DNA of 64,000 nucleotides from Oceanicaulis sp. MMSF_3324 (GTDB taxonomy: Bacteria > Pseudomonadota > Alphaproteobacteria > Caulobacterales > Maricaulaceae), in contig NZ_JASHIU010000015.1 of the NCBI RefSeq assembly GCF_030733545.1, forward strand, positions 1 through 64,000, in the 5' to 3' direction. Positions 1 to 64,000 of this stretch are shown piece by piece (the stretch's first letter is position 1; each line of letters opens with the position of its first letter). The notes under the pieces are model-generated. The model was not told the DNA's origin. It made no database searches and saw only the letters and a list, made by a program, of their open reading frames with translations. The translations under genes and the position numbers were made by a program.

Positions 1-467
1 GCATCCGCGCCCGCCGGCGCCAGAGCAGCGGCCAGACCGGACACGCCCGCGCCCAGCGTGCGGCCGAGCGGCGGCGCCTTGTCCTTGAGCTCGGTGGCGA
101 TGCGTTGGGCGAGCTTCTTGCCCACGCCCTTGGCGCGCTCGAAGGTCGAGGCGTCGCCCAGAATGGCCGAGCTTTCGATCTCGCCCACCTCGATCGTGTC
201 GAGCATGGCCAGCGCGTGCTTGGCGCCGACCCCCTGCACCGATTGCAGGCGCACGAACCAGGCGCGCTCGGAATCGCTGAGAAAAGCGAACAGCTTGAAC
301 TGGTCCTCGCGCACATGGGTCTCGATATGAAGCGCCACCGGCTTGCCCGGTTCGAGGCGCCCGAGCGTGCGCGATCCGGCGCTGACCAGATAGCCGACGC
401 CATTGACGTCAATGACGGCTTCTTCCTCACCCACGCTGTCAACGAGGCCCTTGAGCTTTCCGATCAC
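1..467 (-). CDS. ruvA: Holliday junction branch migration protein RuvA (C-terminus cut by window edge)
   Basis: RuvA is the tetrameric junction-binding subunit of the RuvAB branch-migration motor in recombinational repair. The reverse-strand translation opens MIGKLKGLVDSVGEEEAV, the typical start of the OB-fold domain I. It continues through LQSVQGVGAKHALAML and FERAKGVGKKLAQRIATELK, the two helix-hairpin-helix segments of domain II that contact DNA. About 155 residues are present; the flexible linker and domain III (RuvB contact) lie beyond the left edge. The start is GTG at 465-467, which shares bases with the TGA of ruvC (GTGA overlap), so the two are translationally coupled. ruvB would be expected next to the left. 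Identification is secure from motifs and the ruvC neighbour. Confidence 0.96.
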   Translation of the reverse strand, partial: MIGKLKGLVDSVGEEEAVIDVNGVGYLVSAGSRTLGRLEPGKPVALHIETHVREDQFKLFAFLSDSERAWFVRLQSVQGVGAKHALAMLDTIEVGEIESSAILGDASTFERAKGVGKKLAQRIATELKDKAPPLGRTLGAGVSGLAAALAPAGAD

Positions 468-961
468 GAGGCCATTCCTTTCGCATTCGTCCGATGGTGT
501 GCATGGCAGACCGCCACTGCGAGCGCGTCCGCCGCGTCTGCATCCGCTTTTGAACCGGGCAGCAGGATGGCGATCATCGCCGCAACCTGCGCCTTTTCCG
601 CCGAGCCGGTGCCCACGACAGCTTTCTTCACGAGCTTGGGCGCGTACTCGCCCACGATCAGGCCGGCACGCGCCGGCGCCAGCATCGCGGCCGCGCGCGC
701 CTGCCCCAGCTTGAGCGCGCTGACCGCGCTGGCGTGCACGAACTGGTCCTCGACCGCCGCTTCATGGGGTTTGTGGGCGACCACCAGCTCTTCAATGGCG
801 TTGTAGATCACGGTCAGACGCTCGGCCATGGGCGCCTTGGACGGCGCCTTGATGACCCCGTACTCGACCAGCGACAGGCGCGAGCCGGTCTGGTCGATCA
901 CCCCCCAACCCGTGGCGTTCAACCCCGGATCGATGCCCAATATGCGAATCGCACTGCTCAT
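464..961 (-). CDS. ruvC: Crossover junction endodeoxyribonuclease RuvC
   Basis: RuvC is the dimeric resolvase that nicks Holliday junctions symmetrically, working with RuvAB. The 165-residue protein has the usual family length and the RNase H-like fold signatures: ILGIDPGLNATGWG near the N-terminus with the first acidic residue D11, AVEDQFVHAS with E71, and DADAADALAVAVCHAH with D142 and D145, together forming the four-carboxylate metal site. It overlaps ruvA by four bases. In many proteobacteria yebC sits directly upstream of ruvC; here yebC lies about 12 kb away beside cmk, and ruvC is instead divergent from a repeat lipoprotein gene. Identification is very secure. Confidence 0.97.
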   Translation of the reverse strand: MSSAIRILGIDPGLNATGWGVIDQTGSRLSLVEYGVIKAPSKAPMAERLTVIYNAIEELVVAHKPHEAAVEDQFVHASAVSALKLGQARAAAMLAPARAGLIVGEYAPKLVKKAVVGTGSAEKAQVAAMIAILLPGSKADADAADALAVAVCHAHHRTNAKGMAS

Positions 962-1087
962 GGCGCGTCAGCATAGAGCACTCGGAACAAAACGCGACCA
1001 AACTCTGCACGCAGGGCTGTTCAGCCCGTATTCAGCTTCTCCCATTCCATAATCGGTGTAAGGTCATTGTCTTTGGGGGAGACGGAC

Positions 1088-1711
1088 ATGAGCAAGAAAC
1101 GGACGCTCTCACGGCGATCCTTCCTGACCCAGGTCGCGGGCGGCGCCACAGCCATCGGCGCGGCGGGCCTGACGGGCTGCACCACAACCGGCGCGGGCTA
1201 TACCGGCCTGACCGATCAGGATCAGGGGCCATACGCCGACGCGATCGGTTATGGACGCGGTGGCGCCTATGGCGGCGGGCGCAATTGCACGGATGCCGAT
1301 CAGGGCCCTTATGCCGATCCCGCCAATCAGGGCAGGCGGTGCCAGGGCCAGACCGGCTATACTGATAACGACCAAGGGCCCTATGCTGACCCGCCCGGAC
1401 AAGGGCGCGGCGGTGGATATCAGAATGGCTATACCGACAATGACCAGGGCCCTTACGCCGATCCTCCCGGGCAGGGGCGTCGGGGCGGTCAGACGGGCGG
1501 CTATACGGACAATGATCAGGGCCCCTATGCCGACCCGCCCGGTCAGGGCCGGGGCGGCGGATATCAAAGCGGCTATACTGATAATGATCAGGGTCCATAC
1601 GCCGATCCTGCAGGCCAGGGGCGTCGTGGTTACCAGGGCGGCGGACGTCAATGCACGGATTCTGATTCCGGGCCCTATGCGGACCCGGCCAACCATGGTC
1701 GGCGCTGCTAG
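1088..1711 (+). CDS. Tat-exported lipoprotein with seven TDxDxGPYADP repeats
   Basis: This 207-residue protein begins MSKKRTLSRRSFLTQ, a twin-arginine signal (RR at 9-10). A hydrophobic stretch then ends in LTGC, so C31 is a plausible lipobox cysteine. The remainder is almost entirely seven imperfect copies of a unit with core TDxDQGPYADP followed by a Gly/Arg/Gln-rich spacer (PGQGRGG and variants). The start was moved from an upstream in-frame ATG at 1067 to ATG 1088 because GGGGGAG at 1075-1081 is well placed and the Tat motif begins there. No enzymatic domain is visible. The regularly spaced Asp residues could bind divalent cations, but that is inference. It stands alone, divergent from ruvC, and ends six bases before the JmjC gene. 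I do not recognise a named family. Confidence 0.85.
   Translation: MSKKRTLSRRSFLTQVAGGATAIGAAGLTGCTTTGAGYTGLTDQDQGPYADAIGYGRGGAYGGGRNCTDADQGPYADPANQGRRCQGQTGYTDNDQGPYADPPGQGRGGGYQNGYTDNDQGPYADPPGQGRRGGQTGGYTDNDQGPYADPPGQGRGGGYQSGYTDNDQGPYADPAGQGRRGYQGGGRQCTDSDSGPYADPANHGRRC
1211..1708 (+). repeat. Seven tandem coding repeats (TDxDxGPYADP unit)
   Basis: Seven degenerate in-frame repeats encode the body of the Tat lipoprotein. Units start with TDQDQ, TDADQ, TDNDQ (four times) and TDSDS, each followed by GPYAD. The four central units are closest in sequence, differing mainly at third positions, which suggests expansion by duplication followed by silent drift. Spacing between unit starts varies with the Gly/Arg-rich linker. 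The first and last units flank the array and are the most divergent. Confidence 0.9.
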
Positions 1712-1716
1712 GCCGG

Positions 1717-2901
1717 ATGACTCAGATGCCTGCTTCCATGTCCGGCGCGCTGGTTCAGCTGATCGCGCCGCTCAAGGCCGACGCGTTCTTCGACACGGTC
1801 TTTGAACAGACCCATTTGCATGCGCCCTGCCCGGACCGGGACCGGTTCAAGGCCCTGATCAGCCTTGATTCGATTGATCGAATCCTGGCCGAGGACCTGC
1901 TGCGGGACGGGGATCTGTCCATGGCGCGCGCCGAACCGCGCCTGCCGGACACTGCCTGGCTGCGTGAGGACGGGCTGGTGGATCGCGGCGAGGTCGTCCG
2001 GCTTTACCAGCAGGGCGCGACGTTGATCCTGCCCCAGCTGCAGGCGCGCCATCGGCCCTTGGCGGATCTGTGCCGCGAACTCGAAGCCGAGTTTTCCTGC
2101 CCGGTCCAGACCAATATCTATCTCACCCCGCCGAACGCGCAGGGCTTCCAGACCCATTACGACAATCACGATGTCCTGGTCATGCAGGTGGAAGGGTCCA
2201 AGCGCTGGCGGCTCTATGATGCGCCCGTGGGCACGCCTTATCGCGGCGAACGCTTCACGCCAGGCCGGTTCGCGCAGACCGAGCCGCGCGACGAGTTGGT
2301 GCTCAATCCGGGCGACGTTCTGTATGTGCCGCGCGGGCTGATGCATGACGCGGTCAATGAGGGCGCGGATGAGGCCTCGCTGCATATCACGACCGGTTTG
2401 CTGGCGAAGACCTGGGCGGATTTCCTGCTCGAAGCGGTGTCCGAAGCGGCCTTGCGCACGCCGGAACTGCGCCGCGCCCTGCCGCCCGGCTTCGCCCGCG
2501 GCGCCGTGAGCTCCGGCGTGTTCGCAAAAACCTTCGCCGAAGCCCTGGAAGCGGTCGGCCGGAACGCCGACATCGACGCCGTGCTGGGGCTCTTTACTGA
2601 TACCGCCATCAGCTCGCGGCCCGCAGACACGCGCGGCGCGCTGACCTTTGGTCCGATCACGCCGCAGACCCGGTTGAAACGTCGACCGCTGATCGCGCTT
2701 GAGCTCGTTGATGACGGGGATCATGTGGCGCTCGTGGCGCCGGGGGGCGCGCTCACCTTTGACGCGCCGGCCGAGGCGGGGCTCGAACGGTTGCTCAAGG
2801 GCGAGACCATCGCCCTTACCGATTTCAGCGCGCTAGGCGAGGCCAAGGCCCGCGACGTGCTCGAGCGCCTGATCGCCTATGGCGCAGCGGAGCGGGCCTG
2901 A
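1717..2901 (+). CDS. JmjC/cupin_4 domain protein, ribosomal-oxygenase-like
   Basis: A 394-residue protein resembling the bacterial ribosomal oxygenase (YcfD/RoxA) and NO66/MINA group of Fe(II)/2-oxoglutarate enzymes. The double-stranded beta-helix facial triad is visible as QTHYDNHD (H147, D149) and GLMHDAVN (H210). K162 in VEGSKRWRLY is placed where family members hold 2-oxoglutarate. NPGDVLYVPRGLMHD is a typical cupin strand. A winged-helix-like C-terminal part (LERLLKGETIALTDFSALGEAKARDVLERLIAYG) matches the dimer/C-terminal region of the family. Known relatives hydroxylate ribosomal proteins; the substrate here cannot be read from sequence. The ATG follows the lipoprotein stop by five bases, but the two products look unrelated. 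Confidence 0.85.
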   Translation: MTQMPASMSGALVQLIAPLKADAFFDTVFEQTHLHAPCPDRDRFKALISLDSIDRILAEDLLRDGDLSMARAEPRLPDTAWLREDGLVDRGEVVRLYQQGATLILPQLQARHRPLADLCRELEAEFSCPVQTNIYLTPPNAQGFQTHYDNHDVLVMQVEGSKRWRLYDAPVGTPYRGERFTPGRFAQTEPRDELVLNPGDVLYVPRGLMHDAVNEGADEASLHITTGLLAKTWADFLLEAVSEAALRTPELRRALPPGFARGAVSSGVFAKTFAEALEAVGRNADIDAVLGLFTDTAISSRPADTRGALTFGPITPQTRLKRRPLIALELVDDGDHVALVAPGGALTFDAPAEAGLERLLKGETIALTDFSALGEAKARDVLERLIAYGAAERA

Positions 2902-2923
2902 GCCCGCCCCGCCTGACCCTTGC

Positions 2924-3181
2924 CTAGCGATTATCGAGCTGGGCGCGGACCAGCTCCAGCCCGCGCCGCGTAATGCGATAGGGCTGACCTTGCCGTGACG
3001 CGATGGCGCGCTTGGACTTGAGCTTGCGGAACAGGCGCGGCGTCACGCCGGGCATGGTCCAGCCTTCCCGCGTGATCAGCTCAACATCCAGAATGCGTCC
3101 TGATGAGGTTTTGACGGCCTGCAAACGGCCGCCCTTGGCCAGCGCGTGCAGGACGCGCTGTTCGTCTTTTGAAATATCCAT
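2924..3181 (-). CDS. yjhX: YjhX family protein (UPF0386)
   Basis: The 85-residue product MDISKDEQRVLHALAKGGRL... ending RGLELVRAQLDNR matches the UPF0386/YjhX family over its whole length: the SxDEQRxLHxLAKGG start, VELITREGW in the middle, and GQPYRITxxGLxxVRAQxDNR at the end. A longer frame reaches 3223, but family members begin at the Met placed here at 3181. In E. coli YjhX is annotated as a putative toxin, but evidence is thin, and no antitoxin-like partner gene is adjacent here. It is convergent with the JmjC gene and follows tkt on the same strand about 190 bases downstream of the tkt stop. Confidence 0.85.
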   Translation of the reverse strand: MDISKDEQRVLHALAKGGRLQAVKTSSGRILDVELITREGWTMPGVTPRLFRKLKSKRAIASRQGQPYRITRRGLELVRAQLDNR

Positions 3182-3375
3182 GGGTCTGTCGGTCCCGAGG
3201 GTCCGCAGCCAGGCTGCAGACACACCAAAACGGCGCTCACCGATCGCAGCGAGCGGGCTCTTGAAGCCGCCTCACCCCGCAAATGCGAGGAGAGGCCCTA
3301 CCGGGTCTCAGACAGAGTGTTACGCATAAGCGGCCCAGATAGCATGAAAGCCCCGGGCCGCCTATGTCCAAAGGG

Positions 3376-5364
3376 TCACACCCGGGCGAGCGCCTGCTCG
3401 ACCACGGCGTCGGCGGTGATGCCGAAATGCGCGTAGAGGGCTTCGGCAGGCGCCGACGCGCCAAAGCCGTCCATGCCGACAAAGCCGCCTTCAAGGCCGA
3501 TCAGGCCATCCCAGCCCCAGCGGATCGCGGCTTCCACAGCGACCACCGGCAGATCCGGGTTCACGACCGATTTGCGATAGGCCGGATCCTGCTTGAGGAA
3601 GGTTTCCAGCGAGGGGGCGGAGACGACGCGGGCCTGCACGCCCTTGGCCTTGAGTTTGTCCTGCGCCTCGATGGCGAGGCTCAACTCGGTGCCCGTGCCG
3701 ATCAGCGTCACCTGCGCCTCGCCCTCGGCCTCGCGGATCACATAGGCGCCCTTGGCCGAGAGGTTTTCGGAGCCATCATCCTGACGCGCATGGGGCGCTT
3801 TCTGGCGCGACAGCACCAGAACCGTCGGCCCATCGGTGCGCTCCAGCGCAGCTTTCCACGCTTCGGCCGCCTCAACCGCATCGCCCGGGCGATAGACCGC
3901 CACATTGGGCATGGACCGCAGGGCGGTCAGATGCTCGACCGGCTGGTGGGTCGGGCCGTCTTCGCCCAGCCCGATGGAATCGTGGGTGAAGACATAGATG
4001 ACCGGCTGATTCATCAGCGCGGACAGGCGGATCGCGCCGCGGCAATAATCGGAAAACACCAGGAAGGTGCCCGAATACGGACGCAGGCCGCCATGCAGCG
4101 CCAGACCGTTCATGGCCGCCGCCATGCCGAATTCGCGCACGCCGTAATGGACGTAAGAGCCCGAGAAATCATCCGGCGTGATGGACGCCATGCCCGGCGC
4201 ACGGGTGTTGTTGGAGCCGGTCAGGTCCGCCGAACCGCCAATCAGGCCCGGGAAGGCTTCCCAGAAGGCTTCAATGGCCTTGCCCGAAGAAGCGCGCGTA
4301 GCGAGCGCCGGCGTGTCGGCGAGAGTCGCCTTGATATGCGCGTCCAGTGCGTCGAGCGCCGCTTTCGGCGGCTGGCCGGAGATCTGGGCCTTGAAGGCGT
4401 CGGCCTTGTCGGACGCCGCCAGACGGGCTTCCCAGGCTTCGCGGGTCTGCCCGCCCAGCTCGGCGGCGAAGCGCCAGCCTTCATAGATCTCGTCCGGGAT
4501 CACGAAGGGCTCATGGCTCCAGCCGAGCGCCTCGCGCGCGCCCTTGATCTCGTCCGCGCCCAGCGGCGCGCCATGGCTGCCTGCCGTGCCCGCCTTGGTG
4601 GGGGCGCCAAATCCGATCGTGGTCTTGCACGCGATCATCACCGGCTTGTCCGACGTCTTGGCGTCATTGAGCGCCTTGTCGACGGCGGCGGCGTCATGGC
4701 CATCCACTTCCAGCGTCATCCAGCCCGCGCTCTCAAAGCGCTGACGATGGTCCACGGTGTCGGACAGTCCGGTATCGCCATCGATCTGGATGGAGTTGTC
4801 GTCCCACAGCACCACGAGCTTGTTGAGCTTGAGATGGCCGGCGAGAGAGATGGCTTCCTGGCTGACGCCTTCCTGGAGATCGCCATCCGACGCGATCACC
4901 CAGGTGCGGTGGTCCACGAGCTCATCGCCGTAATGGGCGTTCATGATCCGCTCGCCCATGGCCATGCCAACCGCAGTGGAGAGACCTTGGCCCAGCGGGC
5001 CTGTGGTGGTCTCGATGCCCGGCGCATGACCGAATTCGGGGTGACCCGCGGTTTTTGAGCCCAGCTGGCGGAAATTCTTCAGCTCGTCGAGACTCAGCGC
5101 ATCAACACCGATCAGATGCAGGATCGAGTAGAGCAGCATGGAGCCATGGCCCGCCGACAGCACGAAGCGGTCGCGGTCCGCCCAGTTGGTGTCCTTGGGA
5201 TCGAACTTGATGTGCCGGGTCCACAGCACGGTCGCCACATCGGCCATGCCCATGGGCATGCCGGGGTGACCGGACTTGGCGGCCTCGACCGCGTCCATGG
5301 ACAGGGCGCGGACAGCATTGGCAAGGGGCTGGATCCGGGCCGGATCAAGAGCGGGCTGGGTCAT
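3376..5364 (-). CDS. tkt: Transketolase
   Basis: Transketolase moves two-carbon ketol units in the non-oxidative pentose phosphate pathway, using thiamine diphosphate. The 662-residue length is typical. Visible signatures are SGHPGMPMGMADVATVLW at the N-terminus, ASDGDLQEGVSQEA followed by VLWDDNSIQIDG (the ThDP/Mg2+ motif), GAPTKAGTAGSHGAPLG, and HDSIGLGEDGPTHQPVEHL in the Pyr domain. It is preceded by pgi on the same strand with a 71-base gap, so the two probably form a carbon-metabolism unit. An imperfect hairpin (3331-3360) lies just beyond its stop. Confidence 0.98.
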   Translation of the reverse strand: MTQPALDPARIQPLANAVRALSMDAVEAAKSGHPGMPMGMADVATVLWTRHIKFDPKDTNWADRDRFVLSAGHGSMLLYSILHLIGVDALSLDELKNFRQLGSKTAGHPEFGHAPGIETTTGPLGQGLSTAVGMAMGERIMNAHYGDELVDHRTWVIASDGDLQEGVSQEAISLAGHLKLNKLVVLWDDNSIQIDGDTGLSDTVDHRQRFESAGWMTLEVDGHDAAAVDKALNDAKTSDKPVMIACKTTIGFGAPTKAGTAGSHGAPLGADEIKGAREALGWSHEPFVIPDEIYEGWRFAAELGGQTREAWEARLAASDKADAFKAQISGQPPKAALDALDAHIKATLADTPALATRASSGKAIEAFWEAFPGLIGGSADLTGSNNTRAPGMASITPDDFSGSYVHYGVREFGMAAAMNGLALHGGLRPYSGTFLVFSDYCRGAIRLSALMNQPVIYVFTHDSIGLGEDGPTHQPVEHLTALRSMPNVAVYRPGDAVEAAEAWKAALERTDGPTVLVLSRQKAPHARQDDGSENLSAKGAYVIREAEGEAQVTLIGTGTELSLAIEAQDKLKAKGVQARVVSAPSLETFLKQDPAYRKSVVNPDLPVVAVEAAIRWGWDGLIGLEGGFVGMDGFGASAPAEALYAHFGITADAVVEQALARV

Positions 5365-5435
5365 GTCGCAAGCCTTTTAAGAGCGCGGTGTGCGAGGGGC
5401 GTATCCGGAATGTGTTTACACAGCCCTGATGACGA

Positions 5436-6968
5436 TCAATCAAGGCCCAATCTGTGCGTCAGGTCACGCGCGGGCCCGTCAAACCCGGCCATGTCGCCGG
5501 AAAGAATGGATCGGGCAAGGCTTTTGCCCAGCTCGACGCCCCATTGGTCAAACGGGTTGAGCCCGTAGAACAGCGCTTCCACGAACACCTTGTGCTCGTG
5601 CAACGCCAGAAGCGCGCCCAGCGCCTCCGGGCTGAGGGCCGGCATCACGAAAGTGGAACTGGCGCGACCGCCGGCGATGGCCTTGTGCGCCGCCAGCTCG
5701 CCTTCCCCCTTGCGGCCCTGGGTCAGGGCGGCGCCCTGGGCGGCGAGATTGGCGTTGAGCGCCCGCACCCGCTCATCCTCGCGGCCATGATCGGCGATGG
5801 CGATGAAGTCCACTGGCGCCTCATCCAGCCCCTGATGCAGCCATTGAAACACCGAGTGCTGGAGGTCCGACCCGCGCCCGCCCCAGACCAGCGGTCCGCA
5901 ATGGCTCTCTCCCAGGGGCCCGCCCTCGGTATTCACCGATTTGCCCAGGCTCTCCATTTCAAGCTGCTGAAGATAGCTCGCCAAGCGCTCAAGCCGGGAG
6001 GAATAAGCCGCCACGCATCGCGAGGGCAGACCGCGCCCGGCGCGATTGAACACATCGACCAGCGCCTTGACGACCGGCATGTTGCGAGCAAGCGGCGCAG
6101 AGGCGGCATGCTCGTCCATGGCTCGCGCACCCGCCAGAAGACGGTCAAACACGTCTGCGCCCAGCCCCACTTCCAGCGCCAGCCCCGCGGCGGACCAGAG
6201 CGAATAACGACCGCCCACGCCATCGGGAAACGGAAAGATGCGCGCATCTTCCAGACCGAGAGCCTTCGCCTTGTCCGGGCAGGCCGTTGCAGCGGCGAAA
6301 CGCGGTCCGACTCCCGCCTCGCCCAGACGTTCGACGATCCAGGCGCGCGCCGCGCGCGCATTCATCAAAGTCTCTTGCGTGGTGAAGGATTTGGAGATGA
6401 CCAGGATCAGCGTGGTCTCGGCCTCAGCGCCTTCCAGCGCATCATCGAGATCGGCCGGATCGAGATTGGAGACGAAACGCGTCTCGATGCCGTCGCGGCG
6501 ATAGGCCTTGAGCGCATCATAGACAAAACGCGGCCCCAGATCAGACCCGCCAATGCCGATATTGATGATGCGCCGGACCGGATGCCCGTCCAGCACGTCC
6601 GGCTGTGCGACCCGATCTGCAAAGGCGCGGGTCTTGTCCCGCGCTGACGCCAGCGCCACCCCTGCGGACGCGCCTCCCAGGAGCGCGGTGTTGCGGCAGG
6701 CCGGATGCAGGGCGGGGCGTTGTTCAGTGCCGTTGACGGTCTCGCCGGAAAACAGGCGCTGAATATGAGCAGTCACGTCCAGACGCTCGGCTTCGGCCAG
6801 AAGAGCGCGAAAGCCCGCAAGATCAAGCTTCTGTCGCCGCAAATCGAGATACAGACCCGCAGCCTCGAACTGCAGCGCGTCATCGCGCGCTGCATCATCG
6901 AGAAGGTCCGCCATCGTCACGCCCGTTTGCGTCGCGGCGATCGCCTTCACCCCCGTTTCAGGCGTCAT
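5436..6968 (-). CDS. pgi: Glucose-6-phosphate isomerase
   Basis: Interconverts glucose 6-phosphate and fructose 6-phosphate. The 510-residue protein carries NIGIGGSDLGPRFVYDALK, VISKSFTTQETLMNA, the signature GGRYSLWSAAGLA, and the EGGPLGESHCGPLVWGGRGSDLQHSVFQWLHQG region with the catalytic Glu/His area. An upstream in-frame TTG (6983) and ATG (6974) exist. ATG 6968 was chosen because AAGGGG sits about six bases upstream and the family N-terminus fits. It overlaps the end of the ArsR-methyltransferase gene by 11 bases, so translation is probably coupled to that gene, and tkt follows. Confidence 0.96.
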   Translation of the reverse strand: MTPETGVKAIAATQTGVTMADLLDDAARDDALQFEAAGLYLDLRRQKLDLAGFRALLAEAERLDVTAHIQRLFSGETVNGTEQRPALHPACRNTALLGGASAGVALASARDKTRAFADRVAQPDVLDGHPVRRIINIGIGGSDLGPRFVYDALKAYRRDGIETRFVSNLDPADLDDALEGAEAETTLILVISKSFTTQETLMNARAARAWIVERLGEAGVGPRFAAATACPDKAKALGLEDARIFPFPDGVGGRYSLWSAAGLALEVGLGADVFDRLLAGARAMDEHAASAPLARNMPVVKALVDVFNRAGRGLPSRCVAAYSSRLERLASYLQQLEMESLGKSVNTEGGPLGESHCGPLVWGGRGSDLQHSVFQWLHQGLDEAPVDFIAIADHGREDERVRALNANLAAQGAALTQGRKGEGELAAHKAIAGGRASSTFVMPALSPEALGALLALHEHKVFVEALFYGLNPFDQWGVELGKSLARSILSGDMAGFDGPARDLTHRLGLD

Positions 6969-7923
6969 CCCCATCCCCTTCAATCGGGCGCTCAGCCGCC
7001 CAGATCAGCACCGTCAGTCCGCCTTCAATGCCTTCAGGCTGCAGCGTACGCAACGACTTTAGGGTGAGTCCACTTGTCTGAAGCCAGGCCGTCACCTGCG
7101 CGGGCGGGAAACCCAGCCAGCGATGGTGGTGCTCGAGACGCAGGCTTTCATGATGGTGCTCGGCGAAATCGACCACCAGCAACAATCCGCCGGGCGCCAG
7201 AACGCGCGCGCACTCAGACAGCGCCGCTTGCGGATCAGGCAGGTAATGGAGCACCTGGTGCAGGGTCACCAAATCCGCCGCGCCGGCATCCAGCGGCAAG
7301 GCGGACGCATCCGCCTGGCGCACGAAGCGCGAGGACAAACCGGCCTCGGTCAGCTTGGCGCGCGCCACATGGAGCATTTCACGGCTGAGATCGACGCCCA
7401 TGCCTTCCTGAGCCTGGTCGATGAACAGCTCCAGCATGCGCCCGGTGCCGGTCCCCACATCCACATGGTGATTGAACGGCCGGCCTTCGGCCATTTCAAC
7501 CATGGCCGCTTCGACCGCGGCCTCGGAGAAGTGGAGCGAGCGGATGGTCGACCATTCCTGGGCCGCCACTTCGAAATACTTCGCGGCCTCTTCGGCGCGC
7601 AGGCGCTTGAGTTCCTGCAGACGCTGGCGATCGCGATGCACCTGCGGCTCGTTCGCCTCGGTGAATTCATCCACCAGGGCGGCCAGACGACTGACCGGTC
7701 CGGTGCGCATCAGCCGATAGAAGACCCAGCCGCCTTCGGGAAAGCGTTCGCACAGGCCGGCATCGGCCAGCAGCTTGAGATGGCGGGAAATGCGCGGCTG
7801 GCTCTGCCCCAGCACTTGCATGATTTCACTGACGGTCAACTCGCCCTGGGCCAGCAACGACACGATCCGCAGGCGCGTCGGCTCCGCCAGAGCCTTGAGC
7901 TTCGCCAACAGATCAGATTGCAT
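6958..7923 (-). CDS. ArsR-type HTH fused to SAM-dependent methyltransferase
   Basis: A 321-residue two-domain protein. Residues about 5-90 form a winged helix (LKALAEPTRLRIVSLLAQGELTVSEIMQVLGQSQPRISRHLKLL), characteristic of ArsR regulators. Residues about 145-310 form a class I methyltransferase (HHVDVGTGTGRMLELF as the SAM loop, ADASALPLDAGAADLVTLHQVLHYLPDP, VLAPGGLLLVVDF). In many Alphaproteobacteria this fusion sits beside metF and is thought to link methionine/SAM status to transcription; here it precedes pgi instead. The start at 7923 was preferred to the longer frame (7998) because MQSDLLAKLKALAEPTRLRI is the usual ArsR start. A small inverted repeat at 7938-7952 could be its own operator. 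Confidence 0.9.
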   Translation of the reverse strand: MQSDLLAKLKALAEPTRLRIVSLLAQGELTVSEIMQVLGQSQPRISRHLKLLADAGLCERFPEGGWVFYRLMRTGPVSRLAALVDEFTEANEPQVHRDRQRLQELKRLRAEEAAKYFEVAAQEWSTIRSLHFSEAAVEAAMVEMAEGRPFNHHVDVGTGTGRMLELFIDQAQEGMGVDLSREMLHVARAKLTEAGLSSRFVRQADASALPLDAGAADLVTLHQVLHYLPDPQAALSECARVLAPGGLLLVVDFAEHHHESLRLEHHHRWLGFPPAQVTAWLQTSGLTLKSLRTLQPEGIEGGLTVLIWAAERPIEGDGDDA

Positions 7924-7937
7924 CGTGTCTCCCACCC

Positions 7938-7952
7938 GGCGCGTCATGCGCC
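7938..7952. promoter_or_regulatory. Inverted repeat upstream of the ArsR-methyltransferase start
   Basis: GGCGC-GTCAT-GCGCC forms a perfect five-base-pair inverted repeat 15-29 bases upstream of the ATG at 7923. ArsR proteins often bind short inverted repeats in their own promoter, so autoregulation is possible. The repeat is short and GC-rich, so chance occurrence cannot be excluded. Confidence 0.3.
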
Positions 7953-8023
7953 TGATACCTATCCCCCACCGATTAGCGGGAGATTGGTGAAAAGTCATCT
8001 TTCCGGCGCGGCTTGGGTCGTGT

Positions 8024-9268
8024 TCAGCTCAGCCCAAGCCGCTCGAAGACGTCTGGTATGGCGGTTTTGAATTTAAAGAAACCTTTCGTCGCGTACGGAT
8101 GAAAGGCCTGGTCCCAGTCCCGCGTCAGTCGTGCAACCCTCAGCCCGGAAGCTTCGAGCGCCTCTTGAACCGGCTGCGCATGATCGGCGACCGGACCCTG
8201 GAACGGTCGCTGGGTCACCACATGCGTCGCGCCGTTCTGATGCGCCGCCGCGATCATGTCAGACGCATCCTGGCACGCCAGCGCCTGCACGCCCCAAAGA
8301 TTGGACGCACGCTGCGCGCCGTCTTCCAGGGCCTGCGTGGCAAAGCGCCATGCGACTTCACCCGGCTTTGACGCCCCCCGGCTCACAGGGTCAGGCCTGA
8401 ACACAACACAGCGTATGTCCGCAGCCCCCAAACCCCAGCTTTCAGGATGAAGATCATCTTCGTGAAGCCACAGAACAGCAGGTCGCCCTTCTGTCCAGCG
8501 ATCGCCCGGCACTATCGCAGACGGTTCCGGGGCGGGTCGATGAACCGGCAAGGGCGGCGCGGATGAGGCGAGAGACTGAGGGTCGGGTGCAAATCGTCCT
8601 TCAGTAAACTTCTCGATGTTGGAAGCGCGCGCCAGATAGGTCTTACCGACGGTTTGCAGCCCGCCGACCCAGCGCCAGCCCAGCGTGTTGGACGCCGGGT
8701 CGCCATCCATCAGATGGCGCAAAAAGAAGTCCGCGCCCAGAACCCAGGGCAGATCCAGGGTGAAAATCCAGATCGAGGCGAACCACATTCGCGCATGATT
8801 ATGCAGATAGCCTGTCTCGATCAGCTCGGCCGTCCAGGCGTCAAAACACGCAATTCCTGTCCGGCCTTCAATGGCGGTCGCATAGCGTTGCCGCAGAACG
8901 CCGTCTTCCGCCAGGACGTTCAACGCGTCCGCCAGTTCCGCCTTGTAGTCGGACCACACGCTCGGGCGCATTTCCAGCCAGCCCTTCCAATAGGTCCGCC
9001 AACACACCTCCTGGATGAACTTTTCCGCCCCCTCGGATCCGTGCGCAGACAAGGCGGCCTGGGCCAGTTCGGATTCCAGCACCAGACGGTGGCGGATATG
9101 AGGACTCAGGCAAGAAATGTTCGAGCGGTCTTGCGGGCCGAAATCAAAATTGCGCTTGCTGGCGTAAGCGCGCCCCATGGAGGCGGCGAAAGCCTCTACC
9201 CGTTTGAGACCGGATTCCCGGTCCGGTTCTGGCGGCAGGTCAGATGCAAAGAGATCAGCTTGGCTCAT
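8024..9268 (-). CDS. Photolyase/cryptochrome-like FAD-binding protein with C-terminal alpha/beta region
   Basis: The 414-residue protein carries the helical FAD-binding domain of photolyases in its N-terminal half: CWRTYWKGWLEMRP, GRTGIACFDAWTAELIETGYLHNHARMWFASIW, and FFLRHLMDGDPASNTLGWRWVGGLQT, equivalent to the family's N-x-ARM and DGDxASN-GWxW motifs. The alpha/beta antenna domain that normally comes first is absent. Instead, residues about 260-414 read like a Rossmann-type domain (PAVLWLHEDDLHPESWGL, GVQALACQDASDMIAAAHQNGATHVV) and end DRDWDQ-like HPYATKGFFKFKTAIPD, which resembles the segment linking antenna and FAD domains in ordinary photolyases. This suggests a swapped domain order. 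DNA repair or light sensing is inferred only. Confidence 0.8.
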   Translation of the reverse strand: MSQADLFASDLPPEPDRESGLKRVEAFAASMGRAYASKRNFDFGPQDRSNISCLSPHIRHRLVLESELAQAALSAHGSEGAEKFIQEVCWRTYWKGWLEMRPSVWSDYKAELADALNVLAEDGVLRQRYATAIEGRTGIACFDAWTAELIETGYLHNHARMWFASIWIFTLDLPWVLGADFFLRHLMDGDPASNTLGWRWVGGLQTVGKTYLARASNIEKFTEGRFAPDPQSLASSAPPLPVHRPAPEPSAIVPGDRWTEGRPAVLWLHEDDLHPESWGLGAADIRCVVFRPDPVSRGASKPGEVAWRFATQALEDGAQRASNLWGVQALACQDASDMIAAAHQNGATHVVTQRPFQGPVADHAQPVQEALEASGLRVARLTRDWDQAFHPYATKGFFKFKTAIPDVFERLGLS

Positions 9269-9295
9269 GCCCGCTGAACTAGATCAGCGCCTCCA

Positions 9296-10090
9296 TCAGG
9301 AAAGCGATTGTGAGAGATTGTCCTGAAGGTGATCAGCGCGCGTCGTGGTGAAGAGCGTGCTGATGACGCCCGGTCGGCCCATCGCCTGCCGGAGTCCGTC
9401 CGGCACGCCGACACGGCCACGTCCCGGATCGAGGCCCCGCACCCGCTTCGCCAGAGGATAAATATCCGCAAGGCTCCGGGGGGAGCGTAGCGCCGGCGGG
9501 GCGTCGCCCGCGGTTTCTATGGCGATAATCCCGCAACCGCCCGACCGTGCCCGATCCAGTGTCGCCTCTTCGCCGGTCCGCAGAAACGGGTGAACCGGCG
9601 CCATCAGCACATCAAACCAGCCCGCATCCAACGCCCAATCCAGAGCCGCGCCCCGACCGGTCGCCCCCAGCCAGCGATAAGCGCCAGCCTGTTTCAGAGC
9701 CCGCAAACGCTCCAGCAAGGCCACATTGAGCTCGTGCGGCGCCGCGCCATGCAGGATCAGCAGATCAACGCCCTCCAGCTCCAGGCGCCCCAGAGACCCG
9801 CGTACGCTTTTTTCAACGCCCTCAGGTGACAGATCACGTCGCCGTCCTGCGATCCCGTGACTGGACAGGCCCGCCTTGGTGGACACAACGATATCACTAC
9901 GTCCCAGCTGCTTGAGGCTTTGGCCCAGCCGTCGTTCGCATTCTCCCGCGCCATAGGAGGGGGCCGTGTCAAAATACCGGACGCCCCCCGCCACCGCCGC
10001 ATTAATCAAGTTGCGGGTGCGCATCGGCGACACGAGCGGCGTGCCATGAGCGCCGGAGACTCCGAAACCGAGGGGGGAAAGCTCAACCAT
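9296..10090 (-). CDS. Aldo/keto reductase family protein
   Basis: A 264-residue NAD(P)H-dependent oxidoreductase-like protein. The catalytic tetrad is recognisable: YFDTAPSYGAGECERRLG supplies Asp and Tyr, VVSTKAG supplies Lys, and VDLLILHGAA supplies His. The C-terminal cofactor-binding segment is shorter than usual (GVISTLFTTTRADHLQDNLSQSLS), so the whole protein is somewhat smaller than the typical 310-330 residues. The substrate cannot be predicted. It sits just upstream of the photolyase-like gene on the same strand (27-base gap), so co-transcription is likely, and it is divergent from the esterase autotransporter. Confidence 0.88.
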   Translation of the reverse strand: MVELSPLGFGVSGAHGTPLVSPMRTRNLINAAVAGGVRYFDTAPSYGAGECERRLGQSLKQLGRSDIVVSTKAGLSSHGIAGRRRDLSPEGVEKSVRGSLGRLELEGVDLLILHGAAPHELNVALLERLRALKQAGAYRWLGATGRGAALDWALDAGWFDVLMAPVHPFLRTGEEATLDRARSGGCGIIAIETAGDAPPALRSPRSLADIYPLAKRVRGLDPGRGRVGVPDGLRQAMGRPGVISTLFTTTRADHLQDNLSQSLS

Positions 10091-10159
10091 TCCGACACGC
10101 TAAGCCGGTTTTAGAGCCTCCGCCATGTCCAGCTGTGAGATTGGCGAGATCCGCAATAC

Positions 10160-10189
10160 TTGACATATGCACAGTTCAGGACAGCTAAT
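10160..10189 (+). promoter_or_regulatory. Predicted sigma70-type promoter for the GDSL autotransporter
   Basis: A perfect TTGACA at 10160-10165 is followed after 18 bases by GCTAAT at 10184-10189 (four of six consensus bases). This places a start site about 50 bases before the ATG at 10246. The gene also has a strong GGGGAGGAG ribosome-binding site at 10233-10241. Confidence 0.5.
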
Positions 10190-10245
10190 CGTGTCGCGCG
10201 AATAATAAAAAACCGCGCCTGAAATGCGCTCTGGGGAGGAGCTAA

Positions 10246-12069
10246 ATGTTTAAACAAATGCTGGGGGCCTCGCTGGTCACCCTGTCTTTCGCATCTGCGC
10301 CTGCGATGGCGCAGACCTGGGACTTCACCGCCGGCAAGTCTTATGTGTTCGGCGACAGCCTCTCGGATACGGGCAATGTGTTTTTGGCGACCGGGGCCGG
10401 CGCACCGCCGGTCTATTTCAACGGACGCTTCTCGAACGGCCCTGTCTGGCACGAATATCTGTCAGATGAGACCCTGGCGCTCTCGCCTTTCCTGACCACG
10501 ATCGTGGGCGATGCCTCCAATGGCATCAACTTCGCCCATGGCGGCGCACGCACGGCTGGATTCGAAACGAGCCCGGGCGGTCCCGTCCTGCCCGGCTCCA
10601 TTGAACAGGCCCAGTTCTACGCGGCGGGCGTGGCCAATGGCTCCATCGCGGCGCCGACCAGTTCGGACATCTTCTCGGTCTGGATCGGCGGGAACAATTT
10701 CCTGTCCGCTCTGAGCGGCGGGGGCGGCCTCGACATCGAGCAGGGCGTCGCCGACATCCAGCAGACCCTGGCCACGCTGGCGAGCGCCGGCGCCCAGCGC
10801 TTCATCCTTTTTGGCCTGCCGCCCATCGGAACCTCTGTCGAAGCCCCGGCGCCGTTCGACGCCCAGTTCGACCAGGCCGCGGCCCAGTTCAATCTGGGCC
10901 TGCGTAGCGTGGATGCGGCCATCAGCGCGCAATACGGCGCGGACGTGCTTTACATCAATGTAGAAGACCTGCTGCTCGACCTGTACGCCGACCCGGGCGC
11001 CTATGGGTTCAGTGAAGCGCGGCTTGACTGCGTCAGCCAGGGCCTGCTGCTCGATGCCTGCCCCTCGGACTGGCAGGATTATGACGGCATCCACCCCACC
11101 ACCCAGTCCCACGCCCTGCTGGCCTCCTTTGTCGTCGCGAGCGGCATGAATGACGACTATGCCGCGCAAAGCGCAGGCGGGCTCTCCGAGCATGCCTATC
11201 AGGTGACGCGCCATGTGATCGTCGACGCGCTGGATGAAGCCGGACGGGAGCGGTCCGAGACCGGGACCTATCTGACCGGCGGCTGGCTGGACGGTTCGGT
11301 GGACGCCGACGGCGAACGCGCCGGGGTCGAGTATGACGGCTGGTCCGTCTCTGGCGGATTCAACGCCAATCTGAACAATGGCTTCTTTGCGGGCGGCCGC
11401 GTCAGCTTTACCGACACCAGCAGCGACGTCAGCAGCGTGCTCGCCGCGTCCGGTGAAGCGGAAACCTTCGCAGTGGCCGTTCATGGCGGCTGGTCGACGG
11501 GCGCGTTCTATGTGATGGGCGGCGCGGGTCTGGGCCGCACCGACATGGACACCCAGCGCGTGACCGGGTTCACCCCCCGCAATCAGGTCACAGGCCAATG
11601 GGCGATTGATCACAGCTTCACCGCTCTGGAGGCCGGTTTTGATCTGGCGCCGTCGGAGGGCTTTGCGCTGACCCCGTATCTGCGCGGCGTCTTCACCGAC
11701 TACGATCTCGCCGCCAATCTCGAGCAAGGCGTCTTGCTCAACGGTCGCTATCAGGAAACCGACTTCAGCAGCACGCTGTATGAAGCGGGCGTCCGGGCGG
11801 CGTGGCAGGTCTCCGATGCCGGGGTGCTGCAGGCTGGTCTCGCCTATGAGAGCGAGGATGACGCGGAACGCACTCTGGGCGTCCTGCTCAACGATGTGGA
11901 CCTGTCCACCGCCCGTATCGGCGGCGATGAGGATGGGCTGTTAAGGGCCCAGCTGGGCTATGAGGCCCAGATCCGCGACCGGATCAGCGTCGCGCTGACC
12001 GCAGCCGGTCGCTCCGGCGATGGCACGGAGAGCCTTCAGGCGCGCTTGCAGGTGCGGATGGGCTTCTAG
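10246..12069 (+). CDS. Autotransporter GDSL/SGNH esterase (EstA-like)
   Basis: A 607-residue type Va autotransporter. A signal peptide (MFKQMLGASLVTLSFASAPAMA) is followed by an SGNH hydrolase domain with VFGDSLSDTGN (nucleophile S38), WIGGNNFL (block III Asn) and YDGIHPTTQSH (D280 and H283 of the triad). Residues from about 330 form an outer-membrane beta-barrel with alternating aromatic/hydrophobic strands, ending QARLQVRMGF with the terminal Phe used for BAM recognition. Relatives such as Pseudomonas EstA display a lipase/esterase on the surface. It has its own promoter and is convergent with cmk, separated by a GC-rich hairpin. Confidence 0.92.
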   Translation: MFKQMLGASLVTLSFASAPAMAQTWDFTAGKSYVFGDSLSDTGNVFLATGAGAPPVYFNGRFSNGPVWHEYLSDETLALSPFLTTIVGDASNGINFAHGGARTAGFETSPGGPVLPGSIEQAQFYAAGVANGSIAAPTSSDIFSVWIGGNNFLSALSGGGGLDIEQGVADIQQTLATLASAGAQRFILFGLPPIGTSVEAPAPFDAQFDQAAAQFNLGLRSVDAAISAQYGADVLYINVEDLLLDLYADPGAYGFSEARLDCVSQGLLLDACPSDWQDYDGIHPTTQSHALLASFVVASGMNDDYAAQSAGGLSEHAYQVTRHVIVDALDEAGRERSETGTYLTGGWLDGSVDADGERAGVEYDGWSVSGGFNANLNNGFFAGGRVSFTDTSSDVSSVLAASGEAETFAVAVHGGWSTGAFYVMGGAGLGRTDMDTQRVTGFTPRNQVTGQWAIDHSFTALEAGFDLAPSEGFALTPYLRGVFTDYDLAANLEQGVLLNGRYQETDFSSTLYEAGVRAAWQVSDAGVLQAGLAYESEDDAERTLGVLLNDVDLSTARIGGDEDGLLRAQLGYEAQIRDRISVALTAAGRSGDGTESLQARLQVRMGF

Positions 12070-12082
12070 CCCGGGTACAGAT

Positions 12083-12105
12083 CCCGGCCGCCTCTGGCGG
12101 TCGGG
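12083..12105. terminator. GC-rich hairpin between convergent esterase and cmk genes
   Basis: CCCGGCCGCC (12083-12092) and GGCGGTCGGG (12096-12105) form a ten-pair stem with one G-U pair and a TCT loop, 14 bases after the esterase stop and just beyond the cmk stop at 12107. There is no clear T-tract on either side, so its efficiency as an intrinsic terminator is uncertain. Confidence 0.5.
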
Positions 12106-12106
12106 G

Positions 12107-12751
12107 TCAGCCCAGCTTCGCCTCGACTAGGCGGATCGCTTCACGGACCGCCTCGTCCACAGACATCTCCGATGTATCCAGCTCGATGGCGTCATCGGCT
12201 TTCAGCATGGGCGCATCCGCCCGGCTGGCGTCACGCGCGTCGCGCTGGCGCAATTGCCCAAGCACCTGCTCAAAGCTGATGTCCTCGCCACGATTGACGA
12301 GTTCGGCCCGGCGACGCCAGGCGCGCGATTCCTCGTCTGCCGTGACGAACAGTTTCACATGCGCATCGGGACAGATCACCGTGCCGATATCCCGGCCATC
12401 CAGGACAGCCCCGCCCGGCTGGGACGCAAAAGTGCGCTGTACGTCCAGAAGCGCCGCCCGCACCGCTCGATGGGCGGACACAACACTGGCGGCGACGCCC
12501 GCGCCGGCCGTGCGGATCTTGCCCTCGTCAATCGCGGTCACATCCAGCGTCCGCGCGGCCTCTTCGGCGGCGTCCGCGTCTTCGGGCGGCAAGCCCTTTT
12601 CGATCATGGCCACCGCAACCGCCCGATACAGCGATCCGGTATCCAGATGGGGAATGCCGAAACGCGCTCCGAGCGCACGCGCAATGGTCCCCTTGCCCGA
12701 AGCGAGCGGACCATCCACGGCGATGATGACGGAGCGCTTGGAGCCGGTCAT
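12107..12751 (-). CDS. cmk: Cytidylate kinase
   Basis: Phosphorylates CMP and dCMP for nucleotide recycling. The 214-residue product shows the P-loop [20 protein letters not shown], the CMP-binding [38 protein letters not shown], and the [36 protein letters not shown] lid region ending in the typical [16 protein letters not shown]. Its ATG overlaps the TGA of yebC by four bases, so it is coupled to yebC. In many proteobacteria cmk is linked to aroA and rpsA; that arrangement is not seen here. Confidence 0.96.
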
Positions 12752-13521
12752 CCGTCGAGCGCGGCCATGTCTTCGTCGGAAATGTCGAAATTGGCGAAGA
12801 CCGTGCTCACATCATCGAGATCTTCCAGCGCTTCCATAAGTTTCATCACGGTCGCCACCTTCTCGCCGGTCACCTCGATCAGGTTCTGCGGCTTCCAAAT
12901 GATGTTGGCGGACTTGGCCTCGCCGAATTTTTCCTGCAGGGCGGAGCTGACTTCGGCCAGGTCTTCCCGCGCACAATAGATCACGTGCTCGGGCGCTGGC
13001 TCGCCGTCATCGTCCAGCAGGTCCTCCTGAACCACGTCTTCAGCGCCGGCCTCGATGGCGGCTTCAAACACGGCTTCTTCATCGGCCACCGAAGCGGGAA
13101 AGCGGATTTCGCCAAGCTGGTCGAACATGAAGCTGACCGAGCCGGTCTCGCCCATATTGCCGCCATTCTTGGAAAAGGCGGCGCGCACTTCGCCGGCTGC
13201 GCGGTTCTTGTTGTCGGTCGACGCTTCCACGATCAGGCCGATGCCCGCCGGGCCGAAGCCCTCATAGCGGATTTCAAAGTATTCTTCCGCGTCGCCGCCG
13301 GCCGCCTTGTTGATGGCGCGCTCGATATTGTCCTTGGGCATGGATTGGCCCTTGGCGTTCTGGATTGCCAGACGCAGGCGCGGATTCATGTCCGGATCGG
13401 GGCCGCCCATCTTCACAGCGACCATGATTTCCTTGGACAAACGCGAGAACAGTTTGGCGCGAGCCTTATCCTGGCGACCTTTGCGGTGCTGGATATTGGC
13501 CCATTTTGAGTGGCCGGCCAT
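12748..13521 (-). CDS. yebC: YebC/PmpR family DNA-binding regulatory protein
   Basis: YebC/TACO1-family proteins bind DNA in some species and assist translation of proline stretches in others. The start [32 protein letters not shown] is diagnostic and sets the ATG at 13521, although an open frame continues to 13644. The 257-residue product also has [28 protein letters not shown] and [36 protein letters not shown]. It is usually next to ruvC; here it is coupled to cmk and divergent from kdsB. Confidence 0.96.
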
Positions 13522-13710
13522 GGTCGAAACCTCCGGGTGGGCGAATGGCGCGACGGCTTGAACAAGCCGCATGAATTCTTGGAGCGGGCCTTCTACCCCA
13601 TGGAAGGGGCTTCGGCCAAGACCTTGAGCGCTCAGCGCCTGCACTGGCCTTCAGCGGCGGGGCGTGGCATTGAACCGGGGTGTTCGCTTTGATCTCCGCA
13701 AAGGCGCCCC

Positions 13711-14487
13711 ATGACCGTTATCGCCGTTATTCCCGCCCGTTACGGCTCCACGCGTTTTCCCGGCAAACCCCTGCATGAAATCGCCGGCATTCCCATGGTG
13801 GAGCGCGTGCGCCGCCTGGCCGCGGCTGCGCCAAGCATCGACCGTGTGCTGGTCGCCACCGATGATGCGCGCATCCAAGAGGCCGTAACCGGTTTTGGCG
13901 GCGAAGCGGTAATGACGCCGGAGAGCTGCCGCAACGGCACCGAACGAGCCTTCGAAGCGGTGAAAGGCTTCGCCAAGCGAGATGATGTGATCGTCAACCT
14001 GCAGGGCGACGCCCCGCTTACCCCGCCCTGGGTGGTGGACGCCGCCGCGGCCGCCATGAAGGCGGACCCGGCCTTGCGGCTCGCCACGCCGGCGGTGGCG
14101 TTGAGCGAAGACGCGCTGGACAAGCTGAGCGAAGCCAAGCGCCGCGGCGAAGTGGGCGGCACCACGGTGGTGTTCGACAAGGTCATGAATGCGCTTTATT
14201 TTTCCAAAGCCATCATCCCCTTCAAGCGCGAAGCTACCGGCTTGCCGATCTACAAGCATATCGGGCTTTACGCCTATCGCTTCGAGACGCTGACGGACCT
14301 GGTGGCGCTCGAGCCCAGCCCGCTGGAACTCACTGAAAGCCTTGAACAGCTCCGCGCCCTGGAGAACGGCATTCCGATCCGGGTCGTACTCACCGAATAT
14401 CGCGGGCGCACCCCCTATTCGGTGGACTCCCCGCGCGACGCCGAAGTCGCCGCCGACATCATCGCCCGTGAAGGAGAGATTTTGTAA
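13711..14487 (+). CDS. kdsB: 3-deoxy-manno-octulosonate cytidylyltransferase (CMP-Kdo synthase)
   Basis: Activates Kdo with CTP for the lipopolysaccharide inner core. The 258-residue protein starts MTVIAVIPARYGSTRFPGKPLHEIAGIPMVERV, the nucleotide-binding motif of the family. It also contains NLQGDAPLTPPWVVD (metal-binding Asp) and HIGLYAYRFETL...LEPSPLELTESLEQLRALENGIPI near the C-terminus, all characteristic. Family members more often have QGDEP where this one has QGDAP, a small departure from consensus. Its TAA overlaps the ATG of the next gene (TAATG), beginning a surface-glycan operon. Confidence 0.95.
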   Translation: MTVIAVIPARYGSTRFPGKPLHEIAGIPMVERVRRLAAAAPSIDRVLVATDDARIQEAVTGFGGEAVMTPESCRNGTERAFEAVKGFAKRDDVIVNLQGDAPLTPPWVVDAAAAAMKADPALRLATPAVALSEDALDKLSEAKRRGEVGGTTVVFDKVMNALYFSKAIIPFKREATGLPIYKHIGLYAYRFETLTDLVALEPSPLELTESLEQLRALENGIPIRVVLTEYRGRTPYSVDSPRDAEVAADIIAREGEIL

Positions 14488-15131
14488 TGCTGCTCATCCT
14501 GGCCCGACACGGCAACACCTTTGGCCCGGACGACACCCCCGTCTGGGTCGGCGCCAATGAGGATCTGCCTCTTGTTGAAATGGGCCTCGAACAATCCCGC
14601 GCCATGGGCGAAGCCTTGCGCGAGCTCAACCAGCTGCCCGACCGCATCCTTGCCGGCCCGCTCAAGCGCACGCGCCATGGCGCCCGGCTCGTCGGCGAAA
14701 TCTGCGGCTTTACCGGCGAAATCGAGATCGACGACCGGCTCAAGGAAATCGATTACGGCGTCTGGGGCGGCAAGACCGACGCCGAGATCACGGAAAGCTG
14801 GGGTGAAAGCGCCATCACCGATTGGCGCGAACGCTCGATCGCGCCCACAGGTGCGGGCTGGAGTCCGACGGTTGAAACCCTCAAAGCCAATGCCCGCAGC
14901 GTGCTGGATTCCGTCTCGCGCGACCGCGGCGATGATCAGGTCGTCTTTGTTCTGACCTCCAATGGCGTGCTGCGCTATTTCCACGCGCTCCTGGCGGGCG
15001 AGACCGCCGCCACCGAGGACGCCAAGGTGAAAACCGGGCATATGGGCGCTGTACGCATTACCGCTGAAGGTCGTGAATTGCTGGGCTGGAACCTGTCTCC
15101 GGACGCGTTTGTCGAGGCCCTGCGTCCGTGA
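14487..15131 (+). CDS. Histidine phosphatase superfamily protein with atypical second motif
   Basis: A 214-residue branch-1 histidine-phosphatase/phosphoglycerate-mutase-fold protein. The phospho-accepting motif LARHGNT (H8), RTRHGARLVGE and EIDYGVWGGKTDAEI (E87 as candidate proton donor) are present. The second catalytic histidine, normally in an SHG motif, appears as TSNG with N159. Such a change can lower or alter activity; the alignment may also be a subfamily trait. Its position between kdsB and an O-antigen ligase, overlapping both (TAATG and GTGA), suggests a role tied to sugar phosphates in lipopolysaccharide synthesis, by context only. Confidence 0.88.
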   Translation: MLLILARHGNTFGPDDTPVWVGANEDLPLVEMGLEQSRAMGEALRELNQLPDRILAGPLKRTRHGARLVGEICGFTGEIEIDDRLKEIDYGVWGGKTDAEITESWGESAITDWRERSIAPTGAGWSPTVETLKANARSVLDSVSRDRGDDQVVFVLTSNGVLRYFHALLAGETAATEDAKVKTGHMGAVRITAEGRELLGWNLSPDAFVEALRP

Positions 15132-16342
15132 AGCACAGCTGGCGCGTTTCATCCGTCACACTGGCGGCTCTTCTGACGCTAAGCGCTCTGTTCATTGCAG
15201 CGGGCGGGCTTGGCCTGGCCAGCTCGGTCGGCCTGATCGGCCTGATCTTCACTCCGGTCGTCTTCGTCTCGGGCTGGCGCGCCTTCAAAAGCGCACCCAC
15301 CCTGGTCTTTCTCGCCATTTTGAGCGTGGGCTGGATCTGCCTGACCCATGCCTGGTCGCCTTATGAAAAGGCGGATCAGGCGTACAAGCTCGCGCTGTTG
15401 ACCCCACTCTTTGTGATCGCCGCCTATATCGCCTGCCGCCTGACGGATGAAGAGGCGAACCGTCAAACTACAGTGTTGACCATCATCACCGTGCTGGTCG
15501 GCGGTTATTTCCTGATTGAGGCGCTGACCGGCGCGTTGATCGGCGGTTGGATCGAGCTCAATCTCGAGGAATCCACCTATCCCGCCGAGGCGATCCGCAA
15601 TGCCAAGGTGACCCTGTCTCGCGGAGCCACCGCCTTTCTCATGATCGCAGGGCCCGTGGCGATGTCGCTCTGGCGACGCGAGACGCCGCTGAACCGCAGC
15701 ATGGCGGTCACCCTCATCGTGATGGCGGCTTTTGCGTCAGCCAGCTTTGATGTGGAAGCCAATATTTTGGCGTTCGGGTTTGGACTCATCATGGCTGCGG
15801 CGGCCTATTGGGGCGCGCAACTGGCGCCGCAGATCCTGCTTGTGGGGGCCGGGATCTGGGTGCTGGGCGCGCCCTTGTTCATGGGCATGGGGCTCGCCTT
15901 GATACCCGACAGCCTTGAAGACCGCCTGCCCCTGTCCTGGGCCTGGCGACTTGAAATCTGGCAGGCCGTCCTGTCTGAGATCCGCCAGGCGCCGCTGATC
16001 GGGCACGGATTGGACAGCATGCGCGCCATCAGCGATCCAGCCCCCTATCGCGACATCATCATCGATCGACTGCCCCTTCACGCCCACAATGCAGGCCTGC
16101 ATATCTGGATGGATGCCGGAGCCATCGGGGCGATCCTGTGCGCGGCAACCCTTTTTGCCGCCGCCGCCGGCATCGGACGGGCGCGCCTGAACCGTGATCA
16201 AATCATCTCCCTGTCCTATGTGGGCGGCCTCTGGCTGGTCAGCGTCATGCTGGGGTATGGCGTCTATCAGGAATGGCACCATGCCGCCCTGGCCCTAGGC
16301 GTCTTCACAGCGTTCCTGAACAGGACAGACACACGTCCTTAA
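15128..16342 (+). CDS. O-antigen ligase/polymerase family membrane protein (Wzy_C)
   Basis: A 404-residue inner-membrane protein with about ten hydrophobic helices. The large periplasmic loop near residues 270-330 reads AWRLEIWQAVLSEIRQAPLIGHGLDSM followed by RLPLHAHNAGLHIWMDAGAIG. This is the R-x-x-x-W...GxG...HAHN pattern of the Wzy_C (O-antigen ligase WaaL or polymerase) superfamily. Distinguishing ligase from polymerase by sequence alone is unreliable. The start is GTG at 15128, overlapping the previous TGA. The kdsB-phosphatase-ligase arrangement supports a lipopolysaccharide or capsule role. Confidence 0.87.
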   Translation: MKHSWRVSSVTLAALLTLSALFIAAGGLGLASSVGLIGLIFTPVVFVSGWRAFKSAPTLVFLAILSVGWICLTHAWSPYEKADQAYKLALLTPLFVIAAYIACRLTDEEANRQTTVLTIITVLVGGYFLIEALTGALIGGWIELNLEESTYPAEAIRNAKVTLSRGATAFLMIAGPVAMSLWRRETPLNRSMAVTLIVMAAFASASFDVEANILAFGFGLIMAAAAYWGAQLAPQILLVGAGIWVLGAPLFMGMGLALIPDSLEDRLPLSWAWRLEIWQAVLSEIRQAPLIGHGLDSMRAISDPAPYRDIIIDRLPLHAHNAGLHIWMDAGAIGAILCAATLFAAAAGIGRARLNRDQIISLSYVGGLWLVSVMLGYGVYQEWHHAALALGVFTAFLNRTDTRP

Positions 16343-16424
16343 GGTCGCCCCATCCGGCGCCATTCTTGCTCCTGATATCGGCAACCGCCTCAAAGAGCGG
16401 GTGTTGCGTATCGAGGAGAGCCAC

Positions 16425-17831
16425 ATGTCGTCCCGGATTGAAGCACAGGCGCCGTCATTCATCTCGGATCACGCCTCGCGCAAGATCAATCCGTTGCAGG
16501 TTTTCGTGCTCTCGGACATGAGCGCAATCAGCCTGTCCGGCATTCTTCTGCAAGCTCTGCATGCCTTTGGCGGCTCCAGTCACGCCCAGGGCGAGCTGGC
16601 GATTTTTTTCCTGTTCGGCGTTTTCCTTCTGGGCTGGTTCAACGCGCAGGGCCATTACCGGACGCGCCAACCGGTTACGGGCGCGACTTTCGCCATCCTC
16701 AAAGCCTGCCTCCTGGCGCTCAGCGCGCAACTGGCCGGACTGGCCGCGTACGGCGCGCTCGATCAGGCCTTGCCTCTGGCGGCGAGCTGGATCAGCGCCG
16801 CCACGCTCATCCTGGCCCTGCGTCTCGGGGTGCGGGCCCTGTTCAAGGCCACGGGCGCCTGGCTTCAGCCGGTGACGGTGCTCGCGCCGCAAGACATGAC
16901 CCTGTCCCCGGACAGCGTGATCGCCTCGAACAAGGGCCATGGCTTGCGCGCTGAACGCAGTGTTGCGCTGGAGCCCTTCAGCCAGCTCAGTGATGCGGCG
17001 TTGCTCGAACATGTCCAGGCCCTGTCCAATCGCCCGCTTTTCCTGGCGCCGAACGCCGACACCCAGCAGATCGCCGCGCGTCTGGCGAACCTGCTGACCG
17101 CCCAGGGGGCCGCGTTCTATTACCGCCCGGCGCTCGGAAGCATTTCAAACGAGTCGTTGGATCTGGTCACATTTCCCCCGGAAGACGGGCTCATCCTGTC
17201 CATGCAGGATCCGCTTGAACGGCCCGTCGCTCGCGCCCTCAAACGCGCTTTCGATATTTGCGCGTCACTGGCGACACTGGCCTTTCTCAGCCCGGTTCTG
17301 GCGCTGATCCTGATCGCCATCCGCCGCGATGGCGGACCGGCGCTGTTCAGTCAGAAACGCCTGGGCGCCAACGGACGGGTCTTCGGCTGCCTGAAATTCA
17401 GAACCATGATTGTCGACGCCGAGGCCAAGCTCGAGGAGATCCTCGAAACCGATCCCGAACGCGCCGCCCAGTGGACCGCCTATCAGAAGCTGGATGATGA
17501 TCCGCGCATCACGACGGTTGGCCGCTTCTTGCGCATGACAAGCCTTGATGAGCTGCCCCAGCTGATCAACGTGCTCAAGGGCGATATGAGCCTGGTGGGG
17601 CCGCGTCCGATGACGCTTGACCAGCGCGAGGCCTATGGCGACGCAATCATGGAATATGAGCGTGTCCGCCCGGGCCTGACCGGCTTGTGGCAGGTCAATG
17701 GTCGCAACCAGACCACCTTTGAAGAACGCGCCCAGCTGGACCGTTTTTATGTCCGCAACTGGTCGCTTTGGCGTGACGCCGTCATCGTCATCCGGACCGT
17801 GCGCGAGGTTCTGTTCAGCTCGGGACGCTAG
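16425..17831 (+). CDS. Polyprenyl-phosphate sugar-1-phosphate transferase (exopolysaccharide priming enzyme)
   Basis: A 468-residue priming glycosyltransferase of the WbaP/PssY type. N-terminal helices (to about residue 130) and a degenerate CoA-binding-like domain precede the catalytic sugar-transferase domain (about 275-468): [20 protein letters not shown] (membrane anchor), [58 protein letters not shown], and [16 protein letters not shown]. It attaches the first sugar phosphate to the lipid carrier at the inner membrane. ATG 16425 was chosen over GTG 16401 because GAGGAGAG lies just upstream. Its TAG overlaps the TAG of the convergent methyltransferase (shared CTAG). Confidence 0.93.
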
Positions 17832-18664
17832 ACGACTGGCTTTTCGACAATGATGCGATCCTGAAATTCGCCGACTCGGGTCGGGCCCGACCAGTGACCG
17901 GCTTCGACAGGCTCAGCAAAATACAGGCCCGCCCGGTCGAGCCAGGCTTCAAAGGCTGACTGTTCGTATCCAATCGCCCGCTCGGGCTCACGTGGGTCCG
18001 CCGCCCAGGCGCCATCGCGGAACGGTTTGAGCGACAGAACCGCATCGTCCAGCGACATGCGCGGATCAACCAGAAAGCCGGTCAGGCACAAACGGCCGCC
18101 CGGCTTGAGCACACGCCCGGCCTCCTTGAGATAGGCAGCCGCATCTTCCGGCAGCAAATGGCTGAACAGGGAGATGGCCAATGCGGCGTCAATGCTGTCA
18201 TCCTCGACGGGAAAGCGATAGCCGCTCGCCTTGCTTCCAGCCCCGCCGTACTCGCGGCTTTGCACGTCAGCCTTGATAAAGGTGAAGCGGGCCGGCCCTC
18301 TGACATGACGCCGCGCGAACCCCAGCGCCCGCTCTGACAGATCAAACCCTGTATAGCCCCCCTTACTGCCCAGATACTGCGCCAGGGGGAAAGCCAGACG
18401 CCCTGCGCCACACCCCATATCGAGCACGTGAGCGCTCGGGGTCAGATGTGCGCCCTCTCGGAACCACTCGAAATACTGTTGGCCAATCTGGTGGAAATCG
18501 CCGCCGCCCACATTGTGCCAGACCCGCCAGGGCCGAGGCGCGCCCGGCGCTTTCAGCCGCATGGGCAGGTCTTTGAGGTCGCTTGCAAGGTTCCACCCGC
18601 CATTCATGACAGGCCGCGGGACAATCCGATGCGCCCAGTTTTTGAAGCGGGTCGCCGGGCCCAT
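17828..18664 (-). CDS. Class I SAM-dependent methyltransferase
   Basis: A 278-residue methyltransferase with motif I VLDMGCGAGRLAFPLAQYL (residues about 79-97), GFDLSERALGFARRH as the acidic loop, DAALAISLFSHLLPEDAAAYLKEAGRVLKPGGRLCLTGF as the post-I/III region. No substrate domain is identifiable. It is divergent from the transaldolase gene and tail-to-tail with the sugar-transferase gene, sharing the palindromic stop CTAG. Context suggests glycan or lipid methylation, but this is a guess. Confidence 0.85.
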   Translation of the reverse strand: MGPATRFKNWAHRIVPRPVMNGGWNLASDLKDLPMRLKAPGAPRPWRVWHNVGGGDFHQIGQQYFEWFREGAHLTPSAHVLDMGCGAGRLAFPLAQYLGSKGGYTGFDLSERALGFARRHVRGPARFTFIKADVQSREYGGAGSKASGYRFPVEDDSIDAALAISLFSHLLPEDAAAYLKEAGRVLKPGGRLCLTGFLVDPRMSLDDAVLSLKPFRDGAWAADPREPERAIGYEQSAFEAWLDRAGLYFAEPVEAGHWSGPTRVGEFQDRIIVEKPVV

Positions 18665-18763
18665 GCAGTCTTCCTCATTCCCAAAGCGGTTTTATGGTGC
18701 TGTTATGATTGAGGAGTAAGGGGTGTTCAAGTTGAACACGCCGCACATGCACCGGAGGGCCCC

Positions 18764-19414
18764 ATGCAGATCTTTCTCGACACCGCCGAAATCAGCGAGA
18801 TTGAAGCCCGCGCGGCCCTCATTGACGGCGTGACAACAAACCCCTCCCTGATCGCCAAATCCGGCGCAGGCGTCATGGAGCGCGTCAAGGAAATCGCCAA
18901 GACGGTCTCCGGTCCCGTCAGTGCCGAAGTGGTCGCCACAGATCGGGACGGCATGCTGGAGGAAGGCCGGAAATTGCGCGCCATTGGCGACAATGTCGTG
19001 GTCAAACTGCCACTGACCGCAGCCGGCCTGGAAGCCTGCCGCATCTTCCACGAGGAAGGCATCGCGACGAATGTGACCTTGTGCTTCTCACTCAATCAGG
19101 CGCTGATGGCGGCCAAGGCGGGCGCCACCTTCATCTCGCCCTTTATCGGCCGGCTCGACGATGCCGGCGGCGATGGCGTGAAGCTGCTCGAAGACATCCG
19201 GGCCGTTTATGATCAATACGGCTTTGAGACCTCTATCCTGGCCGCATCACTGCGCAGCCTCAAGCATGTGGAAGACGCCGCGCTGACCGGAAGCGACGCT
19301 GCAACCTTGCCTGTGAAAATCTTTGACCAGCTGATCAATCATCCCCAGACCGATCTGGGTCTCGACGCCTTCATGGCCGACTGGAAAGCCACCGGGCGCG
19401 AAGGTCTCGTCTAG
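18764..19414 (+). CDS. tal: Small transaldolase (TalC/Fsa family)
   Basis: A 216-residue class I aldolase of the small transaldolase/fructose-6-phosphate aldolase group. DGVTTNPSLIAKSG near the N-terminus and NVVVKLPLTAAGL containing Schiff-base K81 are diagnostic. In TFISPFIGRLDD the residue matching E. coli FsaA Tyr131 is Phe (F127), which favours true transaldolase over aldolase activity by established FsaA/TalB comparisons. This fits with tkt and pgi in the same window completing pentose phosphate interconversion. A GGAGG ribosome-binding site precedes the ATG. Confidence 0.93.
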   Translation: MQIFLDTAEISEIEARAALIDGVTTNPSLIAKSGAGVMERVKEIAKTVSGPVSAEVVATDRDGMLEEGRKLRAIGDNVVVKLPLTAAGLEACRIFHEEGIATNVTLCFSLNQALMAAKAGATFISPFIGRLDDAGGDGVKLLEDIRAVYDQYGFETSILAASLRSLKHVEDAALTGSDAATLPVKIFDQLINHPQTDLGLDAFMADWKATGREGLV

Positions 19415-19423
19415 AGGCCAGAT

Positions 19424-20734
19424 ATGCTGGATCATCTGCAGGCGACCCTCGACCGGATTGAGGCGCTGAACGCCTATGTCCATGATCAACAGGTCCGTCA
19501 GTTCCAGCACGACATCCTGACCACGGGCAGCTTCCAGCTGGCTTCACCCTGGTCCGGGCGGCCCCTTGAGTGCGTCGAGGCCCGGCTGATCGCCTATATC
19601 AACGACCCCTATCACTTCAAATTGCCACTCTACGCGTATCGTTTTCAGGATCGCACCGACATCTGGGTGATGAGCTTCCAGATCGGGCTGGGCTTCCCGC
19701 TGTGCGCGCTTTTCATCAACGGTGTCTACCTCGCTTATACTCAGGCGCGTCCGCCTCTGCCCGCCGCCTATGCCATCCTGAAGCGCCTGGCGCCCGAATT
19801 TGACGCCCTGGCGGAGACCGCGCCGGAAGAGACGGTCCTGACGGAGCCGCTGGCCATTCTGGGCCATCCCAATTTCGCCCATCATATGTGGAATGAACTG
19901 CCAGCGCTCAATCGATTGCGTTCCGACACGCCCATTTCGATACAGACGCTCTTTGCGCCGCTGGGTCCGCTTGACGGCCTACCCGACCCAGTGCCCTTCC
20001 GCGCCCTGCATTGCCAGCGAAAGCCCTATTTCTCCCCGATCGGCGGGGAGCTTCTTGATCAGCAAACGGCCCGGGGACTGACGACGCAATTGCCGGCTCC
20101 CGCCACTGCGCCACCCCAGGATGACGCGCCCTTGATCTGGATCGCGCACCGGGAGGATGGCCGCAGTTGCGAGAATTTTCTCGAAATGCTCCAGGCGTTC
20201 GACCAAGAGGTGCGCCAGTTGTGCACGCCACGCTACGTCTTCGACAGCTTCTCCGCGCCCGCCGACCTGCAGCAGTCCTGGTATGATCCCGTTCGCACCG
20301 CGTTCGAGGCCCGGCAGGGGCAATCGGAGGTGATCTTCAAGGCCATGACCGAAGCGGTCGGCGGCCCCGAGGCCGTGCACGCCACAACCTCCGGGCTGAC
20401 AGTCACGCAAGCTCTGGCCCTGGCGCAGCACGCGGATTTCTACATCACGCCGGTGGGCTCCATCCAGCACAAGGTCGCCTGGCTTCAATCCATACCGGGC
20501 CTTGTCCACGGGCCGCATGGCTCCATGAATTGGCATGTCGCCAACTGGCACGGCCAGAAATCGGAGATCGCTGTCCCTCCCTGCGTCCTGCCTTCCGAAC
20601 TCGTGGAGGACACAGGTGCGTCAGCCCATCACCCCAATGCCGCGCGCAACATGAACTACCGCATTATCAATCCCGATGCAGCCGCGCGTGTCGCGGCAAA
20701 CCATCTCTGCGAGGCATTGGGGCTGACCCGTTAG
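19424..20734 (+). CDS. Uncharacterised 436-residue protein
   Basis: I do not recognise this family. The protein has no signal peptide or membrane helix, and is rich in aromatic and His residues in the middle (LGHPNFAHHMWNELPALNRL) and near the end (YITPVGSIQHKVAWLQSIPGLVHGPHGSMNWHVANWHGQ). That layout, an HxxxNELP-like segment followed by a late Gly/His-rich segment, loosely recalls GT61-type glycosyltransferases, but I cannot confirm homology. It begins nine bases after the transaldolase stop, so co-transcription is likely. A hairpin at 20770-20796 follows. Confidence 0.75.
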   Translation: MLDHLQATLDRIEALNAYVHDQQVRQFQHDILTTGSFQLASPWSGRPLECVEARLIAYINDPYHFKLPLYAYRFQDRTDIWVMSFQIGLGFPLCALFINGVYLAYTQARPPLPAAYAILKRLAPEFDALAETAPEETVLTEPLAILGHPNFAHHMWNELPALNRLRSDTPISIQTLFAPLGPLDGLPDPVPFRALHCQRKPYFSPIGGELLDQQTARGLTTQLPAPATAPPQDDAPLIWIAHREDGRSCENFLEMLQAFDQEVRQLCTPRYVFDSFSAPADLQQSWYDPVRTAFEARQGQSEVIFKAMTEAVGGPEAVHATTSGLTVTQALALAQHADFYITPVGSIQHKVAWLQSIPGLVHGPHGSMNWHVANWHGQKSEIAVPPCVLPSELVEDTGASAHHPNAARNMNYRIINPDAAARVAANHLCEALGLTR

Positions 20735-20769
20735 GCCATTCGCTCCCGTCGAACGGACGGATGGGGGCA

Positions 20770-20796
20770 TGTGTAGGGTCGAGCAGCCCTCACACA
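20770..20796 (+). terminator. Hairpin after the uncharacterised 436-residue gene
   Basis: TGTGTAGGG (20770-20778) pairs with CCCTCACACA (20787-20796) through nine pairs with one bulged C, followed by CCCCCTTT. The weak T-run makes it only a candidate terminator. It lies 36 bases past the stop codon. Confidence 0.4.
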
Positions 20797-20879
20797 CCCC
20801 CTTTCACCTCACCCTAGATAATCTGAATATTTTTCGCGTCCCGCGCCGGTTTTCCCCTTGCAGACTCTCTCACATGATG

Positions 20880-20891
20880 AATATGCATATT
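20880..20891. promoter_or_regulatory. Perfect palindrome AATATGCATATT in the carbonic-anhydrase leader
   Basis: A 12-base perfect palindrome lies 36 bases upstream of the ATG at 20928, in a locally AT-rich stretch within a GC-rich genome. The size and symmetry suit a dimeric regulator's operator, but no regulator is identifiable from the sequence. Confidence 0.35.
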
Positions 20892-20927
20892 TATCGGCTC
20901 AAATCCGAGTGTCTCAAGGGGAGTATC

Positions 20928-21821
20928 ATGCGCATCGACATCTTTGCCGTTTCCGGTCTGGTTCTGGCGCTCGCCGCCTGTTCAGGCCCTTCCAACGACG
21001 CCCAATCGGCGCCCGAAGGCGCTTCGGATACGGCGATGGCCGGCTCCGATGTCAGCGAGATGGAGCATGGCGCAACCCTGGCGTCCTCCGACGCCCCGCT
21101 CTGCGAAGGGTTCGGCCCGCAAACTCCTCGCGATATCACCAGCACCGAAGGCGTGAACCCGATCTTGTTCGATCTGGCGCCGGCCCCGACCCAAATGAAC
21201 CTGTGCAATATCCACACGCACACCAATGCCGAGCACAAGGGTCCGGGCTTCTCGGTCTTTGTCGGTGACGGCGTGAACGGCGGGTATGCGTGCAATGACG
21301 CCGACACCCTGACGGAAGAGGAATTGCGCGATCCCTATGATGGCGAAGGCGCTTTTGGTCATGTCAGCCCGGGCGACACGATTGAAGTGCACTGGGTGTA
21401 TTCCAGCTGTGACATCGCCCCCGGCGAAGGCCTGGGTTCTTGCCTGAGCGAGAGCTGCACCGATCCCGTGTTGCGTGTTGAGGCGCAGGCCTTCCTTGTC
21501 GTGAACGATCCCGAGGCTCTGGACTTCACCCAGTTCGGCTATGCCGGCGCGGCGAACGAGGCGGGCCTGCATCAGCCGCTGGCGCTGCCGAGCGGCACGG
21601 GTGAACCGGTCCTGTTCCGCGGCTCCACCACGGGCCCGAGCTATACCCAGGCCGCCTGTTCGCCGTTGCAAGTGACCTGGAATGTGCGTCCGCAATGCGC
21701 CCGCGTGGACATCAGCTCCCTGCACCGCTGGGCGGAAGAGGGCAATGTCTTCAACGAGACCGAAAGCCATGGCGTGCGTCAGCTGGTGACCGCGCCAGAA
21801 CTGCTCTCGCCGATTGAATAG
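20928..21821 (+). CDS. Lipoprotein resembling delta-class carbonic anhydrase
   Basis: A 297-residue predicted lipoprotein: the signal MRIDIFAVSGLVLALAAC ends with lipobox cysteine C18. The mature part matches the pattern of bacterial delta-class carbonic anhydrases. It has NLCNIHTHTNAEHKGPGFSVFVGDG with H96, H98 and H103, DTIEVHWVYSSCD with H154, and then LRVEAQAFLVVND, LFRGSTTGPSYTQ, LQVTWNVRPQCARVDI and NVFNETESHGVRQLVT. His residues in the first two motifs are the likely zinc ligands. It would hydrate CO2 in the periplasm. Several Cys pairs fit an oxidising compartment. The start was shortened from 20769 to ATG 20928, preceded by AAGGGGA at 20916-20922 and giving a proper signal peptide. 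Named by recall of family motifs, so moderately sure. Confidence 0.82.
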   Translation: MRIDIFAVSGLVLALAACSGPSNDAQSAPEGASDTAMAGSDVSEMEHGATLASSDAPLCEGFGPQTPRDITSTEGVNPILFDLAPAPTQMNLCNIHTHTNAEHKGPGFSVFVGDGVNGGYACNDADTLTEEELRDPYDGEGAFGHVSPGDTIEVHWVYSSCDIAPGEGLGSCLSESCTDPVLRVEAQAFLVVNDPEALDFTQFGYAGAANEAGLHQPLALPSGTGEPVLFRGSTTGPSYTQAACSPLQVTWNVRPQCARVDISSLHRWAEEGNVFNETESHGVRQLVTAPELLSPIE

Positions 21822-21838
21822 TCACTTCTGATGATGTT

Positions 21839-21864
21839 CGCCCCCGGTGTCTGCGCCGGGGGCG
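21839..21864. terminator. Strong hairpin between convergent carbonic anhydrase and serA
   Basis: CGCCCCCGG (21839-21847) and CCGGGGGCG (21856-21864) form a perfect nine-pair stem with an eight-base loop, midway between the two converging stop codons. No T-tract is present, but the stem is very stable, and it likely serves both genes. Confidence 0.6.
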
Positions 21865-21874
21865 GACGATCAGC

Positions 21875-23098
21875 TCAGCCCTTGATCAGACGCACGCGGA
21901 TCGAGCCGTCAATGGCGCGGACCCGGTCAAAGAAGTCTGCGGGCAACTCGCCTTCAAGGTCAGCCACCGCATAGCCCAGATCACCGTCGGTCTGGAGGAA
22001 CTGAGCGGCAACGTTCGCCCCGGCCTGCTCGGCCGCATCATTGAGACGGCGCAGGAAACCCGGCCGGTTCCGGTGCGGCGCCAGAATACGGGTCCGCCCC
22101 GGCTGGATCGGTCCGGGCTCCACTTCGGGGAAATTCACCGCAAAGGTCGTCGAGCCTTCATGCAGATAGCGAGACAGCTTGCCAGCCGCGTCCAGACCGA
22201 TGGCCTGTTGCGCCTCCAGGGTCGACCCGCCGATATGCGGGGTCAGGATGACGTTCGGGCATGAAGTCAGCGGGCTTTCAAACCGCTCATCCTTGCTCTT
22301 GGGCTCGACCGGGAACACATCCACGGCCGCACCCGCCAGATGGCCCGTCTTCAGGGCGTCGGCCAGCGCATCCACATCCACGAGATCGCCGCGCGCCTGG
22401 TTGATCAGGAAGGCGCCGTGCTTCATCTGCGCGATCTCGTCCTTGCCGATCATGTTCTTGGTGCGAGCGGTGGATGGTACGTGAAGCGTGACCACATCAC
22501 ATTCAGACAGCAATTCCCCGAGCGACTCCATCGGACGGGCATTGCCATGGGCCAGCTTGGGCGCGATGTCGTAGAAATAGACATGCATGCCCAGCGCGGA
22601 CGCAATCACCGAAAGCTGAGCGCCAATATTGCCGTAGCCGATGATGCCGAGCTTCTTCTTGCGCACTTCATTGGCGCCGTCGGCGGTCTTGAGCCATTCC
22701 CCCCGATCAATGGCGAACATCTTCTCGGGGATGCGCCGCATCAGCATGATGATCGACGCCATGGTCAGCTCGGCCACCGAGCGCGTATTGGCGAAGGGCG
22801 CATTGAAGACGGGCACGCCGCGTTCGGCGGCGGCGGTCAGGTCCACCTGGTTCGTGCCGATACAGAAACAGCCCACCGCCTGAAGGTCCTTCGCCGCATC
22901 CAGAAGCGCGGCGTCCACATGGGTTCGAGACCGGATCCCGAGCACGCTCGCCGTCCTGATCTCTGACTCAAGCTGCGCCCGGTCAGGCGAGCCGGGCAGA
23001 CGCTTCACCGTGACCGGTCCTGCGCTCTGAAGCGCGGCGTCCGCGTCCGGGTGAACGTTCTCCAGAAAAAGAGCGGTGTATTCAGGGGTCTGGGCCAT
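21875..23098 (-). CDS. serA: D-3-phosphoglycerate dehydrogenase
   Basis: First committed step of serine synthesis: oxidation of 3-phosphoglycerate with NAD. The 407-residue length and layout match the E. coli-type enzyme with a single C-terminal ACT domain. Motifs include VGCFCIGTNQVDLTAAAERGVPVFNAPFANTRSVAELTM, the Rossmann loop KKLGIIGYGNIGAQLSVIASALGMHVYFYD, LINQARGDLVDVDALADAL with the catalytic Arg, and ILTPHIGGSTLEAQ with the catalytic His. The C-terminal part NRPGFLRRLNDAAEQAGANVAAQFLQTDGDLGYAVADLE is the ACT domain that would bind serine. It is divergent from frmA. Confidence 0.96.
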   Translation of the reverse strand: MAQTPEYTALFLENVHPDADAALQSAGPVTVKRLPGSPDRAQLESEIRTASVLGIRSRTHVDAALLDAAKDLQAVGCFCIGTNQVDLTAAAERGVPVFNAPFANTRSVAELTMASIIMLMRRIPEKMFAIDRGEWLKTADGANEVRKKKLGIIGYGNIGAQLSVIASALGMHVYFYDIAPKLAHGNARPMESLGELLSECDVVTLHVPSTARTKNMIGKDEIAQMKHGAFLINQARGDLVDVDALADALKTGHLAGAAVDVFPVEPKSKDERFESPLTSCPNVILTPHIGGSTLEAQQAIGLDAAGKLSRYLHEGSTTFAVNFPEVEPGPIQPGRTRILAPHRNRPGFLRRLNDAAEQAGANVAAQFLQTDGDLGYAVADLEGELPADFFDRVRAIDGSIRVRLIKG

Positions 23099-23256
23099 AA
23101 CGGGAGTCTCTCAGTTATGCTGCATTGCGTCACTGTGCCTGAATGCCCTCACAATTCAATGCCGCGATCGAGGCATATCCTGATTTCGCGCATTCGTTAT
23201 TCTTGCCCAGGCGGGTCCGTCAGCTTAAGTGGGCGCGCATATACAGCCAAAGCTCC

Positions 23257-23262
23257 AGGAGG
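23257..23262 (+). promoter_or_regulatory. Ribosome-binding site fixing the frmA start
   Basis: A consensus AGGAGG lies five bases upstream of ATG 23268, supporting that start over the longer open frame that begins at 23229. Confidence 0.8.
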
Positions 23263-23267
23263 TCGCC

Positions 23268-24380
<1,113 letters not shown>

Positions 24381-24381
24381 T

Positions 24382-24834
24382 CTGACGCTCTTCATCGACG
24401 CTGACGCCTGTCCGGTGAAGGACGAGGCGATCAAGGTGGCCGAACGCCATCGCACCGAGATCAAGCTTGTGTGCGATGGCGGTCTGCGCCGCCCGCAAAG
24501 CCAGTGGGCCGAGCTGGTGATCGTGCCGGAAGGCGCAGACGCGGCCGATGACTGGATCGCCGAGCGGATCGGACCAGGCGACATCTGCATCACCGGAGAC
24601 ATTCCCCTCGCCGACCGTTGCCTGAAGGCCGGCGGCAAGGCGATCGACCATCGCGGGACCGAGTTTGACGCCCACTCCATCGGCTCCAAACTCGCCATGC
24701 GCGACCTGATGACGGATTTACGCAGCGCCGGAACCATGGAAGGTGGGGGCGGCAAACCCTTCGGACCGCGCGACCGGTCGAACTTTCTCAACGGGCTCGA
24801 ACGCCTGTTCCAGGATCTCAAACGAGGACGGTAA
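24382..24834 (+). CDS. yaiI: UPF0178 (YaiI/YqxD, DUF188) family protein, probable CTG start
   Basis: The 150-residue product matches the YaiI/YqxD family: [22 protein letters not shown] at the N-terminus, [63 protein letters not shown], and [14 protein letters not shown] near the end. The function of this PIN-like family is not established. Family members begin one residue before TLFIDADAC, which places the start at CTG 24382, one base after the frmA TGA. The nearest in-frame ATG (24343) would add 13 non-homologous residues inside frmA. It sits between frmA and fghA, four bases before the latter. Confidence 0.85.
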
Positions 24835-24838
24835 GCCC

Positions 24839-25675
24839 ATGGAACTCCAATCCGAGAACCGCAGTTTCGGCGGCCGCCAACAGGTCTGGACCCACAAGTC
24901 CACGGAAACCGGCACGGACATGACGTTCGGGCTCTATCTGCCGCCCGCCACCGAAGACGGCCCCGTACCCGTCGTCCTGTACCTGTCGGGTCTGACCTGC
25001 ACCCATGCCAATGTCACCGACAAGGGCGGCTTCCAGCGGGTTTGCGCGGAACTGGGTCTCGCCTTTCTCGCGCCGGACACCTCCCCGCGCGGCCTCGACC
25101 TGCCCGGCGAGCATGACAGCTATGATTTCGGTTCAGGGGCCGGCTTCTATGTGGACGCCACCCAGGACCCCTGGGCCAAGCACTATCGCATGGAAAGCTA
25201 TGTCACCGGCGAGCTTCTGAAGGCGGCCGCCCAAGCAGCCCCCTGTCTCGATCTGGAAGACATCGCCATTACCGGCCACTCCATGGGCGGGCATGGCGCG
25301 CTGACCCTGGGCCTCAAGCGCCCGGACCTTTTCAAGGCGATCAGCGCCTTCGCACCCATCAGCTCTCCAATTCATTGCCCCTGGGGTCAGAAAGCACTCG
25401 GCGGGTATCTGGGCGACGATCTGGCGGACTGGCGCCAATACGACGCCTGCGCGCTCATCGAGGATGGCGCACGCTGTGAAGCGGGGATTCTGGTGGATCA
25501 GGGGCTGAGCGATCAGTTCCTGTCAGAGCAGCTCAAGCCAGAATTGCTGGAAGAGGCCTGTCGCGCAGCCGGCCAGCCGCTGACCCTGCATCGCCAGGAC
25601 GGCTATGATCATAGCTATTTCTTCATCGCCACCTTCATGGAAGACCATTTGCGGTGGCTGAGCGAACGGCTCTGA
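24839..25675 (+). CDS. fghA: S-formylglutathione hydrolase
   Basis: Hydrolyses S-formylglutathione to formate and glutathione, the second step after frmA. The 278-residue alpha/beta hydrolase shows VVLYLSGLTCTHANVTDKGGFQR, the nucleophile elbow ITGHSMGGHGALTLGLKRPDLFKAISAFAPI, VDQGLSDQFL (catalytic Asp region) and the terminal RQDGYDHSYFFIATFMEDHL (catalytic His). The start at 24839 gives the usual N-terminus MELQSENRSFGGRQQVW. The stop directly abuts the stop of convergent ymdB with no intergenic base. Confidence 0.97.
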   Translation: MELQSENRSFGGRQQVWTHKSTETGTDMTFGLYLPPATEDGPVPVVLYLSGLTCTHANVTDKGGFQRVCAELGLAFLAPDTSPRGLDLPGEHDSYDFGSGAGFYVDATQDPWAKHYRMESYVTGELLKAAAQAAPCLDLEDIAITGHSMGGHGALTLGLKRPDLFKAISAFAPISSPIHCPWGQKALGGYLGDDLADWRQYDACALIEDGARCEAGILVDQGLSDQFLSEQLKPELLEEACRAAGQPLTLHRQDGYDHSYFFIATFMEDHLRWLSERL

Positions 25676-26494
25676 TCAGACCTCGGGGATGAAGTCTGCG
25701 AGCTGCCCGCCCGTACGGATCGGCTCGCAGCGCACCGCCAGCCCTGTCGCATCATCGGTTTCCACATAGAGACCACACACGGTCGCCTCGCCAGAGGCCG
25801 GGGTGAAGCGGCCCGAACGCATATGGGTCACGAAGCGGTTGATCGGTTCGTCCTTCACCATGCCGATCACGGAATCATAGTCGCCGCACATGCCCGCATC
25901 GGTCTGATAGGCCGTGCCCTTGGGCAGGATGCGATGGTCAGCGGTGGGGACATGGGTGTGGGTTCCGACAACGAGGCTGGCGCGGCCGTCACAGTAATTG
26001 CCCAGCGCCACTTTCTCGCTGGTCGCCTCGCCATGCATGTCGACAATGATGGCATCCGCCACTGCGCCCAGCGGGCAGGCTTCAATCTCGTGATTGACGT
26101 AGGCGAACGGGTCTTCCAGCGGCTGCATGAAGAGGCGCAGCATCACATTCATGACCAGCACCCGACGACCGTCAGGCAGATCATAAAGCCCGGCCCCGCG
26201 CCCCGGCGCAGTCCCCTCGCGATAGTTGACCGGACGCAGAAGCCGCGGCTCGCGTTCGATGTGAGACAGGGTTTCAGACTGGTCCCAGGCATGATTGCCC
26301 AGCGTCAGGACGTCCGCGCCCGCGTCATACATTTCGTTGGCGGTTTTCTCGGTGATGCCGAAGCCGCCGGCCGCGTTTTCCGCGTTCACGACCACGAAAT
26401 CGAGGTTCAGTCGCTCCCGCAAACCGGGCAGCGCGTCGCACAGGCCTTCACGGCCCGCCTTGCCGACCACATCGCCGAAAAACGCAATACGCAT
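25676..26494 (-). CDS. ymdB: YmdB-type metallophosphoesterase (TIGR00282 family)
   Basis: A 272-residue calcineurin-like phosphoesterase. The metal-binding motifs are clear: MRIAFFGDVVGKAGREGL, VVNAENAAGGFGIT, LTLGNHAWDQSE, IIVDMHGEATSEK and LVVGTHTHVPTADHRILP. Bacillus YmdB hydrolyses 2',3'-cyclic nucleotides and influences biofilm formation, so a cyclic-nucleotide phosphodiesterase is the best guess. Orthologues in Alphaproteobacteria often sit near fau, and fau lies about 2 kb upstream here on the same strand, with the fpr and TonB-like genes in between. Confidence 0.93.
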   Translation of the reverse strand: MRIAFFGDVVGKAGREGLCDALPGLRERLNLDFVVVNAENAAGGFGITEKTANEMYDAGADVLTLGNHAWDQSETLSHIEREPRLLRPVNYREGTAPGRGAGLYDLPDGRRVLVMNVMLRLFMQPLEDPFAYVNHEIEACPLGAVADAIIVDMHGEATSEKVALGNYCDGRASLVVGTHTHVPTADHRILPKGTAYQTDAGMCGDYDSVIGMVKDEPINRFVTHMRSGRFTPASGEATVCGLYVETDDATGLAVRCEPIRTGGQLADFIPEV

Positions 26495-26572
26495 GAGCTC
26501 GCCTTCACTTCGCTAGGCGTGCGGATATAGGCGAAGCGCAGCGTTTAGGCCAGCGATGGCCTGATCCCCGTG

Positions 26573-27343
26573 TCAGCCGACAAAGGACTTCTCGACCACA
26601 TACTGGGCCGGGCGGGCGTTCGAGCCTTCCTTGAGACCGGCTTGCTCACAGCGTTGCTTGCAGGATTCGAGCATCTCCATGGAGCCACAGATCATCACAC
26701 GATCGGTCTCGGGATTGAGCGGGGGAATGCCCAGCTCTTCGTAGATGATGCCGTCATCCATCAGCTGGGTGATGCGGCCCTGACGCTCGAAGTCTTCGCG
26801 CGTGACCGAGGGGTAGTAGATCAGCTTGTCGCCGACGAACTCGCCCACCAGCGGATCTTCACGCACGGCCTCCACCAGCTCCTTGCCATAAGTCAGCTCG
26901 GCGACCTCGCGGCAGGTATGGGTCAGGATCACCTGATCAAACCGCTCATAGGTCTCCGGGTCCCGGATGACCGAAGCGAAAGGCGCGATCCCGGTGCCGG
27001 TGGAGAGAAGATAGAGCCGCTTGCCCGGCTCCAGAGCATCAAGCACCAGCGTGCCGACCGATTTCTTGCCCATCAGAATGGTGTCGCCAGGCTCGATATG
27101 CTGCAGCTGACTCGTCAGCGGTCCATCCGGCACCTTGATCGAGTAAAAATCGAGCTCCTCATCCCAGCTGGGGCTGGCGATGGAATAGGCCCGCAGAAGC
27201 GGTTTGCCCTCGACCATCAGGCCGATCATGACAAACTCGCCCGAACGAAAGCGGAAGCTTTGCGGGCGGGTCACCCGGAATGAAAACAGGCGGTCGGTAT
27301 AGTGCCGAACCGCTATGACTGTCTCTTCCGTAAACGCGCCCAT
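26573..27343 (-). CDS. fpr: Ferredoxin--NADP reductase
   Basis: A 256-residue flavoprotein of the bacterial FNR type, passing electrons between NADPH and ferredoxin or flavodoxin. The FAD site is LLRAYSIASPSWDEELDFYSIKVPDGPLTSQL. The NADP site includes LLSTGTGIAPFASVIRDPETYERFDQVILTHTCRE and MICGSMEMLESCKQRCEQAGL. The C-terminus is AQYVVEKSFVG. The start MGAFTEETVIAVRHYTDRLFSFRVTRP at 27343 is the family N-terminus; the open frame extends much further upstream only by chance through the neighbouring gene. Confidence 0.95.
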   Translation of the reverse strand: MGAFTEETVIAVRHYTDRLFSFRVTRPQSFRFRSGEFVMIGLMVEGKPLLRAYSIASPSWDEELDFYSIKVPDGPLTSQLQHIEPGDTILMGKKSVGTLVLDALEPGKRLYLLSTGTGIAPFASVIRDPETYERFDQVILTHTCREVAELTYGKELVEAVREDPLVGEFVGDKLIYYPSVTREDFERQGRITQLMDDGIIYEELGIPPLNPETDRVMICGSMEMLESCKQRCEQAGLKEGSNARPAQYVVEKSFVG

Positions 27344-27449
27344 TTCCGTCTCGCTTTCTGAAGTTGATAAGTGAGGGCGTTCTAGGCCGGGGGCGGCTTC
27401 TTGCCAATGGTTCGCACTGCGGCGCGCGGTCACGCTGCGACCGTCTGAC

Positions 27450-28253
27450 CTAATCTCCGAAGCCGGGATCGCGGGTTTTGTCCGACACCGGCAAGCGGCC
27501 AAAGGCCGAGTGAGCGCCGGAGACATAATGGGGCTGATTGTTATTGACCTGCCCGGGCAGGGCGAACGACCCCAGATTGACCGTCGAACCGCCCGCATAT
27601 CCCAGGCTTTCAACCGGCCCGTAGGCGGCCTCGATCTTGGCGATCTCTTCGGCGCTGGCATATGCGACATACCCATTGGGGTCAGTTTGCGCTGTGTGAT
27701 CGCATCCGGCCGCAGCGCGCGTATGCTCAGAGCCACCCGCGCATAAAATCCCGCGTAGCGCGCCCGCCGTGCGTTCACTGACAGCGGGCCCTGCATCCGG
27801 CGCCCAGCCCGCCTCACCGCCCTCCGCAGTGAGAACCTGTTGCGGCTGCGGAGCCGAACCAGCAGGAGGCGCAGACGTGTCTGGTTCGGAGACAGATGCT
27901 GCCGACTGCGTTTCAGGCGCTGAGGCTGTTTCGGCAGACGCCTCGACGGCAGGCTCGGTTCGCGGCGCCGGTGCGAGTTCAACAGGGGGCGGCGAGACCT
28001 CGTCCTCTTGCTGAGCGGTCCTGACCGGCGGCTCCACGACAGCCGGCGTGAACAGGGTGACATTGACCGATTGGGGCGAAACAGGCGGCGTGTGTGACGC
28101 CTGTTGCATCAGAAAAAGCGCCGCTGCGCCCAGCCCCAGATGCAGCAATACAGCCGCGCCGCCGGACGACCATTTCAGGCCATTCGGGCTCAATTGCGAT
28201 GACAGCGCTTCAACAGACAGCGGCCATCGGTGCGGCGTTGCGATCGCATTCAT
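27450..28253 (-). CDS. TonB-like membrane-anchored protein without a recognisable TonB domain
   Basis: A 267-residue protein with a cytoplasmic N-terminus, one membrane helix near residues 30-52 (GGAAVLLHLGLGAAALFLMQQ), and then a Pro/Ala/Glu/Ser-rich periplasmic linker of about 100 residues, the layout of TonB or TolA. The C-terminal part (about 165-267) holds LCAGGSEHTRAAAGCDHTAQTDPNGYVAYASAEEIAKIEAAYGPVESL and does not show the TonB fold signature. Two Cys residues there could form a disulfide. No exbB or exbD is adjacent. Function unknown; an energy transducer or envelope-spanning scaffold is possible. Confidence 0.75.
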   Translation of the reverse strand: MNAIATPHRWPLSVEALSSQLSPNGLKWSSGGAAVLLHLGLGAAALFLMQQASHTPPVSPQSVNVTLFTPAVVEPPVRTAQQEDEVSPPPVELAPAPRTEPAVEASAETASAPETQSAASVSEPDTSAPPAGSAPQPQQVLTAEGGEAGWAPDAGPAVSERTAGALRGILCAGGSEHTRAAAGCDHTAQTDPNGYVAYASAEEIAKIEAAYGPVESLGYAGGSTVNLGSFALPGQVNNNQPHYVSGAHSAFGRLPVSDKTRDPGFGD

Positions 28254-28342
28254 GACAAAGCCTGACTAACCAGACGACACTCAGACAGCATGAACCCGTA
28301 CGGTCAACGCAATGGCCGCCAGCTTGCGGTTTTGTAATCTGG

Positions 28343-28918
28343 TCAGGCTTGGATTTCGTAAGCGCCCTGTTCGGTGACCACCCAGTCCAAGCGCACATCA
28401 TGGCGCTCGGCGGGCACCTTGTTCAGGCGCTGCGCCTCATACGCCAGCCCAACCACGGTGAGCGGACCCTGCGCCTTGAGGGCTTCAAGCGTACGGTCAT
28501 AAAAACCGCCGCCATAGCCCAAGCGGCGTCCCTTGAGGTCAAATCCGACAAGCGGAACCAGAACCAGGCTGGGGATCATTTCAGGATGGTTGGCCGCTGG
28601 CTCTCGTGTGCCGAACGCGCCGGGCTCCAGGAGCTGGTCCAGTGTCCAGCTACGGAAGATCAGGGGCTGATCCTTCCCCACAACGCAAGGCAAGGCGATC
28701 CGGGCCTGTTCCAGCGCGAAGGTTTCCAGCAGCGGCAGCGGATCGATTTCATCGCCAATCGCGGCATAGCCCGCCACGACCTGGCGAACCTTCGGCCACA
28801 GCTTATCGGGAAAATGCTCCGCCAGTTTGCGGCCAGCCTGCGGATCGGCGGCATGGGCCGCCGCTCGCGCCGCCCGGGCTGCGCGCCGCGCATTGGTTTT
28901 GCGCCAGGCCGTCAGCAT
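28343..28918 (-). CDS. fau: 5-formyltetrahydrofolate cyclo-ligase
   Basis: Converts 5-formyltetrahydrofolate to 5,10-methenyltetrahydrofolate with ATP. The 191-residue product shows an Arg-rich N-terminus (AWRKTNARRAARAAR), VAGYAAIGDEIDPLPLL, ALPCVVGKDQPLIFRSW, PSLVLVPLVGFDLKGRRLGYGGGFYDRTLEAL (the conserved G-YGGGFYDR motif) and HDVRLDWVVTEQG. Start at 28918 is preferred over 28972, whose extra residues are non-conserved and run into the 6S RNA region. It lies downstream of zapA and 6S RNA, the well-known zapA-ssrS-fau arrangement. Confidence 0.93.
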   Translation of the reverse strand: MLTAWRKTNARRAARAARAAAHAADPQAGRKLAEHFPDKLWPKVRQVVAGYAAIGDEIDPLPLLETFALEQARIALPCVVGKDQPLIFRSWTLDQLLEPGAFGTREPAANHPEMIPSLVLVPLVGFDLKGRRLGYGGGFYDRTLEALKAQGPLTVVGLAYEAQRLNKVPAERHDVRLDWVVTEQGAYEIQA

Positions 28919-28944
28919 GTGGAGCCGGGAAAGGCGGTGGCGGC

Positions 28945-29105
28945 GCCAATTCCGCCGTCGGTCGTTTTCCAACCCTGATGACCCGGTAGACCAGGTGGGC
29001 GCCGCTTAGATAGGACCACGGTCCAGTCCAGAGGCAGCTCCCTCTCAGAGATGTAAGGTCCTCGGGATGTTAAGACCTGACGAACGGTCCAGCTACCGCC
29101 GGGAT
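28945..29105 (-). ncRNA. ssrS: 6S RNA (ssrS), ends approximate
   Basis: The 214-base gap between zapA and fau is where 6S RNA lies in many proteobacteria. The reverse strand reads GGCGGTAGCTGGACCGTTCG near 29100 and contains local stems such as GGACC-GT-GGTCC. It then has GGCGCCCACCTGGTCTACC followed by GGGTCATCAGGGTTGG, which parallels the CACCTTG...GGGTTCAAGGGTTA 3' half of E. coli 6S. 6S mimics an open promoter and sequesters sigma70 RNA polymerase in stationary phase. Ends are estimated from the conserved core, not mapped. Confidence 0.72.
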
Positions 29106-29132
29106 TGAAGATGGGGGCGCGACCGCCCGCGC

Positions 29133-29537
29133 TCAAGCGCTTTCTCCATCTGGCGGCTCGGATGACGCAGCCATGGCCTCGGTCACCGCTTCAACACCAA
29201 TCATGGCTTCAAGCTTTTCAGCCGCACTGACAAGCGCTTCCGCCGCACGCGCCCGGTCGGAGCGCCGGCGCGCGTCGGCCTGTGAGACCTTGCCTTTAAG
29301 GTCCAGAACGGTGTCCTCGAGCTCGTCCACCTTGCCCCGCGCCTCGCGCATTTCATCGGTGACGATCAGAGCCGCCATCAGCAAAAGGCGGACATCACCG
29401 ATCTGGCCCACTTTTTCGGCGAGATCGCGCACATGGGTGTCCAGATGTCCTGCCAGCTCACGCAGATAGGCTTGTTGGCCGTCTTCACAGCCAATGGTGA
29501 AAGCGCGTCCGTTCAGGGAGATGGTGACCTTGCTCAC
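29133..29537 (-). CDS. zapA: Cell division protein ZapA
   Basis: ZapA binds FtsZ and bundles protofilaments at the division ring. The 134-residue product has the family N-terminus MSKVTISLNGRAFTIGCEDGQQAYLRELAGHLDTHVRDLAEKVGQIGDVRLLLMAALIVTDEM, followed by a coiled-coil tail (EARGKVDELEDTVLDLKGKVSQADARRRSD). Its start overlaps the stop of the upstream coiled-coil gene by four bases, so the two are coupled; 6S RNA follows. Confidence 0.94.
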   Translation of the reverse strand: MSKVTISLNGRAFTIGCEDGQQAYLRELAGHLDTHVRDLAEKVGQIGDVRLLLMAALIVTDEMREARGKVDELEDTVLDLKGKVSQADARRRSDRARAAEALVSAAEKLEAMIGVEAVTEAMAASSEPPDGESA

Positions 29538-29848
29538 GCCTCCTCCCCCGAACTGTCACTGGCGGCGAGCAGGGTCTGGAGGTCCGCCATGGCGTCATCC
29601 AGCGCCTGTGTCGCCTCTTCCGCGGCAGACTGGAGTTCCTCTTCCCGCGCCCGCGCCTCGTCCAGCGCCGCGGCGAGTCGCGCCCGGTCATTATCCAGTT
29701 CATGGGCGGCCTCGACATCGCCGGCCGCCGCGTTCAGGCGCAGCTGATAGTCCTCAAGACGCGAGCCCACGCGCGACACCGCCCGGTCCAGGCGGGCGAC
29801 GGCGTCAGCCAACGGATCGTCGGCGGCAGAAGGTTCAGGCGCGCTCAT
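29534..29848 (-). CDS. Small coiled-coil protein (DUF4164-like) coupled to zapA
   Basis: A 104-residue, acidic, Ala/Asp/Glu-rich protein predicted to be mostly coiled coil (ARLDRAVSRVGSRLEDYQLRLNAAAGDVEAAHELDNDRARLAAALDEARAREEELQSAAEEATQALDDAM). Short coiled-coil proteins of the DUF4164 type are common directly upstream of zapA in Alphaproteobacteria and may function with it, possibly in the way ZapB does in Gammaproteobacteria; that link is inference. Start at 29848 was chosen over 29875 because the intervening residues are non-conserved and the four-base overlap with zapA defines the operon. Confidence 0.85.
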   Translation of the reverse strand: MSAPEPSAADDPLADAVARLDRAVSRVGSRLEDYQLRLNAAAGDVEAAHELDNDRARLAAALDEARAREEELQSAAEEATQALDDAMADLQTLLAASDSSGEEA

Positions 29849-29926
29849 GCCCTTAAAATCCGTCTTTAACAGCAAAAGTTCAAGCTGTGTGACAGGACAA
29901 GCCTGAAAGAATCCTCCGGCTCGGCC

Positions 29927-32900
29927 CTAGTCCAGATGCAACTGCCCCAGCATGTCTGACAATCGCTCACGCACCACTTCGCGGGATGTTTCTCGGCGCG
30001 CGAAGTCCAGACCCGCCTGACGCAGTTCGTTCCAACGGTTCTCATCATCAAGCATGGCGAGGATATGGCGGGCGAAGCCTTCGGGATCATCAGCAACCAG
30101 CACGTCCACGCCCGGGGTAAGCCCCATGCCTTCCGCGCCGATGGAAGTTGAAACGCACGGCGTGCCCAGGGCCAGGCTGGCCGCCACCTTGCCTTTCGCG
30201 CCTGCGCCATAGCGCAAAGGCGCCAGGGAGGCGCGCACCCCGCCGAAGAATTCATCAATCGTGTCGACGAAGCCGAGCACTTCGACACCATTCTTGCCAT
30301 CAAGTGACTTGAAACGGTCCGGCATCTTGCTTCCGGCCAGCACGAAACGCGCATCCGGCTTATGCTCACGCACGCGCGGCCAGATCTCGCTCATGAACCA
30401 GTCCACCGCGTCCACATTCGGCGGATGGCCGTAGCCGCCGATGAAACCGACGCCTGATCGGCCATGAAACCCACTCGCGACCGGATCGGGGTCATGAATA
30501 AGCGGTAGTTTGAAGGGCGGCGTCTCAGGCGCTTCCGCCTTCAGGAGGTCGATCTCGAGATTGGAGTGCGGCAAGACGGCGTCGGCCGAGCGGATGATGG
30601 AGAGCTCGCGGCGCTTGGTTTCAGCCGCCTGCTCTTGCGCAGCGGCGTCTCCCGACAAGTCCGCCTCGCGCTGTTCACGCAGGAAATGCAGATCGGCCGG
30701 CATGAAGGCGATCTTCGCTTGCGGCGCATGGGTGCGCAGCGCGCCCATGACCCGCTCGGCGGCGCCGAACCGATGCACCACGACAAGATCAAATTCGCCC
30801 CCGCGCACCGAGATGAACGGCTCAAAGCGCGAGTAGAAGGGATGATAGATCGTCTCGACCCCCATCGCCTGAAGCGGTGCGGAATAGGCCTTGGTCCACA
30901 AGAAATTATCGACCGGCACGAACGTCACCTTGAAACCCAGCCCCTGCAAGGCGCGCATGGTCTCCACAGCCACCAGAGAGCCGGCGTCATGCTGGGGTTC
31001 GGGCGTGGTCAGATCGATGAAGAGCACGCGCTTGGTCACGGCGCGCTCTTTCTCCCGTTCAGGCTCCTGGGCGTTCGGGCGGTGCGCCGCCAGCACCCCG
31101 GCCCAGCGCTCGCGCAGCTTCTCGAGGTTCTTCACCTGATAGGCCTTGGCCCCTGCGGCCAGATCGGTGCCCGAACTCACGCCTTCAAAATGAATCAGCA
31201 TGGAGCGCGGCTGAAAGACAGTGCGCAACCCTTCGGCGCGAATACGGAACGCTAGGTCGGCATCCTCGGCATAGGCCGGGCGATAATGATCATCAAACCC
31301 GCCCAGCTGCTCCCAAAGCGCGCGCGGCACGGCGATGGACGCGCCGGAAATGTAATCGGCGTCCCGCGCATAGCTGAATTCGGGACGACGCGGATGATCG
31401 AACCGTCCCAGATTCCACGCCGAGCCATCCTGCCAGAAAATGCCGCCCGCTTCCTGAAGCCGGCCATCAGGATAGATCAGCTTGGAGCCGACCAGCCCTG
31501 CCTTGGGATCCGCATCAAGCGTGTCCACAAGCGTATCCAGCCAGTCCGGCAAGACCAGAGTGTCATTGTTGAGCATGAGAACAATCCGACCGCGGGCCTT
31601 CTCGGCGGTCAGATTGCAATTGCCCACAAAGCCTTGATTGGTTTCATGGCGCACCCAGCGCACATGCGCCATGGGCACGCTCGCCGCCGCCTGGGTGCCG
31701 TCGGTGGACTGATCGTCCCCAACCAGGATCTCGAAACTCGCCTTGGGCGCGCTCGCGAACACGCTCTCGATACAGGCCAGCGTATAGGAAATCTGATTAT
31801 AGGCGGGGATGACGATGGAAACGTCCGGCGCATCCGTCTCAAGGCGTTTGGCGGTGATCTTCGCCAGACGCTCCGCCATTTTGCGCGCAGGCGCATCACC
31901 GACCACGGTCTTGATCGGCGCCTGGCCTTCTGACTGGAACGACAGCTCATACCGACTGATCAGCTCGGGTATATAGCTTGCGGCGTCGCCAAACTCTTCC
32001 GTGAGCACCCCGTTCAGCGTCTTGATCGAACTGCGCCCTCCCGTTGAGGGTGAGCCGCCGGGCTCTGCGCGAGACGCGTCAAGCTGGGCGGCGAGTTCGG
32101 ACGCCTGACGCGCTTTCAGACGCGCGCCCAGCTGGCCGGTCGCGGTCCACCAGGCGGCTTTCAAACCCCGACGCACCCAATGTCTCACGCCGGGCAGGCG
32201 CGCCATGACCGCGCGCAGCGGGGTCGTCGCCTTCCAGATCGAGCTTTGTTCGATTGCTTTCAGACGCACCGCCTCGATCCGCAGGGCCTGACGTTCGGCA
32301 TCAGCGGCGACATAATCGGCCTGGGTCTGTTTAAGCTGGGCTTCCAAGGCTTCGGCCTGATCTGCATAGGCGTGTACGGACGCTTCGAGACTTTGGAAGT
32401 CTGCAATCAGGCGATCAACTTCCTGCTTCGCCTTGGCCGCTTGTTGTTCCGCATTGGCGGCGCGCGCGTCCTTAGCGTCAAGCTCGGCGCGGGCTTCATC
32501 CCGTTCTGCAGTCAGTCGCGCTTCGGTCTGCGCCAGAGCCTGCCGCGCCTGATCGCGTTCTGACGCCAAGGCCGCATTGGCGCTCTCAAGAGACTGTCGC
32601 TCCGCGTCGCGTTCCGCGGTCAGCCGGGTCTCCAGCTCCAGATAATGCTGGCGGGCCTGATCGCGCTCATCGGTCAGCCGCGCTTCGGTCTCAACAAGCG
32701 TCTGTCGGGCTTCATCCCGCTCAGCCTTAAGCGCCTCTTCAACCTCGGCAAGCGTCTGTCGGGCGTCATCCCGCTCAGCCGTCAGCGCCTCTTCGACCTC
32801 GTTCAGCGTCTTACGGGCAGCGTCGCGCTCCTTGATCGCCGCCTTGAGCGCAGCATCACCCGCCTTGCGCAAACGCAAAACAGAAGACCGGGTCACGCCA

Positions 32901-33706
32901 CTCAGACGATCCGCCTCATCGAGCAAGGTCTCGATCCCGTCCAGGCTCTCTCCCCGGACCGCCGCCAGATAAAGGGCGCCGACATCATCGATCAGGCTCT
33001 GAACAGAAGCGCTGAAATTGGCTTCCGGACGCGAGGCCGGCTCTGTCAGGAAGGCGTCCACCGCCGCCTCTCGCTCCGGGGTCACCGACAGGGAGGCCAG
33101 GCTCCACTCAGCCTGGATTGTCTTGATGACGCTGCGCCAGTCGCCTCTGAGGTCGGAATAGGCGACCACGACGCCGCCTGTGTCACGGATCGCTGTGAGC
33201 GCCTTCAACCCATACCAGCACCAGAGCAGACCGGCTTCATCATCGGAAAATCCATCCCGGCGCGCCAGGGACTGGGCGACTTCCCCCGCATCCCGATAAA
33301 TGAGCAATTGGCGCGGCGTATAGCCTGCCCGCTCGATTCCGGCGCGCCAGGTGTCGGAGAACAGAGTGCAACGCGGATCCTTGAGAGCGATCAGGGCATG
33401 ATTGGACCCATAAGCCTCCTTCACCGTATCCGCAGCGCGACGAACGGCATTGGAAGGCAAATCAGCGTCAAGCGGCGCGCGCCCCGTATAGGGCGCGTCC
33501 CAGGCGGCCTTACTCGAGTTCAGCCAATGGTCATTCAGAGCCACGACCTGCGACGGCTCCCAGTATCCGCTGCGATTGAAGCGGTTCGCCGGGATCAAAT
33601 CCTCGGGCAGGTCGGCGCCCAGCAGATTGAGCACACGGGTCAGCGCGGACGTTCCGGAGCGATGCATGCCCAAGACCAAGATCGCATCCGCTGATTGTGC
33701 ACTCAT
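29927..33706 (-). CDS. Sulfotransferase / coiled coil / GT2 / GT4-like multidomain glycan enzyme
   Basis: A 1259-residue fusion. Residues about 8-270 form a sulfotransferase-type domain with P-loop LVLGMHRSGTSAL and DPRCTLFSDTW, where PAPS would bind. Residues about 293-480 are a long coiled coil made of 18-residue repeats. A basic amphipathic region (VRHWVRRGLKAAWW) follows. Residues about 627-860 are a GT2 glycosyltransferase (VSIVIPAYNQISYTLACIESV, MLNNDTLVLPDW, GFDDHYRPAYAEDADLAFR). Residues about 889-1250 are GT4-like (VGFIGGYGHPPNVDAVDWFMSEIWP, VEVLGFVDTIDEFF, ASLAPLRYGAGAKGKVAASLALGTPCV). It probably extends and sulfates a surface glycan. The start at 33706 was preferred to 33775 because MSAQSADAILVLGMHRSGTS is the domain start. 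Confidence 0.9.
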   Translation of the reverse strand: MSAQSADAILVLGMHRSGTSALTRVLNLLGADLPEDLIPANRFNRSGYWEPSQVVALNDHWLNSSKAAWDAPYTGRAPLDADLPSNAVRRAADTVKEAYGSNHALIALKDPRCTLFSDTWRAGIERAGYTPRQLLIYRDAGEVAQSLARRDGFSDDEAGLLWCWYGLKALTAIRDTGGVVVAYSDLRGDWRSVIKTIQAEWSLASLSVTPEREAAVDAFLTEPASRPEANFSASVQSLIDDVGALYLAAVRGESLDGIETLLDEADRLSGVTRSSVLRLRKAGDAALKAAIKERDAARKTLNEVEEALTAERDDARQTLAEVEEALKAERDEARQTLVETEARLTDERDQARQHYLELETRLTAERDAERQSLESANAALASERDQARQALAQTEARLTAERDEARAELDAKDARAANAEQQAAKAKQEVDRLIADFQSLEASVHAYADQAEALEAQLKQTQADYVAADAERQALRIEAVRLKAIEQSSIWKATTPLRAVMARLPGVRHWVRRGLKAAWWTATGQLGARLKARQASELAAQLDASRAEPGGSPSTGGRSSIKTLNGVLTEEFGDAASYIPELISRYELSFQSEGQAPIKTVVGDAPARKMAERLAKITAKRLETDAPDVSIVIPAYNQISYTLACIESVFASAPKASFEILVGDDQSTDGTQAAASVPMAHVRWVRHETNQGFVGNCNLTAEKARGRIVLMLNNDTLVLPDWLDTLVDTLDADPKAGLVGSKLIYPDGRLQEAGGIFWQDGSAWNLGRFDHPRRPEFSYARDADYISGASIAVPRALWEQLGGFDDHYRPAYAEDADLAFRIRAEGLRTVFQPRSMLIHFEGVSSGTDLAAGAKAYQVKNLEKLRERWAGVLAAHRPNAQEPEREKERAVTKRVLFIDLTTPEPQHDAGSLVAVETMRALQGLGFKVTFVPVDNFLWTKAYSAPLQAMGVETIYHPFYSRFEPFISVRGGEFDLVVVHRFGAAERVMGALRTHAPQAKIAFMPADLHFLREQREADLSGDAAAQEQAAETKRRELSIIRSADAVLPHSNLEIDLLKAEAPETPPFKLPLIHDPDPVASGFHGRSGVGFIGGYGHPPNVDAVDWFMSEIWPRVREHKPDARFVLAGSKMPDRFKSLDGKNGVEVLGFVDTIDEFFGGVRASLAPLRYGAGAKGKVAASLALGTPCVSTSIGAEGMGLTPGVDVLVADDPEGFARHILAMLDDENRWNELRQAGLDFARRETSREVVRERLSDMLGQLHLD
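32453..32830 (-). repeat. Seven 54-bp tandem coding repeats (ERDxARQTL coiled coil)
   Basis: Seven successive 18-residue units starting ERD (ERDAARKTLNEVEEALTA and relatives) encode the coiled coil of the sulfotransferase-glycosyltransferase fusion. The nucleotide sequences are visibly related (repeats of TCATCCCGCTC and TCGGTCAGCC-like blocks on the plus strand). This suggests growth by tandem duplication; copy number could vary between strains. Confidence 0.88.
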
Positions 33707-33843
33707 ATCGTCCCGCCAAGTCTTTACCCCGTTGCGTCTGTCTAGCCCGCATCCGGGCGAAGCCGTCAAGATCAATCGTGCATCAAGGCGCTTGATTCAT
33801 TGAGCCGTCGCGGTCAGTTTGCCCCTTATAGGGAGAGCAAAAA

Positions 33844-34821
33844 ATGAAATCGCTGTCGTCGGCGTTAAAGCCTGAACGCCTCGTCAGAGCTGCTCGCAGA
33901 CTGGGGCTGATGCCCGGGGGGAAGCCGTTGAAAATCGCCATCAGCGCGAACTGCCAGGGCACGCCGCTGGGACAGCTGATCACCACGATGTGCGACGGGG
34001 TGGAAATCTCGCACATCACGATCGTGCACAAGGCCCGAGATGATGCGAGCGCTGAGGACCTGGCCGCCTTCAAGGCCGCCGACATCATCCTCGCTCAGAA
34101 AGTCGCCGACAATTACCCTTGCGAATACGTGCGCACCAATGCGCTTCGGGAGCGGTTCGGCGACAAGGTCCTGTCGTGGGTGAACCTGTACTTTTCCGGC
34201 TACAATCCTGAACTGACCTATATGCGGGGTGATGATCGCACGCCCATGAACGGCCCCTTGGGCGATTATCATTTGCGCCCGGTCATCACCGCCTACCAGG
34301 ATGGTCTCAGCGTTGAGGATGCGCTCGCGCGACTGCGCGATCCCGACTACAACGCGACCCATTATTCAGGGGCCGCAAAAGCCTCCATGGACGAGCTTCA
34401 TCGGCGTGATGAAGACACCAACATCAAGATCGCCGATTTCGTGGAACGCCGCCTGCCGATCGCCAAGCAGTTTCACACCTTCAACCATCCCAGCCTGGAT
34501 CTGCTGACGGAACTCGCGGCCCGTTGCGCTCACGCCATGGGACGTGATGTGAGCCGCAGGCCGAGCCCCGGCATGCTGCCTGAACCACTGGGCATGATCA
34601 TGGCGCCGATCAATCCGCAAGCGCGTCTGGAAATGGGCTTCCCGGAAGATTTTGACCCGGTGACCTATAAAGGCACCCCGCTGGACTGGAGCCAGCCCCG
34701 CCCCACACGCCAGCCCGGCCATGCGCTTTACAGCATGACCGAAGTGATCGAAGCCTTTTATCGTCGCTACGACATTGATCGGGAAGCTGTTCTGGCGTTC
34801 GAGGCGCATCCGGAATCATGA
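33844..34821 (+). CDS. WcbI-like polysaccharide biosynthesis protein (putative acetyltransferase)
   Basis: A 325-residue protein with the WcbI hallmark KIAISANCQGTPLGQLITTM near residues 30-50 (N36, C37, Q38). It also has a middle IILAQKVADNYPCEYVRT segment and KQFHTFNHPSLDLL, where His residues complete the proposed active site. WcbI from Burkholderia capsule clusters binds coenzyme A and is thought to acetylate capsule sugars. It overlaps the next gene by four bases (ATGA) and is divergent from the sulfotransferase fusion, consistent with a capsule or exopolysaccharide cluster. Confidence 0.85.
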   Translation: MKSLSSALKPERLVRAARRLGLMPGGKPLKIAISANCQGTPLGQLITTMCDGVEISHITIVHKARDDASAEDLAAFKAADIILAQKVADNYPCEYVRTNALRERFGDKVLSWVNLYFSGYNPELTYMRGDDRTPMNGPLGDYHLRPVITAYQDGLSVEDALARLRDPDYNATHYSGAAKASMDELHRRDEDTNIKIADFVERRLPIAKQFHTFNHPSLDLLTELAARCAHAMGRDVSRRPSPGMLPEPLGMIMAPINPQARLEMGFPEDFDPVTYKGTPLDWSQPRPTRQPGHALYSMTEVIEAFYRRYDIDREAVLAFEAHPES

Positions 34822-35474
34822 TCGGGCTTTTCTCCGGCATCCCCAAGACCATTTGCCAGTTCTGGGACAAACCCGATCTGCCGGACGATCTTGGACCGCT
34901 CGTTCAAAGCTGGCGGGACCTGCCCCGCTACACGCACCATCTGTTCAACGATGAAACCGCTCGCGCTTTCCTGGCCGAGCATTACCCGGCGGCCGTTGTG
35001 GACGCATTTGATGCGTGCATGATCCCGGCCATGCGCAGCGATATCTTCCGGATCTGCGCTGTTCTGAAAATGGGCGGCTGGTATGCCGATTGCAGCATCG
35101 AGGCCCTGAAAGATCCGTCCGGGCTGATCCATCGCTCGGACGGGCTGGTCTATTACAGACGCTGGCATGGCGGCGTGAACAATGGCCTGTTCGCCGCCAA
35201 ACCCGGCAATGCCCACCTCGCCGCCCTGCTCGAGACGATTATCGACAACGTGAAAGATCGGGTGAGCGACAATCTGTTTCTGGTGACAGGTCCCGGCGTC
35301 TGGAACGAGCGCTTCCCCAAGGAGACGCCGCCCCCACCCCAAACACGCCAGCTCGACCATTCCGAGATCGCAAATATCTATGTGCGCTTCCATCAGGATC
35401 TCGCGCACAAGAAAGATGGCCAACACTGGTCTGATCAGCAAAAGGCGGGCGCGATCTTCCGCGACCCGGCCTAG
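34818..35474 (+). CDS. GT32-type (capsular polysaccharide) glycosyltransferase with atypical DxD
   Basis: A 218-residue protein resembling the sugar-binding region of GT32/OCH1-type glycosyltransferases. IPKTICQFWDKPDLPDDL at the start and MRSDIFRICAVLKMGGWYADCSIE (the R-x-D-x-x-R-x-x-x-L-x-x-x-GG-x-Y-x-D pattern) are clear. The DxD metal motif that usually follows GG-x-Y reads D91-C92-S93, so the second acidic residue is missing. Whether it is catalytically active is uncertain. It is translationally coupled to the WcbI-like gene and converges with the ABC exporter genes two bases downstream. Confidence 0.82.
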   Translation: MIGLFSGIPKTICQFWDKPDLPDDLGPLVQSWRDLPRYTHHLFNDETARAFLAEHYPAAVVDAFDACMIPAMRSDIFRICAVLKMGGWYADCSIEALKDPSGLIHRSDGLVYYRRWHGGVNNGLFAAKPGNAHLAALLETIIDNVKDRVSDNLFLVTGPGVWNERFPKETPPPPQTRQLDHSEIANIYVRFHQDLAHKKDGQHWSDQQKAGAIFRDPA

Positions 35475-35476
35475 CC

Positions 35477-36172
35477 TCAGCTCGACGATTTCAGCGAAGC
35501 GGCGTACTGATCGATAATCTCCTCGATAGGCCCGAAGGCCTGGGCGCGCCCCTGCTCAAGCCAGAGGCCCTTATTGCAAGTGCGCTTGAGCAGATTGTTG
35601 TTGTGCGAGGCCAGCACGACGATGCCCGCGTTCTCCACCATCTCGTCCATGCGCTTGGCGGCCTTGTCCTTGAAGGCCGCATCGCCAGCGCCCACCCATT
35701 CATCCATCACAAGGATGTCGGCGCCGATAGAGGTAATGATCGAAAAGCTCAAACGCAGCTGCATGCCGCGCGAATAGGTTTCCACGGGCAGATCCAGGTA
35801 TTCACCCAATTCCGAATAGGCTTCGATGGGGCCGGCGGCGGCTTCCGCATCGCGCCAGTTGAGCCCTTCGGCCAGCAGTCGCAAGCGGACATTCTCCCGA
35901 CCGGTCGCATCACCGTTCACGCCCAGACCCATTTCCATCATCGACTGCACACGGCCTTCGATCACCAGGTCGCCGGAGCGCGGGTAGATGAGCCCCGCCA
36001 GGGTGCGAAGCAGCGTCGTCTTGCCGGCGCCGTTCGCGCCGACAAGGCCCAGGCGGTCACCCTCATCCAGTGAAAAACTGATATCGGAAAGCGCGACCAT
36101 CTCACGATCGCCCGCTCTCACCCCGATCAGGGGATAGGCGACGGTCAGGTCCTTTACAGTGATTGAGGTCAT
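35477..36172 (-). CDS. ABC-2 polysaccharide exporter ATP-binding subunit (Wzt/KpsT-like)
   Basis: A 231-residue ATPase with Walker A GLVGANGAGKTTLLRTLAG, an ABC signature in the form ETYSRGMQLRLSFSI (YSRGM instead of LSGGQ, a hallmark of Wzt/KpsT/TagH exporters), Walker B ADILVMDEWVGAGD and H-loop VVLASHN. There is no extended C-terminal carbohydrate-binding domain, so it resembles KpsT more than long Wzt forms. It is preceded by its permease with nine bases between, and would drive export of the lipid-linked polysaccharide built by neighbouring enzymes. Confidence 0.94.
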   Translation of the reverse strand: MTSITVKDLTVAYPLIGVRAGDREMVALSDISFSLDEGDRLGLVGANGAGKTTLLRTLAGLIYPRSGDLVIEGRVQSMMEMGLGVNGDATGRENVRLRLLAEGLNWRDAEAAAGPIEAYSELGEYLDLPVETYSRGMQLRLSFSIITSIGADILVMDEWVGAGDAAFKDKAAKRMDEMVENAGIVVLASHNNNLLKRTCNKGLWLEQGRAQAFGPIEEIIDQYAASLKSSS

Positions 36173-36181
36173 GCTCGCCCC

Positions 36182-37009
36182 CTAGACCCAGAACACGATG
36201 CGGCGGCGATTGATGGCGAACACCAGATAGGCCGCAACCGAGCCCAGCACCGTCAAGGCGCAGACAATGCCCCAGCTGAACCAGGGGATTGTCCCCAGCA
36301 CCAGCGGGTCGCGGATGATGGCGATGTAATGGGTGAACGGATTGTAGACCGCGAATTCGCCGAATGTCCCGAAATCGCTCGGCACCCATAGGATGGGCGT
36401 CAGGAAAAACAGCAATCTCACAATCGTTTGAGACAAATGGACCAGATCACGGTGCCGAGCGCAAATCACGCCCAGAAAGGTCTGCGACCAGATCGCGTTG
36501 AGCACAAGCACCAGCATGGCGGGCACAGCTGTCAGCGCTATCAACGCGTTGGGAGGCGGAAAGAAGACCAGCAGGGCCACGATGACCCCAAGCGCCAGCA
36601 AAAACTGGATGATGCTGCGCGCCACGCTCTGGAACACATAGATCAGATAGGGCAGGTCCGCGCCCTTGATCCACCTCGCCGAGCTGATGAAGACGTTGCC
36701 GCCCTCAACCACGTTGGAGGAAATATAGGTCCAGATCAGAAAGCCGATGGAGAGCCAGAGCGCAAAAAAGCCGATTTCATTCTGCGTCATGGCCCCGAAG
36801 ATGAGAATCTTCACGCCCACGAACATGGCGAAGGAGACCAGCACCCACGCAGCGCCCAGCATTGAGCGCCGATAACGGCGTCGCCAGTCCTGCCAGGCCA
36901 ACGCACTCCAGAAGCGCCAGAGGCTTATAGAGCGCGAGAGCTCGAGCACGGAGGGTTTGCTTTTCTTCGCCGTCACAGGCGTCGCAACAACCGGTTCGGT
37001 TAAACTCAT
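36182..37009 (-). CDS. ABC-2 polysaccharide exporter permease (Wzm/KpsM-like)
   Basis: A 275-residue inner-membrane protein with six predicted helices in the ABC-2 permease pattern. An amphipathic N-terminal segment (SLWRFWSALAWQDWRRRYRRSMLGAAWVLVSFAMFVGVKILIFG) is typical of Wzm/KpsM, and the C-terminal half carries HYIAIIRDPLVLGTIPWFSWGIVCALTVLGSVAAYLVFAINRRRIVFWV. Together with the ATPase immediately downstream it forms a complete polysaccharide ABC transporter. Confidence 0.92.
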   Translation of the reverse strand: MSLTEPVVATPVTAKKSKPSVLELSRSISLWRFWSALAWQDWRRRYRRSMLGAAWVLVSFAMFVGVKILIFGAMTQNEIGFFALWLSIGFLIWTYISSNVVEGGNVFISSARWIKGADLPYLIYVFQSVARSIIQFLLALGVIVALLVFFPPPNALIALTAVPAMLVLVLNAIWSQTFLGVICARHRDLVHLSQTIVRLLFFLTPILWVPSDFGTFGEFAVYNPFTHYIAIIRDPLVLGTIPWFSWGIVCALTVLGSVAAYLVFAINRRRIVFWV

Positions 37010-37112
37010 AGAACGGCGGACCTCACAGGTGCAGGGATTGTCCCGGACACGAGAACTGGTAAACAGCGTAACCGCTGTCTACACGCTAACTTCCCAGAAT
37101 GCACAACCCCTC

Positions 37113-38042
37113 ATGACCACTTCACCTGCCCCCGCCCCCATCTTCATTATCGGCGCCCCTCGGTCAGGGACATCGGTCATGACATGGGCCCTTGGACAGC
37201 ACCCCAACATCCAGCCCATGCCCGAGACCGTCTGGATCGCCGGCGCCTGCGTCGGCGCGTATCAGGCTTACCTGTCCGGATCGGACCGTGGCAAGTTCTC
37301 GCATCTGTCAAATGTGGACTACCCGCTCGACCGGTTTCTTGAACGCAACGGTCTGGCCATCAATCAGATTGTTCATGACGCCTATGACATGCGTCTGGAA
37401 CAGACCTATGGCGCGGATCGTCATCCCCCGGCGAACTGGCTAAAGCGCGATGACTGGCTGCACCTCAAGCGCTCGGTCGACGATCCCAAGCAGTGCTGGG
37501 TCGACGGCACGCCGCTCAACACCTTCTACACCTGGGCGCTGGCGCAAATGTTTCCGGGCGCGAAATTCCTTCATCACATTCGTGCGCCACACAAGGTGAT
37601 CGCCTCTCTGGAAAAGTTCGACCAGGTCGGCGCTTCGCCGGTACAACGGGCCCAGGGGCTGGACACCTGGTTACGGCACGCCCGTGCGAGTTGGTGGACC
37701 GAACAGGCGTTAGGCTCCAAGCGTGTCTACCGGGTGGATTTCAGCCGACTTGAACGCGAGCCCAAGGCGCTCCTGGACGACATTTGCGCTTTTCTGGGCG
37801 AAAGCCCGAGCGAGCACTGCCTGAATCCTTTGAACCAACGCCTGAACTCCTCAGGCACTCATGGGGAGGATCTGCGTGACTCCATGGCGGACAAGCTGAA
37901 AGGCTTTGCTGAAGCAGAGGCCCTCTACCAAACGATCATGGAAGCGCCGACAGACCTGCCGGGCGGCGATGAAACGGCTGAAGCGGAACTGCGCGCCCTG
38001 TTCGAAATGCTCGCGCAGAATCGTCCTCTGGTTGGCGAATAG
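37113..38042 (+). CDS. Sulfotransferase family protein
   Basis: A 309-residue protein with the sulfotransferase P-loop IFIIGAPRSGTSVMTWALGQHP near residues 10-31 (PAPS 5'-phosphosulfate loop) and the second motif KFLHHIRAPHKVIASLEKF near residues 150-168 (3'-phosphate loop). C-terminal acidic helices follow. The short start at 37113 was used because the longer frame adds non-conserved sequence and overlaps the permease promoter region. Sitting between an ABC polysaccharide exporter and a glycosyltransferase, it likely sulfates a sugar of the exported glycan. Confidence 0.9.
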   Translation: MTTSPAPAPIFIIGAPRSGTSVMTWALGQHPNIQPMPETVWIAGACVGAYQAYLSGSDRGKFSHLSNVDYPLDRFLERNGLAINQIVHDAYDMRLEQTYGADRHPPANWLKRDDWLHLKRSVDDPKQCWVDGTPLNTFYTWALAQMFPGAKFLHHIRAPHKVIASLEKFDQVGASPVQRAQGLDTWLRHARASWWTEQALGSKRVYRVDFSRLEREPKALLDDICAFLGESPSEHCLNPLNQRLNSSGTHGEDLRDSMADKLKGFAEAEALYQTIMEAPTDLPGGDETAEAELRALFEMLAQNRPLVGE

Positions 38043-38045
38043 GCG

Positions 38046-39080
38046 ATGCCGCAGTCCGAGCGCGACACGACAACAGATTCCGTCTCGATCACGGTGATCA
38101 TTGTCGCGTACAACAGTGGCGATTTCCTTCAACCCTGCATCGATGCGCTGGCGGCCCAAAGCTTCACCGATTTCGAAGCGGTCGTGATCGACAACGCCTC
38201 CACGGACGGCGCTGTGGATGCATTGTCGCTTCCCGACAAACGGTTCCGAATTGACCGACCTGGCGCCAATCTTGGCTTTGCCGGAGCCAATAATCGGGCG
38301 GCCCGTGCGTCCTCCGCGCCTTTCATCGCCTTGCTCAATCCCGACACGCGCGTGGCGCCGGACTGGCTTGAGCACCTCATGGCGGGCGCAAGCCGCTGGC
38401 CGGATTGCCCCGCCTTCGGCTCCACCCAGCTCAGGCTCGACGAACCGGACATTCTGGATGGCGCTGGCGATTCCTGGTTCGCCGGAGGCGTGGCCTGGCG
38501 CGCCCTGGAAGGACGCCCCGCACGCGACAATCCGCCAGAAGGCGAAACCTTCGCCCCCTGCGGCGCTGCGGCCTTCTATGACCGGGCGCGCTTTGTGGAG
38601 CTGGGCGGCTTTGACGAGCGGTTCTTCTGTTATTGCGAAGATGTCGATTACGGCTATCGCGTGCGTCTGAGCGGGCAGGTCTGCATCCAGATCAAGGACG
38701 CCGTCGTCTATCACGCCGGCTCAGGGACGACAGGGCGCGCGTCTGAATTCACCCTGTTTCACGGCCACCGCAACCGGATCTGGGTCTTTTTCAAGAACAC
38801 GCCAACCGTGCTTTTGCCGGTTCTGACGCCCATTCATCTGGCGATCAATCTGTACCTTTACCTGCGCGCCAATCGCGAACGCCGCGCCTATCTCAGACGC
38901 GCATACAGCGCCGCCTGGGCCGGGCTTGGCGCAGTCATGAAGCAGCGCAAGGCCCTCGCGCGTCATCGCACCGGCTCTCTGCGCGCCCTGATCCGAGCCA
39001 TGATCTGGTCGCCCCTTCTGGTCAGTCGCCGCGGCGCCAAGCTCGACAGGGCCGGACGCCGCATTGTCAGCCGCAGCTGA
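38046..39080 (+). CDS. GT2 family glycosyltransferase
   Basis: A 344-residue GT-A fold enzyme: VSITVIIVAYNSGDFLQPCIDALAAQ, FEAVVIDNASTDGAVDAL, GANLGFAGANNRAARASSAPFIALLNPDTRVAPDWLEHL (DxD-equivalent NPDT) and ERFFCYCEDVDYGYRVRLSG with the ED acidic pair. This pattern is typical of rhamnosyltransferase-like members, consistent with the dTDP-rhamnose operon about 15 kb away. The last 80 residues are basic with hydrophobic patches, suggesting membrane association. It starts three bases after the sulfotransferase stop. Confidence 0.92.
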   Translation: MPQSERDTTTDSVSITVIIVAYNSGDFLQPCIDALAAQSFTDFEAVVIDNASTDGAVDALSLPDKRFRIDRPGANLGFAGANNRAARASSAPFIALLNPDTRVAPDWLEHLMAGASRWPDCPAFGSTQLRLDEPDILDGAGDSWFAGGVAWRALEGRPARDNPPEGETFAPCGAAAFYDRARFVELGGFDERFFCYCEDVDYGYRVRLSGQVCIQIKDAVVYHAGSGTTGRASEFTLFHGHRNRIWVFFKNTPTVLLPVLTPIHLAINLYLYLRANRERRAYLRRAYSAAWAGLGAVMKQRKALARHRTGSLRALIRAMIWSPLLVSRRGAKLDRAGRRIVSRS

Positions 39081-39159
39081 TGGCGACCGGGTTGTGTTGT
39101 TCAATCGCTTTATGAGCCATGCTAATCCTCGTCCCAGGGGGCAGGAGAATGGCAACGCG

Positions 39160-39828
39160 ATGACACGGTCGGCTGGATACACGCTCATTGAAGTGCTGAT
39201 CATGCTGGCTGTAACAGCAATCCTGGCAGCCACAGTGCTGGAAACCGTGCGCGCGTCGGCCGCCAACGGCGTCCGGATCGAACAAGCCGCACGCCAAGCG
39301 TCCCAGGACTACATTACCCTGGCCAGCGTCCGCCGGGCTGTTCAGGCCAGCCGAGCCGATTACAACACCAGTGCAGATACGTTTGACGGTGACGAGCAGG
39401 GATTTCAGGCCCTGACCAGTTATCCGATCACGCCACAGCGCAGCGGCATCGGCGCGTATGCGCTGCGGCTGGAGAACACCCCGTCCGGAACGAGTCTGGT
39501 TTATGTCGAGAATGACCGGAGCTTCACCGTGCAGCACTGGCCGGGGGGCCAGGGGCGGTTTTCATATCTGGTCGAGCAGACAGAGAGCCGAGTTGGGTTC
39601 ACCCAGCGTAGGGACGCATCCCGGGACCGCGAATGGGTGTCGAGCTGGCCGCAACAGAATACCCTTCGCACCATCCGCACGCAAAGCTATTTCCAGCCGC
39701 TCCCCTTGGCCGTCAGGGCCGAAATCGAGATGGCGAATGGAACCCGGCGCATCATGATCTTTGAAATGAGCATTACCGCCCCGCCCCGCCCTCGGGTGCA
39801 GGATCTGCTGGGGAGTTTGCCGCAATGA
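39160..39828 (+). CDS. gspJ: T2SS minor pseudopilin GspJ-like
   Basis: A 222-residue pseudopilin. The class III signal MTRSAG precedes YTLIEVLIMLAVTAILAATVLE, with Glu at position +5 after the cleavage site. The following long soluble domain fits GspJ by size and by its place just before gspK. GspJ forms the pseudopilus tip with GspI and GspK. Start ATG 39160 was chosen because it gives a short basic leader. Its stop overlaps gspK by four bases, the first of a chain of overlapping genes. Confidence 0.86.
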   Translation: MTRSAGYTLIEVLIMLAVTAILAATVLETVRASAANGVRIEQAARQASQDYITLASVRRAVQASRADYNTSADTFDGDEQGFQALTSYPITPQRSGIGAYALRLENTPSGTSLVYVENDRSFTVQHWPGGQGRFSYLVEQTESRVGFTQRRDASRDREWVSSWPQQNTLRTIRTQSYFQPLPLAVRAEIEMANGTRRIMIFEMSITAPPRPRVQDLLGSLPQ

Positions 39829-40868
39829 CGCAGCGAGACGGCTATGCACTGCCGCTTACCCTGGCGGCGATCATTGTCATCGCTCTGGTGGCGGCCATGG
39901 CGGCCGAGCAGGTCAGAAGCTCCACGCAAACAGTCACACGACTATCAGATCAGATGCGGCACCGCACAGACATGATCTCTGCGGAGCAAACGCTGATCTA
40001 CAATTTGCTCACCGAGCCCATGGGCCGGAGCGGCGTCGCCATGGGACAGGTCTCGGACACAACCTCCCTGATTCTGGGCGGCTCAAACAGCACCCAAGGC
40101 GGCGCGATGATACGCGCCAACGGTCAGGCTTACCGCTTCAGCGGGTCCGGCATCGTGGTCCGGCTATACGATGATCAGAGCTTCCTGAACGCCTCGAGCA
40201 ATGATCCTGCCCATATTACTGACATCTTGACGCTTTATGGTGTTCCAGAGCCGCAACACGAACGCCTGATCGCCGCCTTGCGCGACTACCAGGATGAGGA
40301 TGACCTGCGAACGCTGGCAGGCGCCGAGGCTCAGGATTATGAAACCGAAGGCTTGCCCCGCAACGAACCCCTTCGCGATGTGGTCGAGTTATGCGCCGTG
40401 CAATACTGGGGTGAAACCCAGGTCTGCGAAGATGCGGGCCGCATGCTGTTGACCCTTCGGGCGCGCACATCGGACCGGCTCAGTCCAATGCTGACTTCAG
40501 AAGCGATGATCGACCTGATGCTCGCGGACGAAGACCGTGAAACCGTTCTGGAAACCTTCCGCCTCTATGCACAAGGACAATATTCCAATTTCGGGCAGAT
40601 CGGCCAAGGCCGACTTGATCAGCTGAGAGACCCGCTCAGCACGATCACCAATCCGGGTCCATTCCTGACGCTTGTGACCCACACATCAGACGGCGCCACA
40701 GCCCAGCGCACCGTCATCGAGCTCACCCCAAACAGCCTCATCTCGCCCTTTGTTGTTCACAGCAAGTACGCTATTGGGGGTGAGTATTCGCAAAATATCT
40801 TGCGTATCGAGAGTATTGAAGATGTCGCGCCGCTTCCCCAATCGCCCTCTATCCCGGCTGAGCGCTAA
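39825..40868 (+). CDS. gspK: T2SS minor pseudopilin GspK
   Basis: A 347-residue pseudopilin with leader MTQRDG followed by YALPLTLAAIIVIALVAAMAAEQV. Position +5 is Leu rather than Glu, which is a known trait of GspK, the tip pseudopilin. The large soluble domain is rich in Asp/Glu (DYQDEDDLRTLAGAEAQDY; DILTLYGVPEPQHERLIAALRDYQDED) as in the helical domain of GspK. Coupled to gspJ (four-base overlap) and overlapping gspL. Confidence 0.87.
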   Translation: MTQRDGYALPLTLAAIIVIALVAAMAAEQVRSSTQTVTRLSDQMRHRTDMISAEQTLIYNLLTEPMGRSGVAMGQVSDTTSLILGGSNSTQGGAMIRANGQAYRFSGSGIVVRLYDDQSFLNASSNDPAHITDILTLYGVPEPQHERLIAALRDYQDEDDLRTLAGAEAQDYETEGLPRNEPLRDVVELCAVQYWGETQVCEDAGRMLLTLRARTSDRLSPMLTSEAMIDLMLADEDRETVLETFRLYAQGQYSNFGQIGQGRLDQLRDPLSTITNPGPFLTLVTHTSDGATAQRTVIELTPNSLISPFVVHSKYAIGGEYSQNILRIESIEDVAPLPQSPSIPAER

Positions 40869-41871
40869 AGACGGCGTACACCGCAGCGGCACGCCCCTCC
40901 AGCGCCTGGTGCTGGGCGAGCGTCTGATTGTCAGCCGCGCCCTCTGTCATTTTGAAACCATGCCGCTTCCCCCCGGAAGCCAGAGCCTGCATCGGTACGA
41001 GGCCGCCAAGCTGAGCGCCAAGGCCCGAACGCCCATCAACGACCCGGACTTCTATTTCGACTGGGGAGCGGACCGGATAGGAATCTGGAGCTGGCCCAAG
41101 TCGCTTTCGGACGATCTTGCCGATTTTGAAGGTGAGATCCTGCCTGAAACCGTGCTGCACCCGCCCATGGAGCGCGGCGTCCGTCTGGTTGCAACACTGG
41201 ACGGCGTTGAGGGGCAGGTCTGGCGCGAGGGTCAGATGACCGCCAGTCGTTGGTGGCCGCAAAGCCCTGCGCCCTCTGACTGGTTCGGCTTTTTGCGCGT
41301 ATCCCGGGAAACCGAATTCGGACAGGACGTCCCTGAGCCGATTGTCCCCACACTGAGGTCCAGTCCGGTCCACGCCCAACCCTATACGGCGCTCGTCGAC
41401 CGGATTCGCGCCATAAAGGCGCGCGATCTTGCAGCATTGGCCATGATCACGCTGGCTGTCCCCGGCCTCTTCCTGATTGGTCAATGGGCGCAGTTGAGCC
41501 GAACCGAAGCGGCGGTTTCTGCTGAGCTGGCGGAGCTGTCTGAACAAACAGCCGAAATCAGCGCAGCGCGGCAGAATGCTCAGCAAGCGAGCAATGAGCT
41601 GGCTGCTTACGCGCAAGCCTTGAACCAGCGCCATCCCGCCGCTCTGCTCGCCAGCGTCAGTGAAGAACTTGCACGTTTTTCCATTCGTCTGGATGCGTTC
41701 GAGCAAACCGAAACCGGCCTCACACTCGTCCTGCACGCCAGCAATGATTTCGCGCCGGAGTCGCTCGTGCGAGCGATGGAGAACAATCCGTTGATGAACA
41801 GCGCCAGCCTGGAGCCCGGTCGCGGAGCCGGAGAATGGATTCTCACCGCTCAGCTGGAGGACGGGCAATGA
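40822..41871 (+). CDS. gspL: T2SS inner-membrane platform protein GspL-like
   Basis: A 349-residue bitopic protein by position and layout. It has a cytoplasmic N-terminal part of about 200 residues, one membrane helix (LAALAMITLAVPGLFLIGQW), a coiled coil (SAELAELSEQTAEISAARQNAQQASNELAAYAQAL) and a small periplasmic ferredoxin-like domain (ARFSIRLDAFEQTETGLTLVLHASNDFAPESLVRAMENNP). GspL recruits the GspE ATPase. The N-terminus is poorly conserved; ATG 40822 was taken, giving a 47-base overlap with gspK, but a later start is possible. Assignment rests on order K-L-M and domain layout. Confidence 0.8.
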   Translation: MSRRFPNRPLSRLSAKDGVHRSGTPLQRLVLGERLIVSRALCHFETMPLPPGSQSLHRYEAAKLSAKARTPINDPDFYFDWGADRIGIWSWPKSLSDDLADFEGEILPETVLHPPMERGVRLVATLDGVEGQVWREGQMTASRWWPQSPAPSDWFGFLRVSRETEFGQDVPEPIVPTLRSSPVHAQPYTALVDRIRAIKARDLAALAMITLAVPGLFLIGQWAQLSRTEAAVSAELAELSEQTAEISAARQNAQQASNELAAYAQALNQRHPAALLASVSEELARFSIRLDAFEQTETGLTLVLHASNDFAPESLVRAMENNPLMNSASLEPGRGAGEWILTAQLEDGQ

Positions 41872-42449
41872 GTTCAGCCGCCTTGTCCAAACTGCGAGCC
41901 GAGCTGAAAAGCCAGGCGACGCCCCGGGCCATGGTCGGCCTGGCCGCGCTGATCCTTATTGTCTCCATCTGGGCCCTGGGAGAGCTGAGCGCCTCGGTGA
42001 GCAATTTGCATCAAAATGTCGAGGAACTCGAACGCGCCCGCCGGCTGGAGCAAAGTCTGGTGAACGACCAGGGGTGGCTGGATCAGGCCGGCGACATTCA
42101 GGCGCGCCTGTCACAGACACAGGACAGCTTCTGGAGCGGCTCGACCAACGGTATTGTCGCCGCCCAGCTACAAGGGGCTGTTGAGCGCGCGGCTCGCAAT
42201 GCAGGCCTGTCGCGTGTGCGGGTCAATGTGACCGGCACGCCGGACGCCTTGGGCGAGCAAGCCAGCCTGTTCGAAATTTCTCTGACAGCACGCGATTCTG
42301 ATGGCCAGTTCCTGGCCTTCTTCCAGGAACTGGGCCGGGCTGAGCACCAGATCATGATATCGCGCTTCAACTGGCGGCGCCCCAATGGCGCACTCGATGT
42401 CCGTCTGGTCGCTCCCGCGCGTATAGCCGAGGCAGGGCCAGCGTCATGA
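41868..42449 (+). CDS. gspM: T2SS inner-membrane protein GspM-like
   Basis: A 193-residue protein with a short cytoplasmic N-terminus, one membrane helix (AMVGLAALILIVSIWALGEL), a coiled coil (SNLHQNVEELERARRLEQSLV) and a ferredoxin-like periplasmic domain (VERAARNAGLSRVRVNVTG, LFEISLTARDSDGQFLAFFQELGR). This is the GspM plan; it partners GspL. Overlaps both neighbours by four bases. Confidence 0.82.
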   Translation: MSSAALSKLRAELKSQATPRAMVGLAALILIVSIWALGELSASVSNLHQNVEELERARRLEQSLVNDQGWLDQAGDIQARLSQTQDSFWSGSTNGIVAAQLQGAVERAARNAGLSRVRVNVTGTPDALGEQASLFEISLTARDSDGQFLAFFQELGRAEHQIMISRFNWRRPNGALDVRLVAPARIAEAGPAS

Positions 42450-42934
42450 CCGCACGTTTTCGCTTCTGGCTTGCCGCAATCGCCTGCCTGGTCGCGCTTT
42501 TCAGCGGCTGGCTCACCAGCGTCTCGCAGAATGACACGCCGCCGACCGGTCGCAGAGCCGGCCTCGCGATTCCGCAATTGACGGCCTCCACCGATATCGA
42601 CCGTTACGTCCAGGCGGTCTTTGACTCAAATCTGTTCCCAGATGTCGAGTTACGTGAAGACGCAACAGCCGCCACAGCCGCTGGCGGCCCGCAAACGGTT
42701 GAAGAGCTGGAACAGTCCTTGCGGGACCCCTCCCTCTCCGCGTTGGTGAAACGGGAAGACGCATGGCGCATCATTCTCTATGGTGTCAGAGAGGGGGCGC
42801 AGATGCGCGAAGTCGGCGACCAGCTTTCAGACGGCTGGGTCATCCAGAACATTGATTCAACGACGGTCCTTCTCATCAAGGGTGAGCAAACTCGCCGCAT
42901 AGAAGTTTTCAAGGCGGAGCCTGACACACAATGA
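42446..42934 (+). CDS. gspC: T2SS GspC-like (HR-domain) protein
   Basis: A 162-residue bitopic protein: an N-terminal helix (FWLAAIACLVALFSGWLT), a linker, and a small beta domain (WRIILYGVREGAQMREVGDQLSDGWVIQNIDSTTVLLIKGEQTRRIEVF), which matches the homology region of GspC that binds the secretin N0 domain. No PDZ or coiled-coil domain follows, so it is shorter than classical GspC. It is directly upstream of and overlapping gspD, as expected for a secretin partner. Confidence 0.75.
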   Translation: MTARFRFWLAAIACLVALFSGWLTSVSQNDTPPTGRRAGLAIPQLTASTDIDRYVQAVFDSNLFPDVELREDATAATAAGGPQTVEELEQSLRDPSLSALVKREDAWRIILYGVREGAQMREVGDQLSDGWVIQNIDSTTVLLIKGEQTRRIEVFKAEPDTQ

Positions 42935-45090
42935 ACGCTCTTCGTATTTCACTGGCCTGCGCCACGGCGCTGTTCACTGTGAGCTGCGCGACGCAAACCG
43001 GGTCGAATCGTCCGCAATGGCTCTCCTTGCCGGATACTGTCATCACCCAGAACGAGACGACGTCTTCAGCGGAAGGCGAGAACACGGATGTCATGACCGC
43101 TCAGGTTCAGGAGGGGCCGACAGTCGTCCGCAATACCGTCCCGACCCTGCGCAATTCACGATCTGGCGAGTCCAGCGCGGATCAACAACGCGCCGCGCTG
43201 CCTGACACGCGGATCAATGTCACGCTGCCGCCTCAGCCTCTGCCGACCTTCATCAACACCGTCTTCGGCGATGTTCTGGAACAGCCCTTCAGCATGGGCC
43301 CGAATGTGGCGGACAGGACGGAAGTCATTTCGCTGAGAAGCGTCAATGACATGCCCGCTGACACATTCCTGACTCTCGTGGAGCAGGCCCTGCAGGATTA
43401 CGGGCTGGGCGTCACGTATAATCAGGGGCTGTACCGGATCATCGAGCTGGCGGAACTGCGCGCTCAGATGCCGCGCTTCATCCGGGCTCGGGCCCACAGC
43501 AATGTACCTTCCGATCTGCGTCCGGTTGTCCAGTTCGTCGAGTTGCAGGCCATCGATTCTGCGGACATGCAGCAGATCCTGGAACAGGCTTTCCCCGATC
43601 GCGATGTTCTGACCATCAATTCCAATCGCAGCCTGAATACCGTCACGCTCAGCGGGCTGGCTGAAGACGTGAACGCCGCCATGTCCATCATTCAGCAAAT
43701 GGATGAGTTGCGCTTCGCCGGCACCCAGGTTGTCACGGTCAGCCTGCGCAATTGGGAGGCGCCGGAATTGGCCACAGCCATGGGCAACATCCTGACCCTG
43801 GAAGGCTATAGTGTCGGGGTTGGTGTGAACACGCCTCGGTCCCTGACTCTGTTGCCTCTGAATTTCACCAACCAGATCATGATCTTTTCGTCGTCACGGA
43901 ATCTGGCTGATCATGCGCTGGCTCTGGCGGTGCGCTTGGACAGGGAAGCCTACAACGCCGAAGTGCGTAGCGCACATGTCTATCAGGCCCAGAACACCGA
44001 AGCGTCGGCCCTGGCTGAGATCGTGGCTGGCGTGATGGGAGTTTCGCCCAGCACAGGAGGTGGAGGTCAACGCAATGCCTCCAGCACTGACAGTGAAAGC
44101 GAGGAGTCTTCAGGAGGCTCTGTTACGCGTTCGTACGAGAACATCACCGTCGACGAGCAAGGTAATCGCGTCATCTTCTTTGGCACACAGGCGGAGTACG
44201 ATCAGTTCGTGAACCTGGCGCGTCAACTGGATACGCCTGTCCCTGAAGTAATGATCGAAGTGACCATCGCCGAGGTCACGCTGACCGACGACTCCTCATA
44301 TGGCCTCGACATCCTGTTTGATTCAGACGCTGTTCCCGGTTTCAGGGCTGAACTGTCCAGTGACGGGGTCTTCTCCGGCACCGTGGAGACCGGCCAGGTC
44401 ACGCTGGACGGCAATGCGAACTCAGGCAGCAACCAGATCAATGTGCTGTCCACACCCCGCATTGTCGCGCGCTCTGGCACCGAGGCCACGGTTCAGGTCG
44501 GCACGGATGTTCCCATCATTACGTCCCAACGCGCCGCGAACACCCAGTCCGGCGGTTCTACAGACGTTCTGCAAACCGTCCAGTACCGCAGTACGGGCGT
44601 CCTTCTGAGCGTCACACCCCGCGTCTACAGCGGAAACCGCATTGATCTTGAAATCGCCCAGGAAACCAGCGCGGCTGAAGCCAATAGCGACTCCTCCATC
44701 ACCAGCCCGCTCATCTCGACCCGTACGCTGAACTCCCAGCTGTCCTTGCAGGACGGTCAAACGGCAGTGCTGGGCGGCCTGATCGAGAACCGCTTTACCC
44801 GGGGCAATAACGGCGTTCCGCTGCTCAAGGACGTGCCCATACTGGGTACGCCGTTCCGTAGCGAAACCCTGAACGCCACCCGCACCATGCTGGTCGTGCT
44901 GGTCACGCCCTTCGTGCTGGACACACGCAATGACCGCCAGCAGGTCGTCGATACGCTCGTGCGCGCTCTGAATACAGGATTCCAGAACCAGACGCGCCCG
45001 AACGGCACTTTGCTGCCGCCCAACGAGCCGTTCCAGATCAGGGCGGCTGGCGGGGTCGACGAGACGCCTTCAGAGTCTGACGACACCTAG
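42931..45090 (+). CDS. gspD: T2SS outer-membrane secretin GspD
   Basis: A 719-residue secretin lipoprotein: the signal MNALRISLACATALFTVSC ends in a lipobox. An N0 domain (PQPLPTFINTVFGDVLEQPFSM) and N1-N3 KH-like repeats (FVELQAIDSADMQQILEQAFPDRDVLTINSNRSLNTVTLSG; VVTVSLRNWEAPELATAMGNIL; VYQAQNTEASALAEIVAGVMG) are followed by the secretin core (VPEVMIEVTIAEVTLTDDSSYG; GQTAVLGGLIENRFTRGNNGVPLLKDVPILGTPFRSE). It forms the outer-membrane channel of the system. Being a lipoprotein, it may reach the outer membrane without a separate pilotin. Confidence 0.95.
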   Translation: MNALRISLACATALFTVSCATQTGSNRPQWLSLPDTVITQNETTSSAEGENTDVMTAQVQEGPTVVRNTVPTLRNSRSGESSADQQRAALPDTRINVTLPPQPLPTFINTVFGDVLEQPFSMGPNVADRTEVISLRSVNDMPADTFLTLVEQALQDYGLGVTYNQGLYRIIELAELRAQMPRFIRARAHSNVPSDLRPVVQFVELQAIDSADMQQILEQAFPDRDVLTINSNRSLNTVTLSGLAEDVNAAMSIIQQMDELRFAGTQVVTVSLRNWEAPELATAMGNILTLEGYSVGVGVNTPRSLTLLPLNFTNQIMIFSSSRNLADHALALAVRLDREAYNAEVRSAHVYQAQNTEASALAEIVAGVMGVSPSTGGGGQRNASSTDSESEESSGGSVTRSYENITVDEQGNRVIFFGTQAEYDQFVNLARQLDTPVPEVMIEVTIAEVTLTDDSSYGLDILFDSDAVPGFRAELSSDGVFSGTVETGQVTLDGNANSGSNQINVLSTPRIVARSGTEATVQVGTDVPIITSQRAANTQSGGSTDVLQTVQYRSTGVLLSVTPRVYSGNRIDLEIAQETSAAEANSDSSITSPLISTRTLNSQLSLQDGQTAVLGGLIENRFTRGNNGVPLLKDVPILGTPFRSETLNATRTMLVVLVTPFVLDTRNDRQQVVDTLVRALNTGFQNQTRPNGTLLPPNEPFQIRAAGGVDETPSESDDT

Positions 45091-45099
45091 GGACCGGCC

Positions 45100-45723
45100 A
45101 TGAGCGGACTGAGCGCGCTTGCTCTGGCTGCCGGCGTCCTTGGCGGCCTGATGGCGCTCTGGGTCGATCAGGCCGTAACACGCCGGCAGTCAGACACGTT
45201 CAACAGCGTCAGTTTGGCGGTCTGCGCCGGCTTCGGGCTAGCAGTCGGCCTCCTGTCGCACCTGACCCTGCAGACGCCGCTCCTGACGGGGGCGGCCCTG
45301 GCGGCATCCACCGCCTTGGCGGTCGCGGTGAGCACCGATTTGCGGTTCGGCCAGCTATCGGACCTGACCAGTCTGATCATCGCCGTGGCGGCCATGTTCG
45401 CCGCTCCGATCCTGACCCCCGGCCTGACCCGCCTGGATATGGTCATCGCTGCAGCATTGGCGGCAGGCATCCTTCTTCTGGCAGGTCTTTACGGGCGGTT
45501 GCGGCGCGGAGAGATGGGGCTGGGATCTGGTGATATCTTGCTGGCGGGCGCACTCGGCTTGTGGTGCCCACCCCAGCTCGCCGCCCTCAGCGTCGCGCTC
45601 GGCGCCGGTTTTACGTTGGCTGCAGGCGTTGTCATGGGCGCGCGAAACCAGACACGTCTGCCCTTTGGCCCCGGACTGGCGGCTGGTTTCGCGCTCGGCA
45701 TTATTCTAGACAGGGTTTTATGA
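45100..45723 (+). CDS. gspO: Prepilin peptidase (A24), GspO-like, peptidase domain only
   Basis: A 207-residue polytopic membrane protein with about six helices and the two catalytic Asp residues of A24 aspartic peptidases: D80 in VAVSTDLRFGQLSDLTS and D145 in GEMGLGSGDILLAGALGLW (the GxGD motif). It lacks the N-terminal cytoplasmic Cys4 methyltransferase domain found in PilD/GspO, so it should cleave pseudopilin leaders without methylating them unless another enzyme does so. It lies nine bases after gspD and overlaps gspI by four bases. Confidence 0.9.
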   Translation: MSGLSALALAAGVLGGLMALWVDQAVTRRQSDTFNSVSLAVCAGFGLAVGLLSHLTLQTPLLTGAALAASTALAVAVSTDLRFGQLSDLTSLIIAVAAMFAAPILTPGLTRLDMVIAAALAAGILLLAGLYGRLRRGEMGLGSGDILLAGALGLWCPPQLAALSVALGAGFTLAAGVVMGARNQTRLPFGPGLAAGFALGIILDRVL

Positions 45724-46136
45724 CACGGATCCGCACGCGGCCTGGCTTTTCCATCATGGAGACACTGGTCGCAATCGCCCTTCTGGCGATTGCGGTCATA
45801 CCGCTTTACGCGTTCCAGCAGACGCTGGCGAACACGGCCGCGCGCCTTCAGACCGCCTCAGAGCTCCTGGATGCCCAGGAAAGCGCCTTGGCTGTTCTGC
45901 AGACCATAGACCCCATCGCCCAGCCCAGTGGTGAAATGGATCTGGGGGAATGGCGGTTGAGCTGGCAAAGCCGTGAGTTGGCCTCCGAACGACCTGCCGA
46001 CGGGTTCCTGGGAAACAGCATCTGGGGCGTAGGCCTCTATGAGATAGACGCCACGCTGGAACGCGGCGACACGCGCCACGAAATCCGGTTTCGACGGACC
46101 GGCTGGGTCCAGGTCCGCGATCCGGTCCGCTTCTAG
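45720..46136 (+). CDS. gspI: T2SS minor pseudopilin GspI-like
   Basis: A 138-residue pseudopilin with leader MTRIRTRPG then FSIMETLVAIALLAIAVIPLYAFQQTLANTAARLQ; Glu at +5. Small size and the tyrosine/tryptophan-rich C-terminal domain fit GspI. The start at 45720 overlaps the gspO stop. Its TAG at 46134-46136 shares the CTAG palindrome with the opposing gspH stop, so the forward T2SS operon ends exactly where the reverse one ends. Confidence 0.85.
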   Translation: MTRIRTRPGFSIMETLVAIALLAIAVIPLYAFQQTLANTAARLQTASELLDAQESALAVLQTIDPIAQPSGEMDLGEWRLSWQSRELASERPADGFLGNSIWGVGLYEIDATLERGDTRHEIRFRRTGWVQVRDPVRF

Positions 46137-46546
46137 AACTGCGCTCCGCGTTCTATCGCGCACGCACCCTCGGAAACCTGCAGATTCCAACGCCGTCCCC
46201 CCGGGGACTCCACGATGATGCGGCCCGGCGTGCAATACCCGCTCGGACTCACCATAATCTCTTGGCCGGTCTCCAGGCGCCAGCCTTCAGGCGTCTTGTC
46301 CAGCAAGCGCGCCTGAATGGCGTCGGATGGAACAGATCGGCTCTCGATAAAGGCCTCGGCTCGTATCGCGCTGACTTCGGTCACAAGACCGCGCACGACC
46401 TGTCGGGCCTGTTGACCAGCGATCATGCTGGACACAGACGGACCGCTGAGCGTGACGGCGATCCCGAGGATCGCCACCACCACCATGACCTCGAGCAGGG
46501 AATAGCCCGGCCGCAAATGCGAGAGGGCGCGTCGAGGCCCGGACAT
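46133..46546 (-). CDS. gspH: T2SS minor pseudopilin GspH-like
   Basis: A 137-residue pseudopilin: leader MSGPRRALSHLRPG then YSLLEVMVVVAILGIAVTLSGPSVSSMIAG, with Glu at +5. The C-terminal domain (WRLETGQEIMVSPSGYCTPGRIIVESPGGRRWNLQVSEGACAIERG) matches GspH/FimT with two Cys residues. It lies seven bases after gspG and on the same strand, opposite to gspI. ATG 46546 is preferred to GTG 46549. Its stop shares the CTAG with gspI. Confidence 0.86.
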   Translation of the reverse strand: MSGPRRALSHLRPGYSLLEVMVVVAILGIAVTLSGPSVSSMIAGQQARQVVRGLVTEVSAIRAEAFIESRSVPSDAIQARLLDKTPEGWRLETGQEIMVSPSGYCTPGRIIVESPGGRRWNLQVSEGACAIERGAQF

Positions 46547-46552
46547 CACAAC

Positions 46553-46987
46553 CTAAAGACCGATATCGCTATCATTGCCGGAGCCGCCTTCTTCGCCATC
46601 AGCGCCGTAAGAGAAGACTTGCCCGCGCTGGGAACCGCTACCGACGCGATATTGATAGGGGCGTCCCCATGGGTCTTCGGGCAGACCGCCATCCAGATAC
46701 GGCCCCGCCCACATGCCGGAGACGGAATCGGTCGGAGTCTGCAACAAGGCCAGCCCCTCTTCCTGTGTCGGGTAACGACCAATATCGAGACGCATGGTGT
46801 CCAGAGAGGTTTCGATCATACGGATCTGGGTCTGCGCCGCCGTCACTTTCGATCGATCCAGATACCCGAAGAGATTGGGCGCCACCAAAGTCGCCAGCAC
46901 CGCAATGATCGCGACAGCGATCAGGACTTCCATCAGGGAGAAACCTTCGCGCGTGCGGGGCTTGAAGCGGCGAATGTGACGGATCAT
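46553..46987 (-). CDS. gspG: T2SS major pseudopilin GspG
   Basis: A 144-residue major pseudopilin: leader then REGFSLMEVLIAVAIIAVLATLVAPNLFGYLDRSKVTAAQTQIRMIETSLDTMRLDIGRYPTQEEGLALLQTP, and the GspG-specific C-terminus GPYLDGGLPEDPWGRPYQYRVGSGSQRGQVFSYGADGEEGGSGNDSDIG, which provides the Ca2+-binding loop of GspG. ATG 46987 is preceded by AGGTG. It heads a two-gene G-H unit that is divergent from the nearby methyltransferase gene. Confidence 0.95.
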   Translation of the reverse strand: MIRHIRRFKPRTREGFSLMEVLIAVAIIAVLATLVAPNLFGYLDRSKVTAAQTQIRMIETSLDTMRLDIGRYPTQEEGLALLQTPTDSVSGMWAGPYLDGGLPEDPWGRPYQYRVGSGSQRGQVFSYGADGEEGGSGNDSDIGL

Positions 46988-47150
46988 GAGCACACCTCGT
47001 GCATGACTAAATCGAGCGAAGGCGGCCTCCCTCGCCATATGGCGCAAGCATATCACTCGCCTAACAAGCAATGAAAGACTCAAGTGCGGTTTCATCGGTT
47101 TCCGACGGACCAAGGCGCTGATATAGCTCTTGAACCTGAAGGAGCCGCCC

Positions 47151-47864
47151 ATGACCCGTCATCTGTCCGCAACAGACGCCAACGCCCTCAAGCCAGGCGA
47201 TGATCATTATCGCGCCTATGTCGGGCCGCCCGGCCGGTACGGACTTCTGGGCTTGTTGCAAATGAACCTGCTCACAGCGCTCGGCCTGGAAGAAACCGAT
47301 ACAGTGCTGGATTTCGGCTGCGGCTCGCTGCGTCTGGGTCGGATGCTGATCCCCTTCCTGCTCCGCGGCGGATATTACGGGATAGAACCGCACGACTGGC
47401 TGATCCAGGACGGTTTCACCCACGAAACCGGAGGGCAGCTGCGCACGCTGAAAGCGCCCCTGTTCTCCAACGACGCCAACTTTGACTGCACGGTTTTCAA
47501 CACGCGCTTCGACTTCATCATGGCGCAGTCGATCATCACCCATTCAGGCCCGGACCAGACCGCCAAGCTGATCCAGACCGCCGGTGAAGCCCTGAAAGAC
47601 GATGGCCTGTTCCTGTTCAGCTTCATCCTGGGCGAAGACGATACGCCCTTGCCGCAAGCCGACTGGACCTATCCGCACAACGTGCCCTACCCCAAACCCT
47701 GGCTTGAGCAGCAGTGCGCCAAGAGCGATCTGACGCTGAAGTTGATCAACTGGCACCACCCCGGGGCCACTTGGGCCGCGATTGCGCGCAATCCCCAACG
47801 CCTGGACGCCATTTCCGAGGATATGGGGCTGGCGGGCAAACCGCTCGACCGCTGGCGCGCCTGA
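47151..47864 (+). CDS. Class I SAM-dependent methyltransferase (first of two in the T2SS island)
   Basis: A 237-residue methyltransferase with motif I DTVLDFGCGSLRLGRMLIPFLLRGGYYGIEPHDWLI and post-I FDFIMAQSIITHSGPDQTAKLIQTAGEALKDDGLFLFSF. It closely resembles the reverse-strand methyltransferase at 49082-49777 (both have GCGSLR-x-G, YYG, and xFDxxxAQSxxTH blocks). No target domain is visible. ATG 47151 follows AAGGAG with good spacing. It points into gspF from the opposite strand. Confidence 0.86.
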   Translation: MTRHLSATDANALKPGDDHYRAYVGPPGRYGLLGLLQMNLLTALGLEETDTVLDFGCGSLRLGRMLIPFLLRGGYYGIEPHDWLIQDGFTHETGGQLRTLKAPLFSNDANFDCTVFNTRFDFIMAQSIITHSGPDQTAKLIQTAGEALKDDGLFLFSFILGEDDTPLPQADWTYPHNVPYPKPWLEQQCAKSDLTLKLINWHHPGATWAAIARNPQRLDAISEDMGLAGKPLDRWRA

Positions 47865-47879
47865 CACGCCGCAAGGCGG

Positions 47880-49079
47880 CTAGATCGCAATCTCGTAGAT
47901 GCTGGTCATCGCCATGACCAGGCTGATCACGATCGTGCCCACAACGGCCGCAATGAACAAGATGGCGGCCGGCTCGGCCATAGAGGTGAGACGCTTGGCG
48001 CGATTGCGCGATTCTTCTTCGTAGATGTCGGCGATGAAGAGCAGCATCTCATCCAGGCTGGCTGAAGACCGACCGGTTCGCACCAGATTGATCGTCATGG
48101 AATCAAACCCGGCATGAGTCTTCAGGGCCGCATCAATCGGCTCACCCGAACGAATGGCGCGCCGGGCTTCTTCGAGCCCCTGCTTGCGTCGAGCTGAATT
48201 CACCGACGATTCCGCCAGCACCAGCGCATCCACCAGCGGGGCGCCGCCAGACAGAGCCGTACCGCAGGTCCGCGCCCAACGCGCCACTTCCGACGCCGCC
48301 AGGAAGCTGCCCACCACCGGCATGCGATACATCATTTCAGACACGCTCTTGCGCACCGTGGCGTTGCGCGACAGGGCGAACACGATGGCTACGCCCCCAA
48401 CGACAATCAGGCCTGTCTGAACCACATTCTCGCTCATGAAGACGCCGGTCTCGATAACCCAGCGCGACAGAGCTGGCAGAGCACTGCGGTCATCGCCCAG
48501 AAGATTGGCGAAGCGCGGCACCACGAACAGGAAGATCAGGACGATGGCGAGCAGGCCGACGACCGCGAGGAATGCCGGATAGGACAGCGCGTTCCGGATT
48601 TCGGTTGCAGCCTTGAGATCATGCTCCATCTGTGCGGCGATATCGGCGAGCGCCTTGGGCAGCTGCCCCGTGGCCTCTCCCAGTTCGACAAGCCGCGGCG
48701 CATACTCAGGCAAGTCCGCGAACCCTTCACGCATCGCCGTGGACAACTGAGCGCCCGAACGCAGGTCCTGACGCACTTTCAGGGCCTGCTCCGCCAGATC
48801 CTGGCAGGGTTCGTCCGCACTGAGCGAATCAAAAGCGTCCAGCAGCGGCGTACCGGCCTTGAGCAGCACTGACAGCTGTCGCATGAAGCGGAAACGGTCC
48901 TGCGGACGCGCTTTCTTCCGATCATATTTTCGGGGTTCGAGCCCGGCCTCGCTCAGCTTGAAGGGCGCGATTTTCTGCCCTTCGAGCTGGCGCAGGGCCT
49001 CCACTTCATCCGCCGCGGTCAGCCGGCCATCCACCTCGGCGCCGTCTGCATTCAGGCCACGATACAGATAGGTGGGCAT
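47880..49079 (-). CDS. gspF: T2SS inner-membrane platform protein GspF
   Basis: A 399-residue polytopic platform protein with two GspF/PilC domains: MRQLSVLLKAGTPLLDAFDSL ... LVELGEATGQLPKALADIAAQMEHDLKAATEIRNALSYPAFLAVVGLLAIVLIFLFVVPRF, and ARTCGTALSGGAPLVDALVLA ... INLVRTGRSSASLDEMLLFIADIYEEESRNRAKRLTSMAEPAAILFIAAVVGTIVISLVMAM. About three to four membrane helices. It anchors GspE to the pseudopilus assembly site. Confidence 0.95.
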   Translation of the reverse strand: MPTYLYRGLNADGAEVDGRLTAADEVEALRQLEGQKIAPFKLSEAGLEPRKYDRKKARPQDRFRFMRQLSVLLKAGTPLLDAFDSLSADEPCQDLAEQALKVRQDLRSGAQLSTAMREGFADLPEYAPRLVELGEATGQLPKALADIAAQMEHDLKAATEIRNALSYPAFLAVVGLLAIVLIFLFVVPRFANLLGDDRSALPALSRWVIETGVFMSENVVQTGLIVVGGVAIVFALSRNATVRKSVSEMMYRMPVVGSFLAASEVARWARTCGTALSGGAPLVDALVLAESSVNSARRKQGLEEARRAIRSGEPIDAALKTHAGFDSMTINLVRTGRSSASLDEMLLFIADIYEEESRNRAKRLTSMAEPAAILFIAAVVGTIVISLVMAMTSIYEIAI

Positions 49080-49081
49080 GA

Positions 49082-49777
49082 TCAGTCCTGGCCGGTTTCA
49101 CGAATGAACAGCGCCATGCGCTGGTCACGCGGATGATCCCAGCGCCCCATCACATTGAGCCGCCAACCGGACGGCGTCGCACCGCTGAGCGCCGCCAGGG
49201 TGGTGTCATAGGGATCTCGATCGGGATGAGTGACGACGCCGCCCGGCTCATGGGGCAAGGGCGCAGCAGGATCCGCATCATCAGGCCGCTCGAAATAGGT
49301 GACATAGAACCGCCCCCCCTCTGTAAAGACGGGACGCAGTGCGGTCAGACAATCGGTCAGCCGAGTGATCGGCATGTGCGTAAAGACCGATTGGGCGATG
49401 CCATAGTCAAACTTCACACCGAAGCCGGTCGCATCGAAGTCCGCGTTCGCCGCGAGATTCGAGCGCGGCAGCTTTGCCTCAAGGCCCGCCGGAACGATTT
49501 CGCGCTCATATCCGGCGACCAGGAGGTCAGGACTGATATCGACGCCATAATAGCGTTGCGCATCCAGATACTCGGTCAACGGAACCCCTGCCCGCAGGGA
49601 CCCACAGCCCATATCAATGAAGCGGTGCTCGGGTTTCAGTCCCTGAGACAGCAGGAATTGTTTCTGAAGCGCGCCCAGCTCATCCCACATGCCGCCAATC
49701 ACCGCACGATGATGGCCATCCGCGACGGCTTTCTTCATGTTCTCAAGAGCGTCGTAATGGCTGTATTGCGCACTCAT
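49082..49777 (-). CDS. Class I SAM-dependent methyltransferase (second of two in the T2SS island)
   Basis: A 231-residue methyltransferase between gspE and gspF, on their strand with gaps of 11 and 2 bases, so it is almost certainly co-transcribed. Motif I is HRFIDMGCGSLRAGVPLTEYLDAQRYYGVDISPDLLVAGYE and the catalytic region VKFDYGIAQSVFTHMPITRLTDCLTALRPVFTEGGRFYVTYFE. It is a diverged relative of the methyltransferase at 47151-47864. Methylation of a T2SS component, of a secreted protein, or of glycans are all possible; context favours the first two. Confidence 0.87.
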   Translation of the reverse strand: MSAQYSHYDALENMKKAVADGHHRAVIGGMWDELGALQKQFLLSQGLKPEHRFIDMGCGSLRAGVPLTEYLDAQRYYGVDISPDLLVAGYEREIVPAGLEAKLPRSNLAANADFDATGFGVKFDYGIAQSVFTHMPITRLTDCLTALRPVFTEGGRFYVTYFERPDDADPAAPLPHEPGGVVTHPDRDPYDTTLAALSGATPSGWRLNVMGRWDHPRDQRMALFIRETGQD

Positions 49778-49788
49778 GTCTTTCCCCC

Positions 49789-51564
49789 TCAGGCCTTGAC
49801 CTGTCGCCGGACCTGACCGGCGCCCAGAACCCGCAAGACCTCACCGATTGATGTCACGCCTCGAGAGGCCTTGATCAGGCCGTCTTCCAGCATGGTGAGG
49901 TATCCATCCTGCCGTGCGGCTGCGAGAAGTCCGGCGGCGTCCGCACCTTCATTGATCGCACTGCGCAGAGCTGGCGTGACCCGCGCGGCCTCGAACACGG
50001 CCACTCGGCCTGAATAGCCCTGCCCGCCGCAATGGTGACAGCCATCCGCCGTCCGCCAGTTCGCCCCCTTCGCAGGCAGCCCGTTGGCGCCATCGGCGCG
50101 CGCCTCGGCGATCATGCGATCCCCGAGCGCGATGTCGTCGGGGTTGGCGGGACGGGCGCAGTGTTCACACAGACGGCGCACCAGACGCTGTCCCATAAGC
50201 CCGCGCAAGGCGGAAGACACCAGGAAGGGCTCAACGCCGAGATCGATGAGACGCTCGATCGCAGCGAGTGCGGAATTGGTGTGCAGGGTGGAGAGCACAA
50301 GGTGGCCGGTCAGCGCCGCCTGCGCCGAGATGGAGGCGGTTTCCCCGTCCCGGATCTCACCGATCATGATGACGTCGGGGTCCTGACGCAGAATGGCGCG
50401 CAGCCCCTTGGCGAAGGTGTACCCAATCTCGGACCGCGCCTGGACCTGTGTGATGCCGGCCATGTCATACTCGACCGGGTCTTCGATCGTGATGATCTTG
50501 CGCTCACCGTCATTGACCAACTCAAGACCGCGATAAAGCGTGGTGGACTTGCCCGAGCCTGTCGGTCCCGTGACCAGAATGACGCCATTGGGCTCGGCGA
50601 TCAGATCCTCGAACACGCGCATGGCGTTTCCATCCAGCCCCAACCCCTCCAGGCTGGGCAGTTCCTGCTGCTTGCGCAGGAGGCGTAGAACCAGGCTTTC
50701 CCCCCAGGCGCCGGGCAGGGATGAGACACGCAAATCAATATCCTGGCCGGCAAAGCGGACAGATTGCCGCCCGTCCTGAGGCAGTCGACGTTCTGCAATG
50801 TCCATATTGGACAAGAGCTTGATGCGACTTGCGACAGCGTCAAAGCGGGCGCGCGGCAGAGTCTGCATCTGGTGCAGCACGCCATCGACCCGAAACCGGA
50901 TCTGGAAATGGCTTTCAAACGGCTCGATATGGATATCAGAGGCCCGACGCTGCAGCGCGTCTTCGAAAACGCCATTCACGAAGTCGATGACCGGCGCTTC
51001 CTCGGCCATTTCGCGCAAACGCTGGGCGTCATCCAGATCGTCCCGCGATTGCACCCGCCCCGCCGAACGCAGCGCCGACAGAGCACTGTCGAGCAAGCGA
51101 TTCGGTCCCAGCACCACCTGGACAGGTCCGGACGCGCTGCGTGACAAGGTCTCGTGCAGGGCGGGATCCAACGGGGCCCGAGAGAAGACAAAGAGCGGCC
51201 GGGAGAGATCGGTCTGTGCAGGCACGCCCTCTGCCGGGTCCGGCTCATCCACCGCAGGCTCTCCGGGCTCATGCCAGAGCACCGTGTCGTGCAGTAACAA
51301 CCAGTCCACAGAGACGCCGAGCGTTCGCGCCGCCTGATGGTATTGCAAAGGCGATTGCGGCAGTTGGTCCGGGGACAGGACAGGCAGATCCAGCTGATCG
51401 GACAGTGCGCTCAGCAACATGTCTTCCGACACTGCGCCCAGGCGCAGCAGGGCTTGCCCGAACAGGGCGCCGATCTCGTCCTGATAGCGGGCTGCACGGT
51501 CCAGATCGACTGGAGTGACAAAGCCTCGTTCCAGCAGAATGTCGCCAATCCGACGGTGATCCAT
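49789..51564 (-). CDS. gspE: T2SS assembly ATPase GspE
   Basis: A 591-residue ATPase. N1E-like N-terminal domains (MDHRRIGDILLERGFVTPVDLDRAARYQDE...) precede the ATPase core: Walker A VTGPTGSGKSTTLYRGLELV near residues 330-340, Asp box IITIEDPVEYDMAGITQVQ, Walker B IMIGEIRDGETASI, His box TGHLVLSTLHTN. Zinc-binding CEHC near 465 and CHHC near 510 are the four-Cys cluster typical of GspE. It heads a gspE-methyltransferase-gspF operon, preceded by GGAAGA before ATG. Confidence 0.95.
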   Translation of the reverse strand: MDHRRIGDILLERGFVTPVDLDRAARYQDEIGALFGQALLRLGAVSEDMLLSALSDQLDLPVLSPDQLPQSPLQYHQAARTLGVSVDWLLLHDTVLWHEPGEPAVDEPDPAEGVPAQTDLSRPLFVFSRAPLDPALHETLSRSASGPVQVVLGPNRLLDSALSALRSAGRVQSRDDLDDAQRLREMAEEAPVIDFVNGVFEDALQRRASDIHIEPFESHFQIRFRVDGVLHQMQTLPRARFDAVASRIKLLSNMDIAERRLPQDGRQSVRFAGQDIDLRVSSLPGAWGESLVLRLLRKQQELPSLEGLGLDGNAMRVFEDLIAEPNGVILVTGPTGSGKSTTLYRGLELVNDGERKIITIEDPVEYDMAGITQVQARSEIGYTFAKGLRAILRQDPDVIMIGEIRDGETASISAQAALTGHLVLSTLHTNSALAAIERLIDLGVEPFLVSSALRGLMGQRLVRRLCEHCARPANPDDIALGDRMIAEARADGANGLPAKGANWRTADGCHHCGGQGYSGRVAVFEAARVTPALRSAINEGADAAGLLAAARQDGYLTMLEDGLIKASRGVTSIGEVLRVLGAGQVRRQVKA

Positions 51565-51674
51565 TCTTCCACCCGCAGTTCATCGGACCGCTTCGGTCCC
51601 GTGCGCGCCAAGCATACTGCATCTGGTCTGCGGCGAAAGCCGCGCCCCTCAGCCAACCGGCTTTCAGACAAAAA

Positions 51675-51700
51675 GAAAGGGCGGCCGAAGCCGCCCTTTC
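51675..51700 (-). terminator. Intrinsic terminator of the secreted protein gene
   Basis: On the reverse strand an 11-pair perfect stem (51690-51700 with 51675-51685) around the loop TTCG is followed by TTTTTGTCTG, the classical stem-plus-U-tract. It lies 29 bases beyond the stop of the 468-residue secreted protein gene, implying that the gene is a strong, separate transcription unit. Confidence 0.85.
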
Positions 51701-51728
51701 CATCCAATTGATCCGAAGATCAGAAGGA

Positions 51729-53135
51729 TTAGCCGCCAATCGGCGTAGCGCCGACAGCGTAATCGGTGGTGTTTTCAGACACGACACCATTGGTGACCAT
51801 GAAGCGACGGACGCTCACGCCAGCTGCTTCAAAAGAGAAGGAAACATCAGCGCGGCCGAAGGCAGAGCCCACAGCAGCTTCGATGTCAGCTTCGGTCATG
51901 ATGAGCTCACCGTTGGTCAGCGTGCCAGCCGGGGTCACCACGTACTCTCCGTCCACGTCAGCGGTGGAGTTAGCGAGGGTCACGCGGATGGTCGGCAGGG
52001 TAGCGCCGAGGCCAGTTGCGCGGAACACGTTCGAGGTGGCGGCGGCAGAGTCACCGACCCACTCGAAAAGAGCAGTGTTGGAGCCTTCACGCACGACGTC
52101 ACCAACAGTCGCGCCCAGCACGTCATCGACGTTCAGGTCAGAACCAGTGGCTTCGTCAAACGTCAGGTCAGCAGTGATGTCCTGGTTTGCGATCGCCGCC
52201 GGGGTGGTGGTGTCTGCAACCAGTGAAACATCAACACCAAGAGCGGCAGAAAGAGCGGTCAGATCAGCATTGGTCAGAGCGAAAGTGGCTTGACCATTGG
52301 CATCGAGATTTTCAGTGCCAATACCCGCCAGGGTCACGCTCGCGATACCGGCCGGAGACGGCACGGTCACGACCAGTTCAGCACCGTCAAATTGAGCTGC
52401 CGTTGCAGTGTCGAAAGGAACCGAAGCGCCGCCGACAGAGACAGAGTAGGTGGTTGCGCCGCCATCAACGTCATCCACCCGAAGATTGCCGACAACGTCG
52501 GTCGTCGAGCTACCATCGAACAGCTCATAGCTGTCATCGAGTTCAGGCACTGCGGTACCTGCCGTGAAGGTCACGTCGAGTGAATTACGGGCAGTGTAGA
52601 AGTCCTGAGTCGCGGGAGCAACTGCCGCATTGTAGTCGCCCGATGCGAGCACGGTTCCAGTTGAAGCCAGTGCCAGCTCGTAGGAGACGTTGCCGACACC
52701 TTCGATATCGACCGGCAGAGTGAAGCCGATGGACGAACCGAGACAGTTGTTAGGATCAAAAGATGCATCGCTGGTGAAGGTAACAGTCGTACCCCCATTG
52801 GAACCACCAGCAGAGATGTTCAGGTTACAAGAGGCCAGCGGGGTGGCAGGCGTGAAGTTGGAACCACTCAGAAAAGTCGAGAAGGACAGACCACCATCGA
52901 CGGTGAGCGTGATGTTGATATCATCAGTCACGCCCAGTGCATTGATCGCAGTAATGTCGGCTGCGCTCAGCGTAATGCTCAGTTCGTCTTGGTATGCAGC
53001 GGCAGACAGGTCGACCTGGGAAGCAAATTCCACAGAGTTGTCACCATCGGTGTCAGCAACGACCAGTTGGGCGTTCGCGGCACCGGTGAGAAGAGCCGCA
53101 ACAGCGACGCCAGTGAGAAGTTTAGTCAGTTTCAT
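51729..53135 (-). CDS. Large secreted protein of unknown function, Asp/Thr/Ala-rich, possible surface protein
   Basis: A 468-residue exported protein with signal MKLTKLLTGVAVAALLTGAANA. The mature chain is very acidic, poor in Lys and Arg, and rich in Ala, Thr, Val, Asp and Gly, with many short beta-strand-like segments (DDINITLTVDGGLSFSTFLSG, VTLAGIGTENLDANGQATFALT, RVTLANSTADVDGEYVVTPAGTLTNGEL). This composition is typical of abundant outer-surface or S-layer-like proteins. Two Cys residues (in ASCNLN and NNCLGS) could pair. It has its own promoter-like element and a strong terminator, and sits next to gspE. I do not recognise a family; it could be the T2SS substrate. Confidence 0.85.
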   Translation of the reverse strand: MKLTKLLTGVAVAALLTGAANAQLVVADTDGDNSVEFASQVDLSAAAYQDELSITLSAADITAINALGVTDDINITLTVDGGLSFSTFLSGSNFTPATPLASCNLNISAGGSNGGTTVTFTSDASFDPNNCLGSSIGFTLPVDIEGVGNVSYELALASTGTVLASGDYNAAVAPATQDFYTARNSLDVTFTAGTAVPELDDSYELFDGSSTTDVVGNLRVDDVDGGATTYSVSVGGASVPFDTATAAQFDGAELVVTVPSPAGIASVTLAGIGTENLDANGQATFALTNADLTALSAALGVDVSLVADTTTPAAIANQDITADLTFDEATGSDLNVDDVLGATVGDVVREGSNTALFEWVGDSAAATSNVFRATGLGATLPTIRVTLANSTADVDGEYVVTPAGTLTNGELIMTEADIEAAVGSAFGRADVSFSFEAAGVSVRRFMVTNGVVSENTTDYAVGATPIGG

Positions 53136-53258
53136 CTGGGTATCCCCCAATTGATTAGCCATGGCTGTTCAGCGCCATGGGGCCAAACATGAATTTGTCG
53201 TGCTCCTGCAGAGAACACGGTTTCACGCCCCCCTCAAGCGAGGCGCCGAACGATGCGG

Positions 53259-53288
53259 AGTAAAGGCGAGGGGTGGCATAGGTGTCAA
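53259..53288 (-). promoter_or_regulatory. Predicted sigma70-type promoter for the secreted protein gene
   Basis: Reverse-strand TTGACA (53283-53288, perfect) followed after 18 bases by TTTACT (53259-53264, four of six). It would give a 5' leader of roughly 115 bases before ATG 53135. Such a long leader could carry stability or regulatory structure. Confidence 0.4.
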
Positions 53289-53430
53289 CCGTTTATTCGC
53301 CCGCTCCGTGTACATGGACCCAACATACGCCCCCGAAATTTCATGTGTTACTTTCACGCAACGGCAGACATTTACAGTAACTCAAATGCGGGTTCATGCA
53401 CCACGGTGATAGGGCGGACAGGGTTAACGA

Positions 53431-53442
53431 GGCGCTAGCGCC
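53431..53442. promoter_or_regulatory. Perfect palindrome GGCGCTAGCGCC upstream of rfbC
   Basis: A 12-base perfect palindrome about 90 bases upstream of the rfbC start, containing the rare tetranucleotide CTAG. It may be an operator or part of a hairpin. No regulator is assigned. Confidence 0.35.
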
Positions 53443-53504
53443 CTGCATTAATCGCGCCTTATATTTCCAATGGGTTTGCACAAGCCTCAGCTTGGGGTAG
53501 GTCC

Positions 53505-53520
53505 AAGCCTCTTCAGGCTT
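53505..53520. promoter_or_regulatory. Hairpin immediately upstream of rfbC
   Basis: AAGCCT and AGGCTT form a six-pair stem with loop CTTC, ending 14 bases before ATG 53535. No Shine-Dalgarno sequence is evident between it and the start codon, so the hairpin could mark a terminator of upstream transcription or influence initiation. Confidence 0.3.
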
Positions 53521-53534
53521 TAGTCGGCGCCGCA

Positions 53535-54128
53535 ATGACATTTGATACATTTCCAGAGTTTGATCTCCAGTCACGACCGCAAACGAACGGACCGCTCGTG
53601 GTCACCCCGGCGCGCTTTGGCGATTCGCGCGGTTGGTTCAGCGAAAGCTATAACCGCCGTCGGCTGGCCGAGGCGGGCTTTGATGTCGCGTTCGTGCAGG
53701 ACAACCTGTCCTTCTCCGCCCACAAGGGCACGCTGCGCGGGCTGCATTACCAGTCCCCGCCCCACGCCCAGGGCAAGCTGGTGGGCGTGATGACCGGCGC
53801 GATCCGGGACGTGGTCGTGGACATTCGTGAAGGCTCTAAGTCTTACGGCCGGTGGGCCGCGGTCGAGCTGAGCGAGGACAACGGCAAGCAGCTCTGGGTC
53901 CCGCCCGGTTTCCTGCATGGATTCGTGACCCTGTCCGACAATACCCGGGTTGCCTACAAGGTGACGGACTATTACTCGAAAGAGCATGATGGATCGGTGG
54001 CGTGGAATGACCCCGATCTGGGCGTCGACTGGGGGGTGGACGATCCGATCCTGTCGGACAAGGACGCCGCCGCCCCGCGCCTGAAAGAAGTCGCCCCGCT
54101 CTTCCCGGCGGGATGGGATGGAGCGTAG
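53535..54128 (+). CDS. rfbC: dTDP-4-dehydrorhamnose 3,5-epimerase
   Basis: Third step of dTDP-L-rhamnose synthesis. The 197-residue cupin shows TPARFGDSRGWFSESYNRRRLAEAGFDVAFVQDNLSFSAHKGTLRGLHYQSPPHAQGKLVGVMTGAIRDVVVDIR with the catalytic His in RGLHYQ, and LWVPPGFLHGFVTLSDNTRVAYKVTDYYSKEHDGSVAWNDPDLGVDW, all family signatures. First gene of an rfbC-B-D-A operon; rfbB follows after two bases. Confidence 0.97.
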   Translation: MTFDTFPEFDLQSRPQTNGPLVVTPARFGDSRGWFSESYNRRRLAEAGFDVAFVQDNLSFSAHKGTLRGLHYQSPPHAQGKLVGVMTGAIRDVVVDIREGSKSYGRWAAVELSEDNGKQLWVPPGFLHGFVTLSDNTRVAYKVTDYYSKEHDGSVAWNDPDLGVDWGVDDPILSDKDAAAPRLKEVAPLFPAGWDGA

Positions 54129-54130
54129 GC

Positions 54131-55177
54131 ATGCGGGTTATAGTGACGGGCGGATCGGGCTTTATCGGCTCCGCCCTGGTGCGGCGGCTGGTGCTGGAAA
54201 CCGGCTGGCAGGTGCTCAATCTGGATGCTCTGACCTATGCGGCCTCCCCCGCCTCCCTGGCGGATATTGCGGATCACCCCAATTACGACTTCCTGCACGC
54301 CGACATTCGCAATGCCGAGGCGGTTGAGCAGGCGTTCGAGCGGTTCGAACCGGACGCCGTGATGCATCTGGCGGCGGAAAGCCATGTGGATCGCTCCATC
54401 ACCGGCGCCAAGGATTTCGTCGACACCAATGTGCTGGGCACCTTCACCCTGCTGGAGGCGGCGCGCGCCTATCGCGACAAACGCGGACAGGCAGCGGACG
54501 ACTTCGCCTTCCTGCATGTATCGACCGATGAAGTGTTCGGCTCGCTGGGCGCTGAGGGCAAGTTCTCCGAAGAGACGGCCTATGACCCGTCCTCGCCCTA
54601 TTCCGCGTCCAAAGCCGCATCCGATCATCTGGCGCGGGCCTGGGGCCGGACCTATGGGCTGGATGTGCGCGTCTCCAACTGCTCGAACAATTACGGACCG
54701 CGCCAGTTTCCCGAGAAACTGATCCCGCTGATGATCCTCAAGGCGCTTTCGGGCGAGGCGCTGCCCGTTTATGGCGACGGCTCGAATGTGCGCGACTGGC
54801 TGCATGTTAACGACCATGCCCGCGCGCTTGAAATGGTGGTCTCCCACGGTCAGGCCGGACACACCTATTGCATTGGCGGCGACGCCGAGCGGACCAATCT
54901 TGAGGTCGTCACCGCGATCTGTGACCGGCTCGACGCCATCCGCCCCGCCGAAACCGCACGGCAGGCGCAGATCCAGTACGTCACCGACCGCCCGGGGCAT
55001 GATCAGCGCTACGCCATCGACGCCAGCACGATCAAATCCCAGCTGGGCTGGACGCCCTCTGTCAGCTTTGAAGATGGGCTGGCCCAAACCATCGACTGGT
55101 ATCTCGCGCATGAAGACTGGTGGCGGCCCATTCTGGACAAGACCTATCAGGGCGAGCGTCTCGGGCTCAGCGCATGA
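54131..55177 (+). CDS. rfbB: dTDP-glucose 4,6-dehydratase
   Basis: Second step of dTDP-L-rhamnose synthesis. A 348-residue extended SDR: VTGGSGFIGSALVRRL (NAD loop), HLAAESHVDRSITGAKDFVDTNVLGTFTLLEAA, HVSTDEVFGSLG with the catalytic Asp-Glu pair, and SPYSASKAASDHLARAWGRTYGLDVRVSNCSNNYGPRQFPEKLIPLMIL with YxxxK. The start at ATG 54131 gives the usual MRVIVTGG. Overlaps the rfbD start by four bases. Confidence 0.97.
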   Translation: MRVIVTGGSGFIGSALVRRLVLETGWQVLNLDALTYAASPASLADIADHPNYDFLHADIRNAEAVEQAFERFEPDAVMHLAAESHVDRSITGAKDFVDTNVLGTFTLLEAARAYRDKRGQAADDFAFLHVSTDEVFGSLGAEGKFSEETAYDPSSPYSASKAASDHLARAWGRTYGLDVRVSNCSNNYGPRQFPEKLIPLMILKALSGEALPVYGDGSNVRDWLHVNDHARALEMVVSHGQAGHTYCIGGDAERTNLEVVTAICDRLDAIRPAETARQAQIQYVTDRPGHDQRYAIDASTIKSQLGWTPSVSFEDGLAQTIDWYLAHEDWWRPILDKTYQGERLGLSA

Positions 55178-56064
55178 GCCGCGCCCCTGCTGACAGCCTG
55201 AAACCGATCCTGGTGATCGGACGGTCCGGACAACTGGCCCAGGCGCTTGTCCAGGCAGACCCGGACCTTCTGGCGTGCGGGCGTGACCAGTTTGATCTGG
55301 CGCAGGACGATCCCGCAGCGTTGCTGGACGCCCATGCGCCGTTCGCGGTCATCAACGCCGCCGCCTATACAGATGTCAATGGCGCTGAAGCCGATCCGGA
55401 AGGCGCCCAGGCGCTCAATTGCACCGGGCCGGCGCGCCTGGCCTCGGCCTGCAAGGCGCGGGGCATCCGCTTTCTGCACGTCTCGACCGACTATGTCTTT
55501 GATGGCGCGCCCGGCGCAGCCCCCTACAAGGAAAGCGCGCGCACCCACCCGCTCAATGTCTATGCCCGCAGCAAGCGCAATGGCGAGGATGCGGTGATGA
55601 CCGCCAATCCGGATGCGCTGATCCTGCGCGCCGCATGGATCTTTGACGCGCGTGGCGGCAGCTTTCTCAATGCCATCCTGAACCGGCTGGACAATGGACT
55701 GCCCCTCAAGGTCGTCCATGATCAGATCAGCACGCCGACCTGGGCGCCGGACCTGGCGCAGGCGCTGCTCGCCCTGGCCCAGCGTGATGTGATGCCGGGC
55801 GGACTGTATCACTTCAGCGGCGGCGACGCGGCCAGCTGGTACGACTTCGCCAAGGCTGCGATTGCATTGTCGCATGAGCGTCTGCCGGTGGAGCCTGTGA
55901 TTGACCCGGTGGATTCCAGCGCCTTTCCGCAACCCGCTCAAAGGCCGCTCGATACGCGCATGGACGCACAGGCCTTGCTCAAGGCAACCGGGATCGGCCC
56001 CGGAGACTGGCGCGCGGGCTTGCCTGAGGTGATCGCCCGGCGCTATGAGCAGCGCAAAGAATAA
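55174..56064 (+). CDS. rfbD: dTDP-4-dehydrorhamnose reductase
   Basis: Final step, NAD(P)H reduction to dTDP-L-rhamnose. A 296-residue SDR with PILVIGRSGQLAQALVQA (variant of the GxxGQLG loop), VINAAAYTDVNGAEADPEGAQALNCTGPARLASACKARGIRFLHVSTDYVFDGAPGAAPYKE, and HPLNVYARSKRNGEDAV (YxxxK). The start ATG overlaps the rfbB stop (ATGA). Confidence 0.96.
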   Translation: MSRAPADSLKPILVIGRSGQLAQALVQADPDLLACGRDQFDLAQDDPAALLDAHAPFAVINAAAYTDVNGAEADPEGAQALNCTGPARLASACKARGIRFLHVSTDYVFDGAPGAAPYKESARTHPLNVYARSKRNGEDAVMTANPDALILRAAWIFDARGGSFLNAILNRLDNGLPLKVVHDQISTPTWAPDLAQALLALAQRDVMPGGLYHFSGGDAASWYDFAKAAIALSHERLPVEPVIDPVDSSAFPQPAQRPLDTRMDAQALLKATGIGPGDWRAGLPEVIARRYEQRKE

Positions 56065-56077
56065 GTGAGCTAGCGCC

Positions 56078-56962
56078 ATGTCAAAAACTACCAAGGGCAT
56101 CATACTGGCCGGGGGGCTGGGCAGCCGTTTGCGCCCGATCACGCTCGCCGTGTCCAAACAGCTTCTTCCGATTTATGACAAGCCGCTGATTTTCTATCCG
56201 TTTTCCACGCTATTACTGGCGGGAATCCGCGAAATCCTCATCATCACCACGCCGGAGAGCAAGGCGGCTTACGAGACCCTGCTCGGTGACGGCTCGCGCT
56301 TTGGCGTCAGCATCGAGTATGCGGAACAGGATGAGCCGCGCGGCCTGGCGGAAGCCTTCCTGATCGGCGAAGAGTTTATTGGCGATGACAATGTCGCCCT
56401 GATCCTGGGCGACAACCTCTTCCATGGCGCAGGCCTGGTTGAGGGTCTGCGCACGGCTGGCGAGTTCGACGAAGGCGCGCTTGTCTTCGCCTATCATGTC
56501 GCTGACCCGACCGCCTTCGGCGTTGTCGAGCTTGATGATACCGGCCGCGCCATCAGCCTTGAGGAAAAGCCCAAGAAACCGCGCAGCAACTGGGCCGTGA
56601 CCGGTCTGTACTTCTATGATTCCAGCGTGGTGGAGATCGCCAAGTCGATCACGCCGTCCGCACGGGGCGAACTCGAGATCACTTCGGTCAATGAAGCCTA
56701 TATGGAGCGCGGCCAGTTGAAGGTTCAGCTGCTCTCACGCGGCGTCGCCTGGCTGGACACCGGCACGGTGGAAGGCATGGTCGAAGCGACCGAATATGTC
56801 CGCGCCATCGAGAAACGCCAGGGTCTGAAGATCGCCTGCCCCGAAGAAATCGCCTGGCGCAACGGCTTCATCACTGACGAGCAATTGAAAAAGACCGCCA
56901 ACGCGATCCCCAACGCGTATGGCGCCTATCTCAAAAACCTGCTGAAATCCGAACGCCGCTAA
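56078..56962 (+). CDS. rfbA: Glucose-1-phosphate thymidylyltransferase
   Basis: First step of dTDP-L-rhamnose synthesis: glucose 1-phosphate and dTTP to dTDP-glucose. The 294-residue product has [54 protein letters not shown] (nucleotide-binding loop), [11 protein letters not shown], and [27 protein letters not shown]...[13 protein letters not shown]. Last gene of the rhamnose operon; cysQ follows 25 bases later on the same strand, so the operon may extend. Confidence 0.97.
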
Positions 56963-56987
56963 TCGCTCATACTGAAAGGTCGTGACC

Positions 56988-57776
56988 ATGACACTCGACG
57001 CTCTCGCCCGGTCCTTTGGTCAGATCTGTCTGGAAGCCGCCATCCCCGTGATGGAGGTCTATGAAAGCGATTTCACCGCCGAGCAGAAAGCGGACAAATC
57101 ACCGGTCACCGAAGCGGACAAACGCGCCGAGGACGTCATCCTGAAGGCTCTGGCCAAGCTGATGCCGGACGTACCTGTGCTGGCCGAAGAAAGTTTCGAA
57201 GCTGGCGTGCGCCCCTCGGTCGAAGATGAATTCCTGCTGGTGGACCCGGTCGACGGCACCAAGGAATTCATCGCCAAACGCGGCGAATTCACGATCAATA
57301 TCGCCTTGATCCGCAATGGGGAACCCGTTGCCGGCGCGGTCTACGCGCCAGCACTCCGCCAGCTCTATCTGGGCGGCGAGACCGCCTTCACCGGCGCTTT
57401 CAAGCCTGGCGACACCTTGCAAGATGATCGCCTGTCTCCTGCGCAAACACGCCGCAAGCCCGAAGCCGGCATGACCGCGGTCATGAGCCGGTCTCACGCT
57501 GATGAGCAGACCAAGGCCTTTGCCGAATCCCAAGGCGTCACGGAAGCCATTTCCGCTGGCTCATCCTTGAAGTTCTGCAAGCTGGCTGAAGGCGCTGCTG
57601 ACCTGTATCCGCGCTTCGGTCCGACAATGGAATGGGATACGGCGGCGGGTCACGCGGTTCTGAACGCAGCCGGTGGCGCCGTAACCGAACCTGACGGCGC
57701 GCCCTTCCGTTATGGCAAGACCGAAGCTGGCTACAAGAACGGCGCCTTTGTGGCCTGGGCGCAGCCCCGCGCCTGA
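56988..57776 (+). CDS. cysQ: 3'(2'),5'-bisphosphate nucleotidase CysQ
   Basis: Removes the 3'-phosphate of PAP, the product of sulfotransferases and PAPS reductase, keeping these reactions moving. The 262-residue inositol-monophosphatase-fold enzyme shows SPVTEADKRAEDVILKAL, PVLAEESFEAG, LVDPVDGTKEFIAKRGEFTINIALIRNGEPVAGAVYAPAL (DPVDGTKEF metal motif) and YPRFGPTMEWDTAAGHAVLNAAGG (WDxAAGxAV). ATG 56988 is preceded by GAAAGG. It sits between the rhamnose genes and the sulfate-activation genes, consistent with a sulfotransfer role. Confidence 0.95.
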   Translation: MTLDALARSFGQICLEAAIPVMEVYESDFTAEQKADKSPVTEADKRAEDVILKALAKLMPDVPVLAEESFEAGVRPSVEDEFLLVDPVDGTKEFIAKRGEFTINIALIRNGEPVAGAVYAPALRQLYLGGETAFTGAFKPGDTLQDDRLSPAQTRRKPEAGMTAVMSRSHADEQTKAFAESQGVTEAISAGSSLKFCKLAEGAADLYPRFGPTMEWDTAAGHAVLNAAGGAVTEPDGAPFRYGKTEAGYKNGAFVAWAQPRA

Positions 57777-57825
57777 TGCGAGAGCGGCGTCAGCAGACTT
57801 TCAAGCCCGCCAACGCCGTCAGCTC

Positions 57826-59724
57826 TTAGCCGATAAATCCGCGTTCAATCAGCGCTTCGATCACCGCTTCTGCGGCGTCCTCTGCTGACATGTCCCCGGT
57901 TTTCAAGTGGATCTCAGCGTTTTCAGGCGCTTCATACGGACTGTCAAAGCCTGTGAAGTTCTTGATCTCCCCCGCCTGGGCTTTCTTGTAGAGGCCCTTG
58001 GGGTCGCGCTGCATGCACACTTCCAGCGGCGCATCGACGAAGATCTCGATGAACTCCGCCTCGTCCACCAGTTCGCGCACCATCTGGCGCTCGGACCGGA
58101 AGGGCGAAATGAACGAGCAGGTGACGATCAGGCCGGCATCCACGAACAGCTTCGACACTTCCCCGATCCGGCGGATATTCTCGACCCGATCCACATCGGT
58201 GAAGCCCAGATCCTTGTTGAGGCCGTGGCGCACATTGTCGCCATCCAGCGAATAGGTATGACGGCCCGCCTCGGCCAGCTTGCGCTCAACGAGGTTCGAA
58301 ATGGTGGACTTGCCTGCGCCGGACAATCCGGTGAACCACAGGACAGCAGGTTTCTGTCCTTTCATGTCGGCGCGGCGCGTCTTGTCCACATCCATGGCAT
58401 GAGTGTGGATGTTGCTGGCCCGACGCAGCGAGAATTCGATCATCCCGGCGCCCACCGTCTGGTTGGTGAAGCGATCAATCAGGATGAAAGACCCCGTCTC
58501 ACGTTGGTCCTTGTATGGATCAAAGGCGATCGGCCGGGAGGTGGACAGCGTACAGACGCCGATTTCGTTGAGCTTGAGCGATTTGCCGGGCTCTTTCTCG
58601 AAACTGTTGACGTTGAGCTTGTGCTTGAGTGTGGTGACTGACACCGGAGAGGTCTGCCCGCCCGCCTTCAGAAGATAGGAGCGCCCCGGAAGCATCTCCT
58701 CTTCCGTCATCCAGAGGATTTCCGCAGCGAATTGATCTGACACTTCCGGACGCTGCGACGGATCGGCCAGCATGTCCCCGCGTGCGATATCGATCTCGCG
58801 ATCGAGCACCAGGGTCACCGCCTCACCCGCACGCGCCGTGTCGAGGTCTTCATCTGCTGTCACAACACGGCTGATTTTCGCCGTCTTGCCCGAATGGGCC
58901 ACGACCACGTCATCGCCCGGCGCCACAGCGCCAGACGCCACGGTGCCGGAAAAGCCGCGGAAGTCGAGATTGGGGCGGTTCACCCACTGGACCGGGAAGC
59001 GGAAGGCATAAGCCGCTTCCTTTTCGGTGTTCGTGTCCACCGATTCCAGATGCTCCATCAGTGTCGGACCATCATGCCATTTCATCGCATCTGAGCGCGA
59101 GAAAATGTTGTCGCCATACCGGGCCGAGATCGGAATCGGGGTGATGGTGTCAAAGCCCAGATCTTCGGCAATGGTCAGATATTCGGATACGATTTCATGG
59201 AACCGGGCGCGGGAATGGTCCACCAGGTCCATCTTGTTGACCGCCAGCACGGCATGGCGAATGCCCATCATGTTGGCGATATAGGTGTGACGCCTGGTCT
59301 GGGTCAAAACGCCTTTGCGGGCGTCCACCAAGATGATGGCGAGGTCCGCCGTCGAAGCGCCCGTCGCCATGTTCCGCGTGTATTGTTCGTGCCCGGGCGT
59401 ATCGGCGACGATGAACTTGCGCTTTTCGGTATTGAAGAAGCGATAGGCCACATCGATGGTGATGCCCTGCTCGCGCTCAGCCTCCAGGCCGTCGAGCAGA
59501 AGGGCGAAGTCGATCTCTTCACCCGCCGTGCCATGCTTGCGGGAATCGCGCTCGAGCACCTTGATCTGATCTTCAAACAAGAGCTTGGAATCATACAGCA
59601 AGCGGCCGATCAGCGTGGACTTGCCGTCATCCACGGAGCCGCAGGTGATGACCCGCAGCACGCCATTCTCACCCGCTCGGGTCAGACGCTCGGAGACTTC
59701 TGCGCGGATTGCATCATCAGCCAT
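57826..59724 (-). CDS. cysNC: Bifunctional sulfate adenylyltransferase large subunit / adenylylsulfate kinase (CysNC)
   Basis: A 632-residue fusion making PAPS. The N-terminal part (to about 440) is the GTPase subunit Cys[48 protein letters not shown]. The C-terminal part from about 460 is APS kinase: [24 protein letters not shown] with its P-loop, [16 protein letters not shown] and [14 protein letters not shown]. The fusion matches NodQ/CysNC proteins. The start at 59724 ([10 protein letters not shown]) replaces the longer frame. It follows cysD by one base. PAPS made here feeds the two sulfotransferases in this window. Confidence 0.97.
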
Positions 59725-59725
59725 C

Positions 59726-60697
59726 TTAGAAATACCCCTCGCGCTTCTTCTTCTCCATGGAGCCGGCCTCATCAAAATCGATCAGGCGGCCAGCACGCTC
59801 GGAGGTGCGCGCTGTCAGCATTTCAAGGACGATGTCATCAAGCGTCTCCGCCTGGCTCTCAACCGCGCCGGTCAGCGGGTAGCAGCCCAGGGTCCGGAAA
59901 CGGATCTTGCGCATTTCCGGCGTCTCGCCATCCTCGAACACCATGCGCTCGTCATCGACCATGATCAGCGTGCCATCGCGCTCGACAACAGGTCGTTCGC
60001 CTGCGAAGTAAAGCGGGACGATCGGGATATCCTCTTCCAGGATGTACTGCCAGATATCCACTTCGGTCCAGTTGGAGAGCGGGAAGACTCGGATGCTCTC
60101 CCCTTTCCGGATCCGGGTGTTGTAGGTCCGCCAAAGCTCCGGGCGCTGATTACGCGGGTCCCAGGCATGGGCCGCATTCCGGAAAGAAAAGACGCGTTCC
60201 TTGGCGCGGGACTTCTCTTCGTCGCGACGGCCGCCACCAAAGGCCGCGTCATAGCGCCCGTGATTGAGCGCCTGCAGAAGGCCTTCAGTCCGCATCACCT
60301 GGGTATGCAGCGCAGAACCGTCAGTAAACGGATTGATCTCGCGTGACTTCCCTTCCTCATTCACCCAGACGATCATGTCGAGCCCGAGCGCCTCGGTCAG
60401 GGCATCGCGAAATTCGCCCATGGCCTGGAACTCCCACAGGGAGTCGATGTGCAGGAACGGGAAGGGCGGCTTGGACGGGAAGAATGCTTTCATGGCTAGA
60501 TGAAGCATCACCGTAGAGTCCTTGCCGATCGAATACAGCATGACCGGGCGCTCAAATTCAGCCGCCACTTCGCGCATGATATGAATGGCTTCAGCTTCTA
60601 GCGCCTTGAGGTGGGGAGAGAGCTGGCGCTTACGCGGCTTGGCGCCGTGAGTAAAACGCTGCGCATAATTCTGAATGCGCGACTGGATGTCGGTCAT
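59726..60697 (-). CDS. cysD: Sulfate adenylyltransferase small subunit CysD
   Basis: Catalytic half of ATP sulfurylase. The 323-residue length is slightly longer than E. coli CysD (302). Signatures: [48 protein letters not shown] (PP-loop SxGKDS), [34 protein letters not shown] and NVxR-type [29 protein letters not shown]. It heads the cysD-cysNC operon. Confidence 0.96.
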
Positions 60698-60830
60698 GGC
60701 GACGTCCCTTGGTCAGAAGAAGATTAGCGGCTTTGTTAGTCAGTTTGTGCGGGTTTGGAAAGCGTAGAAACCAATCTCACGCCAGCGAGTGTGCACTGCA
60801 GCATACTTTGAGGGCCATGACGACACAGAA

Positions 60831-60857
60831 ACGGGCGGCCCCAGCGGGACCGCCCGT
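60831..60857 (-). terminator. Hairpin downstream of the aminotransferase gene
   Basis: An imperfect stem (ACGGGCGGCCCC with GGGACCGCCCGT, about 11 pairs, one mismatch) around a short loop, followed on the reverse strand by TTTCTGTG. It is placed 57 bases beyond the stop of the DegT/DnrJ-type gene, a reasonable terminator candidate. Confidence 0.5.
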
Positions 60858-60913
60858 ACAAATCAACTTCAACGCGAACACGATTATGCGTTCGAAGACA
60901 GGCGCGCCCTCCC

Positions 60914-62026
60914 CTAGACGGAGGCGCGCACCGCGGCGATCACCTGCTCGAGGCGATCACCTTCAAGATAGGCATCCATGGGCAGGGAGACGACGCGCTT
61001 GGCCGCCGCTTCCGTGACAGGCAATCCGCCGGCGGGTTGCTTGAAGGCGGAATAACAGTCCTGCATGTGAAGCGGAACCGGGTAGTAAACGGCGGTGGGC
61101 ACCTGCTTTTCAGCCAGTTGCGCACGGAAGCCGTCCCGGTCGTCCACTTCGATCGTGTACTGCGCCCAGGTGGAAACGCCGCCCTCGATCACCTTGGGCG
61201 CTTTCACCACGTCGCCAAAGCCCTTGGCGTACGCATCTGCAGCCACATTGCGCGCCTTTATTTCGTCTGCGAAGATTTCCAGCTTCAGCAGCAGCACTGC
61301 GGCCTGGATCGTATCCAGACGCGAATTCAGTCCGATGCGGGCATAGTAATAGCGCTCATCCGCCTCGCCATGATTGCGCAGCGACTTCATCAAGTGCTGC
61401 AGATCGTCATCCTGGGTCAGCACAGCCCCGCCATCGCCGTAACAGCCCAGCGGTTTGGCGGGATAAAAGCTGATGGTCGCCACATCCGCCCATTCGACCG
61501 GATGCTTGCCGTTGAGCGTGCAGCCAAATCCCTGAGCGCTATCGGCGATGAGCTTCATGCCGTGCGCCTTGCAGATCTCGGAAAGCGCGGGATAGTCAGC
61601 CGGCTGACCGAAGAGGTCCACCGCGATCACGGTATGCGGATTCAAGCCTTCGGACTTGGCCCACTCGACGGCCTTCTCCAGCTGCTTGGGGTCCATGCAG
61701 TAGGTGTCAGGGTCAATATCGACAAACACCGGGTGCGCGCCCAGATGCGCCGGCATTTCCGCGGTCGACGCAAAGGTGAAGCTGGGTACGAAAATCGCGT
61801 CCTTTTCGCCGACTTGCCAAGCCATAAGCGGCAGGGCGAGCGCATCCGTGCCGTTCGCGCAGGTCAGTCCTTGCCTGGATGCTCCGAATTGCGCCAACCG
61901 CTCTTCCAGTTCGGTGACTTCCGGGCCGAAGATATAGCGACCCTCCTCGATCACCTTGGCGATGGCCTGGTCCAGCTTGGGCTGAAGGCGGGCCCGCTGG
62001 GCGGCGAGGTCGATGAAAGGCAGCAT
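60914..62026 (-). CDS. DegT/DnrJ/EryC1/StrS family sugar aminotransferase
   Basis: A 370-residue PLP-dependent aminotransferase of nucleotide sugars. It begins [67 protein letters not shown]. It carries [56 protein letters not shown] and [21 protein letters not shown] with the PLP Lys. Closest in layout to WbpE-like enzymes acting on 3-keto-UDP-sugars. It would place an amino group on a surface sugar. Divergent from glmM, with its own upstream region. Confidence 0.92.
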
Positions 62027-62208
62027 GGTGCGAATTCCTAACGCAGTGCGACAATGATGGTTCTGCTCATATGGGCTTCGCAGTTTGGAGAAAAGTCACG
62101 AAGCCTGTCGTTTTATTTCACACGACGCCTGATCGGCCCCGTCATTGCATCACAGGGACGATCAGCCTACCACCAGAGCCCCCTAAGCCAGCACGGGAAC
62201 CTTTGTCC

Positions 62209-63552
62209 ATGAAACAGTATTTCGGCACTGACGGCGTACGCGGCCGTGCGAACCAGCACCCGATGACCCCTGAAGTCGCGCTGAAACTGGGTCGCGCCAT
62301 TGGATCCTTTGTGCGACAGGGCGAGCGGCGTCACATGGTGGTGATCGGAAAGGACACACGCCTGTCCGGCTACATGATCGAACACGCCATGGTGGGCGGC
62401 CTGACTGCGGCGGGCATGGATGTGCGGCTGATCGGCCCCTGCCCCACCCCCGCCATCGGCATGCTGACGCGCTCCATGCGCGCGGATCTGGGCATCATGA
62501 TCACCGCGTCACACAATCCCTATACTGACAATGGCATCAAGCTGTTCGGCCCTGACGGGTTCAAACTGGCTGACGACAGTGAATTGGAGATCGAACGCCT
62601 GATTGAAGCCGACCCGGACGCGTCGTCCGTGGATGGAGAGAAGATCGGCAAGCTCGATCACTACAAGGACGCCTATGGCCGCTACATTGAAGGCGCCAAG
62701 GCCAGCTTCCCGCGCGAGCTGTCCCTGTCCGGCATCAAGGTGGTGGTCGATTGCGCCAATGGCGGCGGGTACAAGACCGCGCCGATCGCCCTGTGGGAGC
62801 TGGGCGCGGAGGTTCACCCCATTGGCGTGACCCCGAACGGAACGAACATCAATCGCGCCTGCGGATCCACGGCCCCTGACGCCATGATCAACGCTGTTCG
62901 CGAGACCGGGGCTGATATCGGCATCGCGCTGGATGGCGATGCGGACCGCGCCATTCTGTGTGACGAGAAAGGCGAGCTGATCGATGGCGATCAGATCATC
63001 GCGCGCATCGGAAAGGACCAGCTCGACACCGGCCAGCTGCGTGGTGATGGCGTGGTCACGACCGTGATGAGCAATTTCGGGCTCGAACGGTACCTGCAGT
63101 CAGAGAATCTGAAGCTGATCCGCACCAAGGTGGGCGACCGCCACGTTGTCGAGGCCATGCGCTCTGGCGGTTATAATGTGGGCGGCGAGCAATCGGGCCA
63201 TGTCGTTCTGCTGGATCACGCCACGACGGGAGACGGTCTCATCGCCGCCCTTCAGGTACTGGCGAGCTGCGTGCGCGCCCAGAAACCGGCAAGCGAGATC
63301 TGCCATCTGTTCGAGCCCGCTCCGCAGGTGCTGATCAATGTGCGCTATGAGGGCGCCTCGCCGCTGGAGCTGGAAAGCGTGCAAAAGGCGCAGGAAGACG
63401 CGGAAAAACGCCTTGGAAACCAGGGACGCCTCGTGCTTCGCAAATCAGGCACCGAACCGCTCATTCGCGTCATGACCCAGGGTGATGATGATCAGCTGGT
63501 GACGTCTGTGGCTGAGGACCTGGCCGAGACCATTCGCACGGCGGCGGGCTAG
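62209..63552 (+). CDS. glmM: Phosphoglucosamine mutase
   Basis: Interconverts glucosamine 6- and 1-phosphate for UDP-GlcNAc, needed by peptidoglycan and lipopolysaccharide. The 447-residue product starts [32 protein letters not shown], has the phosphoserine loop [23 protein letters not shown], the metal loop [30 protein letters not shown], the sugar loop [25 protein letters not shown] and the phosphate loop [18 protein letters not shown]. Start at 62209, not at the in-frame upstream Met (62071). Its TAG shares CTAG with the convergent galU. Confidence 0.98.
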
Positions 63553-64000
63553 ACCCGCCGATCACCTTTGAGAAGTCCGGAGAGCACCGCTTCGCTGGTG
63601 GACGCGTCCGCCTTCAGCGCCATGGCGGCGAACGCCTCCAGATAGCCCTGCGGCGACCCGGTGTCATAGGTGACGCCCTCGAACTTGTAGGCATGGAAGG
63701 GACGGGTCTTGAGCAAGGTTTCCATGGAGTCGGTCAGCTGGATCTCACCGCCGGCGCCCGGCGGCTGATCACCCAGCAGCGCCATGATCTCAGACTCCAG
63801 AATGTACCGCCCTGAAATCATCAGATTGGAAGGCGCCTGATCCACGGGCGGCTTTTCCACCATGCCCAGCATCTCGAGCAGCACGCCCTTGTCGGCGCCC
63901 GGCTTGATGACACCGTACTTGGACACATCCTCTTGCGGTACGGCTTCAACCGAAACCATGTTGCCGCCGGTTTCACCATAAGAGTCCACCATGCCTTTCA
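63549..64000 (-). CDS. galU: UTP--glucose-1-phosphate uridylyltransferase GalU (N-terminus beyond window)
   Basis: The C-terminal 149 residues of Gal[130 protein letters not shown]. The VEKP, GRYIL and GEIQLTD motifs and the DTGSPxGYLxAF end are specific to GalU rather than RfbA. It makes UDP-glucose for surface glycans. The frame stays open to the window edge; the remaining N-terminal half lies to the right. Confidence 0.96.

Follow-up and report, generated by a model that had tools for sequence, protein, structure and literature searches.

Do the genes at positions 29927-62026 of this stretch of Oceanicaulis DNA form one system that builds, sulfates and exports a rhamnose-containing polysaccharide, as an earlier note had proposed? 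We searched the window (the whole 64,000-nucleotide stretch) with Pfam and NCBIfam models and found all of the genes named in that note in place, or very nearly so. CysD, CysNC and CysQ each score above their NCBIfam cut-offs, the dTDP-rhamnose genes RmlC, B, D and A each form an open frame that matches Pfam strongly, and Pfam likewise recovers the GT2, GT4 and GT32 glycosyltransferases, the WcbI-like protein and the DegT sugar aminotransferase. Outside the range first considered are an O-antigen-ligase-like gene and a sugar-phosphate transferase gene, which may both serve the glycan of the locus, and a PGM/PMM gene. The region is likely, in our view, a modular locus for surface polysaccharide that makes, sulfates and exports a rhamnose-type chain, probably the O-antigen of LPS. 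Its features are as follows.

15128..16342, + strand: O-antigen-ligase/polymerase-like (Wzy_C); PF04932, E 2.2e-12
16401..17831, + strand: bacterial sugar transferase family, candidate primer; PF02397, E 4.8e-66
29927..33706, - strand: fusion of a sulfotransferase (ST) domain (32876-33706), coiled-coil-like linker, GT2 and GT4; ATG at 33706
33844..34821, + strand: WcbI-like protein; PF18588, E 1.6e-38
34818..35474, + strand: GT32-type glycosyltransferase (DXD family); PF04488, E 6.2e-7
35477..36172, - strand: Wzt, ABC exporter ATPase, 231 aa; PF00005; NCBIfam galactan Wzt/RfbE 207.7 bits, cut-off 400
36182..37009, - strand: Wzm, ABC exporter permease; NCBIfam galactan Wzm/RfbD 176.1 bits, cut-off 380; no Pfam match
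37113..38042, + strand: second sulfotransferase, ST3; PF13469, E 1.7e-27, above cut-off; fold
38046..39080, + strand: GT2 glycosyltransferase; PF00535, E 9e-22; counterpart in congener G008 82%
53535..54128, + strand: RmlC; PF00908, E 1.2e-69
54113..55177, + strand: RmlB; PF16363/PF01370, named from context and family
55120..56064, + strand: RmlD; PF04321, E 1e-80
56078..56962, + strand: RmlA; PF00483, E 3.1e-70
56982..57776, + strand: CysQ, PAP phosphatase; TIGR01331, 274.8 bits, cut-off 228.8
57826..59775, - strand: CysNC, ATP sulfurylase large subunit and APS kinase fusion; PRK05506, 1017.3 bits, cut-off 715
59726..60697, - strand: CysD, ATP sulfurylase small subunit; TIGR02039, 503.5 bits, cut-off 396.6
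60914..62026, - strand: DegT-family sugar aminotransferase; PF01041, E 8.2e-95
62071..63552, + strand: phosphogluco/phosphomannomutase (PGM/PMM); four PGM_PMM domains

Both of the sulfotransferase domains reported for the region are real, the first by fold and motifs and the second by its match to PF13469. The first comprises residues 24-300 of the fusion protein, whose GT2 and GT4 domains match Pfam, and itself scores below the Pfam cut-off (E 0.0081, 16.9 of 27 bits). A sequence-profile search of the PDB was also weak (best E 0.0045), and structure comparison was therefore used. An AlphaFold2 model (mean pLDDT 87.7) gave 13 PDB matches with E<=0.001, every one a sulfotransferase, with low TM-scores (0.36-0.49). 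The motifs GMHRxGTS and KDPR and residues R138 and S146, which we take to be the 5'-PSB loop and the 3'-PB Arg/Ser, are invariant across nine aligned sequences, the window's own among them. Modeled fold and motifs thus point to a PAPS-dependent sulfotransferase, with a Pfam score below cut-off and low TM-scores. Relatives with all three parts occur in four Lysobacter, Rhodoplanes and Xanthobacteraceae. ST3, whose start at 37113 is backed by alignment with a relative, combines a PF13469 match above cut-off with the fold and motifs of the PAPS-dependent enzymes, R157 and S165 being invariant in 15 aligned sequences (its own included).

The exporter had been described as KpsT/KpsM-like. It is an ABC polysaccharide exporter, as claimed, but its assignment to the Kps type is unlikely to hold: the best NCBIfam models for both subunits are the galactan O-antigen Wzm and Wzt, each under its equivalog cut-off, and the KpsS/KpsC family (PF05159) has no match in this genome or the nine congeners searched, the E. 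coli control being positive. Among 16 genomes searched, only G072 has PF05159 matches. The Kps name implies a Kdo-primed capsule, a reading that would suit the shortness of Wzt, since KpsT is short, and the kps linkage of both published sulfated clusters (Cobetia and Vibrio, below); given the missing PF05159 match we rejected a group 2/3 capsule, and we regard a product of Kps type as quite improbable. Judged by sequence, the exporter looks like the Wzm/Wzt (O-antigen) type instead of KpsMT. A search of its genome with this Wzm gave no second match at E<=1e-10. The O-antigen ligase family PF04932 is represented at C6:15764, in the window, and at C18:132585; because it is found in 16/16 genomes and also contains Wzy polymerases, it is not specific to Wzm/Wzt systems. 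The G+C of the exporter module (0.585-0.611, window 0.625) is not a clear indication of recent transfer, and a plasmid search with Wzm returned 62 records, each below 60% identity.

What do the sulfotransferases modify? Relatives of ST3 adjoin Wzm/Wzt or PAPS genes in Lysobacter, Hyphomicrobium, Ponticaulis, Dyella and Paenibacillus. Wzm lies within 10 kb of 6 of the 15 ST3 loci (a set without L088-L090, E 4e-7 and weaker), compared with 11 of 181 other STs, where the 11 is a hand count and the 181 are match counts outside the window's own genome that may include fragments of one gene. Four of these six loci come from one genus, and with that genus counted once p is 0.045. In Lysobacter, ST, ST-GT-GT and Wzm/Wzt genes are repeatedly found together, and in four Lysobacter the ST-GT2-GT4 fusion adjoins ST3 and Wzt/Wzm. 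This arrangement, like the fusion of one ST domain to two glycosyltransferase domains, argues against a different acceptor, be it a lipid, a protein or a surface protein secreted by the T2SS. Tyrosylprotein sulfotransferases are indeed among the solved structures nearest in fold to both ST domains, and a T2SS cluster encloses ST3 in a Maricaulis MAG and adjoins it in a Ponticaulis MAG; fold likeness, however, does not give the acceptor, and we hold it doubtful that these enzymes act on anything but the exported glycan.

The two halves of the locus are separated by about 12.5 kb, most of it T2SS genes, and they could be unrelated neighbours: an export locus (29.9-39 kb) beside a housekeeping block of rml, cysQ, cysNC, cysD, degT and pmm needed for making cysteine and an ordinary rhamnose LPS, with the sulfotransferases acting on another substrate. 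It would suit this division that CysNC is the only APS kinase match in the genome, that CysH there adjoins a PF01077 protein, and that congener G008, described below, keeps the second half and lacks the exporter. The single copy of CysNC also led us to reject the idea that the PAPS genes are a spare dedicated set, as in Vibrio KMM 8419. CysH, however, has the motif CC-CxxC-ECG in 21/21 sequences (our own and 20/20 sampled relatives, picked from genomes listing CysH and PF01077 close together), which fits the Fe-S APS reductase motif, CC-X(60-110)-CxxC with a C-terminal xCG. The window genome's CysH falls below the cut-off of NCBIfam APS_reductase TIGR02055 (139.4 of 235.3 bits), scores lower still against the PAPS_reductase model (118.6 of 254.2 bits) and exceeds the cut-off of the equivalog PRK02090, phosphoadenylyl-sulfate reductase (224.8 of 154 bits), so that the case for APS use comes from the motif. 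The PF01077 protein reached the cut-off of no NCBIfam sulfite-reductase model. With such a motif in CysH, PAPS should be dispensable for cysteine, and since cysteine synthesis would branch off at APS, sulfation should be the sole use of the APS-kinase half of CysNC. Further STs elsewhere in this genome (C11:73541 and C1:111022) may also use PAPS.

The distribution of these genes across the order also speaks against two unrelated loci. Among 119 genomes CysNC tracks sulfotransferases, scored as PF13469 or PF03567 only: an ST occurs in 102 of 104 genomes with CysNC versus 7 of 15 without (p 3e-7). APS-kinase matches weaker than E 1.3e-61 were dropped as P-loop look-alikes, fragments and G010:C28 (2.7e-60), G010 itself still being counted. 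CysNC shows no association with PF01077 (p 0.76), any match to which was scored as sulfite reductase, so that presence may be over-called in a family that includes nitrite reductases and absence means that neither reductase was found. Many relatives in fact keep the sulfate-activating enzymes without this family of the route from sulfate to cysteine: CysNC is retained in 29 of 34 genomes that lack PF01077, spread over 12 genera, losses being judged from genera of mixed presence. Wzm and CysNC are no more than 40 kb apart in 22/66 genomes (~2 expected) and 12/28 genera, the two being on different contigs, and hence uninformative, in 37/66; a PF13469 ST lies within 20 kb of Wzm in 17/39 (2.9 expected). 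Linkage of ST to CysNC is modest, 13/57 within 25 kb (4.3 expected) and 5/57 within 10 kb (1.8 expected), in a survey of all 29 genomes with CysNC and no PF01077 and 28 of the 75 with both, chosen from the window's own family. All expectations assume random placement in a genome of ~3 Mb or of the stated size, and take no account of contig breaks, ST clustering or relatedness. A motif scan of 14.5-20 kb around cysDNC in five genomes without PF01077 (G001, G009, G010, G012, G013) found no in-frame ST, the G009 stretch lying almost wholly on one side. In Hyphomicrobium both halves come together, as CysQ-CysNC-CysD-RmlB-GT-Wzt-Wzm-ST3 inside 11 kb. The proposed association of PAPS supply, sulfotransferases and ABC polysaccharide exporter is thus supported beyond random placement in the order, and two unrelated loci seem an unlikely account.

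Association is not the same as a fixed, co-inherited machine, which the comparisons do not bear out. The colinear congener G008 shares with the window the genes for both STs and GT2, then rml, cysQ, cysNC, cysD and degT, their order unchanged and its second half at 70-97% identity, but lacks wcbI-GT32-wzt-wzm between its ST genes; ST3 is present in 2/119 genomes, ours included. The earlier note had named independent variation of the parts as grounds against its proposal, and because of these two observations that is partly what we see. The parts of the locus are shuffled among relatives like building blocks, and the exporter would be an exchangeable module, gained here or lost in G008.

In the modular locus that we favour, RmlABCD would supply dTDP-L-rhamnose, and the GT2, GT32-like and ST-GT2-GT4 proteins would assemble a chain attached to a lipid carrier. 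CysD and CysNC would convert sulfate to APS and PAPS, from which both sulfotransferases would place sulfate on chain sugars, with CysQ removing the by-product PAP; cysteine synthesis would leave at APS. Wzt/Wzm would export the chain, most likely to the O-antigen of LPS. All of these enzymes may act on a single glycan, of which rhamnose may be a part or the bearer of its sulfate.

For the order as a whole we lean slightly towards the view that CysD-CysNC is effectively a module for sulfation, not for cysteine: sulfite reductase would have been lost repeatedly while sulfate activation was kept, linked to exchangeable ST, ST-GT-GT and Wzm/Wzt cassettes that also occur in Gammaproteobacteria. If so, sulfated surface glycans would be near-universal in the order, retained by bacteria for which sulfate is no usable source of sulfur. 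What is known of sulfated bacterial polysaccharides comes mostly from a few strains whose chemistry has been studied; surface sulfation, if common in a large bacterial order, would matter for phage receptors, for attachment and for sulfated organic matter. Relatives with PAPS synthesis and no sulfite reductase offer natural experiments, where activated sulfate should go to sulfation alone, and the portable ST, ST-GT-GT and exporter cassette is available for testing.

Among the matches listed in the open-licence literature, the excerpts available held no paper on such a Maricaulales cluster and nothing on CysNC retained without sulfite reductase, a silence that is weak evidence of novelty. The known systems are compared here from excerpts of each report. 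Mycobacterium tuberculosis resembles our case in having CysD and CysNC, a branch point at APS with an APS reductase, CysQ clearing PAP, and PAPS feeding sulfotransferases; its acceptors, however, are bacterial metabolites, and the excerpts mention no exported polysaccharide cluster (PMC3141025). Rhizobia share alphaproteobacterial LPS sulfation from PAPS and a CysH that prefers APS, but their NodPQ is a second complex beside CysDN, and no such cluster is described in the excerpts (PMC6192434). The co-location had been thought distinctive, but gene sets closely resembling this one have been described in Vibrio and Cobetia. Vibrio sp. KMM 8419, with a capsule that contains sulfated rhamnose, has PAPS genes, STs, dTDP-Rha genes and an ABC exporter in one cluster, and differs in that its cysC, cysN and cysD are second copies, whereas CysNC is the sole one here, and in its kps exporter (PMC11641403). 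Cobetia marina KMM 1449, whose capsule glycan contains 2-sulfated L-rhamnose (Rha2S), has an rml operon, ABC exporter, cysN/cysC, cysD, cysQ, STs and a wcb operon; it differs in being a Gammaproteobacterium with a KpsDMTE/KpsSC group III capsule, in having wcbPQRT instead of WcbI and an extra sulfate permease gene, and the excerpts do not mention the ST-GT2-GT4 fusion present in our locus (PMC11766843). Gene clusters of this kind are thus already known from other marine bacteria, and the one described here is a variant of them.

Profile searches against Pfam and NCBIfam found in the window all of the genes named in an earlier note, which had proposed a sulfated, rhamnose-containing polysaccharide system. 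The genome is 2.98 Mb in size, and the contig that carries the window is 66.5 kb. The features discussed here are as follows.

10246-12069: GDSL lipase-autotransporter
15128-16342: O-antigen-ligase-like protein, beyond the range of the earlier note
16401-17831: sugar transferase, also beyond that range
20769-21821: delta-type carbonic anhydrase
29927-33706 (-): fusion of sulfotransferase, GT2 and GT4
37113-38042 (+): second sulfotransferase, ST3
39064-51564: type II secretion (T2SS) genes, separating the two halves of the locus
49082-49777 (-): methyltransferase, between gspF and gspE
51729-53162 (-): 477-aa protein adjoining gspE, no Pfam match, signal-like N-terminus by eye

The first sulfotransferase of the earlier note is genuine in fold and motifs, but it forms only the N-terminal ~280 residues of a larger protein, followed by a coiled-coil-like stretch, GT2 and GT4. 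Because its Pfam score was under the cut-off (E 0.0081), this part was tested by structure. Sulfotransferases made up all 13 PDB entries matched at E<=0.001 by an AlphaFold2 model built from 8 sequences (mean pLDDT 87.7); TM-scores were low (0.36-0.49). All nine aligned sequences, that of the window among them, conserve the GMHR(S/A)GTS loop, KDPR and an Arg/Ser pair with a spacing of eight residues. ST3 passed PF13469; its model (mean pLDDT 82.6) matched 22 PDB entries with E<=0.001, every one a sulfotransferase, also with low TM-scores. The PAPS-forming CysNC and CysD and the PAP-removing CysQ each score above their NCBIfam cut-offs.

The gene families imply a pathway in which CysD/CysN would convert sulfate to APS, the kinase half of CysNC would convert APS to PAPS, the two sulfotransferases would pass the sulfate of PAPS to the glycan, and CysQ would turn PAP into AMP. 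RmlABCD would supply dTDP-rhamnose, the chain would be assembled by GT2, a GT32-like protein and the fusion, and Wzm/Wzt would export it. The attachment of a sulfotransferase to two glycosyltransferase domains suggests that sulfation is coupled to chain building in the cytoplasm, ahead of export.

The ABC exporter genes are present, but they appear closer to Wzm/Wzt of O-antigen systems than to KpsT/KpsM: the top NCBIfam scores of both Wzm and Wzt are to galactan O-antigen models, under the equivalog cut-offs. A Kdo-primed capsule is unlikely, since KpsS/KpsC (PF05159) had no match in this genome or the nine congeners searched. The O-antigen-ligase family is found in 16 of 16 genomes searched, so its presence is not specific. 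Wzm shares at most 43% identity with its relatives in 119 genomes of the order, congeners included, as would be usual for a fast-changing surface-glycan locus.

The congener G008 is collinear with the window over ~17.8-62 kb, except for two genes at 19.4-21.8 kb that have no match. It retains the fusion (70% identity), ST3 (53%), GT2 (82%), RmlC (84%), RmlB (89%), RmlD (70%), RmlA (97%), CysQ (88%), CysNC (92%), CysD (90%) and DegT (91%), together with the T2SS genes. However, wcbI, GT32, wzt and wzm are absent from between its two sulfotransferase genes, where the gap is only ~0.1 kb, and its Wzm and CysNC lie 200 kb apart. ST3 itself is present in 2 of the 119 genomes, this one included. The parts thus vary independently. 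This is in part the outcome that the earlier note had said would count against its proposal, and the locus is modular rather than one co-inherited machine. The proposed function, a putative sulfated surface glycan, is still likely, and the interpretation in the earlier note is, taken as a whole, partly supported.

The T2SS genes again lie beside sulfotransferase, PAPS or polysaccharide genes in G008 (L033/L034), two further panel genomes (G007, L036; G026, L059), a Maricaulis MAG (L073) and a Ponticaulis MAG (L078), and this recurring "interruption" may be more than chance. In L073, ST3 is flanked by gspG and the pseudopilin-like gene that comes after it. The methyltransferase holds the same place in G008 (87%) and L073 (63%). 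One speculation is that the 477-aa protein (81% identity in G008, 28-29% in G007 and L073) is secreted by the T2SS to the cell surface and perhaps retained there by the glycan.

Within the order, several of these genes are linked beyond random placement. Of 66 genomes with both Wzm and CysNC, 22 have them no more than 40 kb apart (~2 expected under random placement), spanning 12 of 28 genera; in 7 more the two share a contig farther apart, and in the other 37 they fall on separate contigs, which carry no linkage information. In 17 of 39 genomes (2.9 expected), the distance from Wzm to a PF13469 sulfotransferase is at most 20 kb. Sulfotransferase and CysNC are less strongly linked: they are at most 25 kb apart in 13 of 57 genomes (4.3 expected) and at most 10 kb apart in 5 of 57 (1.8 expected). 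Two genomes that lack PF01077, the sulfite/nitrite reductase family, have both genes near Wzm: G002 (sulfotransferase 1 kb, CysNC 23 kb) and G026 (13.5 kb and 19 kb). In five others without this family (G001, G009, G010, G012, G013), a motif scan of the 14.5-20 kb fetched around cysDNC found no in-frame sulfotransferase. Another fusion occurs in G002, where a protein encoded ~0.14 kb upstream of Wzm combines a PF03567 sulfotransferase with a methyltransferase domain of the FkbM type (L038:5401-7083). Very large open frames of 1826 and 1994 aa, in G026 (L058:7161-12641) and G022 (L067:7394-13378), begin with the same kind of sulfotransferase domain near the start and have Wzm and CysD nearby.

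More widely, ST3 was sought in 84,980 species genomes with two short peptide patterns, which reach close relatives only. Of 18 loci, three weak ones were set aside. Among the 15 kept, Wzm was found in the fetched flank (up to 10 kb) at six (four Lysobacter, Hyphomicrobium, Ponticaulis), a relative of the whole fusion at six (four Lysobacter, Rhodoplanes, Xanthobacteraceae), and CysNC or its kinase part at four (Hyphomicrobium, Dyella and, kinase part only, two Paenibacillus); the fetched flanks of L079, L082 and L083 held none of the window's other genes. The Lysobacter gene order is ST3, ST-GT-GT, Wzt, Wzm. The nearest named ST3 is in a Maricaulis MAG. By comparison, Wzm lies within 10 kb of 11 of 181 other PF13469 sulfotransferases of the order (Fisher p 5e-4). 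If the four Lysobacter loci are treated as one, the ST3 count becomes 3 of 12 and p is 0.045; different search programs supplied the two groups compared.

CysNC accounts for all APS-kinase matches in this genome. Elsewhere, cysH directly follows the PF01077 gene, so CysD/CysN presumably also supply cysteine synthesis; no NCBIfam model reaches its cut-off for the PF01077 protein, and those that score highest are nitrite-reductase-like. CysH and 20 of 20 CysH sampled from relatives carry a CC...CxxC...ECG pattern, as in Fe-S APS reductases. In NCBIfam, CysH falls under the cut-off of the APS_reductase model and above that of an equivalog named PAPS reductase; we gave the motif more weight, and CysH is probably an APS reductase. 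Rhizobial CysH is described as preferring APS (PMC6192434), and M. tuberculosis as reducing APS (PMC3141025). Across the 119 genomes, the presence of CysNC is independent of PF01077 (75 of 85 genomes with it, 29 of 34 without; p 0.76, relatedness ignored) and goes with sulfotransferases: PF13469 or PF03567 occurs in 102 of 104 genomes with CysNC vs 7 of 15 without (p 3e-7), and in 98 of 99 vs 5 of 13 among genomes at least 90% complete (p 2e-8), relatedness again ignored. The 29 genomes that keep CysNC but lack PF01077 are spread over 12 genera; eight genera are mixed for PF01077, although in one (g2) both lacking genomes are only 70-73% complete. A single PF01507 match is present in 20 of these 29, which presumably possess CysD and no CysH; seven have two or three, and two (70-73% complete) have none.

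The co-location that the earlier note called distinctive belongs to a kind of cluster already known from published sulfated capsule loci (Cobetia, Vibrio). The window differs from these in its Wzm/Wzt-like rather than Kps exporter, its ST-GT2-GT4 fusion, the single CysNC of its genome and its alphaproteobacterial host. As far as the open-licence literature searched shows, this variant and its order-wide pattern may be new.
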